45,140 nt of DNA, taken from contig PKDZ01000088.1 in the NCBI GenBank assembly GCA_002862785.1, positions 1 to 45,140 of the forward strand, read 5' to 3'. Both the position numbers and the translations under genes were made by a program. Under the pieces are notes generated by a model. That model saw only the letters and a program-made list of their open reading frames with translations, made no database searches and was not told the DNA's origin. Position 1 is the first letter of the stretch. Each line of letters begins with the position of its first letter. Source of the stretch: Flavobacteriales bacterium. Its GTDB lineage: Bacteria; Bacteroidota; Bacteroidia; Flavobacteriales_D; Sanyastnellaceae. Positions 1-45,140 of the stretch are shown here, piece by piece.

Positions 1-2376
1 GGTCTGACGGGAACGCCGAATGCGCTGGCTGGTGAGGCCAATGTGAGCACCGTGCAGTCTGCGGACAACCCATGGTTCACCAACTTCGATCCGGGCGGTG
101 GCCTCCCGGGTGGCAACATCTCCATCGACGACGGAATTGGTGGTGCATGGTATGCATTGAACGGAGACGCCAACGGTGTGGCCGGCGATGACCTCAAGGT
201 GTTGGCGGGTCAATTCACCACCACGGGTGAAATCAGCGGACAACTCTACGTCCAGGTGTTCATCGATGGCGATGGTTCCGATGAATTCCGTGACACGTTC
301 TACTTCGGCGCCGGTGTTCCCGGATGTACCGATGAGACGGCCTGCAACTACGATGCTGAAGCCACCTCCGATGATGGCAGCTGTGCCTACCCGAACGCGA
401 CCAACGTCGACTGCGACGGCAACTGCCTGAGCGACGCCGACGGCGACCTCGTTTGCGATGAGGACGAGATTCCCGGTTGCACGGATGACACGGCGTGCAA
501 TTTCGACGCGAGTGCGACAGACGACAACGGTTCCTGTTCCTACGCTGACGCTGGATACGACTGCGCGGGCAACTGCCTCGCCGACGACGATGGAGACGGC
601 GTCTGCAACGAGTTCGAGGTGCCTGGTTGTGACGACGACACTGCGTGCAACTACGACGCTTCGGCCACGGACAACGACGGATCCTGTACCTACCCGGATG
701 CGGGTCTCGACTGCAGCGGAAACTGTCTCGAGGACGCCGACGGTGATGGGGTGTGCGATGGCGACGAGGTGCCCGGTTGCGACGACGACACGGCGTGCAA
801 CTACGACGCTGAGGCGACGGACAACGACGGTTCCTGCACCTACCCGGATCAGTACTACGACTGCGCTGGAAACTGCATCAACGACACGGACGGCGACGGC
901 ATCTGCGACGAGCTCGAGACCGTCGGCTGTACGGACGGTACGGCGTGCAACTACAGCGCTTCGGCCACCGAGGACGACGGCACCTGTTTCTACGCGGAGA
1001 CCTACTACGATTGCGCAGGCAACTGCTTGAACGATGCCGATGGAGACGGCGTGTGTGACGAGCTGGAAGTGGCCGGCTGTGACGATGACACCGCATGCAA
1101 CTACGACGCGGCCGCCACGGACAACGACGGATCCTGCACATACGCCGAGCAGTACTACGACTGCGCGGGCAACTGCCTCAACGACAGCGACGGCGATGGC
1201 GTCTGTGACGAGTTGGAGATGCCGGGCTGCCAGGACGACATGGCCTGCAACTACAACAGTGCGGCCACCGACGATGACGGTTCCTGTTTCTATGCCGAGC
1301 AGTACTACGACTGCGACGGCAACTGCCTCAACGACAGCGACGGTGACGGCGTCTGTGACGAGCTTGAAGTGGAGGGCTGCACGGAAGACGGTGCCTGCAA
1401 CTACGATGCCGCCGCAACCGACAACGACGGTTCCTGTGAGTACCTGAGCTGCGCCGGCTGTACCGACGCGGCGGGCTGCAACTACGACGACGAGGCCACC
1501 ATCGACGATGGGTCCTGCACTTACGTCGACGGCATTTGCGAGACCTGTGAGAACGGCGTGATCGTGGACAACGATGCCGACGATGATGGCGTCTGCAACG
1601 ACGACGAGATCGTGGGCTGCCAGGAGGAGGGTGCCTGCAACTACGACCCCGCCGCAACCGACCCTGCGGACTGTGACTACCCGATTGACCTCTACGGTGT
1701 GGACAACGTCGACTGCGACGGCAACTGCCTCAATGACGCCGATGGCGACCTCGTGTGCGACGAGGACGAGATCGTGGGTTGCCAGGAGGAGGACGCCTGC
1801 AACTACGACGCCACGGCAACCGATGCCGGCACCTGCGACTATCCGATTGACCTCTACGGCAAGGACTACGTGGACTGTGATGGCAACTGCCTGAATGATG
1901 CCGACGGAGACGGCGTGTGTGACGAGGACGAGATTGCCGGTTGCCAGGACGAATTGGCCTGCAACTACAATCCTGCCGCCACCGATGAGGACGGAAGCTG
2001 CACCTACCCGACCGAGTTCTACCTCGACTGTGATGGCAACTGCATCAATGACGAGGACGGGGACGGCCTTTGCGACGAGGTGGAGGCCCTGGTCCCGCCG
2101 GCTTACAACCCGGACTGGAACGGAGACTACTGTTACACCGTGGCCGACCTGATGCACCTGCTCTGCCTGTTCGGCGTTTGCGGTGAGGACACGACCGGTG
2201 CCGAGGGCTACAACCCCTTCTTCCAGGAGGACTCCTGCTTCTCAGCCTTCGACCTGACGCCGTTCCTCACCTTGTACCAGACTTGCCTCGAAGTCACCGA
2301 GGGCGAGCAGCCCGCGGGTGGAGACGAGACTGACGGCGGCATGAACGACGACGCCACCAACGACGATGACGAGTGA
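1..2376 (+). CDS. Secreted Cys-rich/Asp-rich repeat protein (5' end outside window)
   Basis: The reading frame is open from base 1, so the true start lies upstream; a GTG at 43 is internal. The first ~105 residues match the second half of a domain found five times in the giant protein at 29982-41426 (shared features: GGAWY, NG.AGDDL.VL, GQFTT.G..SGQ..VQVF). Then come 12 repeats of about 50 residues, each with 'GC.D..ACNYD..AT.DDGSC' followed by '[18 protein letters not shown]'. Each full unit has about six Cys, which suggests disulfide stabilisation in an exported protein, and a thrombospondin-type-3-like DxDGDGxxD calcium motif. The C-terminal ~90 residues hold a degenerate dockerin-like segment (NPDWNGDYCYTVADLM) and an acidic tail ending NDDDE. 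No T9SS type A sorting domain is visible. Function is unknown; a calcium-stiffened surface or matrix protein is an inference. Confidence 0.85.
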   Translation, partial: GLTGTPNALAGEANVSTVQSADNPWFTNFDPGGGLPGGNISIDDGIGGAWYALNGDANGVAGDDLKVLAGQFTTTGEISGQLYVQVFIDGDGSDEFRDTFYFGAGVPGCTDETACNYDAEATSDDGSCAYPNATNVDCDGNCLSDADGDLVCDEDEIPGCTDDTACNFDASATDDNGSCSYADAGYDCAGNCLADDDGDGVCNEFEVPGCDDDTACNYDASATDNDGSCTYPDAGLDCSGNCLEDADGDGVCDGDEVPGCDDDTACNYDAEATDNDGSCTYPDQYYDCAGNCINDTDGDGICDELETVGCTDGTACNYSASATEDDGTCFYAETYYDCAGNCLNDADGDGVCDELEVAGCDDDTACNYDAAATDNDGSCTYAEQYYDCAGNCLNDSDGDGVCDELEMPGCQDDMACNYNSAATDDDGSCFYAEQYYDCDGNCLNDSDGDGVCDELEVEGCTEDGACNYDAAATDNDGSCEYLSCAGCTDAAGCNYDDEATIDDGSCTYVDGICETCENGVIVDNDADDDGVCNDDEIVGCQEEGACNYDPAATDPADCDYPIDLYGVDNVDCDGNCLNDADGDLVCDEDEIVGCQEEDACNYDATATDAGTCDYPIDLYGKDYVDCDGNCLNDADGDGVCDEDEIAGCQDELACNYNPAATDEDGSCTYPTEFYLDCDGNCINDEDGDGLCDEVEALVPPAYNPDWNGDYCYTVADLMHLLCLFGVCGEDTTGAEGYNPFFQEDSCFSAFDLTPFLTLYQTCLEVTEGEQPAGGDETDGGMNDDATNDDDE
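322..2090 (+). repeat. Tandem array of 12 Cys-rich, Ca-binding-like units (~150 bp each)
   Basis: In-frame coding repeat. Units begin at each 'GC.D/GCQ.' and run about 50 residues. Unit 8 is short and lacks the second half, while units 9-11 have altered linkers (for example YPIDLYG). Adjacent units, such as those around 1140-1240 and 1290-1390, are nearly identical at DNA level over long stretches, which suggests recent duplication or gene conversion. It is not a CRISPR: the repeat is continuous coding sequence without spacers. Confidence 0.9.
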
Positions 2377-2417
2377 TCATCTGATCCGAGCCGCCTTTGG
2401 CGGCGATTCAAAACCGG

Positions 2418-2453
2418 GGGCCGGGCTGTCAATCAGTCCGGCCCTCTCTTTTT
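2418..2453 (+). terminator. Rho-independent terminator after repeat-protein gene
   Basis: Stem GGGCCGG (2418-2424) pairs with CCGGCCC (2438-2444), followed by the T-rich run TCTCTTTTT. It lies about 40 bp after the stop codon. A small extra hairpin (GCCGCC-TTT-GGCGGC) lies just upstream near 2390-2404. Confidence 0.8.
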
Positions 2454-2476
2454 GATCTGGAAGAGGAGCGAGGCGC

Positions 2477-5083
2477 TCAGAAGCGGAGGGCAAACTTGAG
2501 ATTGATGCGCCGCGAGGTCAGATAGTTCGGGATGGCGTAGCGCCGGCCGGTGACGTCCTGGATCCACGTGTGGTTGATGGTGTTCCGGATGCCGAGGAGG
2601 TTGAAGACCTCGAGGGCGACGAAGCCTTCGAGGGGCTTGGTGCGGTCGGAGCCATCCTTCTTGAGTCGCCCACGGTCGCCGAGGAAAAGGTCGCGGGAGA
2701 AGCCGATGTCGACCCGGCGGTAGGCGGGCAGGCGAAGGGTGTCCTTGTAGCGTTCGAAGTCCGGCGGGCCGAAGGGCAGGCCCGTGCCGTAGAAGAGGCT
2801 CAGCAGGACCTTGTATTCCGGGGCACCGGGCATCTCGTCCTGAAACAGCATCGACATGGAGAAGCGCTGGTCGGTGGGGCGGGGGATGAAGCCGGGCTGC
2901 ACGAGCGTGCTGTCCGTAGCGACGGGATCGAACGAATAGCCGGGGATGATGAGCTCGCCTGCCTCGTTGTAATAATCGTAGTAGCCGTCATCCGTGAGGT
3001 CTTCCTGCGCGCGCAGAAAGCTCATGCGCATCCAGCTCTGCACGCCGTCGATGAACTCGCCGTTGAGCATGAGGTCGAGGCCGGTGGCGCGGCCCACGGC
3101 ATTGTTGTCGGCGTAGTAACGCAGGCGGACGTTCTCGACCTCATAGGGGATGAGGGAGGCCATGTCCTTGTGGTAGAGCTCGGCGTTGAGCAAGAAGGGG
3201 CGGCCCTGCCAGTCGAACCGATAGTTGGCTCCACCGATGAGGTGAAGGGCCCGCTGGGCCTCAATGTTGGGATTGACTTGGCCACTAAGGTCGCGCATCT
3301 CCCGGTAGAACGGGGGCTGCCAATACCAGCCACCAGAGAGGTTGAAGACGACGTCCCGCATGACCTTGTTGCCGAGGGAGTCCGTGCCCATCGACCACTT
3401 CGGCTTCCAGGCGGCGTGGAAGCGGGGTCCGCCCACCGTCTGGCCATTGAACGTCCAATGGTGCAGGCGGGCGCCGGCGTGCAGTTCCCACTCGCTGCCG
3501 TCGGTCCAGGTGCCCTTCCACGTGTCTTGCAGGTAGGCCATGAGCCGGCTGGAGGCGGTGCGGTTCTCGGTGCGGACCACGTCCTGGAGCAGGATCTGCT
3601 GGAAGGGGCGGTCGTCGTCATCGGTGTACCCGATGTTGTCGGGCGGGTGTGGAACGATGTAGCCCGCGCTGTCGACGAGCTCCCATTCGTTGAGGGCGTC
3701 GTCGATGATCTCGTGGCGGGCCTGGACACCCCACTCGATGAGGTGGGCTTCTTTGGCGCGGGTGAAGGAGCCGCGGGCGCTGCCGGTGAGAACTGTGGCT
3801 TGAAGGTCGTTGCGGGCGTGGTTCAGGAAATACCCGACGCCTTGCAGTCCCAAGGCCTCGCCGAAGGCATCGGATCCGGGGTCGCGCTCGAGCTGGCTCA
3901 GGAAGTAGCCGCCGAGGATGTCGAAGGTCTCCTCCTCGTCGGTGCGGAAGGCCGAGGCGATGAAGCGGACGCGGGAGGTCGGGGTAACGCGGTCGGCCGC
4001 AAGGGCGCCAAAGCCCGTGCGGTACTGCGTGACCTCCTGGCCGTCGAAGTAGACCGTGAGGCGAAGCGCCTCGTTGATGGTGCCGACGTTGGTCTCCCGG
4101 GTCTGGGGGATGAAGCGGTACTGGTTCTGGGCCGCCGTGGCGAGCGCCTGGATTTCCCAGGGCCCATAGCCGTCGGGATCGTAGGTGATGTAGCCCTGCA
4201 AATCCGTGTAGACCGGCCGGTATTCGCCGCTCTCGTCGAGGCTACCCAGCACGTACCCGTTGTTGCGGTACCGCAAGCCCATGTTGTACGTCCAACGGCC
4301 GTCTTCGGAGACGTCCTCTACCTGGAATTGACCGCCGAGCAGGCTGGCTGTGGCACGCCCACCAAACCCCTGCGGGCGGCGGTATTGGATGTCCAGCACC
4401 GAGCTCATCCGGTCCCCGTATTTGGCTTCAAATCCGCCGGCAGAGAAGCGGATGGACTGGATCATGTCGGGGTTGGGGAAGGAGAGACCTTCCTGTTGGC
4501 CAGCCCGAACGAGGAAGGGTCGGTAGACCTCGATGCCATTCACGTAAACGAGGTTTTCGTCGAAGCTGCCACCGCGCACATTGTAGGCGCTGGACAGCTC
4601 GCTCGTGAAATTGACCGGAGCTTGAATGAGCAGGTCTTCCACCGTGCCACGGACGCTGGGCACTCGGGAGGCCACGCGGGGATCGATGCGCTGGATGGGG
4701 CCGGTCCGGGTGCCGTCGGCCTCCACCTCGGCCTGGTTCAGGGCCACACCGGCTCGGAGCCGCACGTCGAGGCGGGTGCCCTCCGGCGTCGGGACCGTTT
4801 TGCGGGTCACCGGGTCGAAGCCGATGAAGGTGAAGCGGATGGCCACCTCGCCGGGGTCGCGCAGGGGAAGGTCGTAGCGGCCATCGGCGTCCGTCACGGC
4901 GGCGGACCGGCTGCCCTGGGGCAGCACCGTGGCCCCGGGTAGGGGTTGGCCGGCGCCATCGGTCACCCGGCCGAAGACGCGGTAGGTCTGGGCCAATCCC
5001 GACAGGGACAGCAGCAACAGCACGGCGAGAAGGCCGAGGGGTCTCACGGGGCATTCAACGGAAAAGGGGCCGATGTGTTGCAC
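2477..5083 (-). CDS. TonB-dependent receptor with carboxypeptidase-like N-terminal domain
   Basis: 868 residues, the normal size for a Bacteroidota outer-membrane TonB-dependent receptor. There is a hydrophobic signal segment (LLAVLLLLSLSGLAQ), then a CarboxypepD_reg-like domain at about 33-110 (VFGRVTDGAGQPLPGATV, TDADGRYDL). A plug domain follows at about 120-235 (VEDLLIQAPV, YNVRGGSFDENLVYVNGIEV), then a large beta-barrel ending in an aromatic residue (KFALRF), as expected for BAM-assembled barrels. Such receptors import siderophores, cofactors, glycans or peptides; the substrate cannot be read here, and no SusD partner is adjacent. The start is GTG (5083); a second GTG at 5047 would give a more classical signal peptide. 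It follows the carboxypeptidase-regulatory-like gene by 9 bp and is probably co-transcribed with it. Confidence 0.92.
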   Translation of the reverse strand: MQHIGPFSVECPVRPLGLLAVLLLLSLSGLAQTYRVFGRVTDGAGQPLPGATVLPQGSRSAAVTDADGRYDLPLRDPGEVAIRFTFIGFDPVTRKTVPTPEGTRLDVRLRAGVALNQAEVEADGTRTGPIQRIDPRVASRVPSVRGTVEDLLIQAPVNFTSELSSAYNVRGGSFDENLVYVNGIEVYRPFLVRAGQQEGLSFPNPDMIQSIRFSAGGFEAKYGDRMSSVLDIQYRRPQGFGGRATASLLGGQFQVEDVSEDGRWTYNMGLRYRNNGYVLGSLDESGEYRPVYTDLQGYITYDPDGYGPWEIQALATAAQNQYRFIPQTRETNVGTINEALRLTVYFDGQEVTQYRTGFGALAADRVTPTSRVRFIASAFRTDEEETFDILGGYFLSQLERDPGSDAFGEALGLQGVGYFLNHARNDLQATVLTGSARGSFTRAKEAHLIEWGVQARHEIIDDALNEWELVDSAGYIVPHPPDNIGYTDDDDRPFQQILLQDVVRTENRTASSRLMAYLQDTWKGTWTDGSEWELHAGARLHHWTFNGQTVGGPRFHAAWKPKWSMGTDSLGNKVMRDVVFNLSGGWYWQPPFYREMRDLSGQVNPNIEAQRALHLIGGANYRFDWQGRPFLLNAELYHKDMASLIPYEVENVRLRYYADNNAVGRATGLDLMLNGEFIDGVQSWMRMSFLRAQEDLTDDGYYDYYNEAGELIIPGYSFDPVATDSTLVQPGFIPRPTDQRFSMSMLFQDEMPGAPEYKVLLSLFYGTGLPFGPPDFERYKDTLRLPAYRRVDIGFSRDLFLGDRGRLKKDGSDRTKPLEGFVALEVFNLLGIRNTINHTWIQDVTGRRYAIPNYLTSRRINLKFALRF

Positions 5084-5092
5084 GGGAGCGGA

Positions 5093-5758
5093 TCAGCGCT
5101 TTCGGAACTCGCCGTTGCGGAGGGCGTTGATGAATTGCCCCCAGGCCAGTGGATTCAGGAGGCTGACCGGGACCATGCCGCCCTGATAGCCGGCCATTTC
5201 GGCTTGGCGGGCCTGCAGAATTCTGAAGTTCTCCTGCGGACTGGAGCCCATTTCCGACATGCGGTCATACAAGGCCATCGGGTCGAAGTCGAGGTTGCGG
5301 CGGGCGCGTTCGCGGGCATCGGCCTCGAGGCGCAAGGCGAGGAACTCCTCCTTGAACCGCTCCCGGCTCGGCCAGGGGTAGATGCGGGCTTCATCCATCA
5401 TCACGGTGTCCCGTCCGAGGGGCTGGACGACGCTCATCCGGTCGGGCATTTCCTGGCCCGTGAGGTCGGGCACGACGAGGAAGGACTCGGTGAGGCCAAT
5501 GGAGCTGAAGCGGACGGTGTCGCCCACCCGCGCTGGGATGGCGAAGAAGCCGTACTCGTCGGTGATGGTTCCACGTTGGTCCCGCGCACGGTAGACCGTG
5601 GCAAAGGGGACGGGTCCAAGGGAGTCGCCCTCGACCACCACGCCGGTCAGTTGGACGACCATCGGGGTGGCGCTGGAATCGGCTCCGGCCTGGGCGAAGA
5701 CGACTGGGGCAGAGGCCATCAGGAGGAAAAGGACCGCAAAGCGGAACGGGCTCGGCAT
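5093..5758 (-). CDS. Secreted protein with carboxypeptidase-regulatory-like domain
   Basis: 221 residues. The ATG at 5758 is chosen because it starts a clean signal peptide (MPSPFRFAVLFLLMASAP...VFAQ) and sits 4 nt below a TACCTTTG promoter box. The open frame extends further upstream, but only as a shadow of prfC. After the signal, residues about 30-100 resemble the CarboxypepD_reg-like beta-sandwich (LTGVVVEGDSLGPVPFATV, TDEYGFFAIPARVGDTVRFS). The rest is a charged, mostly helical tail. In Bacteroidota such small proteins often sit beside a TonB-dependent receptor, as here (9 bp gap). The exact role is unknown; a periplasmic or outer-membrane accessory to the receptor is an inference. Confidence 0.85.
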   Translation of the reverse strand: MPSPFRFAVLFLLMASAPVVFAQAGADSSATPMVVQLTGVVVEGDSLGPVPFATVYRARDQRGTITDEYGFFAIPARVGDTVRFSSIGLTESFLVVPDLTGQEMPDRMSVVQPLGRDTVMMDEARIYPWPSRERFKEEFLALRLEADARERARRNLDFDPMALYDRMSEMGSSPQENFRILQARQAEMAGYQGGMVPVSLLNPLAWGQFINALRNGEFRKR

Positions 5759-5762
5759 GCGC

Positions 5763-5770
5763 CAAAGGTA
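5763..5770 (-). promoter_or_regulatory. -7 promoter box TACCTTTG
   Basis: A perfect match to the Bacteroidota TAnnTTTG element on the minus strand. Its last base is only 4 nt from the ATG at 5758, so transcription would begin at or beside the start codon. No clear -33 TTG is seen at the usual 19-21 bp spacing. Confidence 0.65.
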
Positions 5771-5798
5771 GGCGGGGAGACGGCCCGGGAAAGCGAAT

Positions 5799-7397
5799 TC
5801 ACACCGCTTGGGCGGTCTTGAACTCCGAGGTCGTGTGGAAGGTGATCTCCGGGAAGTTGCCGCGCTCCATGTCGAGCAGGAACTCCGAGGGGGCAAGGTA
5901 GACGTCGTTGCCGTCCTTGTCCACCGCCATCTCGGACACCTTGAGCCGCTTGAACTCCGCAATCTTCTCCTCGTCGCCCGTCAGCCAGCAGGCCTTGTGG
6001 AAACGCTTGGGCACGAAGCTCGCTTTGGCGCCATACTCATGCTCGAGTCGGTATTGAATCACCTCGAATTGAAGCTCGCCCACCGTGCCGACCACCTTCC
6101 GGTTGCCGGGGTTCATGATGAACAGCTGCGCCACGCCCTCATCCGTGAGCTGCTGGATGCCCTTCTCCAGCTGCTTCGACTTCATGGGGTCGTCGTTCTG
6201 GAGCTCCTTGAAGATCTCGGGAGAAAAGCTCGGAATGCCTTGGAACTGCAGGTCCTCGCCTTCGGTCAGGGTGTCGCCAATCTTGAAGTTGCCAGTGTCG
6301 TAGAGGCCGACGACGTCGCCGGGATAGGCCTCGTCCACCACGGCCTTGGCGGAGGCCATAAAGGTGGCGGGGTTGGCGAACTTGAGCTTCTTGCCCAGCC
6401 GGGTGTGGGTGTAGAAGGCGCCCCGCTTGAAGGTGCCGCTGCAGACACGCAGGAAGGCGATGCGGTCTCGGTGCCGGGGGTCGATGTTGGCGTGGATCTT
6501 GAAAATGAACCCGCTGAATTTCTCCTCGGTCGGCTCGACTTCACGCTGGGTTGTGGGCCGCGGCCGGGGAGTCGGGGCAATCCGGATGAAGGAGTCCAGC
6601 ATTTCCTGGACGCCGAAGTTGTTGACGGCGGAGCCGAAGAAGACCGGGGCGACCTCGCCGCGGGCGTATGCGTCCATGTCCAGAGGGTCGTATACGCCTT
6701 CCACCATCTCGACATCTTCGCGGAGCTGGGCGGCGTGGTCCTCGCCGACGAGCTCATCGATTGCAGGATCGTCGAGACCCGAGATGTTGAGCAGGTCCTC
6801 GGTCACGCGCTGTTTGTCGCTTTGAAACAAGCGGAGGGTGCCGTCAAACAGGTTGTACACCCCCTGAAAGGTGTGGCCCTGGCTGATGGGCCAGGAGAGG
6901 GGGCGCACCTTGATGCTGAGTTTTTCCTCCAGTTCGTCGAGCAGGTCGAATCCGTCCCGTCCCTCGAGGTCCATCTTGTTGATGAAGATGATCACTGGGG
7001 TGTCGCGCATCCGGCACACCTCCATCAGACGCTCGGTCTGGGCCTCGACTCCCTTGACGCAGTCGATCACGAGGATCACGCTGTCCACAGCGGTGAGCGT
7101 TCGGTAGGTGTCCTCGGCGAAATCCCGGTGTCCGGGCGTGTCGAGCAAGTTGATCAGACAGTCCTGGTATTCGAAGGCCATGACAGACGTCGCCACGGAG
7201 ATGCCCCGCTGGCGCTCGATCTCCATGAAGTCGGAGGCCGCGGTCTTGGTGATTTTGTTGGACTTGACCGCACCGGCGGTCTGGATGGCGCCACCAAACA
7301 GCAGGAACTTCTCCGTCAGCGTGGTCTTGCCAGCGTCTGGGTGGCTGATGATGGCGAAGGTTTTCCGCCGGGCGATTTCCTGGGTCAATGCGGCCAT
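5799..7397 (-). CDS. prfC: Peptide chain release factor 3
   Basis: 532 residues, the usual RF3 length. It is a translational GTPase that recycles RF1/RF2 from the ribosome after peptide release. GTPase motifs are visible: P-loop SHPDAGKTT near residue 18, switch I region ([11 protein letters not shown]), switch [10 protein letters not shown] and NKMD. It has the RF3 feature of a hydrophobic first helix region ([19 protein letters not shown]), the translation-factor domain II and a C-terminal RF3 domain. The start codon at 7397 is preceded by TAATTTTG 7 nt upstream. The upstream glycosyltransferase ends only 12 bp away, so readthrough from that gene is also likely. Confidence 0.96.
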
Positions 7398-7404
7398 GGG
7401 CCGG

Positions 7405-7412
7405 CAAAATTA
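7405..7412 (-). promoter_or_regulatory. -7 promoter box TAATTTTG overlapping a stop codon
   Basis: It matches TAnnTTTG on the minus strand, 7 nt before the prfC ATG. Its first three bases (TAA) are the stop codon of the upstream glycosyltransferase, so the coding end doubles as promoter. Confidence 0.6.
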
Positions 7413-8591
7413 GCCCTCCTCGGCGGTCTGGCCGTAGAGCAGGTCCGCCCAGAGTTGGAGGACGGCTTCTCTGCGGTGCCGCTGGATGTACTCTTGACCC
7501 GCTGCCACCTTCGGTTCAACGGTGTCGGGGTGGTTGCGGATGAGCATCAGTTGGGAGGCCAGCGTGGAGGCGTCCCCCGGTGGGAACGTCCAGCCTCGGC
7601 CTTCGCCGAGCAGCTCTCCGGTGCCGCCGTTCTCGGTGCCGACGATGGCACAGCCGCTGGCCATCGCTTCGAGTGTGACCGTGCCCACGCTCTCCTGCTG
7701 GGAGCAGACCGCCACGGCATCGGCGGCGACATAGGCGGGACGGGGGAAGTCCATGTAGGGCCGGAAATGGACGCGCCACTGCAGCTCCTTTTCCTTGACG
7801 AGCGATCGCACCTCGTCGAAATAGTCGCTCAGCTGGTCAAGGGTCGGGTCGCCGACGATCAGGGCATGGGCATCGGGCGGCATTTCGTGCAGGGCGCGGA
7901 TCAGGTCGGTCTGGCCCTTCTTGCGGTCGATGCGCCCCACGAGGGCGATGACGAAACTCTCCTGGGAGAGGCCGAGTTCCAACCGGCATTGTCGCCGGTG
8001 CTGGATGGTGTCATTGATGGGGGAGAACCACCGGTCATCCAGTCCGAGCGGAATGACGTGGGTCCGGTCTTCCGGCACGGCCGTGTGGCGGTTCACCTGA
8101 TCCTTGAGCCAGCTGAGCGGGCTGATCCAGGCGTCAATCGCGCGATACCGAAAACGGTGGTAGGGCGTCTTCTTGGGCTTTGGAATCTGCATGCCCTGCT
8201 GAAAGAGCAGGCGGGTCGATCCGCCCATCAATCGGCAGATGCGGCGCGCCCACGACGAGGTGTCCAAGTCGCGGGGGTCCCGCACCCACAGCCAGTCGGC
8301 GCGGTACCGCACCAGCCGGGAGGCCCTGTGGATGGCGGTGGCAAAGGCGAGGTAGCGGAACCCGCGGCGCACCGTCCGGCAATCGAAACTCTGCCCGGCG
8401 CTTTCCGCGGACTGGATGTGCGCCATTGCCGCGCGATGCAGTGGGGAGTCCGCGGCACACAGCAGACGGACCACGTGGCCCTCGGCTGCCATCCACCGCG
8501 CGTGGCGGAGCAGGTTCATCTCGAGTCCGCCCCATCCGTGGGAGGTGGACAGGAAGACAATCCGTTGTGGGCGGTCGGTGGGAGCGTTCAC
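7410..8591 (-). CDS. Family 4-type glycosyltransferase
   Basis: 393 residues. The GT-B fold is recognisable: N-terminal GG-loop (STSHGWGGLEMNLLRHARWM) and, in the C-terminal nucleotide-sugar domain, the EX7E motif (ESVGTVTLE), followed by MASGCAIVGTENGGTGELL. GT4 retaining enzymes move a sugar from an NDP-sugar to lipid, LPS or polysaccharide acceptors; donor and acceptor cannot be told from sequence alone. The GTG start overlaps the stop of the upstream dehydrogenase (GTGA), so the two are translationally coupled. It is an isolated glycosyltransferase rather than part of a visible polysaccharide cluster. Confidence 0.9.
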   Translation of the reverse strand: MNAPTDRPQRIVFLSTSHGWGGLEMNLLRHARWMAAEGHVVRLLCAADSPLHRAAMAHIQSAESAGQSFDCRTVRRGFRYLAFATAIHRASRLVRYRADWLWVRDPRDLDTSSWARRICRLMGGSTRLLFQQGMQIPKPKKTPYHRFRYRAIDAWISPLSWLKDQVNRHTAVPEDRTHVIPLGLDDRWFSPINDTIQHRRQCRLELGLSQESFVIALVGRIDRKKGQTDLIRALHEMPPDAHALIVGDPTLDQLSDYFDEVRSLVKEKELQWRVHFRPYMDFPRPAYVAADAVAVCSQQESVGTVTLEAMASGCAIVGTENGGTGELLGEGRGWTFPPGDASTLASQLMLIRNHPDTVEPKVAAGQEYIQRHRREAVLQLWADLLYGQTAEEG

Positions 8592-9316
8592 AGGAAGTCG
8601 GGACGGAGGGTGATGTCGGAGACGACGCCGCGCCCTCGGTGTTCAATGGCGAGGAGCACGTGGTCAGCGATGAAGTCCGGGTGCATGCCCTTCTTGAAAT
8701 TCGGGCGGTATTGGTCGAGCAGATCCTCGTTGTGGGTCTGCTCGATGAAGTCCGTGTCCACGGCGCCCGGGCAGATGGTGGTGGAGGCGACCTCGCTTTT
8801 CAGATCCTGGCGGATGGCCTCGCCGAGGGCCAGCACGGCATGTTTGGTCGCACAGTACACGCCACTGAAGGGAAAGACATTTCGGGAAGCGACCGATCCG
8901 ATGTTGACCACGAGTCCCTTGGCCTCGCGCAGGTGAGGCAAGCAGCAATGCAGGGTGGTCAGCACGCCCTTCACATTGACGTCGACCATGGTGTGCCAAT
9001 CCTCCAATGCGGCCTCTCCCAAGTTGTCGAAGATGCCAAGGCCGGCATTCGGAACGGCGACATCGAGTCCGCCAAATCGTTCAACGCATTCAGCGACAGC
9101 CTTCTGGTGGTCCTCCACATCGAGCACATCGAGCACGCGAATGGCCAGTGAATCGCGCACGGCCTCGGGGAGGGAAGCGACCAGTGCCTCCAACTTCTCC
9201 CGGCGGCGGGCACAGGCGAAGACCCGATGGCCCTTCTGAACCAGAAGCCGGGCCGTGGCGGCACCAATGCCGCTGCTGGCGCCGGTGAGGAAGACAATCC
9301 TTGGCAAAGAATTCAT
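8588..9316 (-). CDS. Short-chain dehydrogenase/reductase (SDR family)
   Basis: 242 residues, a typical classical SDR. Motifs in order: cofactor-binding TGASSGIG near the N-terminus, the structural NAG (VPNAGLG), the catalytic Ser in NIGSVASR, and YCATK (YxxxK). The Arg-rich segment after beta-2 (ACARRREKLEAL) suggests NADP(H) preference. It resembles the YdfG/serine-3-dehydrogenase-like group of soluble oxidoreductases, but the substrate is not assignable. The ATG at 9316 is chosen over a TTG 9 nt upstream. A shortened box TACCTTG lies 6 nt before it. Its stop overlaps the glycosyltransferase start. Confidence 0.92.
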   Translation of the reverse strand: MNSLPRIVFLTGASSGIGAATARLLVQKGHRVFACARRREKLEALVASLPEAVRDSLAIRVLDVLDVEDHQKAVAECVERFGGLDVAVPNAGLGIFDNLGEAALEDWHTMVDVNVKGVLTTLHCCLPHLREAKGLVVNIGSVASRNVFPFSGVYCATKHAVLALGEAIRQDLKSEVASTTICPGAVDTDFIEQTHNEDLLDQYRPNFKKGMHPDFIADHVLLAIEHRGRGVVSDITLRPDFL

Positions 9317-9344
9317 GGCGTGCAAGGTACCGAGAGGACGGGGC

Positions 9345-10910
9345 TCAATCCCCTACGACGAGCAGGAAGCGCCCGAGCGGGTTCCGCCGCTCGTCCTCGA
9401 CCACCCCGACATGCCAGCCGGAAGTCAACGGGGAGAGGGGCAACTCCAGCCGACCGGGGTGTTTCGGTTGGGCGAGCTGTTGGTGAACCTCGCGCCCTCC
9501 GGCATCGAGGAGGCGGACGTGCACCGGTCCGGACCAATCGGCCGGAATCCCCAGTCGGAGGGTCGTGTCGCCCGCCCGATGGAGTCCGAGGACGTCCACC
9601 TCGGGCAAGTCGGCGGCGGTGGTAGAGGAGGCGAGGCAGGCAATCAGATCATCGCGCAAGACCGCGAAGACATCTTGCTCGACCGCGTAGTACGCGCTGG
9701 CTGGACCGCTGGTGAAGCCATCCCATTTGCCATTGGTGGCGAACACGAAATTCCATTCCCCGCCCGGCGTGGCGTAGGCATCGCTGATGAGCCCGTAGGC
9801 TTCGCCGGGATGACCTACGAAAGGAGAGACGGAGACGTCCGGGATGATTTCGTCCTGACCGAGCCCGCTGGCCGCAAGATGAAGCCCTTGACCCCACGAA
9901 TTGAACAAACCGGAGTAATTGTTCCCGTTGCCGGCTCCGGAAGCATCGTAAGCCCACTGTTCTTCATGGAGCGCAGTGAGCGATTCAGCGTTGAGCAGGG
10001 TCAGCGGCAGACCGTCCACGCTGGGTGCGGTGCCCGAGCTCCACAGCCGAGCGAGGACGGTCAGGTCCGAGGCGCTGATCCGGAGTCCGCCCTGAGGAGA
10101 GAAGCACACGGCGTTGATGCCAGGCAGGTATTCGCTCCAATCCGGGCCGACCGGCATGACGCCCTCATGGTGGTCGGCCTGAGGCGTCCACTGGCCATCG
10201 ACCTGACGGTAGAGGACGGCCAGGTCATTGATTTCATCCAGTTCCTGAACGCGGTACCCGGCGTCCAGGCCGAAGGGTCCGAACAGATGGTCCTCGAGAA
10301 TCTGGTCGAACCGAACGCCGGTGGCCGCTTCCATGACGGTGGCGAGCACGCCGAAGTTGAGATTGGCATATTGGAACCAGGATCCCGGCGCGGCAGTGCC
10401 CCACATGTTGGCCGTGTAGAAATCGCCCCCGGGCTCGAGCACGGTGCCCAGTTGGGGAACCTCCGGAATGCTGCTGTAGCTGGCCGACAGGAACTCGCCG
10501 TATCCCGAACCGTCGCGGATGCCGGAGGTGTGGGTCAGAAGGTGATGGACCGTGAGGGGGACGTCCGGGTGTCCCGGGTGGACGGGTGGGGAGTCGAAAT
10601 AATTGCCCAGCGGGGCGTCGTAGTCGAGAATCCCTTCCTGCACAAGGCGAGCCGCGGCCAGCGCCACCACCGCCTTGCTGATTGAGGCCATCCGGTAGGT
10701 CGTGTTGCCGTTGACCGGCAGGTCGCGTCCGATGTCCCGTTGGCCTACGTGGGCTTCGATGGAGAGCGCGTCTCCACACCGGGTCACGACACTCATGCCC
10801 GCGAGGTTGTGGGACTCGAGGATGGACTGGAATGCGTCGTCCTGTGCTGAGGCGGCCGAAAGGAGGGTCAGCAGGGAGAGAAGAAAAAGAGGGCGTGCCA
10901 TGCTCGACAT
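9345..10910 (-). CDS. Secreted serine hydrolase (beta-lactamase class C/PBP4*-like) with T9SS-type C-terminal domain
   Basis: 521 residues. The signal peptide is MSSMARPLFLLSLLTLLSAASAQ. The serine beta-lactamase-like fold spans about 25-420, with SxxK as S76-I-S-K79, the second-motif Tyr in QYANLNFG, and HLLTHTSGIRDGSG typical of the family. These enzymes act as D-Ala-D-Ala peptidases, esterases or peptidases; the substrate is unknown. The last ~80 residues look like a T9SS type A sorting domain (VHVRLLDAGGREVHQQL, LPLSPLTSGWHVGVV), so the protein is probably exported through the T9SS and placed on the surface. The ATG at 10910 lies 4 nt below a TAAGTTTG box; a second in-frame ATG is at 10901. 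Confidence 0.9.
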   Translation of the reverse strand: MSSMARPLFLLSLLTLLSAASAQDDAFQSILESHNLAGMSVVTRCGDALSIEAHVGQRDIGRDLPVNGNTTYRMASISKAVVALAAARLVQEGILDYDAPLGNYFDSPPVHPGHPDVPLTVHHLLTHTSGIRDGSGYGEFLSASYSSIPEVPQLGTVLEPGGDFYTANMWGTAAPGSWFQYANLNFGVLATVMEAATGVRFDQILEDHLFGPFGLDAGYRVQELDEINDLAVLYRQVDGQWTPQADHHEGVMPVGPDWSEYLPGINAVCFSPQGGLRISASDLTVLARLWSSGTAPSVDGLPLTLLNAESLTALHEEQWAYDASGAGNGNNYSGLFNSWGQGLHLAASGLGQDEIIPDVSVSPFVGHPGEAYGLISDAYATPGGEWNFVFATNGKWDGFTSGPASAYYAVEQDVFAVLRDDLIACLASSTTAADLPEVDVLGLHRAGDTTLRLGIPADWSGPVHVRLLDAGGREVHQQLAQPKHPGRLELPLSPLTSGWHVGVVEDERRNPLGRFLLVVGD

Positions 10911-10914
10911 GCCA

Positions 10915-10922
10915 CAAACTTA
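10915..10922 (-). promoter_or_regulatory. -7 promoter box TAAGTTTG
   Basis: A perfect TAnnTTTG on the minus strand, 4 nt upstream of the serine hydrolase ATG (10910). Confidence 0.6.
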
Positions 10923-10933
10923 CCGGGTCCGGC

Positions 10934-11344
10934 TCAGCTGAGCGTCCAGGGGGCTTCGAGACAGAAGGAGGGAATGATCACCTTGAAGGTGTCTCCTTCA
11001 CCCCGGCTGCGGTGGTGCTGGACAGTATAGGTTCCTCGCATCTGACCGAGCTCGCAGCGGAGATCGCAGGCACTGTCGTATTCGAAAATGCCGCCCGGCA
11101 GAATTTCGGGCTGGACCCCGACGACGCCGTTGCCCACCACTTTTCGGCGGTGTCCCATCGCGTCAACGATGGACCATTCACGCTTCATGACCTTGATGCC
11201 GCGGTGGCTCCGATTCTCGATGATGATCCGATACGAGAAGATGAATCTCCGCTCTTCAGGTCGGGAAAATTCCGCCTCGTACCGGCTGCGCACATGGACG
11301 CGAATTCCATCGGTGGTGGCCCGGTATATTCGGAGGTGAGGCAT
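10934..11344 (-). CDS. apaG: ApaG family protein
   Basis: 136 residues, the usual ApaG length (about 125-130). The whole chain matches the family: ATTDGIRVHVRSRYEAEFS at the N-terminus, FSYRIIIENRS, VGVQPEILPGGIFEYDSAC and a C-terminal TFKVIIPSFCLEAP. ApaG is a small fibronectin-III-like beta-sandwich; it was linked to Co2+/Mg2+ resistance in enterobacteria, but its molecular role is unsettled. The gene has 23 bp to the serine hydrolase start downstream and 47 bp to the T9SS plug gene upstream. A shortened box TAACTTG sits 5 nt before the ATG. Confidence 0.95.
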   Translation of the reverse strand: MPHLRIYRATTDGIRVHVRSRYEAEFSRPEERRFIFSYRIIIENRSHRGIKVMKREWSIVDAMGHRRKVVGNGVVGVQPEILPGGIFEYDSACDLRCELGQMRGTYTVQHHRSRGEGDTFKVIIPSFCLEAPWTLS

Positions 11345-11391
11345 GTCTACAAGTTAATGAAAACTTTCGACGAAACCCACATAATTCTACT

Positions 11392-12672
11392 TCAATAAGA
11401 ATCAAGCGCCTCGAAACCAATGATGCGATCCGTCCCATCGGGGGCCGGCACATGCACGTAGACATGGTAACGATTCGGGGTTCCGGCGTGCGATCCTTCA
11501 AAGGTGACCTCATCCCCGTCCGGGGTCACGTACTGGTAGTCGTACCACCCCTGCTTGAGGGTGGTGTGCAGAGAGAACAATTGTTTCGCGGCATCATACT
11601 CCATTCGGTAGTTGGGGTCGAGGCTCCATCCGGTCAGGCCGCCATACAGATACACCTCCGGCACGGAGCCGAAGTCGCGATGCTCCAACTGGAAATGCAC
11701 GTCGAGGTAATCCGAGGTCAAATCCACTTCGTCGAACCGGTCGTTGTGGACGGTGAAGGCGCCTTTCAAATCCGGGCGGCTCGTCTGCATCCTGAATCGC
11801 CGGGATTCATCGGTGGCCATGCGGATGTGCCAAAGGGGACCGTCCGAGTCGGTGTCTTCGCTGATGCGTTCGATGCCGGGGGCGAGGTAGGCGAGGGATT
11901 TGAGGTCAGCGGAGCGCCATCGGTCTCCACCGGGAAAGGTGAGGTCCGGTTGCTGTTCGAAGCGCACCGTGTTGCCCAGAACGCGGGTGGCCGCGACCTG
12001 ATGTCGTGCCCAAGGCCAAGCCACATTCTGCACGACGGACAGCCGGATGTCGCGCATCGGATTGGACCAGCGGTGCCCGGGCGGCAACTCCACTTCCACT
12101 TCGAGCCGCTGGTGCGTAGGCACCTTGGCCGCATCCATGGGGCGGCGGAAGGCGATGTCGACCGTGGACATGCGTTCATAGACGACCAAGCGCCGCAAGA
12201 GAACCACTGCGTCCGGATCTCCAGCCTCGTGGACGATGAGCAGGTAATGGCCGCTGCGCGTCGGCGCGAGATCGCGAGAGGGGATGGGGGTGAAGGCGTG
12301 GGCGAAGGAGACGGCGCCCCCAAAGCTGTTCTCCACATTGTCCACCTCGGCCGGATTCCAGCCCTCTAGATATTCCCAATCGCCGAGGTCGGTGAAGGCA
12401 GACCAGTCTGCCGCGCAGTGGACCAGCGTCCATTCATGGTCCGGCCAATTCCCCGACAGGTCATCGTACCGGAGAACGAGCCGCGCGTCGCCCCCCAGCT
12501 CGAGGAAGGGGCCACCGAGTGGCGCGCCCTCCGGGTGCAAACGGACCGCCCCGATGTGCGGAGCGGTGAAGGCCACTGGGACAGTCTGTGCCCAGGTGGT
12601 CGTGGCCGTGAGGAAAACCCAGCACAACGCGGAAACGAGGCGATGGAAATCAGAGGGTTTCGAAGGAGGCAT
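11392..12672 (-). CDS. Type IX secretion system plug protein (DUF5103)
   Basis: 426 residues from the ATG at 12672. This start gives a signal sequence (FHRLVSALCWVFLTATTTWAQ) and lies 7 nt below a TACTTTTG box; a further in-frame upstream ATG (12723) is unlikely. The family pattern is strong: LRYDDLSGNWPDHEWTLVHC, DWEYLEGWNPAEVDNVENSFG, HYLLIVHEAGDPDAVVLLRR, YGGLTGWSLDPNYRMEYD and LKQGWYDYQYV. DUF5103 proteins are known as the plug of the T9SS SprA translocon in Flavobacterium, sealing the periplasmic side of the giant pore. The gene is encoded away from other T9SS genes, which is common. It supports the presence of a T9SS, consistent with the C-terminal domain on the neighbouring serine hydrolase. 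Confidence 0.9.
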   Translation of the reverse strand: MPPSKPSDFHRLVSALCWVFLTATTTWAQTVPVAFTAPHIGAVRLHPEGAPLGGPFLELGGDARLVLRYDDLSGNWPDHEWTLVHCAADWSAFTDLGDWEYLEGWNPAEVDNVENSFGGAVSFAHAFTPIPSRDLAPTRSGHYLLIVHEAGDPDAVVLLRRLVVYERMSTVDIAFRRPMDAAKVPTHQRLEVEVELPPGHRWSNPMRDIRLSVVQNVAWPWARHQVAATRVLGNTVRFEQQPDLTFPGGDRWRSADLKSLAYLAPGIERISEDTDSDGPLWHIRMATDESRRFRMQTSRPDLKGAFTVHNDRFDEVDLTSDYLDVHFQLEHRDFGSVPEVYLYGGLTGWSLDPNYRMEYDAAKQLFSLHTTLKQGWYDYQYVTPDGDEVTFEGSHAGTPNRYHVYVHVPAPDGTDRIIGFEALDSY

Positions 12673-12679
12673 CTGGCCA

Positions 12680-12687
12680 CAAAAGTA
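12680..12687 (-). promoter_or_regulatory. -7 promoter box TACTTTTG
   Basis: A TAnnTTTG match on the minus strand 7 nt from the ATG of the T9SS plug gene. It lies in the 137-bp divergent region shared with nqrA. Confidence 0.6.
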
Positions 12688-12772
12688 TCCCCATGGGGAC
12701 TCTGCACTGGAAGATGTGGACAAGGGGATGCAAGCCGTGCCCCTGTCTCGGGCCCGATGGGCTTCCAGCCCC

Positions 12773-12780
12773 TACATTTG
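12773..12780 (+). promoter_or_regulatory. -7 promoter box TACATTTG for the nqr operon
   Basis: A TAnnTTTG match ending 29 nt before the nqrA ATG. This gives a leader of roughly 25 nt, unlike the leaderless arrangement at many other genes here. Confidence 0.6.
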
Positions 12781-12809
12781 CGGCGCAAATCCCGCACGTA
12801 AACCTGCAC

Positions 12810-14162
12810 ATGCCTGCATCCGTCAAGATCCGGAAAGGTCTGGACATCCGCCTCAAGGGCGGCGCCCACGGCGACACCCATGCCCTTTCCGCCGCAGACC
12901 GGTTCTCCATTCACCCCACCGACTTCCACGGTCTCATCCCACGCATGGCCGTCAAGGCCGGCACCGAAGTGAAAGCGGGTGACGTCCTCTTCACGGACAA
13001 GAAGAACCCCGAGATTCAATTCGTCAGCGCCATTTCCGGCACGGCACAGGAGCCCGTTCGTGGAGAAAAGCGCCGCATTCTGCGTGTCGACGTTGTGGCC
13101 GGCGGAACAGGAGAGGTGACCTTCCCCGGACTGCAGACGACCGCATCTGCCGGAGACGTCCGCAGCGCCATGCTGGCTCATGGGTTCTGGCCCATGCTGC
13201 GCCAGCGCCCCTTCGACGTGATGCCCGGGCCGGAGAGCCAGCCGCGGGACATTTTCGTGAGTGCCTACGATTCCGCTCCCTTGGCTCCGAGTGCGGCTCA
13301 AGCGCTGGGCGATCGCATGGAGTCCTTCCGCCAGGGATTGACTTTCCTCAATGCGCTGCTGGACGGAGGCAAGAAAGTGCAGCTCGGCATTGAGGCTGGA
13401 GACGACACCTTCAGCGGAGTGACCGAAGCGGACATCACGTCCTTCTCCGGGCCCCACCCGGCTGGCAACGTCGGCGTCCAGATTCACGAGGTCGCGCCGA
13501 TGAACAAGGGCGAAGTCGTCTGGACCATTGGCCTGCAGGACGTCGCCAACCTTGGCGAGGGATTGACCGCGGGTCGGTTCGTCGGCCAGCGTACGGTCGC
13601 CCTCACGGGAAGCCGCAGCCAGCCGGCGTTGCTGTCCACCACCATTGGCACCCCGATGGCCCACATCGCCAAAGACCGCGTGTCCATGGAGGACACCCGC
13701 GTCATTTCCGGCAACGTGCTCACTGGTACCGAGCGTGGTGAGGACGGCGCCCTCGGTTTCTTCGACCATCAAGTCACCTGCATCCCCGAAGGTCACGAGC
13801 CCCTGTTCTTCCTCACGAAGGGCTGGCTGGGCCCCGGCTTCGACAAGTTCAGCGCATCCCGCGCCTTCCCGACCTGGCTGATGCCCAGAGGCAAGGAGTA
13901 CGACCTGAACACCAACAACAACGGAGAGGAGCGGGCCTTTGTGGTCAGCGGCCAGTATGACGCCGTGTTCCCGTTTGACATCTACCCGGTCCAGCTCATC
14001 AAGTCCATCATGGTCGGCGACATCGACCGGATGGAGAAGCTCGGGATCTACGAAGTGGCCCCTGAGGACTTCGCCCTGTGCGAATACGTCTGCACATCCA
14101 AGCTTGCCGTTCAGGGCATCGTACGGAAGGGCCTGGACCAAATGATCGAGGAATTCGCCTGA
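12810..14162 (+). CDS. nqrA: Na+-translocating NADH:quinone reductase subunit A
   Basis: 450 residues (the family is about 445). The ATG at 12810 begins with the conserved MPASVKIRKGLDIRLKG; the open frame extends 39 codons upstream without conservation. NqrA is the large hydrophilic cytoplasmic subunit that contributes to the ubiquinone/inhibitor site. Recognisable stretches are FHGLIPRMAVKAGTEVKAGDVLF, RQRPFDVMP, NVGVQIHEVAPMNKGEVVW, FVGQRTVALTG and the C-terminal CEYVCTSK..VQGIVRKGLDQM. It is the first gene of nqrABCDEF-apbE, all on the plus strand with short gaps. It follows its own TACATTTG promoter box. Confidence 0.97.
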   Translation: MPASVKIRKGLDIRLKGGAHGDTHALSAADRFSIHPTDFHGLIPRMAVKAGTEVKAGDVLFTDKKNPEIQFVSAISGTAQEPVRGEKRRILRVDVVAGGTGEVTFPGLQTTASAGDVRSAMLAHGFWPMLRQRPFDVMPGPESQPRDIFVSAYDSAPLAPSAAQALGDRMESFRQGLTFLNALLDGGKKVQLGIEAGDDTFSGVTEADITSFSGPHPAGNVGVQIHEVAPMNKGEVVWTIGLQDVANLGEGLTAGRFVGQRTVALTGSRSQPALLSTTIGTPMAHIAKDRVSMEDTRVISGNVLTGTERGEDGALGFFDHQVTCIPEGHEPLFFLTKGWLGPGFDKFSASRAFPTWLMPRGKEYDLNTNNNGEERAFVVSGQYDAVFPFDIYPVQLIKSIMVGDIDRMEKLGIYEVAPEDFALCEYVCTSKLAVQGIVRKGLDQMIEEFA

Positions 14163-14187
14163 TCCCACCACAGAGAAGCACACCATC

Positions 14188-15432
14188 ATGAAGGCACTGC
14201 ACAAACTCATCGAAGAGCGCGTCAAGCCCAACTTCACCGGAGAGGGCAAACTCAAGCGCTTCTGGGTCGTCTTTGACGCCCTCGAGACCTTCCTGTTCAC
14301 CCCGGGCCACACCACCAAAAAGGGCGTTCACGTTCGGGATGGCATCGACCTCAAGCGGACCATGTTCCTTGTGATCGTCGCCATGGTTCCGGCCCTGCTG
14401 TTCGGCACCTGGAACATCGGTCACCAGTACTACCTCAGCCTGGGTGACATCACCACGGCGGATCCCTGGAACGCCATGCTCCTCGACAAGCTGATTGTCG
14501 GCGCCATCAAGGTGGTCCCGCTCATCGTCGTGAGCTACGCCACCGGCCTCGGCATCGAGTTCGTCATCGCGGGCATGAATGGACACGCCATCAACGAGGG
14601 CTTCCTGGTCAGCGGCATGCTCATTCCGCTCATCATGCCGGTCGACGTCCCGCTGTGGATGGTTGCCGTCGCCACGGCCTTCGCGGTGCTCATCGCCAAG
14701 GAAGTCTTCGGCGGTACGGGCATGAACATCCTCAACGTGGCCCTCACGGCCCGGGCGTTCCTCTTCTTCGCCTACCCCAAGCAGATGTCCGGTGAAATCT
14801 GGATTCACAACGTCATGGCCTCCAAGGCCGGCGGTGTGCTGGCCGACGGGTACACCGGAGCCACGGCCCTGGGTCATCTCGCCAATACGGTGGGCCAGCC
14901 GGTCAGCGGAGAGGTCTCCAATGGTGTCATGGCCATGTTTGCCGATGGCGGCCTGTTCTCCCTGATGAACTGCTTCATTGGCACCATCCCCGGCTCGGTG
15001 GCCGAGACCAGCGCCCTCGCTGCCCTCATCGGTGCGGCTATCCTCATCTGGACGGGCATCGGCAGCTGGCGCATCATCTCCAGCTTCATCGTGGGTGGCC
15101 TGGTCATGGGCGTCATTTTCAATGCCCTTGGCCTCAATGCCTACATGACCATCGGACCGGTCCACCAAATCGTGATGGGCGGCTTCATGTTCGGGGCCGT
15201 CTTCATGGCGACCGACCCGGTGAGTGCTGCACAGACCAACACTGGCAAGTGGGTCTACGGATTCCTTGGCGGCTTCTTCTCCATCATGATCCGCGTGTTC
15301 AACCCGGCGTACCCAGAGGGTGTCATGATGGCCATCCTGTTCATGAACGTCATGGCCCCGACCATTGACCACTACGTCATCGAGGCCAACATCCGCCGCC
15401 GCGAGAAGCGCTTGACCGCCGCCGTCGCCTGA
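14188..15432 (+). CDS. nqrB: Na+-translocating NADH:quinone reductase subunit B
   Basis: 414 residues and multiple membrane helices. NqrB is the main membrane subunit of the sodium pump and carries a covalent FMN plus riboflavin. The flavinylation motif DGYTGATAL is present at residues 220-228, with T226 the expected FMN-bound threonine; it would be modified by ApbE, encoded at the end of this operon. Other family signatures include FTPGHTTKKGVHVRDGIDLKR, EVFGGTGMNILNVALTARAF and FMATDPVSAAQTNTGKW. It follows nqrA by 25 bp. Confidence 0.98.
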   Translation: MKALHKLIEERVKPNFTGEGKLKRFWVVFDALETFLFTPGHTTKKGVHVRDGIDLKRTMFLVIVAMVPALLFGTWNIGHQYYLSLGDITTADPWNAMLLDKLIVGAIKVVPLIVVSYATGLGIEFVIAGMNGHAINEGFLVSGMLIPLIMPVDVPLWMVAVATAFAVLIAKEVFGGTGMNILNVALTARAFLFFAYPKQMSGEIWIHNVMASKAGGVLADGYTGATALGHLANTVGQPVSGEVSNGVMAMFADGGLFSLMNCFIGTIPGSVAETSALAALIGAAILIWTGIGSWRIISSFIVGGLVMGVIFNALGLNAYMTIGPVHQIVMGGFMFGAVFMATDPVSAAQTNTGKWVYGFLGGFFSIMIRVFNPAYPEGVMMAILFMNVMAPTIDHYVIEANIRRREKRLTAAVA

Positions 15433-15452
15433 CCCCAACTGAAAGCTGAACC

Positions 15453-16193
15453 ATGGCATTCAACAAGAACTCCAACGGATACACCTTCTTCTTCGCCATC
15501 GTGATGGTGGTGCTGGTCGGTGCCATCCTCGCCTCGCTGAGCCTGTCGCTCAAGCCGATGCAGAAGGCCAACCAGGCCGAGAAGAAGATGATGAACATCC
15601 TCGGTGCCATTGGCGTGCCCAGTGAGCGTGGCGCGGTCGAGCCGGTCTTCGCCGAGTATGTGACAGAGCGCATTTCCATCGACAGCGAAGGCCGCCAGGT
15701 CAACTCCATGGGCGGTTCTGTCGATCCAACGAACGCGGAGGATCCCTTCAACATCGATGTCAAGAAGGACTACCGGAGCAAAACTCCGGCCAGTGAATTG
15801 GACTTCCCGCTCTTTGCCTGTCAGAAGGATGGAAAAGACCTCTTTGTGGTCCCGGTTGTTGGAAAGGGACTGTGGGGGCCGATTTGGGGATTTGTCGCCC
15901 TCGAGTCTGACATGGAGACCATTTACGGTGCTGTGTTTGACCACAAAACAGAAACCCCCGGTCTCGGTGCTGAAATCAAGGAAGGGTTCTTTCAGGCACC
16001 GTTCAAAGGAAAGAAAATCAGCAAGGTCGCTCCCCACTTTGCCGTGTTGAAGGGCGGTGCGCCGACCACCGAATACAGCGTGGACGGCATCACCGGCGGA
16101 ACGATCACCTCCAAGGGGGTGGGTGAAATGGTCGACCGGACCATGGGCATCTACCTCAAGTATTTCCAATCCGCTCCGAAAGCACAGAAGTGA
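15453..16193 (+). CDS. nqrC: Na+-translocating NADH:quinone reductase subunit C
   Basis: 246 residues. One N-terminal membrane helix (FFFAIVMVVLVGAILASLSL) anchors a periplasmic FMN-binding domain. The motif DGITGGTITSKG at 211-222 holds T217 as the expected covalent FMN site; Gly replaces the more usual Ala before this Thr (GGT rather than GAT). GKGLWGPIWGFVAL and TPGLGAEI are typical of the family. NqrC passes electrons between the NqrF/NqrDE iron centres and NqrB. The TGA stop overlaps the nqrD ATG by one base. Confidence 0.97.
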   Translation: MAFNKNSNGYTFFFAIVMVVLVGAILASLSLSLKPMQKANQAEKKMMNILGAIGVPSERGAVEPVFAEYVTERISIDSEGRQVNSMGGSVDPTNAEDPFNIDVKKDYRSKTPASELDFPLFACQKDGKDLFVVPVVGKGLWGPIWGFVALESDMETIYGAVFDHKTETPGLGAEIKEGFFQAPFKGKKISKVAPHFAVLKGGAPTTEYSVDGITGGTITSKGVGEMVDRTMGIYLKYFQSAPKAQK

Positions 16194-16885
16194 TGAGCAC
16201 CGAAACGACCACCGCAGTCGAGAAGAAGGAGTCGCTGTTCTCAAAGAAGAACCGCAAGCTCCTGACCGATCCGCTCGACGACAGCAACCCCATCACGGTG
16301 CAGGTGCTCGGCATCTGTTCCGCCCTCGCCATCACGGTGCAGGTGCAGCAGGCCGTCATTATGTCTCTCGCCGTGCTCTTCGTGATGATTGGCGGAAATG
16401 TGATTGTGTCCCTGATGCGCAACATCATCCCGGACCGCATCCGCATCATCGTCCAGCTGGTGGTCATCGCCTCGCTGGTGATCATCGTGGACGAGGTTCT
16501 GAAGGCCTACAGCCCGGACATCTCCGAGAAACTGTCCGTCTTCGTGGGCCTCATCATCACCAACTGCATCATCATGGGCCGCCTCGAGGCCTTTGCCCTC
16601 GGCAACAAGCCCGGTCCGTCCATGCTGGACGCCGTGGGCAACGCCATGGGATACGCGTGGATCCTGCTCGCCGTGGCCCTCGTCCGCGAGGTGTTCGGCA
16701 GCGGCGCCATCAGCTTCCCGGGTGTCGGTCAGGTGAAGTTCCTGCCCGAGGGCTGGTTCTATGCCAATGGCGGTTTCTACGAGAACAACAACCTGATGAT
16801 CCTGCCGCCGATGGCGCTCATCACCGTGGGGGTGATCATCTGGATTCAACGTGCCCGCAACCGCAGCCTCATCGAGGAGAACTGA
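16193..16885 (+). CDS. nqrD: Na+-translocating NADH:quinone reductase subunit D
   Basis: 230 residues from the ATG at 16193, which overlaps the nqrC stop (TGATG); a GTG one codon upstream is less likely. It is a polytopic membrane subunit. The two conserved Cys that, with those of NqrE, hold the intramembrane iron centre are visible in LGICSALA (C42) and IITNCIIMGR (C125). The N-terminus is a charged extension (TTTAVEKKESLFSKKNRKLL). NqrD and NqrE are homologous and pack as an inverted pair. Confidence 0.97.
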   Translation: MSTETTTAVEKKESLFSKKNRKLLTDPLDDSNPITVQVLGICSALAITVQVQQAVIMSLAVLFVMIGGNVIVSLMRNIIPDRIRIIVQLVVIASLVIIVDEVLKAYSPDISEKLSVFVGLIITNCIIMGRLEAFALGNKPGPSMLDAVGNAMGYAWILLAVALVREVFGSGAISFPGVGQVKFLPEGWFYANGGFYENNNLMILPPMALITVGVIIWIQRARNRSLIEEN

Positions 16886-16904
16886 ACCCCAGACCTGAAC
16901 TGAC

Positions 16905-17519
16905 ATGGAATACCTCAGCATTTTCGTCAAGGGCATCTTCGTGGAGAACATGATCTTCGCGTACTTCCTGGGCATGTGCTCGTACCTCGCCGTCTCCAAG
17001 ACGGTGAAGACGGCCGTCGGCCTTGGATTCGCCGTGATCTTCGTTCTCGGCATCACCGTCCCGATCAACTACCTCCTTGAGAACTTCGTCCTCAAGGAAG
17101 GCGCGCTCACCTGGCTCAACGCCGATTACGCCAACGTCGACCTCAGCTTCCTCAGCTTCATCATGTTCATCGCGGTCATCGCGTCCATGGTCCAGCTCGT
17201 GGAGATGATCGTCGAGAAGTTCGCCCCGGCCCTGTATGGTGCGCTCGGCATCTTCCTGCCGCTGATCGCCGTGAACTGCTCCATCCTCGGTGGCGCCCTC
17301 TTCATGCAGGAGCGCCAGTACCCGAGCATCGGGGAGGCCACTGTCTTCGGCCTCGGATCCGGTGTGGGTTGGCTTCTGGCCATCGTGGCCATCGCCGCCA
17401 TTCGCGAGAAGATCCGCTACTCCAACATCCCCGACCCGCTCAAGGGCCTCGGCATCACCTTCATCCTGACCGGCCTCATGGGCATGGCCTTCATGGCCTT
17501 CATGGGCATCGAAATCTGA
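16905..17519 (+). CDS. nqrE: Na+-translocating NADH:quinone reductase subunit E
   Basis: 204 residues, hydrophobic with about six membrane helices. Conserved iron-centre cysteines are visible in LGMCSYLAV (C25) and AVNCSILGG (C125). Family features include [18 protein letters not shown], the lumenal loop around [13 protein letters not shown], and the C-terminal [20 protein letters not shown]. It is encoded 19 bp after nqrD and 10 bp before nqrF. Confidence 0.97.
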
Positions 17520-17529
17520 GCAAGCAATC

Positions 17530-18825
17530 ATGACCACCACGATTCTTCTCACCATCGCGTTCTTCCTGGCCGTAATCTTGCTGTTGGTCAGCCTGCTTCT
17601 GTTCGCGAAGTCCCGTCTGTCCCCGAGCGGCAAGCTCAAGCTCGTCATCAATGGCGAGCGCACCCTCGAGGTGGAGGGCGGCAGCACCCTGCTCACCACG
17701 CTCGGCAACGCCGGCGTGTTCCTCCCGTCCGCCTGCGGCGGCGGTGGCACCTGCGTGCAGTGCCGTTGCCAAGTTCCGGCTGGTGGCGGTTCCATCCTCC
17801 CGACGGAGGAGCCCCACTTCTCCCGCAAGGAGATCGCCGACCACTGGCGCCTCGGCTGCCAGGTCAAGGTCAAGGAGGACATGGAAATCCAGGTCCCCGA
17901 AGAGGTCTTCGGCATCAAGAAGTGGGAGTGCGAAGTTGTCTCCAACTACAACGTGGCCTCCTTCATCAAGGAGTTCGTCGTGCGCTTGCCGGAAGGGGAG
18001 ACGTTGGACTTCGAGGCCGGCGGCTACATCCAGGTGGACGTGCCGACCACGACGGTCGAGTACAAGGACATGGACATCACCGCCCACCCGGAGCACCACA
18101 AGGACCCGAACACCTTCCAGAGCGAGTGGGACAAGTTTGGCCTGTGGGACCTCAAGATGGTCAACGACGAGCCCATCGTCCGCGCCTATTCCATGGCCAA
18201 CCACCCGGCCGAGGGCAACATCGTGATGCTCAACATCCGGATTGCCACCCCGCCGTGGGACCGCGCCCGCAACGCCTGGATGAACGTCAACCCGGGCATC
18301 TGTTCCAGCTACGTCTTCGGATGCAAGCCCGGCGACAAGTGCACCATCAGCGGACCGTATGGCGAGTTCTTCATCAAGGAAACCGATGCCGAGATGGTCT
18401 ACATCGGCGGTGGTGCCGGCATGGCCCCCATGCGCAGCCACCTCTTCCACCTGTTCCACACGGTGAAAACCGGCCGCAAGGTGACCTTTTACTACGGTGG
18501 CCGCTCCCGCCGCGAGCTGTTCTACCTCGAGGACTTCCGCAAGATCGAGGCGGAGTTCCCCAACTTCCGATTCCACGTGGTCCTGAGCGACCCGACCGAT
18601 GAAGACAATTGGAACGAGAAGAAGAGCGTCGACGACGAAGGCGACGGCTTCCTCGGTTTCGTGCACAACGCGGTGATTGAGCATCACCTCAAGCCGCACG
18701 AGGCACCGGAGGACATCGAGTTCTACTTCTGCGGTCCGCCGCTCATGAACCAGGCCGTCCTCAAGATGTGTGACGACTGGGGCGTGCCGCCGGAAAACGT
18801 GGCCTTCGACGACTTCGGAGGATGA
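17530..18825 (+). CDS. nqrF: Na+-translocating NADH:quinone reductase subunit F
   Basis: 431 residues. It is the NADH-oxidising entry subunit. An N-terminal membrane helix (about 5-26) is followed by a [2Fe-2S] ferredoxin domain with Cys at 69, 75, 78 and 110, spaced as in Vibrio NqrF ([12 protein letters not shown] ... LGC). Then comes a ferredoxin-NADP-reductase-like FAD/NADH module: RAYSMANHP for [17 protein letters not shown] for NADH and a C-terminal [19 protein letters not shown]. The stop codon overlaps the apbE start (ATGATG region), which indicates translational coupling with the flavinylating enzyme. Confidence 0.98.
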
Positions 18826-19940
18826 TGCGTCTCCGCAACTCCCCTTGGGATTCCGCCAGCCTCGTGCTGGCGGTCCCGTTTGTGGCCTTGGTCCTCTTGC
18901 TCGCCGGGTGCGCTGGCGGAGGTCAGGGAACCCAAGTCGACACGTCCGGTGTCCAGCTCCATCAGGGCAAGGCGCAGGGCACAACGTACAGCATCAAATA
19001 CCTGAGCGAGGACAGGTTGGACGACGCCGTCTTCGAAGACCTGCTCGAGGTCGTGGATGTGGCGGTCAACCTGTGGCGTCCCGAGAGCACCCTGAACGCC
19101 ATCAATGCATGGGACCGCACGGATTCCCTGTTTGGTTTCGTGGACAGCACGCAGATCATCGGTCCGTTGTGGGCCTTGTCCGAAGAGCTGCATGAGCTGA
19201 CAAGGGGCGCGTTTGATCCCACGGTGAGTCCGTTGGTCGAGCTCTGGGGCTTCGGTCTGTCGAAGCGGGGAGAGGTCACGGAGGCCGACGTGGACAGTGT
19301 GCTTGCGTTCACGGGATTGCGACCGGAACGCTTCGACATGAACGAGGAGGAGGCCGACGGATACTACGTGGGCACGTGGGTGCACAAGGGCGACGCCCGG
19401 GCCGCACTCGATTTCAACGCCGTGGCCCAAGGCTACACTGTGGACCTGTTGCTCGAAGCGCTCCGCGAGCGGGGCATTGACCACGCCATGGTCGAGCTCG
19501 GAGGCGAGGTGGTCTGCCGGGGCGTGAATGCCGCCGGTGAGCCGTGGCGCATCGCCGTGGACCGCCCCATCGTGGGCAGCAGTGCCGAAGATCGCGTGCT
19601 GGAAACGGTGGTCTCCGTGCAGGATCGCGCCATCTGCACCAGCGGCAGCTACCGGAAGTTCTATGAGCAGGACGGGCGCCGTTTCAGCCACACCATCGAC
19701 CCGGCCACGGGCTGGCCGGCCGAGAATGGACTGCTGAGTGCGACCGTTCTCGCTCCGACGGCCGCTTACGCAGATGCTTTGGCCACAGCGTTTATGGTGT
19801 TGGGAGCAGAACAGACCCGAGGTTTCCTCGCTGCCTACCCCAATCTCGGGGTGGACGTCCTTCTGATGTCCGACGATGGAGACGGAGGATACTCCGTGTG
19901 GGCGACCCCGGGATTCGAGGCCGTGTCTCAGCCCCTCTGA
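18822..19940 (+). CDS. apbE: FAD:protein FMN transferase
   Basis: 372 residues. A lipoprotein signal ends in the lipobox LLLAGC (C30), so the enzyme is anchored on the periplasmic side. ApbE cleaves FAD and attaches FMN to Thr in NqrB and NqrC. Family motifs: [54 protein letters not shown] and the Mg-binding end [11 protein letters not shown]. It overlaps nqrF and ends directly against the convergent small Cys-rich gene (19940/19941, no intervening base). ATGs at 18822 and 18825 are equivalent start candidates. Confidence 0.96.
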
Positions 19941-20153
19941 TCAGGCGCCTTCGGGCAGCTCGTCTTTCTGGCAGCGATCCCCACGACTGGCTCCACAGAT
20001 GGAGCATGACCCATCCGCCTTGTCCAGCAACGGGTTGTTGCTGGAGCAGGTCCCGGCAAATTCGCCGTCTTTCTTGACCAGAATCTTGATGGCGATGCCC
20101 GCAAAACCCAATGCGAGGAGTCCGATGGTGAGGAAAATGGTCGTGAAATCCAT
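19941..20153 (-). CDS. Small Cys-rich single-span membrane protein, NqrM-like candidate
   Basis: 70 residues. One membrane helix (FTTIFLTIGLLALGFAGIAIKILV) is followed by Lys-Lys and a short soluble tail with four Cys: GTCSSNN (C36), GSCSICG (C50, C53) and DRCQ (C61). NqrM (DUF539) of gammaproteobacteria, needed for iron-centre assembly in NqrDE, has the same plan: one helix, basic turn, G-S/T-C, then a CxC or CxxC cluster and a final Cys. The location immediately beside nqrF-apbE fits. The functional link is an inference; sequence identity to NqrM is low and I cannot align it. The ATG at 20153 is 4 nt below a perfect TACCTTTG box, which supports a real gene. Confidence 0.75.
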   Translation of the reverse strand: MDFTTIFLTIGLLALGFAGIAIKILVKKDGEFAGTCSSNNPLLDKADGSCSICGASRGDRCQKDELPEGA

Positions 20154-20157
20154 GACG

Positions 20158-20165
20158 CAAAGGTA
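20158..20165 (-). promoter_or_regulatory. -7 promoter box TACCTTTG
   Basis: A perfect TAnnTTTG on the minus strand 4 nt upstream of the ATG at 20153, identical to the box at 5763-5770. Confidence 0.65.
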
Positions 20166-20262
20166 GAATTCAGATGTTGCTCTGCCCTGGGATGATGGAA
20201 GGGAAAAGGCAACACAGAGTGCTCGTTTCCGTAGAAACAATTCGAATGTTCGTTTGGTAACA

Positions 20263-20292
20263 TTGACGATTCGTCGAAAATACGTATCTTCA
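20263..20292 (+). promoter_or_regulatory. Promoter TTG-N19-TATCTTCA
   Basis: A -33-like TTG (20263-20265) is separated by 19 bp from TATCTTCA (20285-20292), a variant of TAnnTTTG. It lies in an AT-rich stretch and would give a leader of about 15-30 nt for the secreted protein gene starting at 20313 or 20325. The rest of 20154-20312 shows no gene. Confidence 0.55.
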
Positions 20293-20312
20293 GGTATTTC
20301 ATTATCCGTTTG

Positions 20313-22055
20313 ATGCCAATCTCCATGAAGCAGTCGATTCATGCGGGCCTGCTGCTTGCCCTCTGCCTTCTGTTTAGTCAAGGTGCGCAATCCCAGGACT
20401 GTGCCTGCCCACCTGTGGCGGATCGTCCTGTGGTGAACCTGACGGATGAAGGGGGAGCAGGAACCGGAACGCGAACGCTGGCTTGTGATACGCTCTACGT
20501 GCTGAATGGCTTTGTTTACGTCAATTCGGGAGATGTTTTGACCATCGACCCCGGCACGGTCATCCAGGCCAAGTCCGGACAAGGAGAAGCGGCGAGTTGT
20601 CTCATCGCGGCACGAGGTGCCCAGATTGTTGCGGATGGCACCGCCGAATGTCCCATTGTCTTTACCTACGAGGGCGATCCGATGAACGGATCCACCCCGT
20701 ACAACACGAACGGACTGTGGGGAGGTGTCATCCTGAATGGACATGGAGAGCTGAACACTTACGACGGAGACGACCTCGCCGAGGGCATCATGGACGCCTC
20801 GGGTCAGGGCCGGGATGTCTACGGCGCCATGGATTCCAATGGAGACGGGGACAACGACTTCTTCGACAATGCCGAATCCAGCGGAGTCCTCCGCCACGTG
20901 TCCATTCGGCACGGAGGCAGCGAGATGCCCAATCCACCCGTGAACTTCCAGAACGTCATCAATGGGGATGAGACCAACGGGCTCAGCCTCAACGGAGTTG
21001 GATCCGGCACGATCCTCGAACACATCGAAATCGTATCCACTTTGGATGACGGACTCCAGATCATGGGGGGCGCAGCCAGCTTGAAATACGTGGCTGTGGC
21101 CTTCTCGACGGAGGAGAACCTCGAGTTCGACCAGGGTTGGGTTGGCGACCTGCAGTACTTCTTCACCCTGATGGATCAAGGTGAACCGACGGCCAGCTTC
21201 GGGTGGGACCTGGAGGGCGACGACTTCGAGTTCCAGGACGTCACCCTGAGCTTCTTGCCCTACACGAATCCTCAGATTGCCAACTTCACGTCCATCGGCC
21301 ATTCCGAGGCAGACGCTGTGCGCTGGCACAACGGGGGAGGAGGCCGACTCTACAACGGCATCTTTCAGAACTTCGGGTTTGGCATCGATCTAGAGGACTT
21401 CGACCCTTGTGACGCCTACGAGCTGTTCCTCTTCGGTCAGCTGGAGATTCACAACAACCGCTTTTGGAACATCGGCGACTCGCTCGCCCTTGACACGATG
21501 ATTCTCTACGAGGGGCCGGTGTGGAATGGCAACATGCAAATCCAGGACCACTTCGTGGCCAACAACAATGTGGGTTCGGATCTGGGCCTCGACGACACAT
21601 TCGCTGCATTGGCGGGATTTGTCACCTCTGGCGTGGATCCGTTCCCAACGGTGGCTGACAGTGTTCCCGCGATCCACCAGCCGGTGGGCACCTTCTTCGA
21701 CCCGGTCAACTACGTCGGCGCTTTTGAGCCCGGCGGGACGAACTGGTTGGCTGGGAGCTACCTCGACCAGTTGGGCCTGTTCTACCCGGGGGACATTCCC
21801 GGATGCACCTATGACTTTGCGTGCAACTACAATCCGGAGGCCAACGTCGACGACGGTTCCTGTGACCTGGATGCATGCAGTGGCTGCATCTATGAGGAGG
21901 CGGCCAACTACGACCCGAATGCGGTCCGTGACGACGGCAGTTGCTCCGGATTTGCCGGCAGCCCAAACTGCGCCACGGACGTGGACGGCGACGGCACCAC
22001 GGGGGTGAACGACCTGCTCGAGGTCCTGTCCCTCTTCGGCGCGGTCTGCGACTGA
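20313..22055 (+). CDS. Secreted beta-helix-like surface protein with GCTD-type repeats and dockerin-like C-terminus
   Basis: 580 residues from the ATG at 20313 (576 if the ATG at 20325, which begins MKQSIHAGLLLALCLLFSQG, is used). After the signal peptide, residues about 30-490 resemble the right-handed beta-helix-like surface proteins common in Bacteroidota: LTIDPGTVIQAKSG, GLWGGVILNGHGELN, ISIRHGG-like turns, TLDDGLQIMGGAASLKYV and ENLEFDQGWVGDLQYFF. Two modules follow ([21 protein letters not shown] and GCIYEEAANYDPNAVRDDGSC). The protein ends with a 28-residue Cys-bracketed dockerin-like segment, C..DVDGDGTTGVNDLLEVLSLFGAVCD. No T9SS type A domain follows. Function is unknown; cell-surface adhesion or matrix is an inference. 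Confidence 0.88.
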   Translation: MPISMKQSIHAGLLLALCLLFSQGAQSQDCACPPVADRPVVNLTDEGGAGTGTRTLACDTLYVLNGFVYVNSGDVLTIDPGTVIQAKSGQGEAASCLIAARGAQIVADGTAECPIVFTYEGDPMNGSTPYNTNGLWGGVILNGHGELNTYDGDDLAEGIMDASGQGRDVYGAMDSNGDGDNDFFDNAESSGVLRHVSIRHGGSEMPNPPVNFQNVINGDETNGLSLNGVGSGTILEHIEIVSTLDDGLQIMGGAASLKYVAVAFSTEENLEFDQGWVGDLQYFFTLMDQGEPTASFGWDLEGDDFEFQDVTLSFLPYTNPQIANFTSIGHSEADAVRWHNGGGGRLYNGIFQNFGFGIDLEDFDPCDAYELFLFGQLEIHNNRFWNIGDSLALDTMILYEGPVWNGNMQIQDHFVANNNVGSDLGLDDTFAALAGFVTSGVDPFPTVADSVPAIHQPVGTFFDPVNYVGAFEPGGTNWLAGSYLDQLGLFYPGDIPGCTYDFACNYNPEANVDDGSCDLDACSGCIYEEAANYDPNAVRDDGSCSGFAGSPNCATDVDGDGTTGVNDLLEVLSLFGAVCD

Positions 22056-22061
22056 ACCCGT

Positions 22062-23174
22062 TCAGCGCTTCCGAACTCCGTATGGCGTCTTTCCGCCCGG
22101 TACCCACCCGATGCCGAGCGCGGGATGGTGTGCCCGAAATCCATGGGTCAGCAACCCGAGATTGACCCACCAGGGCCCTCTCCAATGGGCGTGGAGGACG
22201 ACCCGATTGTAATGGGCCTCCTCCTCTTGCCAGCGATGCAGGTAGCGCCCGTGGACCAGATCAATGTGCACACGGGTGAACCGAAGCTGGAGCCCACCGT
22301 GAACGCCCAATCCGGCTGAGGAAGGCCGTTCAAAGACCATCGCCCCCAGAATTCCTCCCAGCCGGAGTCCGCCTCCGAATCGCCAGTCGAGACCGGCTTC
22401 GCCGACGGTTTCCCGGCTCCCCAGCGGGGCGGGTTGACGGCGTCCGACCGCCACATGAACCCGCAGGCCGGACACCGGCTTGGGCAGGATGGCCAGCACA
22501 GTCAGCGTATCCGTTGTGTGAACCGGACGGCGAGCGTCTTTTGACAGGACTACAGAGACAGCCAGTGAGGCCACATTGGTCCCGAGGTTGGGCTGGGTGA
22601 AGGACCCGTTGCTCTGGTGGTCCAGCGTCCCATGCAGCCCGATGCGCTCATGCCATGCGGCTCCGGGCTCCACACTACCCGGCCGATGCAGGCCGATCTG
22701 GATGGCCGCGTTGATGGGGGAGCCGATGACCACCCGCTGTCGCGCCTCCGCACTCTCCGTGCCCCAAGTCTTCTGGGTCCACCCGAGGCCGCCTCCCAGC
22801 CGAATTTGCCAAGAGCCTGCGGCATGCAGGTCCGCCGTCCCGAGTGCGGTGACCTGGGTGCCGAGGAACCGGGGTGACCCCGTGCTGCCAAGCCGGAGCG
22901 TGGCGCCCCATCGGGCATCCTCCCGGCTGCACCCCCAAAGCCCGCCCGCCCGGGTGGACCAGTGGACGTGCACCATCTGGGCATGGCCCTCGACCAGCGC
23001 ACGGATCGCCTCCCGATGCGGAACGAGGAAGCCGCCACCCACGGCGCATTCCCAACGGTCTTGGCGGGTCTTGATCGGCGCTTGGGCATGGACGCCCACA
23101 TCCTGCGACAGGAGCGCCACCACGCACACCAAGGGCAGGCACCCGGAGAATGGCCGGAAGGAACGACGTGGCAT
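22062..23174 (-). CDS. Acyloxyacyl hydrolase / PagL-like lipid A deacylase
   Basis: 370 residues with a signal sequence (PLVCVVALLSQDVGVHA). The mid-protein motif LHGTLDHQSNGSF..PNLGTN at about 181-200 matches the active-site strand of PagL-type outer-membrane deacylases, with H186 and S188 in the HxSNG arrangement. Bacteroidota versions are about 350-400 residues, longer than proteobacterial PagL (about 170), as here. The enzyme would remove an acyl chain from lipid A in the outer leaflet. The C-terminal half consists of alternating amphipathic strands consistent with a barrel; the chain ends KTPYGVRKR rather than in an aromatic residue, which is unusual for a barrel. It converges on the gene ending at 22055 and diverges from mazG. 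Confidence 0.75.
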   Translation of the reverse strand: MPRRSFRPFSGCLPLVCVVALLSQDVGVHAQAPIKTRQDRWECAVGGGFLVPHREAIRALVEGHAQMVHVHWSTRAGGLWGCSREDARWGATLRLGSTGSPRFLGTQVTALGTADLHAAGSWQIRLGGGLGWTQKTWGTESAEARQRVVIGSPINAAIQIGLHRPGSVEPGAAWHERIGLHGTLDHQSNGSFTQPNLGTNVASLAVSVVLSKDARRPVHTTDTLTVLAILPKPVSGLRVHVAVGRRQPAPLGSRETVGEAGLDWRFGGGLRLGGILGAMVFERPSSAGLGVHGGLQLRFTRVHIDLVHGRYLHRWQEEEAHYNRVVLHAHWRGPWWVNLGLLTHGFRAHHPALGIGWVPGGKTPYGVRKR

Positions 23175-23178
23175 GGGC

Positions 23179-23186
23179 CAAAGGTG
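23179..23186 (-). promoter_or_regulatory. -7 box CACCTTTG (one mismatch)
   Basis: Minus-strand box with a single mismatch to TAnnTTTG, 4 nt from the ATG of the deacylase-like gene. It is separated by only 4 bp from the mazG box on the other strand. Confidence 0.5.
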
Positions 23187-23190
23187 ACCT

Positions 23191-23198
23191 TAATTTTG
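23191..23198 (+). promoter_or_regulatory. -7 promoter box TAATTTTG for mazG
   Basis: A perfect TAnnTTTG on the plus strand, 4 nt before the mazG ATG at 23203, within a 28-bp divergent intergenic region. Confidence 0.6.
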
Positions 23199-23202
23199 GT
23201 GC

Positions 23203-24042
23203 ATGCCGCACAAGGACGCCATCGACCGCCCCCAACTGGACACGCCCAAGGGAGGCCACACGCGAGAGGAGAAGCTGGCCGCTTTCGGTCGCCTCCTCGA
23301 CATCATGGATGACCTGCGCGAAGGATGCCCGTGGGACAGGAAGCAGAATTTCGAATCCCTGCGCCACCTCACCATCGAGGAGACCTACGAGCTCGGCGAG
23401 GCCATCCTCGAGGGGAACCTCGACGAAGTGGGCAAGGAAGTCGGCGACCTGATGTTGCACATGGTCTTTTACAGCCGGTTGGGCTCGGAGGCGGGCGCGT
23501 TCGATGCGGCGGATGTCCTCCATGGCATCTGTGACAAGTTGGTCACCCGACACCCGCACATTTACGGGGATGTCGAGGCGGCGACGGAAGAAGAAGTCAA
23601 GGCCAATTGGGAGAAGATCAAACTCAAGGAGAAAGGGGAGGAGCGCCAGAGCGTCCTGCAGGGCGTCCCCTCCGGACTGCCTTCCCTGGTCAAGGCACAG
23701 CGCATCCAGGAAAAGGTCCGTGGTGTCGGATTTGACTGGGACCACGCCGGTCAGGTCTGGGACAAGGTCCAGGAGGAGCTGGGGGAATTGCGCGAGGAGG
23801 TGGACCAGAAGAGCGACCGCATCGCCGATGAATTCGGGGACGTGCTCTTTGCCCTCATCAATTATGCGCGGTTCCTTGACGTCAATCCCGATGAAGCATT
23901 GGAGCGCACCAACCGCCGGTTCAAGGCCCGCTTCGAAGCCATGGAGCGCCGCATTGCCGATGCCGGACTCGACCTCGGGGAGATGCCCCTGGAAGAGATG
24001 GACCGCCACTGGGACGCGGCCAAACTCGAACTCGGCCAATGA
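23203..24042 (+). CDS. mazG: Nucleoside triphosphate pyrophosphohydrolase MazG
   Basis: 279 residues with two MazG domains, as in the E. coli housekeeping enzyme (263). The N-terminal domain has CPWDRKQNFESLRHLTIEETYEL with the metal-binding EExxE-like helix and EVGDLMLHMVFYS. The C-terminal active domain has GFDWDHAGQVWDKVQEELGEL and DEFGDVLFALINYARFL, with EExxE and ExxD ligands visible. It hydrolyses NTPs/dNTPs to NMP and pyrophosphate and is linked to nucleotide-pool cleaning and ppGpp control. Its stop overlaps the next ATG by four bases (ATGA). Confidence 0.96.
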   Translation: MPHKDAIDRPQLDTPKGGHTREEKLAAFGRLLDIMDDLREGCPWDRKQNFESLRHLTIEETYELGEAILEGNLDEVGKEVGDLMLHMVFYSRLGSEAGAFDAADVLHGICDKLVTRHPHIYGDVEAATEEEVKANWEKIKLKEKGEERQSVLQGVPSGLPSLVKAQRIQEKVRGVGFDWDHAGQVWDKVQEELGELREEVDQKSDRIADEFGDVLFALINYARFLDVNPDEALERTNRRFKARFEAMERRIADAGLDLGEMPLEEMDRHWDAAKLELGQ

Positions 24043-24797
24043 CGCGAGCGCGATTCCTGGCCTGGCTGGCGCTGGCCTTGCCGGTATGGACCCTGATGGA
24101 GGGGTGCACGGCAGAAGGCGCCGGGTGCGGAACGCCACTGGGCCGATCGGTCTCCGACACCCTTGAGCTCCAGGACATGCCCGAGCAGTTGCTCGTCACC
24201 GACCGGGTGGAGGTTCACTGGTGGCCTGGAGACACGCTGCCTTTCGCCGTCCGTCACGCTTGGGACGGCACTCTGGACGGAATTGAGTTCAGCCTCAGCG
24301 ATGGAGAACTGATGATCGAGGACCGAAACCGTTGCGGTTGGGTCCGGCGCCTCGATGCGGTCCCCCGCGTGGACCTTTATGGGATGATGCCGAGAGAGGT
24401 CCGTCTGGAATCTCAGGCGGATTTCATCATGGAGGCACCGTGCACATCCGGAGATTTGACGGTCGAGGGCAACCAGATGGCCGGCCGCATGGACTTGTGG
24501 TTCGAGGCGGACAGCCTCAAGGTGCGGTTGCCCAATGGCATCGGCCATGCATCGGCCAAAGGCACGGCCGTGCGCTTCTCCACCTTCCGCTCCGGCTTCG
24601 GCGACTTCGATGCTTCCGCACTCAACGCGGAGCGGGTTGTGGCCCATCAGGCCGGAACCGGGGTGATGACCTTGCGGCCAGAAGGCTACCTCTACTTGGA
24701 GTTGTCCGGGGCCGGCACGGTCTACGTGCTCAGCGAGCCCGAGGCCCAAGACGTGAACATTTGGCCGGAGGCGACAGGGGAGATCATCGGCCCTTGA
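24039..24797 (+). CDS. Lipoprotein with GIN (DUF2807-like) domain
   Basis: 252 residues. An N-terminal signal peptide (FLAWLALALPVWTLMEGC) ends at a plausible lipobox Cys. The body is a repetitive beta-strand protein resembling the putative auto-transporter adhesin head GIN domain (DUF2807) of Bacteroidota: VRLESQADFIMEAPCTSGDLTVEG, SGFGDFDASALNAERVVAHQAGTGVM and a final LYLELSGAGTVYVLSEPE. The family lies at the cell surface or periplasm and its function is unknown. It overlaps mazG by ATGA and ends 3 bp from the convergent SGNH hydrolase gene. Confidence 0.7.
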   Translation: MTRARFLAWLALALPVWTLMEGCTAEGAGCGTPLGRSVSDTLELQDMPEQLLVTDRVEVHWWPGDTLPFAVRHAWDGTLDGIEFSLSDGELMIEDRNRCGWVRRLDAVPRVDLYGMMPREVRLESQADFIMEAPCTSGDLTVEGNQMAGRMDLWFEADSLKVRLPNGIGHASAKGTAVRFSTFRSGFGDFDASALNAERVVAHQAGTGVMTLRPEGYLYLELSGAGTVYVLSEPEAQDVNIWPEATGEIIGP

Positions 24798-24800
24798 TCC

Positions 24801-25559
24801 TCAATCGAGCAGCTGGGCTTCGACGGCCTCAGCGAAGGAGGCCACCCACGCAGTGTATTGGGCCCCACTGGGGTGCAGTCCGTCTGGCGCAACCCAGATC
24901 GGGTTCCACTGCTGGCTGATGCCGGTGATGTCATAATGGGCGATGCCCGCCTGGACGGTCAGTGTGGAACAGGCGGCATTGAACTGGGCGAGTTCCATCG
25001 AGATCGTGGACCGGTTGCCTTGCCCAAAAGGCGTGTAACCATAGTCGGGAATGCTCACCACGAAGACACGGTCATCCCGGCCATTGGCGAGGTCCACGGC
25101 CCGCTCGAGCAGGGCCTGGAATTCCACCTCGTAGGCGTCCAGCGGCAAGCCTTGGTACTGGTTGTTGACACCGATGAGGAGGGATACGAGGTCGAAGGTC
25201 GACGTGTCGATTTGCTGCGCATCCATGGCGTTGCTCAGATTGGCTGTGGTCCAGCCGGTGGTGGCGATGATGTGGGCCGGTATGAAATGGGTGTCGGGCA
25301 GACGCAGGGACAGGGAGTCCACCAATTGGTTGGGCCAGTCTCCGACATCGGGCACACTCTCGCCTATGGTGTAGCTGTCTCCGAGGGCGAGGTAGCGCAC
25401 TGTATCCGGGGCGGAACCGGTGAATGGGTCAGGCTGCGAAGGAGCTGGAGTCGGCGAGGTGGGAGGCGGAGGCGGTGGATCTTCGCGGGACACGATGCAG
25501 GAAGTAGAAAGGAGGCACAGAAGGGGAATCACACGCCGCATGTCCCCAAGGAACGGCAT
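24801..25559 (-). CDS. SGNH/GDSL hydrolase, probable lipoprotein
   Basis: 252 residues from the ATG at 25559; another ATG at 25541 (MRRVIPLLCLLSTSC) would place the lipobox-like Cys at 17. A Pro-rich linker (PPPPPPTSPTPAPSQ) separates the anchor from the enzyme. SGNH blocks are visible: YLALGDSYTIGES (catalytic Ser), ATTGWTTANL, VSLLIGVNNQYQG (Gly/Asn) and APDGLHPSGAQY (Asp/His). The family includes esterases, lipases and carbohydrate acetylesterases; the substrate is unknown. It is the last gene of the ffh-folD-ribD operon. Confidence 0.88.
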   Translation of the reverse strand: MPFLGDMRRVIPLLCLLSTSCIVSREDPPPPPPTSPTPAPSQPDPFTGSAPDTVRYLALGDSYTIGESVPDVGDWPNQLVDSLSLRLPDTHFIPAHIIATTGWTTANLSNAMDAQQIDTSTFDLVSLLIGVNNQYQGLPLDAYEVEFQALLERAVDLANGRDDRVFVVSIPDYGYTPFGQGNRSTISMELAQFNAACSTLTVQAGIAHYDITGISQQWNPIWVAPDGLHPSGAQYTAWVASFAEAVEAQLLD

Positions 25560-25564
25560 TTGCC

Positions 25565-26461
25565 TCAATCCGGCAGGAGCAGGAGCACGAGCGCCGTGGT
25601 CGCGAGCCCCCACCCGAGGATGTTCCGACCGTCTGGACGTTCCTTGAAGAAGGCAATTCCAGCCAATGCAGTGGCGAGAACGATGCCCAGGTTGTTGGAG
25701 GGGACAATGGCGGACCGGGGGGATGGCATGCTCTCATAGGCCGAGAGAAGGAAGAAGAGGGAGCCCACGTTGATGACCCCCAAGATGACCCCGCCGAGCA
25801 CCGTGGCGCGGCTGAAGACAGGTTTGGCCGATGGAACGAAGGCCCAGCGAAGCAGACCGATGAGGGCGGCCACGGTGAAGGGGACAGCCGCAAACGTCAA
25901 GCGGTCGGCATCGCTCGACATGTGGGCTTCCGATGAGAACCACCCAAAACCCAAGTCAATAAGCCCGGAGCCGAAGAAAACGATGGCGGGCAAGGTCCAC
26001 GTGACGTCGAGGCGGTCGTCCTGAGCTGCGATGACCGGGTCGTCGGCACTCCGCCCAGGACTGCTCGCTAGCCACACGGCGGGAAAGGCCAGCAGAACTG
26101 CGGCCGCCTTTGGCCAGGTGAAGGGGTCGGCCGGATCGAGCAGGATGAAGACCGACATGGGCAGGACCATGGACATCTTCGTAGCGATGGCCACGACGCC
26201 CATGCCCAAGTGCTGGGTACACTCGCCGATTTTCTTGAACATATACAGGAAGGCGAGGCCCATCACCGCTCCGGCCAATGAGCTGGGCTCGGCGATCCGG
26301 ACCGCGGCATGGGAGGGCCCGGCAATGGTCACGGCGATGGAGCCGGCCACGATGTAGTTGAGGACCACGGCTTCTTCCAGCCGGACATTGTACTTCGGGA
26401 ACAGCCGGAAACAACTGAACAGCAGGGTGGACACCAAGATGCTGAGGCCGAGGGCAATCAT
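25565..26461 (-). CDS. EamA/DMT-type small-molecule permease
   Basis: 298 residues from the ATG at 26461, which overlaps the ribD stop (ATGA). There are about ten membrane helices (for example MIALGLSILVSTLLFSCF, VVLNYIVAGSIAVTIAG and ILGWGLATTALVLLLLP), arranged as two repeats of five, as in drug/metabolite transporters. The SIVPSNNLGIVLATALAGIAFFKER-like end with a basic 'KER' after helix 9 fits the EamA fold. The substrate is unknown. Its place directly after ribD raises flavin or precursor transport as a possibility, but nothing in the sequence proves it. Confidence 0.75.
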   Translation of the reverse strand: MIALGLSILVSTLLFSCFRLFPKYNVRLEEAVVLNYIVAGSIAVTIAGPSHAAVRIAEPSSLAGAVMGLAFLYMFKKIGECTQHLGMGVVAIATKMSMVLPMSVFILLDPADPFTWPKAAAVLLAFPAVWLASSPGRSADDPVIAAQDDRLDVTWTLPAIVFFGSGLIDLGFGWFSSEAHMSSDADRLTFAAVPFTVAALIGLLRWAFVPSAKPVFSRATVLGGVILGVINVGSLFFLLSAYESMPSPRSAIVPSNNLGIVLATALAGIAFFKERPDGRNILGWGLATTALVLLLLPD

Positions 26462-27573
26462 GGAAGCGGCACCGAGAGGGTGGGGGGGAAATGGGTTCCA
26501 ATCCACGCTGCGGCTGCCGGGTGAACCCAATACTCGACGCGGTCTGTTCCGAAGGGGTGCTCGCCGCGCAGGATGGCGTCCTCCTCAGTGGGCCAAGCCG
26601 GTGCCGGCAATCCGCCTTCAGTCTGCTCGGTGGAGTGGCACAGACGGATTTCGTCCCAAAGGCCGGCGTCAAGAAATCGACCGAGCGTATCGGCTCCACC
26701 CTCGACCAGCACAGAACGAACCTCACGGGCCATCAGGTCCTCCATCAGGAACGGCAGGACAAACTGGCCTTCCGCGTCGAGGTGCACGACAGATTCCGGC
26801 AGTCCTTGAGGTCCACCCACCACGAGTGTGGAGTGCCCATCGGCATAGACCTGACGGTCTGCAGTCGTGCGTCCTTCAGGGTCTAGGACAATGCGGAGTG
26901 GATTCGGCCCCTCGGCTTCCCGGACATTCAGGGTGGGGTCATCGTTGCCAACGGTGCCCGCCCCCACGAGGATGGCCCCTTCCTCGGCCCGCCACTGGTG
27001 GGTGAGCCGGCGCAATGCAGGGGAGGTGATGGCCAGGCTGCCCATTTCGCCTTTCCGACGTGGCGGGTCTATGAACCCATCGGCACTGACGGCGCACTTC
27101 AGGACAATCCAAGGCCGTCCTCGCTCCATGGCACTCAGGAAGCGGCGGTTGAGCCAGCGGCCCTCGGGAAAGGCCTCGAGGATGGAGACGTCGATCCCGG
27201 CGGCGCGCATGCGGTCGATGCCGGAGCCGGCCACCTTGGGGTTCGGATCCACCATGCCCACGACGCAGCGCATGATGCCGGAGGCAATGAGGGCCTCCGA
27301 GCAGGGTGGGGTGCGGCCGTGGTGGCTGCAGGGCTCAAGGGTGACGTAGGCCGTGGCGCCCCGCGCATCTCCGTCGGGCGGAAGCGCTTGGAGGGCAGCC
27401 GCTTCGGCGTGGGGACCGCCGACGACAGCATGCCAGCCGGAAGAGAGGACGTGGCCATCTCGGACCAGGACACACCCAACCCGAGGGTTGGGTGCGGTGC
27501 CAAACTGGCCCCGACGCGCCAGCGTGAGGGCCTCAGCCATCCATTCCCGGTCCCGGGGGGTGACCTCTGACAT
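26458..27573 (-). CDS. ribD: Riboflavin biosynthesis deaminase/reductase
   Basis: 371 residues. It is a bifunctional enzyme performing the second and third steps of riboflavin synthesis. The N-terminal cytidine-deaminase-like domain has the zinc motif HAE (H55, E57) and PCSHHGRTPPC (C82, C91). The C-terminal reductase domain shows SADGFIDPP, ITSPALRRLTHQWRAEEGAILVG, DDPTLNVRE and VLVEGGADTLGRFLDAGLWDEI. Flavin supply fits the heavy flavin demand of the nqr operon in this window. No FMN riboswitch is possible directly upstream because folD ends 3 bp before the start. Confidence 0.96.
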   Translation of the reverse strand: MSEVTPRDREWMAEALTLARRGQFGTAPNPRVGCVLVRDGHVLSSGWHAVVGGPHAEAAALQALPPDGDARGATAYVTLEPCSHHGRTPPCSEALIASGIMRCVVGMVDPNPKVAGSGIDRMRAAGIDVSILEAFPEGRWLNRRFLSAMERGRPWIVLKCAVSADGFIDPPRRKGEMGSLAITSPALRRLTHQWRAEEGAILVGAGTVGNDDPTLNVREAEGPNPLRIVLDPEGRTTADRQVYADGHSTLVVGGPQGLPESVVHLDAEGQFVLPFLMEDLMAREVRSVLVEGGADTLGRFLDAGLWDEIRLCHSTEQTEGGLPAPAWPTEEDAILRGEHPFGTDRVEYWVHPAAAAWIGTHFPPTLSVPLP

Positions 27574-27576
27574 GGC

Positions 27577-28482
27577 TCAGGCCCGGTGCTTGGCCCGGGC
27601 GGCGGTAAGGGTGTTGCGCAGCAGGCTCACAATGGTCATCGGACCGACGCCTCCCGGTACGGGGGTGATCCAGCTGCATCGGGGGGCGACGTCGGCATAA
27701 TCGACATCGCCTTTGAGGCGGTATCCCCGCTTGGCGGTGGGGTCTTCCACACGGGTGATGCCGACATCGATGACGATGGCGCCTTCCTTGACCATGTCCG
27801 CCTTGACCATCTCAGGACGGCCGACGGCCGCCACCAGGATGTCGGCTTCACGGCAATGGCCCGCCAGGTCGACGGTACGGCTGTGGCAGAGCGTGACGGT
27901 GCAGTTGCCCGGTTGGCCGCTCCGGCTGAGCAGTAGGGACATGGGAGTACCGACGATGCTGGATCGGCCGATGACCACAGCATGCTTGCCCTGGGTGTCG
28001 ATTCCGGAACGCTCGAGCATCGTCATGATGCCGGCCGGCGTGGCGGGGACGAAGCCGGGAAGCCCGAGGGCGAGGTTGCCCATGTTGACCGGGTGGAACC
28101 CGTCCACATCCTTGGCCGGGTCCACCGCCTCAATCACCGCTTGGGCGTCGAGATGGTCGGGGAGGGGAAGCTGGACGATGAAGCCGTCGATGGACGGGTC
28201 GTCATTGAGGCCGTGCACGATCTCCAGGAGCTCTTCCTGCGTGATGTCCGCCGTCCGTTGGATGAGGGTACTCTCGAATCCGACCCGGGCGCAGCTGCGC
28301 ACCTTGTGGTCGACGTAGGTCCGGCTGGCGCCGTCCTCGCCGATGAGCACGGCGGCCAAATGGGGCGCCGGATGTCCGGCGGCAACCCACTCCTTGACCT
28401 CGTCTGCGATTTCCCCCTTCATGGTCTCCGACAGGGCCTTGCCGTCGAGGATGCGTGTGTCTTGCATGGTCGTCTGGCTCAT
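27577..28482 (-). CDS. folD: Bifunctional methylenetetrahydrofolate dehydrogenase/cyclohydrolase
   Basis: 301 residues. It interconverts 5,10-methylene-THF, methenyl-THF and 10-formyl-THF in the cytoplasm. The catalytic YVDHK (Y56, K60) sits in SRTYVDHKVRSCARVG. The family signatures IDGFIVQLPLP, DPAKDVDGFHPVNMGNL and the Rossmann VVIGRSSIVGTPMSLLL are intact, as is the C-terminal PVPGGVGPMTI. The start overlaps the ffh stop by four bases. Confidence 0.98.
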   Translation of the reverse strand: MSQTTMQDTRILDGKALSETMKGEIADEVKEWVAAGHPAPHLAAVLIGEDGASRTYVDHKVRSCARVGFESTLIQRTADITQEELLEIVHGLNDDPSIDGFIVQLPLPDHLDAQAVIEAVDPAKDVDGFHPVNMGNLALGLPGFVPATPAGIMTMLERSGIDTQGKHAVVIGRSSIVGTPMSLLLSRSGQPGNCTVTLCHSRTVDLAGHCREADILVAAVGRPEMVKADMVKEGAIVIDVGITRVEDPTAKRGYRLKGDVDYADVAPRCSWITPVPGGVGPMTIVSLLRNTLTAARAKHRA

Positions 28483-29840
28483 CGGGGCATGCGCATTCCG
28501 CCGGGCATCGCACCGCGACCCATCATGCCGCCCAGTCCACTCCGGCGCCCACCGCCTGCGTTCATCATCTTCATCATCTTCTTCATCTCGCCGAACTGCT
28601 TGAGCAATTGGTTGACCTCTTGGACCGAGGTCCCGCTGCCCTTGGCAATGCGGGTTTTCCGGCTTCCGTTCAGTTTTTCGGGATGTTGGCGTTCATCGGG
28701 CGTCATCGAGCGGATGATGGCTTCGATGTGCTTGAAGGCATCGTCATCGATGTCCACCCCCCGCAGGGCCTTGCCCATGCCCGGCACCATGGCGAGGAGA
28801 TCCTTGACATTGCCCATCTTCTTGATTTGCTGGACCTGTTCCAGGAAATCCTCAAAGTCGAAGCTGTTCTTTCGGATCTTCTTCTCCAGCTTCTTGGCTT
28901 GGGCCTCGTCGAACTGTTCCTGGGCCTTTTCGACCAAGGTGACCACGTCGCCCATTCCAAGAATGCGCTGTGCCATCCGGTCGGGGTGAAAGGGCTCGAG
29001 GGCTTCGGGCTTCTCACCTGTTCCGATGAATTTGATTGGCTTGCCCGTCTCCTCTCGGATGGACAGGGCGGCACCGCCGCGGGTATCGCCGTCCATTTTG
29101 GTCAGGATGACCCCATCGAAGGCGATCCGCTCGTGGAAGGCTTGGGCCGTCCGAACGGCGTCCTGACCGGTCATGGCATCGACCACAAACAGCGTCTCGC
29201 TGGGCTGGACCGCCTCCTTGATTCGGGCGATTTCGTCCATCATGGCCTCGTCCACGGCCAGACGCCCGGCCGTATCGATGATGACCACATCATTCCCGTG
29301 GCTCCGGGCGTGGCGAAGGGCGGCCTCGGCAATGGCCACGGGGTTCTTCTCCTCTCGCTGGGTGAATACGTCGGCTCCGACGCGCTTGCCCATGACTTCG
29401 AGTTGATCGATGGCCGCCGGACGATAGACGTCACAGGCGACCAGCAGCGGGCGCTTGCCCTGCTTGGACTGGAGGTGCGACGCCAGTTTGGAGGTGTGCG
29501 TGGTCTTTCCCGAACCCTGCAGGCCGCTCATGAGGATGACCCCGGGCTTGCCTTTGAGGTTGAGGCCCGCGTGTTGGCCGCCCATGAACTCGGCGAGCTC
29601 CTCCTGCGTGATTTTGACAAGGAGTTGGCCCGGGCGCACGGAGGTGAGGACCTCTTGGCCAACGGCCTTCTCCTTGACTCGGTTGGCGAAGCGTTTGGCG
29701 ACGCTGTAGTTGACATCCGCCTCCACGAGGGCCCGGCGGATTTCCTTGGTGGTTTCGGCAATGTTGGCTTCGGTGATCGTGGCCTCGCCCTTGATGCGCT
29801 GGAAGGCTTTTTCGAAGCGGTCGCTGAGGTTCTCGAACAT
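28479..29840 (-). CDS. ffh: Signal recognition particle protein
   Basis: 453 residues. SRP54 homologue that binds 4.5S RNA and signal sequences at the ribosome and docks with FtsY. It has an N-domain (MFENLSDRFEKAFQRIKGEATITE), a G-domain with the P-loop GLQGSGKTT (about 105), DVYRPAAIDQL, DTAGRL, TKMDGDTRGGAAL and a GTGEKPE closing loop. The M-domain is Met-rich (MKKMMKMM, MGRGAMPGGMRMPR). The promoter box TACCTTTG lies 8 nt upstream. It leads a five-gene operon with 3-5 nt gaps or 4-nt overlaps. Confidence 0.98.
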   Translation of the reverse strand: MFENLSDRFEKAFQRIKGEATITEANIAETTKEIRRALVEADVNYSVAKRFANRVKEKAVGQEVLTSVRPGQLLVKITQEELAEFMGGQHAGLNLKGKPGVILMSGLQGSGKTTHTSKLASHLQSKQGKRPLLVACDVYRPAAIDQLEVMGKRVGADVFTQREEKNPVAIAEAALRHARSHGNDVVIIDTAGRLAVDEAMMDEIARIKEAVQPSETLFVVDAMTGQDAVRTAQAFHERIAFDGVILTKMDGDTRGGAALSIREETGKPIKFIGTGEKPEALEPFHPDRMAQRILGMGDVVTLVEKAQEQFDEAQAKKLEKKIRKNSFDFEDFLEQVQQIKKMGNVKDLLAMVPGMGKALRGVDIDDDAFKHIEAIIRSMTPDERQHPEKLNGSRKTRIAKGSGTSVQEVNQLLKQFGEMKKMMKMMNAGGGRRSGLGGMMGRGAMPGGMRMPR

Positions 29841-29848
29841 GGGGAGAA

Positions 29849-29856
29849 CAAAGGTA
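29849..29856 (-). promoter_or_regulatory. -7 promoter box TACCTTTG for the ffh operon
   Basis: A perfect TAnnTTTG on the minus strand 8 nt upstream of the ffh ATG. It is the third copy of the same octamer in this window (with 5763 and 20158). Confidence 0.6.
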
Positions 29857-29959
29857 GACCGGGGAGAGGGGAGGTCCCCGCATCAACTGTAAGCACTAAA
29901 AACTGCGACGAAATAGAAAAAAACTTAGATGAATGCGTAGAAGTCGTGGACAAATGAGC

Positions 29960-29967
29960 TATCTTAG
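29960..29967 (+). promoter_or_regulatory. TATCTTAG box upstream of the giant gene
   Basis: A variant of TAnnTTTG sharing TATCTT with the promoter at 20285-20292. A TAG (29938-29940) occupies the -33 position at 19-bp spacing, one mismatch from TTG. The surrounding 29880-29960 is AT-rich and contains no gene. Confidence 0.4.
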
Positions 29968-29981
29968 AGGTGCTTAACTGC

Positions 29982-32900
29982 ATGAACATGCGCTTTCAAC
30001 TGTACTCCCTCGCTTGTTTGCTGGTGACCTTCTTTGGCACCGCGAATGCCCAGAACGCCTGTTTCCAGTCCACTGGAGACATGGCGGGATTCTCGCTCTC
30101 GGTGGAGACCGTGGCCACGGATGTGGTTGCCGGTTTGACTACCTACCGGGTGTATCTCAACACCCCGTCCACGGATGACTTCGTGTCCGCCGTGATTGGA
30201 GATGCTACGGATCCTTTGTTCCTCAACACCACCACGTCTTTTTATCAGGACGCGCTGGGTGGAACGACCCCTGCGGCCATCAACCCCTTGTTCTACACCG
30301 TGCCGGGACTGGAGAATGTCCAGTACGACAGCTGGGTGACGATTGGAATCGAACAGCAGCCGGACCTCGGCGCGGGCGAGACCGACATCTCCTTGCTCGT
30401 CGACCCCAACGTCGCTTCCTGGGAAATCGGGTTCGGTGCCGGCGGCAATGTGGACATCAGCTCGCCCATCGGCGGGGGATGGTACATTCTGCCCAGCAGC
30501 GCCAACGGCATCTCCGGTGCCGATCAAAAGGTGCTCCTCGCGCAGGCCACCACCGACGGTGACCTCAGCGGGCAGTTCTACATCCAGGTCTTCCCCAACG
30601 GAGACCAGTCCCAGCTGATTCAGAACACCTTCGGCTTCCAGACCGTGTCCTGCGGCAGTGCCGGGTGTACCGATAGCAACGCCTGCAACTACGACGACTC
30701 GGCCACCGACGACGATGGCAACTGTGAGTATGTGGAACCAACGTTGTTGCCTGGTGACGCACCTGCTTGCGGCCTCTTCTTCAGCGGTTACGCGGAAGGT
30801 TCAAGCAACAACAAGTTCCTCGAGATCTACAACCCAACCGACGTTGCAATCAGCTTGGACGGTTATGCTTACCCAAGTGTGGCCAATGCTCCAACGGTTC
30901 CAGGTGAGTACGAATGGTGGAACGAATTCGATGCCGGAGCGTCAATCGCTCCAGGTGATGTTTATGTCATTGCGCACGGATCAGCCGATCCAGCCATCTT
31001 GGCTGAAGCGGACGAGACGCACAACTTCCTGTCTAATGGAGACGACGGCTACATGCTCGTGATGGGTACGCAGGATGACTTCATCCAAATCGACGCCATC
31101 GGTGACTGGAACGGCGATCCTGGATCTGGTTGGGATGTTGCGGGTGTGTCTGCGGGTACAAAGGACCACAGCTTGATTCGTAAGTCTGATATCACCAGCG
31201 GAAACGGTGGCGATTGGACAGCGTCTGCGGGTACGAATGCCGACGACAGTGAGTGGATTGTCCTCGACCAGAACGACTGGACAGGCCTCGGAAGCCACGA
31301 TTTCACCGGCTCATGCGGTGGTGGTAACTACGCCGTGGTCTACGACTGTGATGGCGTGTGCTTGAATGACGCGGACGGTGACGGTGTGTGTGACGAGTTG
31401 GAGATTGCCGGTTGTACTGACAATGGTGCCTGCAACTACAACAGCGCTGCCACAGACGATGATGCCTCTTGTGAGTACCTCACTTGCGCAGGCTGTACAG
31501 ATGATGCCGCTTGCAACTATGATGCTGATGCGATCTCTGACGACGGCTCATGTCTCCAAGCAGACGAATGTGGCGTTTGCGGCGGAGACGGCATCGCTGA
31601 CGGTGCGTGCGACTGCGACGGCAACGCTCTCGATGCTTGTGGTGTTTGCGGTGGTGACGGCTCGTCTTGCGCGGGCATCGGCGTTGCAATCAGCGCTTGC
31701 TCAAGCTTTACAAGCGGTTCTGCTGCGGCGTGGCCATTTGTGTTGACTGCGACGACCATTGCTGATGGCGCCAGTTCTCAGGAAGCGCAAACGATGGTCA
31801 TCAATGTGACCTCATTGCCAGCTGGAGCGCAATACCGAGTGTTCAAGACCACAGCGAATGGTGGTTCTTTCTTCGGTAACCCCCAAAACCTCGTTTTGGG
31901 TCAGAATACGGTAACCGTGGCTGCAGTTGGTTTCGACCGAGCAGTGAAGTTCCAATTCTCTGACGGAGACGTGGAATTTGACTTCTTGTCCATCAACGAT
32001 GAGGAGCGTGACGAATGCTACGCGGTGGATCCAGGAACGCCCATTTCTGAGTGCAATCAATTCGGAGCAGGTCCCAATGGCAACTGGCCACATGCTTTGA
32101 CTTTGACCACTCCCGATGATCCAAGCAGCAACTCAGCCCAGACTTTGGTTTTGACTGTTGCTTCACTCCCTGACGGCGGTGCGAACTACCGCGTGGTCAA
32201 GACAGTGGCCAACGGCAACTGGTTTAACGGCAATGCTCAAGCTCTTGCTTTGGGAGAGAATTCAATCACTGTTTCGGGTGTTTCTTTCGCACGCTCAGTA
32301 AAAGTTCAGTTCTCGAGCGGTGCCGTTGGTGTCACTTCAATTGTGGCAAACGGTACAGAGTTGGTCTGCGGTGCGGGTTGCACGGACAGCAACGCATGCA
32401 ACTACGATGCAGATGCCCTGACCGACGACGGAACCTGTACGTTCCCAGCCAGCGAGCACGTCGACTGTGACGGGAATTGCATCGCCGATGCGGACGGAGA
32501 TGGCGTCTGCGATGGACTGGAGGTTTCGGGTTGTACGGATGCTACAGCCTGCAACTACAGCAACACTGCCACCGACGACAACGGCAGCTGCTTCTTCTGC
32601 TGCGGCGAAACGTCCAGCGACAATGCCCAGTACGGTCTCGAGCAAGAGATCGTCGCCTTCGACGGCATTCCGGGCATGCGCACCTACCGGTTCTACATCA
32701 CCACCCCGAACGCCGATGACCTCGTGTCTGCGGTCAGTGGTGATGAGAACAACCCGACCATTGTGAGCACCACGACCTCCTTCTATCAGGACGAGCTCGG
32801 TGGCGCTTTCCCGAATGGAATCAACCCGACCCTCTACGATGCCTTCCCGTCCCTCCAGTACGACAGCTGGATGACGATCGGCATCGACCAGGCTCCGGAC

Positions 32901-35900
32901 CTCGCTGGCGGCGAATCTGCCATCGGCTTTGCCGAGGCCGAGAGCTGGATCACTGAATTCGAGAACGGCGAGAGTTTGGCCATCGACGGCTTCTTCGGAG
33001 GGGCTTGGTATGCCACCAGTGACTTCACCAATGGTGTGTCTGGGGAAGATCAGCGTGTCCTGCTCGCCCAGCTCACCACAGACGGTGAGTTGAGCGGTCA
33101 GTTCTATGTGCAGGTTTTCCCGAACGGTGAGGCCGAGGGCCTCGGTGATCTCGTGATGCTCAGTTTCGGCCCGCATGTGGACACGGTCGCCCCGTATTTT
33201 GTGGACTTCCCGGCCGACGTGACCGTGGGATGCGATGATGCCCTGCCCACGGCCGATATCCAAGCGGAAGACCTCTGCTCCGAGCTCTCCGTGAGCCTCG
33301 AAGAAGTGACCTCGGGTGACGGTTGCTTGACGACGGTGGCCCGCACCTACACGGCCACAGACGCCGCCGGCAACAGCACCTCCTCCACCTGGACCATCAG
33401 CGTGGTGGACGATGCCGCTCCGGTCTTCTCCGCTCCGGCCGACATCACCGTGAACTGTGGTGACGACATCAGCCCAGCTTCCCTGGGTGAGGTGACCTCC
33501 GCCACGGATTGCAACAGCTACACCATCAGCTTCAACGACGCCACCATGTTCAACATGGATCCGTGCATCGGCGAGATGATCGCCCGAACTTGGCGCGTCG
33601 CAGACGATTGCGGCAACGAGGCCATCGACATCCAAATCATCACCATCGTCGATGCCGTCGCCCCTTCGTTTGCACAAGTCCCCGCCGACACCACCATTTC
33701 CTGTGACGCTCTGGTCCCCACCTCCGATGTGGTGGCCCAGGACGACTGCGGCAGCGTGACCGTGTCCTCATCCGAAGAGACCCTCGACGGAGAGTGCGCC
33801 GGCAGTGCCACCATCCTTCGCACGTTCACTGCCGTGGACCCCTGTGGCAACAGCAGCCAATATGTGCAGACCATCACCGTCATCGACACGGTGGCGCCGT
33901 TCTTCACGAGCGTGCCGGCCGACCTCACAGTGGGGGTGTACGACGACATGCCGTCCTCCTCTGCCGAGGCCAGCGACAACTGCAGCAACGTGACGGTCCT
34001 CCAGAGCGAGGTGACCGACGCCAGTGCCAATGACTTTGCCTTGGTGATTCGGACGTTTACGGCGGTCGACGCCTGTGGCAACAGCAACACGGCGACCCAG
34101 ACCATCACCGTACTCGAGGCCCTCGGTTGTACCGATGCCCTCGCCTGCAACTACGACGCCGTGGCCACCTCGGACGACGGGTCCTGCGATTACTGCTCCT
34201 GTGACGGCGTCTACCCGGCCAGCGGCCCCTACAACCTCGACATCGATACGATCGAGGACGGCATCGACGGCATGACCACCTACCAGGTCTACGTGACCCT
34301 CGAGAGCGCCGATGACTTCCTCAGCGCCGTGACCGGCGAGTCCGAGAACCCGACCTACATCCGGACGAGCACGAGCTTTCACCAGGATCCGCTTGGTGCT
34401 GCCAGTGCCCATGGCATTAACGGCATGCTCTTCGACGCCTTCCCGCCGCTTGTTTATGACAGTTGGGTGACCGTTGGCCTCACCAGTACGGCCAATTCGG
34501 CTGCCGGTGAAGGCGAGGTGACCCTCGTCGAGGGCGAGTCCTGGGTGAGCGCCTTCGAGGCCGGAGGCAACATCGAACTCGATGGCACCTATGGCGGCGG
34601 CTGGTTCTCCCTGAACGGTTCCTCTAACGGAGCCGCCGGCGACGACCTGCGGGTGCTGATTGGTCAGTTCACCACGGACGGTGTGTTCAGTGGTCAGGTG
34701 TATGTCCAGGTCTTCCCCAACGGAGACGGCGACAACATGCAGTTCCAGACCTTGCGGTGGGGAGAGCCCCAATGTGGATGCCAGTTGGAGGACGCGTGCA
34801 ACTACGACCCGACCACGGCATACACGGACAACGACAATTGCCTCTATCCTGAGGACCTCTATGGCGCTCCGCATCTCGATTGTGATGGAGTCTGCTTGAA
34901 CGACCTGGACGGAGACGGCGTGTGTGACGAGGACGAGGTCCCCGGCTGCATGGACGACACCGCTTGCAACTTCAGCGATGTGGCCACGGACGACGATGGC
35001 ACCTGCTGGTATGCCGACTACGGTTACAACTGTGACGGCACCTGCATTGGAGATGCCGACTTCGATGGCATCTGCGACTTGAATGAGGTTCAGGGCTGTA
35101 ACAACGAAGGCGCCTGCAACTTCGACCCTGCCGCCACGGAGAACGACGGATCCTGCACCTTCGATTGCTACGGCTGTACTGACAGCACCGCTGCCAACTA
35201 CGAGGCGGACGCCCTCCTCGATGACGGTTCCTGTGTCTTCGGTGGCTGTACCGATGACGCTGCGTCGAACTACTCTGCCACGGCCGACTTCAACGACGGC
35301 TCCTGTGAGTACCCCGGTTGTACCGATCCGCTCGCTTGCAACTTCGACCTCGACGCCAACGTCGACGACGGTTCCTGCGACACCACGAGCTGCGCCGGTT
35401 GTACCAACGACATCGCGTGCAACTATGACGACACGGCCACGTTGAACGACGGCTCCTGTGAGTTCTTCAGCTGCCGCGGATGCACCTCGGCCGATGCCTT
35501 CAACTATGACGACACGGCCACGGTCGACGACGGTTCCTGCCTCTTCGGCGGGTGTACTGATACGGATGCTGACAACTACGACGCCACCGTGGACTTCAAT
35601 GATGGTTCCTGCGAGTATGGTGGATGTACCGATCCGCAGGCGTGCAACTTCTTCATCGGCGCCAATGTCGACGACGGTTCCTGTGAGTTCACGAGCTGCG
35701 CGGGCTGCATGGTGACTTTTGCCTGCAACTATGACCCCACGGCCACCATCCAGGACGACAGCGCCTGTGACTTCACGACTTGCTGTGGCGACCCCGCTGC
35801 CGACAATTACGAGGATGGTGTGGCCGATTTCCTGACCTACGGATGCACCTATGGTGGTTCCGCCCCGAGCATCGAGTTCGTGGGGTGCGAGCTGCCCTTT

Positions 35901-38900
35901 GCCTGTAACTTCGGTGACACGGAGAACGACTGTGAGTTCTCGTCCTGTGCCGGTTGTACGGATCCGGCCGCCTGCAACTATAACGCAGACGCCACGATTC
36001 CTGTCACCTGTCTCTACGCTGCGGACTTCTATGGAGTGGACTATGTGGATTGTGACGGCAACTGCCTCAACGACGCCAACGCCAATGGCCTGTGCGACGA
36101 GACTGAGGTGACGGGCTGCACGAACCCGCTGGCCTGCAACTACACGGATGGCGCCACGTTTGACGATGGCTCCTGCGACACCACCAGCTGTGCCGGTTGT
36201 ACCGACGCTGCCGCCTGCAACTACGATGCTGAGGCTTCGGTCAACGACGGCACCTGTGACTACGCTTCCTGTAGCGGCTGTACCGACGCCGCGGCATGCA
36301 ACTATGACGCCACGGCCACGTCCGACGACGGTGGATGCGTCTTCCCGGCCAGTGCCTTCGTGGACTGCAACGGAGACTGCCTGAACGACAGCAACGCCAA
36401 CGGCATCTGCGACGAGCAGGAGACCCTTGGCTGCACGGACCTCCAGTCCTGCAACTTCGACATCAACGCCACATTCGATGACGGAAGCTGCGAAAGCACA
36501 AGCTGCGCTGGATGTACTGTGGCCACAGCGTGCAACTACGACGCCACGGCCACGTTGAACGACGGGTCCTGTGACTTCACGAGCTGCCTCGGCTGCATCG
36601 ACGCCACGGCGTGCAACTACGATGCCACGGCCACGATTGACGATGGGTCCTGCACGTATCCGGAGCCCGCCTACGACTGTGACGGCAACTGTCTCGTGGA
36701 CAGCGACGGCGACGGCATCTGTGACGCCTTCGACGGCAACTTCGAGGGCTGTATGGACGATTTGGCCTGCAACTACCAGCCGCTTGCCGACACGGACAAC
36801 GGCTCCTGCGACTACTGCAGCTGCGCCGGCTACACGACCGACATGCCTGAGTACGGTGTGGAAATCGAAGAGTATGCCCTCAACGGCATTCCCGGTTACA
36901 CGACCTACCGGATCTACATCACCATGCCGAATGCCACCGACCAGGTGAGCGCGGTGACGGGTCAAACGGAGAACCCGCTTTACGTGGAGACCACGGGCGA
37001 CTTCTACCAGCACCCGAATGGAGGCGTGTTCCCGAACGGCATCAACCCCATCTTGTATGACTTCTTCCCGGAAATCCAGTACGACAGCTGGTTCACCATC
37101 GGAATCGACGCCGTGCCGAACACGGTCCTCGGTCAGGGAAGCGTCCAGGGACTGCCCGAACCCGATCCGTGGAGCGGACCGTTTGAGGCAGGCAACGGCT
37201 TCACCATCGATGACATCATCGGTTCCGGTTGGTTCGTCAACCCCGACGTGACCAATGGTGTGGCCGGCGACGACCAGAAGGTTTTGCTCGCCCAGCTGAC
37301 GACCAACGGTGAACTCAGCGGTCAGTTCTACGTCCAGGTGTTCCCGGAGGGAATCAACCTGAACCAGGAGCGCGTGACCCTCACCTTCGGCGGCAGCCAG
37401 TGTGGCTGTACCGATGAGACGGCGTGCAACTACTCGCCGAGCGCCATCATCGACGACGAGAGTTGCTACTACCCGCAGTTCGGTTACGAGTGCGATGATG
37501 TCTGCTTGTTCGACAGCGAGGCTCCGGTCTTCACCGAGACGCCCGAGGAAATGGAGATCAGCTGCACCGCCGCCAGCATGGACGTGGAGTACCCCGCGGC
37601 CACGGACAACTGCGACACCGACCTCGACTTCTCCTACTTCGACGAGATCCTCGATGGACCGTGTGGCGAAACCTATGACATCGTCCGTTCCTACGTCGTG
37701 ACCGACAACTTCGGCTATGCTGACACCGTCAGCCATGTGATCCATGTGGTGGACAACGCCGCTCCGGTCTTCACCAACGTGCCGGCCGATGCCACGCTCG
37801 AGTGCGGCGATCCGCTCCCAACGAACCTCGCCGTGGCCGTGGACAACTGCAATGGCGTGACCATCACCTACGTCGACGAAATGACGGAGACCGGGTGCGG
37901 TGGCACGGGAACCCTTGTGCGGACCTGGTCTGCTGAGGATGCCTGCGGCAATGTGAACACGGCCCAGACGACCTACACCATCGAGGACACGACGGCTCCT
38001 GCCATTGAGAACATGCCCGCCGATGTGACCCTCAGCTGCGAGGACGAATACGACTTCCCCATGCCGACGGCCAGCGATGCCTGCGGTACGGTGGACCTGA
38101 CGGAAGAGATGACGACGCAGGCCGGAACGTGTGCCAACGAGTACACGCTCATCCGGACCTTCACGGCCATCGATGCCTGCGGCAACTTCAGCCAAGCCAT
38201 CCAGGCGGTGACTGTGGTGGACGAGACGGCCCCGGCCTTCTCCGGTTTGCCCGCGGACACCACGCTGGAATGCGGCGAGGCCATCCCGGCCACCGCCGTG
38301 ACGGCAGACGACCTCTGCTCAGGGGCCATCAACGTGACCTTCTCCGATGTGGAGACGACACTCGATGCCTGCACCTATCAGGTGGTGCGCACCTTCTCCG
38401 CGGAGGACGACTGCGGCAACACGGCCACGCACGATTGGACGATCACCTTCGAGGACACCACGGCACCGACCTTCACGGTTCCGGCCGACGTGACCCTCGA
38501 TTGTTCCGCCGACATCACGCCGGCCGGAGCGGGAGACGTGACCGATGCCGCCGACGCTTGTGATTCCGCTCCGACGGTGAGCCACAGCGATGTCGTCCAG
38601 GACGGACTGTTCTCCTTGAATGGATTGACCGCGGACATTCGCGTGGAACTTCGCCTCAACAACCTCGCCGCGTTCCCGCGGGTCCTGGAGGCCACGGGGG
38701 TCACCATCGGCGACGGCTTGGAGCTCGACCTGGACGATCAGGTGTCCAACCCGATCAACCTCCGCGGCGCCCTGAGCGTGGACATTGATGGCGACCAGAT
38801 TGATCTCGGTGTCCTCGACGTGATCGGCTCGGAGAGCTATGATTACATCGAAGTCCGCATCAGCAACATCAGCGGTGCCGGCATTGTCGGAGCCGAATTG

Positions 38901-41426
38901 GTCTCCAATAATCTGTTCGTGGATGCCTCTGCGGCAGAATTCAGCCAATCCTTCTCCAGCGAGGAAATCGTCCTGAGTTGGACAGAGCTGACCGGCAGTG
39001 TGTTGGCCATCGTGAATGGCGGACAGGGCTCCGTGACCGCCTTGGGTGCATCCAATTGTATCTCCAGCAACATCATCACCCGGACGTGGACCGTGACGGA
39101 CGCTTGCGGCAACAGCACGAGTGCCCAGCAGGTCATCACCCTCGAGGACCTGACGGCCCCGGTGTTCGACTTCACTCCGGCAGACCAGACGCTGGATTGC
39201 AACGATGACTACACCCTGGAGATGGCCACGGCCACCGACGCCTGTTCCGGTGTTGCGGTGACCTACGCCGACAGCGAGAGCTTCCCGTGCGACGGAAGCC
39301 GCGTGATCGAGCGGACCTTCACGGCCATGGATGGATGCGGCAACATCAGCACGCACCTGCAGACCATCTCCTACCTCGACACGACGGCTCCGGTGTTCAC
39401 CAGCACCCCGGAGGACCTCGCCCTCGAGTGCAGCGATGAATTGCCTGTCACGGAGGCCACGGCCAGCGATGACTGCGGTTCCGTCACTTTGACCTATAGC
39501 GATGAGACCGTCCAGGGTGACTGCGCCGGCGACTTCACCGTCCTGCGGACCTTCACCGCGGAAGACGGTTGTGGAAACAGCGCTACGCACCTTCAGACCA
39601 TCGTCTTCACGGACAACACAGCTCCCGTGGTGACCTCCGCTCCGGCCGACACGAGCTACCAGGTGGTGGCCGGTCAGTCCATCCCGGTGGACCTGCCCGA
39701 GGCCGAGGATGCCTGTGGCACGGTGACGATCACGTTTGTCGATGTCTGCACGGAACAGGGGCTGGGAGGCTACACGGCCACCCGGACCTTCACCATCGCC
39801 GACGACTGCGGCAACAGCACCGAAGTGGCCCAGGCCATCACGGTGAGCTTCGCCCTCGGCTGTGACGATCCGGCTGCCTTGAACTTCGACCCCGAGGCCA
39901 TGGCCGGTGACGGATCCTGCCTCTATGCCGGTTGTACCAACCCGGAGGCCTTGAACTACAACCCGCTGGCCGACGAGGATGACGGCTCTTGTGTGGTGGC
40001 CGACATCGAAGGCTGCACGGACCCCAGTGCCTGTAACTACTTCGAGCCCGCCAACTTGGACGACGGTTCCTGCGACTACTGTAGCTGCGTCAACGCCCCG
40101 GTCATCGACGGCTACAGCATCGAGCTGGAGACCGTAGCCGAGGACGCCATCCCGGGCATGACCACCTACCGCCTGTACGTGACGATGGTCAACCCGACCG
40201 ATGTGCTCTCGAGCATCGTCGGTGAGGACGGACTCGAAACGTACATCAACACGAGCACGTCTTTCTACCAGGATCCCTTCGGTGGAGCCCTCGGACAGGT
40301 CATCAACCCGATCCTGTTCGGCATCCAGACGGCCCTCGAGTACGACAGCTACGTGACGATCGGATTGACGCAGGCTCCCAACCTGCTCGCCGGCGAGGTG
40401 GAGGTGACCGCAGTCCAGAGTGAGGACGCCAACTGGATCGAGCCGTTTGAGGCTGGTGGCAACATCACCATCGATGGATCCTTCGGTGGTGCTTGGTTCA
40501 CCCTGAATGGGGCGACCAACGCCCAGGCTGGTGACGACCTCCGCGTCCTGCTCGGCCAATTCACCACGAGCGGTACGCTCAGCGGCCAGATCAGCCTCCA
40601 GGTCTTCCCGGAGGGCGACGGCGAGAATGACCTCGTGATGACCTTCCCGATCGGCAACCCCGGTTGCGGATGCACGGACGAGAGCGCCTGCAACTACGTG
40701 GACGGCGCCACCAGCGATGACGGAAGCTGCACCTACACCGGCATCTACGACTGCGATGGGGAGACCTGCATGAACGACGGGGATGGTGACGGCATCTGCG
40801 ACGAGCTCGAGGTGGCCGGGTGTACGAACCCGAACGCCCTGAACTATGACGCCTCCGCAACGGACGAGGACGGTACCTGCCTGCTCCTCGGCTGTACGGA
40901 TCCGGAAGCCAACAACTACGACGCCACGGCCAACGTGGACGGTGAATGTTCCTACCCGATGGAGGGCTGTACCGATGCGGCTGCGGTCAACTATGACGCC
41001 ACCGCCTTGGTCGATGACGGCACCTGCCTGTTCCTCGGCTGCATGGATCCGGAGGCCGACAACTACGATCCGACCGCCAACGTCGCTGGCTTCTGTGCCT
41101 ACCCGACGGAAGGCTGCACGGACGCTGCCGCGGCCAACTACGACGAGAATGCCCTGATTGATGATGGTTCCTGTCTCTACCCCGGTTGTACCGACGAGAC
41201 GGCCCTGAACTACGACCCGAGCGCCAACTTCGATTCCGGCTGCATCCTGCCGCTGGAAGGCTGTACGGATCCACAGGCTGAGAACTACAACCCGCTCGCC
41301 AACACCAACGACGGAAGCTGCGAGTACACGCCGCCATGCCCGGGTGATCTCAACGGAGACGGCACGATCAACATCAACGACCTGCTGGACTTCTTCCAGA
41401 TCTACGGATCGGATTGCCCGCAGTGA
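29982..41426 (+). CDS. Giant modular secreted surface protein (3814 residues)
   Basis: The ATG at 29982 (or 29988) begins a signal peptide, [22 protein letters not shown]. Order of parts by position: unnamed ~190-residue domain A1 (30051-30652); GCTD module; lamin-tail-like domain (30742-31316); two GCTD modules and Gly/Asp-rich linkers; two copies of an unnamed ~110-residue module (31690-32370); domain A2; four HYR-like repeats (33177-34121); domain A3; 21 GCTD modules (34775-36809); domain A4; eight HYR-like repeats (37518-39857), one carrying a 149-residue insertion; domain A5 (40101-40660); eight GCTD modules; and a terminal Cys-bracketed dockerin-like segment ([16 protein letters not shown]...). 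No T9SS type A domain or membrane anchor is seen after it. Size, Cys and Asp content suggest a long, calcium-stabilised adhesin or matrix protein. That role is inferred, not shown. Confidence 0.93.
30051..30652 (+). repeat. Domain A, copy 1
   Basis: About 200 residues directly after the signal peptide. Shared pattern of all copies: TTYR.Y..TP..D..SAV.G, then TSFYQD..GG, INP..., YDSWVTIGI, an 'E.GGN...' segment, GGGWY or [27 protein letters not shown]. Probably a beta-sandwich; I cannot assign a family name. Confidence 0.8.
30742..31316 (+). other. Lamin-tail-like (LTD) domain
   Basis: About 190 residues with the LTD signature [20 protein letters not shown], followed by [19 protein letters not shown], an IDAIGDW strand and KDHSLIRK. 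LTDs are Ig-like and occur in secreted bacterial nucleases and surface proteins. Confidence 0.75.
31690..32370 (+). repeat. Tandem pair of an unnamed ~110-residue module
   Basis: Copy 1 (about 31690-32030) and copy 2 (about 32035-32360) share SxCxxFxxGxxxxWPxxLT, an 'AQT.V..V.SLP.GA.YRV.KT.ANG..F.GN.Q.L.LG.N..TV' core and a closing 'V.F.R.VK.QFS.G.V' strand. No known family is recognised. Confidence 0.75.
32610..33176 (+). repeat. Domain A, copy 2
   Basis: Same pattern as copy 1: [68 protein letters not shown] (split across the segment). It is preceded by a GCTD module ending CFFCCGE. Confidence 0.8.
33177..34121 (+). repeat. HYR-like array 1 (four repeats)
   Basis: Four Ig-like repeats of about 78 residues, each starting 'VAPxFxxxPADxTxxC' and ending with a 'RT(F/Y)TA.D.CGN.....TI.V.D' strand pair. 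HYR repeats are common in secreted Bacteroidota adhesins. The fourth has lost the usual Cys at the start (TVGVYDDMP). Confidence 0.85.
34205..34771 (+). repeat. Domain A, copy 3
   Basis: Contains [50 protein letters not shown] and [19 protein letters not shown]. This is the copy most like the partial domain at the left end of the window. Confidence 0.8.
34775..36809 (+). repeat. Array of 21 GCTD-type modules
   Basis: Modules of about 25-50 residues with the core 'GC.D..ACNYD..AT.DDGSC'. Many here are short (no '[17 protein letters not shown]' half) and are joined by 'TSCAGC' or 'FGGC'. Several are degenerate near 35720-35940 (for example [13 protein letters not shown] and [12 protein letters not shown]). 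Cys content is about one in nine residues. Confidence 0.9.
36831..37400 (+). repeat. Domain A, copy 4
   Basis: Contains [40 protein letters not shown] and [19 protein letters not shown]. It is preceded by the linker CDYCSCAG, which also introduces copies 3 and 5. Confidence 0.8.
37518..39857 (+). repeat. HYR-like array 2 (eight repeats)
   Basis: Eight repeats of about 78 residues with 'APxFxxxPAD.TLECGD' starts and 'CGN' near the end of each. The fifth repeat is split by a ~149-residue foreign segment (38606-39053). The last repeat has replaced the early Cys ([10 protein letters not shown]). Confidence 0.85.
38606..39053 (+). other. ~149-residue insertion within HYR repeat
   Basis: Between SHSDVVQDG and [20 protein letters not shown] a Leu/Asp-rich, Cys-free segment is inserted ([54 protein letters not shown]). 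The flanking halves together make one normal HYR unit. The inserted family is not recognised. Confidence 0.7.
40101..40660 (+). repeat. Domain A, copy 5
   Basis: Contains [54 protein letters not shown] and [19 protein letters not shown]. Confidence 0.8.
41338..41423 (+). other. Terminal Cys-bracketed dockerin-like segment
   Basis: [20 protein letters not shown], then Q-I-Y-G-S-D-C, two residues from the stop. The DxNGDGxIxxxD loop is that of a type I dockerin or EF-hand calcium site. The same layout ends the 580-residue protein at 22055. Confidence 0.75.
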
Positions 41427-41471
41427 TGCTCGCTTGAGGGGACACCACATCCTTCTCACGAGAACCAAGCG

Positions 41472-41497
41472 AAAGGGGCGCCTTCGGGCGTCCCTTT
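41472..41497 (+). terminator. Hairpin with TTCG tetraloop after the giant gene
   Basis: An 11-bp stem AAAGGGGCGCC / GGCGTCCCTTT (one G-T pair) closes on a TTCG loop, 45 bp after the stop codon. The downstream T-run is weak (CCATTTCCC), so it may act as a terminator or 3'-stabilising hairpin. Confidence 0.65.
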
Positions 41498-41511
41498 CCA
41501 TTTCCCACGGG

Positions 41512-41519
41512 TACCTTCG
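41512..41519 (+). promoter_or_regulatory. -7-like box TACCTTCG
   Basis: One mismatch to TAnnTTTG, 4 nt before the ATG at 41524, repeating the spacing seen at other genes here. Confidence 0.5.
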
Positions 41520-41523
41520 CAGC

Positions 41524-41796
41524 ATGGACGAGGACAAGAAGGCAGGGCTTCGGGCCCAACTCGACGCGCACCACGACTGGCCGGCCGAGTACATGTTCAA
41601 GTTCATCGCGCCCAATCAAGCGGACCGCATTGGAGCCGTGCTTGCTGTGTTTCCGGATGATGTCCGGGTCGAGCGCAAATCCAGTGGGGGAGGGAAGTAC
41701 GTCTCGCTGACCATCTTGGAAGAGATGGTTTCGGCGGACCACGTCTTCGAGCGCTACGAGGCCGTTGGCCGAATTGGCGGCATCTTCGCACTCTGA
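41524..41796 (+). CDS. DUF493 family protein
   Basis: 90 residues. The ATG at 41524 is chosen over longer in-frame extensions because the conserved part begins here and a promoter box lies 4 nt upstream. The sequence fits the DUF493 (YbeD-like) small alpha/beta fold: DWPAEYMFKFIAPNQADRIGAV, SSGGGKYVSLTILEEM and a final VGRIGGIFAL. The role of the family is unknown, and an ACT-like regulatory fold is reported for YbeD. It is followed after 9 bp by a small anchored protein. Confidence 0.88.
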   Translation: MDEDKKAGLRAQLDAHHDWPAEYMFKFIAPNQADRIGAVLAVFPDDVRVERKSSGGGKYVSLTILEEMVSADHVFERYEAVGRIGGIFAL

Positions 41797-41805
41797 ACTC
41801 CGGTC

Positions 41806-42150
41806 ATGCCCACGTTGGATCTTCTGTCCCAAGTCCTGTTCGTCGCCTTGATGGCGATGTTTCTCTACGTCTTGTATCGCCGATTCGTGGCCATGATGAT
41901 GAAAGGGCGCATCACAGGGGCCTACTCACGGGTGATCTCCTGCCACCGGGCCGGGGATGGCCTCGTGCACATCTCCTTGGATGCGGCTGAAGCACAATCC
42001 TGTTCCATCCGCTGGGAAGGAGGGGCTGCAGTGGAGCTGGACCTCAAGCCGGGAGAGCAGACGGTGGAAGTGGACCTTCAGGGGGCCGACGTCCATCAGG
42101 TGCACATCGATTTCGGCAACCAGCAGGTCGCGCGCCGCATCGAAGGCTGA
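41806..42150 (+). CDS. Small membrane-anchored protein of unknown function
   Basis: 114 residues, not recognised. One N-terminal membrane helix (LLSQVLFVALMAMFLYVLYRR) is followed by a Met-rich turn (FVAMMMKGR) and a soluble domain of alternating strands rich in acidic and hydrophobic residues (HISLDAAEAQSCSIRWEGG, VELDLKPGEQTVEVDL). The topology would put the C-terminus in the cytoplasm if the basic YRR/KGR segment is inside. It is probably co-transcribed with the DUF493 gene. It ends exactly where argS ends on the other strand (42150/42151). Confidence 0.7.
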   Translation: MPTLDLLSQVLFVALMAMFLYVLYRRFVAMMMKGRITGAYSRVISCHRAGDGLVHISLDAAEAQSCSIRWEGGAAVELDLKPGEQTVEVDLQGADVHQVHIDFGNQQVARRIEG

Positions 42151-43938
42151 TCACATCCGCTCTGGAAGCGCGATGCCAAGCAGACCCATCCCGAGGTTCA
42201 AGCAGCGGGTGAACCGCTCCGTCAACACGAGTCTCAGGTTGCGGTCCTCCTCGGAATCCGCCGTGAGGATCGGGTGGTCCTGATAGTAGCTGCTGTAGGC
42301 CTTTGTCAAATCGTAGCACCAGTTGGCCACAAGGGAAGGGTTGTAGGTCTCCGCTGCCTCGTCGAGGACGTCAGGCAGGTCATGCAACAGGCCGATGAGG
42401 TCCATTTCATCTGTCCCTGGAGTGGCCAGACCGCCAGTGGGCAGCGAACTTCCGTGGCCTTCCATTTTCCGCAGCACGCTCCGTCCTCGCACATAGTTGA
42501 AGAGGATGAAGGGTCCGGTATTGCCATAGAAATCGATGGACGCCTTCGGGTCGAACATCATGTTTTTCTTCGGGTCGACCTTGATGAGGTAGTATTTCAA
42601 CGCGCTGAGTCCGACCCGCTGAAAGACGTCCCGCTGTTCCTCATCATCGAGGCCGTCCAGCTTCCCGGCTTCCTGCGCGATGTCCCGAGCGATGCCGAAC
42701 ATCTCCTCCATCAGGTCGTCCGCATCCACAACCGTCCCCTCACGTGACTTCATCTTGCCCTCCGGGAGCTCCACCATGCCGTAGCTGAGGTGGTGGCACC
42801 GTTCGGCTTGTTCGAAGCCCAGTTTGGCCAGCACGAGGAAGAGCACCTTGAAGTGGTATTCCTGCTCGTTGCCGACAGTGTAGACCTGACGGTCCAGATC
42901 CGGGACATCCTGAAAGCGAAGCAGGGCCGTGCCGATGTCCTGCGTCATGTAGACCGCCGTGCCATCCTTTCGGAGCAAGAGCTTCTCGTCGAGGCCGTCC
43001 CCGGTCAGATCGACCCAGACCGAGCCATCCTCCCGCTGCTGGAAGAGTCCCCGCTCGACGCCTTCCAGCACCCGATCCCGGCCGATGAGGTAGGTGTCGC
43101 TTTCGTAGTAAAGCGTGTCGAACTCGACGCCCATCGTGGCATAGGTGATGTCGAATCCGGTGTAAACCCATCCGTTCATGGTCTTCCACAGGGCCACAGT
43201 GTCGGCGTCCCCGTCTTCCCAGCGCCGGAGCGTTTCTTGCGCGTTGAGGAGAATGGGTGCGGCCTTTTCGGCTTCCTCCTTGGCCATTCCTCCCTCGACG
43301 AGATCGGCGACTTCCGCCTTGTAGGCCTGGTCGAAGGCCACATAGTACTTGCCGACCAGCTTGTCGCCCTTCAAGCCGCTGGACTCCGGCGTTTCGCCTT
43401 GGCCGAACCGTTGCCAGGCGACCATGGACTTGCAAATGTGAATGCCGCGGTCGTTGATGATCTGGACCTTGGTGACGGTGTGCCCGCGGTTCTCCAGGAT
43501 CCGGCTCACAGAGTGGCCGAGGAAATTGTTGCGCAGATGCCCGAGGTGGAGCGGCTTGTTGGTATTGGGCGAGCTGTACTCGACCATCACGTGGGGCGCG
43601 CTTCCAGGGGCCTCGATTCCATAGTCCGCTGCGGCGGCATCCTCCAGCAGCCAGTTCGACCAGTAGGTGGGGTCGAGCTCGAGGTTGAGGAAGCCCTTCA
43701 CCACGTTGTGTCCGGTCACGGGGCCGTCCATCCCGACGAGCGCCTGACCGAGCGCTTCAGCGGTGGTGTCGGGGGCAGCCTTGCTGAATCGGGCTAGGGG
43801 GAAGCACACGATGGTACGGTCCCCAGGGAATTCACTGCGGGTCTTCTGCACGGAAAACTGACCGGCTTCGAGGTCGGTGCCGAAGCAATCGGAGAAGGCC
43901 CGGGCGGCGAGGGTCTGAAGGAGGGCGTCGAGTCGCAT
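42151..43938 (-). CDS. argS: Arginyl-tRNA synthetase
   Basis: 595 residues, a class I synthetase of normal length (about 575-600). The N-terminal additional domain is at about 1-110. The HIGH-type signature is HLGH at 131-134 within VEYSSPNTNKPLHLGHLRNN. The KMSKS-type loop is reduced to KMKSREG, as usual for ArgRS. INDRGIHICKSM and the helical anticodon-binding domain (NYVRGRSVLRKM ... LNLGMGLLGIALPERM) complete it. It starts 2 bp after the stop of ctlX, so arginine hydrolase genes and argS form one transcription unit. Confidence 0.97.
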   Translation of the reverse strand: MRLDALLQTLAARAFSDCFGTDLEAGQFSVQKTRSEFPGDRTIVCFPLARFSKAAPDTTAEALGQALVGMDGPVTGHNVVKGFLNLELDPTYWSNWLLEDAAAADYGIEAPGSAPHVMVEYSSPNTNKPLHLGHLRNNFLGHSVSRILENRGHTVTKVQIINDRGIHICKSMVAWQRFGQGETPESSGLKGDKLVGKYYVAFDQAYKAEVADLVEGGMAKEEAEKAAPILLNAQETLRRWEDGDADTVALWKTMNGWVYTGFDITYATMGVEFDTLYYESDTYLIGRDRVLEGVERGLFQQREDGSVWVDLTGDGLDEKLLLRKDGTAVYMTQDIGTALLRFQDVPDLDRQVYTVGNEQEYHFKVLFLVLAKLGFEQAERCHHLSYGMVELPEGKMKSREGTVVDADDLMEEMFGIARDIAQEAGKLDGLDDEEQRDVFQRVGLSALKYYLIKVDPKKNMMFDPKASIDFYGNTGPFILFNYVRGRSVLRKMEGHGSSLPTGGLATPGTDEMDLIGLLHDLPDVLDEAAETYNPSLVANWCYDLTKAYSSYYQDHPILTADSEEDRNLRLVLTERFTRCLNLGMGLLGIALPERM

Positions 43939-43940
43939 GG

Positions 43941-44894
43941 TCAGTCTTGGGCTTTGGGGAGGAACACTTCCGCCAACATGCAGCGGACGGATCCACCCCC
44001 GAGCTTTTCGATGGTGGGAATGGGGGCGTGGACCAATCGGGCGCAGGAGGCAAGCGTGGCGCGCTGGGCTTCCGTGAAGCTCGCGTGGGCCGCGGAGCTC
44101 ATGGCAATGAGCCGTTCGCCCTTTCGGTTCAGGACCTCGAGCACATTGCCCGCAAAGCCATTGACCTGCTCGGCAGTGATCCGGACCACCGCTTTGCCCG
44201 ATCCTGCCAATCGATCGAGGAGGGCCCGTCTTTCGACGTCGTCGGTGACAATCTCGTCACAAACCACTGCCCAATCCGTTCCGATGGCCAGCATCACGTT
44301 GGTGTGATAGATGGGGGCTTGACGGTCACCTGAGGTCTGATAAGCGGTGAAGGCCTCCAGCTCCATGTCAAAGGTGTCGGCGAACTGTTCGGCCGCCTGG
44401 GCATCTGTCCGCGGACCGATCGAGGCATAGACGACACCACCGGGCCGGTCCAGGATCAGACTGCCCGTTCCTTCGAGGAAGACATCGTGGGATTCGAATT
44501 CCGTGAAATCAACCCATTCTTCCATGTCGCGGCCATGGTCTGCCGCGAGACGGTGAATCAGCTCTTCTCGGCGTTCCCGGCGGCGGTTGACGGCAAACAT
44601 GGGGTACAGGCCGACCCGACCGTCCGCGTGGAAACTGACCCAATTGTTGGGGAACACGGCATCGGGGGTGTCGGCTTCGGCATCATCCTCATAGACGGCG
44701 ACGGAAATGTCCTCGGCGCGAAGGGTGTCCACCAGTCCGTCGAATTCTCGCCGGGCGAGTTCCACCGTGTCCTCCCCGGAGGCCGCATCTTGCTGGTAGC
44801 CGTTGTTGACGGCAGTTTCCTCATTTTTCCGGAAGGAGGCCGGCCGGATCATCATCAGCAAATCAGCCGATTGGTGTGAGTGGATGGAATCCAT
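43941..44894 (-). CDS. ctlX: CtlX-type amidinotransferase-fold hydrolase
   Basis: 317 residues from the ATG at 44894; a TTG 15 nt upstream overlaps the preceding gene's stop and is less likely. It matches the citrulline-utilisation hydrolase CtlX family of the guanidino-group-modifying (pentein) fold: SADLLMMIRPASFRKNEETAVNN, DAVFPNNWVSFHADG, ESHDVFLEGTGSLILDR, PIYHTNVMLAIG and a catalytic Cys near the end in GGGSVRCMLAEVFLP. The proposed role is hydrolysis of a guanidino or ureido compound such as arginine or citrulline; the exact substrate is not provable here. It lies between a second pentein hydrolase and argS. Confidence 0.88.
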   Translation of the reverse strand: MDSIHSHQSADLLMMIRPASFRKNEETAVNNGYQQDAASGEDTVELARREFDGLVDTLRAEDISVAVYEDDAEADTPDAVFPNNWVSFHADGRVGLYPMFAVNRRRERREELIHRLAADHGRDMEEWVDFTEFESHDVFLEGTGSLILDRPGGVVYASIGPRTDAQAAEQFADTFDMELEAFTAYQTSGDRQAPIYHTNVMLAIGTDWAVVCDEIVTDDVERRALLDRLAGSGKAVVRITAEQVNGFAGNVLEVLNRKGERLIAMSSAAHASFTEAQRATLASCARLVHAPIPTIEKLGGGSVRCMLAEVFLPKAQD

Positions 44895-44901
44895 GGCGAG
44901 G

Positions 44902-45140
44902 TCAGGCAAGGCGGTTCAGGGGGAGGGTGGTACAACGGAAGAGGCCGCCCATCCGTCCCACGGATTCCATGGGGTAGGGGATGAGCGCATAACCGAGGGA
45001 CTCCAGCGCGCTGCCGACCCGCTTGAAACGGGGGTCAATCAGGACGGTCCGTTCGTCGAGATGGAGCAGATTGGACTGAAGCAGCGCGGCCTCGTCACTT
45101 GAAATTTCAATGATGCTTGAATGCCTCTTTTTCAGTGCTT
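44902..45140 (-). CDS. Dimethylargininase/amidinotransferase-like hydrolase (5' part outside window)
   Basis: The minus-strand frame is open from the window edge to TGA at 44902-44904; about 79 C-terminal residues are visible. They read ...SSDEAALLQSNLLHLD..., VLIDPRFKRVGSALESLGY and end GRMGGLFRCTTLPLNRLA. The closing GG.FRCTTLPL with its Cys is the catalytic end of the DDAH/amidinotransferase (pentein) family. It ends 7 bp before ctlX, so it is co-transcribed. Which guanidino compound it acts on cannot be told from this fragment. Confidence 0.75.
   Translation of the reverse strand, partial: ALKKRHSSIIEISSDEAALLQSNLLHLDERTVLIDPRFKRVGSALESLGYALIPYPMESVGRMGGLFRCTTLPLNRLA

Follow-up and report, generated by a model that had tools for sequence, protein, structure and literature searches.

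Three repeat proteins encoded in a 45,140-nt window of a Flavobacteriales genome (by window we mean the whole stretch of DNA that was analysed) end with a short segment rich in Asp and Gly, which raises the question of what such a segment does at a protein's C-terminus. More than once, a new sorting system has come to light through a large C-terminal family shared by exported proteins. The original prediction was that the segment, found on proteins without a T9SS type A domain, is either a non-canonical sorting signal or a dock for a cohesin-like partner. We looked for the segment throughout the genome, its family and its order, and compared the proteins that carry it with relatives that do not.

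The terminal module and the proteins that carry it

The features of the window that bear on this question are the following:

20313-22055, + strand: tail-bearing exported protein with a repeat-like body, two Cys-rich DDGSC repeats and the terminal module (open reading frame; rule-based signal peptide)
20313-20396, + strand: its Sec signal peptide MPISMKQSIHAGLLLALCLLFSQGAQSQ, without a lipobox (from the sequence; boundary placed by eye)
21801-21944, + strand: two Cys-rich repeats (25 residues) ahead of the tail (from the sequence)
21969-22052, + strand: terminal dockerin-like module CATDVDGDGTTGVNDLLEVLSLFGAVCD, then the stop (open reading frame and tail query search)
21978-22013, + strand: putative EF-hand loop DVDGDGTTGVND, then an LLEVL helix (from the sequence; weak EF-hand and dockerin matches of the aligned tails)
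29988-41426, + strand: giant repeat protein (about 3812 aa) that also ends in this module (open reading frame; HYR_4C domains in the last 818 residues)
29988-30053, + strand: the giant's Sec signal peptide of 22 residues (boundary placed by eye)
41337-41423, + strand: the giant's terminal module of 29 residues, then the stop (open reading frame and tail query search)
2101-2295, + strand: degenerate two-module version in a protein that enters from base 1 (from the sequence by eye; not found by the tail query)
2296-2373, + strand: acidic tail beyond the degenerate modules (from the sequence)

Two of the termini are nearly identical, as originally described, with coordinates that had been one base off (21969-22052 and 41337-41423 are correct). 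The third, first placed at 2107-2300, is indeed a degenerate two-module version followed by an acidic tail; it lies at about 2101-2295, reads ...NPDWNGDYCYTVADLMHLLCLFGVC...DSCFSAFDLTPFLTLYQTC... and has no NCBIfam match. The giant contains recurring copies of about 200 residues and HYR_4C domains, and has long stretches in common with type A giants of the same genome, one of them a protein of 3153 residues. Cys-rich 25-residue repeats of the DDGSC type (window 1-2376, 21801-21944 and 29988-41426, and many other loci) are frequent among the proteins fetched from this genome; scans of the window proteins gave them no Pfam or NCBIfam family of their own.

A search of the organism's own genome (2.44 Mb in 92 contigs, 98.5% complete) with a 29-residue tail query, at E values up to 10, gave 72 match places in 58 open frames. 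The module formed the end of the protein in 52 of the 58, with 0-3 residues between the last matched residue and the stop in 50 of these, and 5 or 8 residues in the other two. These 52 proteins share the consensus CxxDx[DN]GDGxVxxxDLLxxLxxFGxxC a few residues from the stop. In an alignment of 45 of the 52 tails, C1, D4 and C27 were invariant; seven incomplete or unusual tails (C7_3257, C5_32221, C46_597, C64_481, C2_95282, C29_471 and C62_9448) were left out of it. The start of an EF-hand-like loop, [DN]-x-[DNSTE]-x-[DNSGE]-[GADQEP], with acidic or polar residues at the first ligand positions, was present in 46/52. A strict regular expression matched 36 of 53 closed tail ORFs (C1_51186, whose module is not terminal, was later removed from this set). 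It matched no ORF in the set of 37 with type A, and no sequence when the last 60 residues were shuffled 106,000 times. The shared tail is not a product of chance, and the initial observation is confirmed on a scale far wider than the window.

Flanking Cys residues had been proposed to enclose an EF-hand loop, and this arrangement proved general, with a closing Cys in 52/52 tails and an opening Cys in 48/52. The pair, which according to the original prediction could lock the loop, is nearly always kept but is not fully required: in related MAGs, six closed loci (L133-L137 and L139) have a similar end that lacks the closing Cys. In the proteins of these loci, a DDGSC repeat is followed by a terminal loop-helix that ends in FGxxL (five) or FGA (one). 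A second module-like match was found within the last 110 residues in 20/52 tails, the remaining 32 being single. Two of the 20 (C62_3493 and C81_4339) resemble a DGDGxCD repeat by eye, leaving about 18 true tandem tails, so that about a third of the 52 have two modules. The one-module tail is about 28 residues long, a loop plus a helix, and in many cases comes after Cys-rich DDGSC repeats. Pfam domains were found in 7 of 10 tail proteins scanned, including GH16, M12B peptidase, lysyl oxidase and phosphodiesterase.

Almost all tail proteins carry an export signal. Eight of the 52 frames are cut at their 5′ side and the count therefore refers to the remaining 44, of which 43 have a signal peptide: 36 by a simple ATG-start rule and 7 more on visual inspection, of which six begin with a codon other than ATG and one falls just below the threshold. 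The only exception is C62_9448, a protein of 81 aa. The rule is not exclusive to tail proteins, as 23 of the 173 other window frames also satisfy it, and real genes are among these. A possible lipobox was seen in just one of the 36 rule-positive ORFs.

None of the 52 tail proteins matched the type A (PF18962) or type B (PF13585) T9SS domain at E<=0.001. Elsewhere in the same genome PF13585 has 26 match places, and PF18962 has 37 places in all, 29 of them over the cut-off. The serine hydrolase of the window (PF00144; 9345-10910, − strand) had been described as carrying a type A domain. On visual inspection its C-terminus does resemble a divergent type A domain; it gave, however, no PF18962 match whether the window (at E 0.001), the whole protein or its last 100 residues were scanned; type A profile counts may therefore be lower bounds here. 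T9SS components are widespread: the PorV family is present in 150/150 genomes of the order and a T9SS sortase match in all 42 family genomes, 41 of which score above the cut-off; the organism's own genome is included in both counts. The view that the segment is a shared terminal element, at the position of a T9SS domain on exported proteins, is supported.

In six of the 58 proteins the module lies elsewhere, either right after the signal peptide (C1:50596, C49:11241 and C23:29496) or internally (C19:8153, C8:18773 and C8:12583). Two of the internal cases, C8:18773 and C8:12583 (L237 and L239), are by eye a GH3-like and a GH5-like enzyme and end with a type A domain, identified by PF18962 in the C8:12583 protein and by eye in the C8:18773 protein. 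A T9SS domain behind the segment, which would speak against a sorting role if it were routine, thus occurs in only 2/58 proteins, with the module internal in both. L237 and L239 have the appearance of a tail-bearing protein fused to a T9SS enzyme. The internal and N-terminal positions favour a docking module over a strictly terminal secretion signal.

Relation to dockerins and EF-hands

An NCBI model, the GC-type dockerin NF041540, already covers part of the two-module form. This model gave weak matches to 30 of 45 single modules, and eight two-module tails aligned over its full 67 positions with 15-27 bits (cut-off 29). The best score in the organism's own genome was 28.7 bits, below the cut-off, whereas 29 of the 42 family genomes have a match that exceeds it. 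The tails resemble NF041540 in that two-module forms align along the whole model; they differ in that the matches in this genome stay under the cut-off and that most tails here have one module. The Pfam Dockerin_1 model (20/45 members) and EF-hand models likewise matched single modules weakly; among ten longer tails (eight of them two-module), Dockerin_1 (PF00404) exceeded its cut-off in two and EF-hand models in one.

When solved structures were searched with a profile of the tail, the best match was 2y3n chain B (E 9e-9), a cellulosomal dockerin, and the alignment took in both repeats; most of the lower-ranked matches were calmodulins, which align on the loop. By sequence, the module is therefore a dockerin-like EF-hand pair, entire or halved, with Cys residues framing it. 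The loop probably binds calcium, as judged from its ligand positions, and the two Cys residues may form a disulfide that clamps it. AlphaFold2 models were poor (pLDDT 66 for 110 aa with 21 rows, and 51 for 38 aa alone) and show only the helix after the loop.

The likeness to type I dockerins (PF00404; 2y3n chain B) lies in the DxNxDG loop plus helix, doubled in part of the tails. The tails differ in having Cys at both ends, an FGxxC close and often a single module, and in that no cohesin was found: PF00963 had no match in the genome at E<=1, a search that a cohesin recognisable by fold only would escape. On the strength of this PF00963 search, a cohesin was rejected as the partner of the tail. 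C-terminal dockerins alongside cohesins are described for Cloacimonadota in the available part of PMC8542988, a different case from this tail.

Distribution of the tail and its exchange with other anchors

Across the order, 150 genomes were searched and 51 had tail matches. The window's family accounts for 40 of these, from 41 genomes, and the 109 genomes outside it for the other 11, each with 1-3 places. Within the family the counts, among the matches listed and with a tandem tail counted twice, were at least 32 places in 28 genomes and at most 13 in the other 13. Phylum-wide, 9/395 genomes matched and only three did so strongly: the organism's own, one other family member and one of the same order. 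Named relatives are MAGs, mostly Flavobacteriales and one Crocinitomicaceae, and such a tail ends 24/24 related loci in them (one MAG gives two loci, and some are near-identical). The tail is therefore a family-level expansion in mostly uncultured Flavobacteriales. Tail and type A candidates per Mb were inversely related across the 41 family genomes (rho -0.62, p 1e-5), and more so in the 28 genomes under 3 Mb (rho -0.86); without scaling to genome size the relation was weak (rho -0.29, p 0.06). These counts are of unscored first-look candidates in related genomes, and the p-values are thus not to be taken at face value.

The organism's own genome provides a direct example of exchange. T_C29 and S_C30 are 75% identical over 411 aa, and one ends with the tail, the other with a type A domain (PF18962 E 2e-5, 26.2 bits, just below the cut-off of 27). 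The type A partner of this pair is also related to the window protein, with 39% identity over 410 residues. With repeats masked, 17 of 53 tail ORFs had a relative among the 37 type A ORFs. Homologues bear the type A domain in place of the tail and not behind it.

To follow one body more widely, we fetched 30 of 63 places matching the window body, one per genome, from the 37 genomes searched. By eye, 12 of these relatives end with this tail, 9 with type A and 8 with neither, and one is cut off. All eight untagged relatives have a lipoprotein signal, six by a lipobox pattern and two by eye (GTGC-SK in L180 and SVAC-KK in L181). The pattern also flagged the tagged relatives L162 and L165, whose site misfits the usual lipobox; tagged relatives with a clear start begin with an ordinary signal peptide, the N-terminus of L164 being unsure because it starts near a contig end. 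In four of the untagged relatives (L171, L181, L183 and L184), a single Cys-rich DDGSC-type repeat comes after the lipoprotein Cys.

A tree of 31 bodies (29 relatives and two from the organism's own genome; the cut-off L178 was left out) requires at least five changes among the three tail states. The states are clustered on the tree, which indicates a small number of events and not 31 separate ones. Which tail this body carries is not tied to the tail-richness of the genome: the tail occurs in the tail-poor genera g8, g10, g11 and g16, and a type A member in the tail-rich g12. The body also carries the tail in two other families (L172 and L189); together with its occurrence in tail-poor genera, this suggests that the tail may have spread from this body as an early carrier. 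The M12B metalloprotease body gave a similar picture, with the tail, in one or two modules, ending 12/12 closed loci of the family, and type A ending, by eye, 2/2 closed loci of other families; five further loci are cut off. Because the tail is swapped for type A domains and for lipid anchors when homologous bodies are compared, it most likely does the job of a T9SS tail.

Possible roles of the tail

We propose, with a probability of roughly two in three, that one or two dockerin-type EF-hand modules make up a tag at the C-terminus which targets or anchors the protein and substitutes for the T9SS domain. Tail proteins would leave the cytoplasm by Sec, and the tag, in place of a T9SS C-terminal domain, would then bring the protein to the outer membrane or cell surface or hold it there. 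The module, with calcium probably bound and a putative Cys clamp, may itself be the delivery or holding tag, read by a dedicated partner that could be either a T9SS shuttle, making the tail another signal class, or a docking receptor on the surface. The functional part of the original prediction is thus partly supported.

Two versions of this broad proposal, in which the tail is another class of T9SS signal or a tag that docks to a receptor, have nearly equal weight, and each of these, taken singly, is a doubtful proposition. In the former, the T9SS translocon or shuttle would read the tail as it does types A, B and C, and carry the protein across the outer membrane. The available sections of PMC10202324 and PMC12618676 put types A, B and C in print and describe T9SS as reading several unrelated C-terminal signals, so that more than one kind of terminal signal, as with types B (PF13585) and C (PMC10202324), has precedent. 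Like the type A domain (PF18962, TIGR04183), the tail is C-terminal on Sec-exported proteins and takes the same position on homologous bodies, and the PorV family and the sortase match are found throughout the order and the family, respectively. The tail nevertheless differs from type A, whose model has 75 positions and to which we saw no sequence relation, and from type B, with its 26 places in the genome and none in a tail ORF. A one-module form of about 28 residues, loop plus helix, is also not the beta-sandwich described for type A in the available part of PMC12618676, and a signal of this kind is hard to reconcile with modules that are N-terminal or internal. Nor is the PorV family expanded: it has 2-4 members in the tail-rich g1 and g12 vs. 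4-6 in the tail-poor g8 and g16, which gives no support to PorV paralogues as the reader. A PorU-like sortase as reader was uninformative, low-scoring relatives occurring here and there in tail-rich as well as tail-poor genomes. Several genera of the family have frames of about 1,600-1,730 residues with a weak relation to the T9SS sortase, scoring up to 165 bits (G098:C8:91020, G009:C61:5849, G020:C1:3967387 and others); the organism's own genome has only a second T9SS sortase match of 37 bits.

The docking alternative, in which a receptor other than a recognisable cohesin binds the module non-covalently and holds the protein at the surface, accommodates the placement of modules elsewhere in a protein and the dockerin relationship, that is, the cellulosomal best structural match ahead of the calmodulins and the Dockerin_1 (2/10 tails) and NF041540 (29/42 genomes) scores over cut-off. 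The genome has no detectable cohesin domain, though, and docking alone does not explain how bodies without a T9SS domain cross the outer membrane. Binding to cohesins on a scaffoldin, as by a classical cellulosome-type dockerin, is highly improbable: the sequence relation to dockerins is offset by the absence of PF00963 at E<=1 and by the predominance of single modules. It is unlikely, too, that the tail is simply a calcium-stabilised, Cys-rich end cap that protects the C-terminus and has no part in targeting. The EF loop with its Cys framing would suit a stable cap, and many one-module tails adjoin DDGSC repeats; the tail is, however, also found on enzyme bodies, alternates with sorting tags on homologous bodies, and has no counterpart in the eight lipoprotein versions.

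We found no publication on this tail or on a dockerin-like T9SS signal, in a search mostly of papers outside subscription, without preprints and largely short of full text; the available part of PMC11557425 held nothing relevant to it. A tentative extension of the targeting-tag proposal, to which we give somewhat less than even odds, is that this family exchanged much of its type A tagging for a half-dockerin tag that would constitute a new calcium-dependent class of T9SS or surface-anchoring signal, with a shuttle or receptor of its own. About 50 proteins of one genome share a single tail, which on homologous bodies is exchanged for either of two known delivery tags, and the occurrence of tail-rich and tail-poor genera in one family makes a search for the partner gene directly feasible. 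If the proposal is true, counts of T9SS substrates based on types A and B would overlook much of what these bacteria display at their surface.
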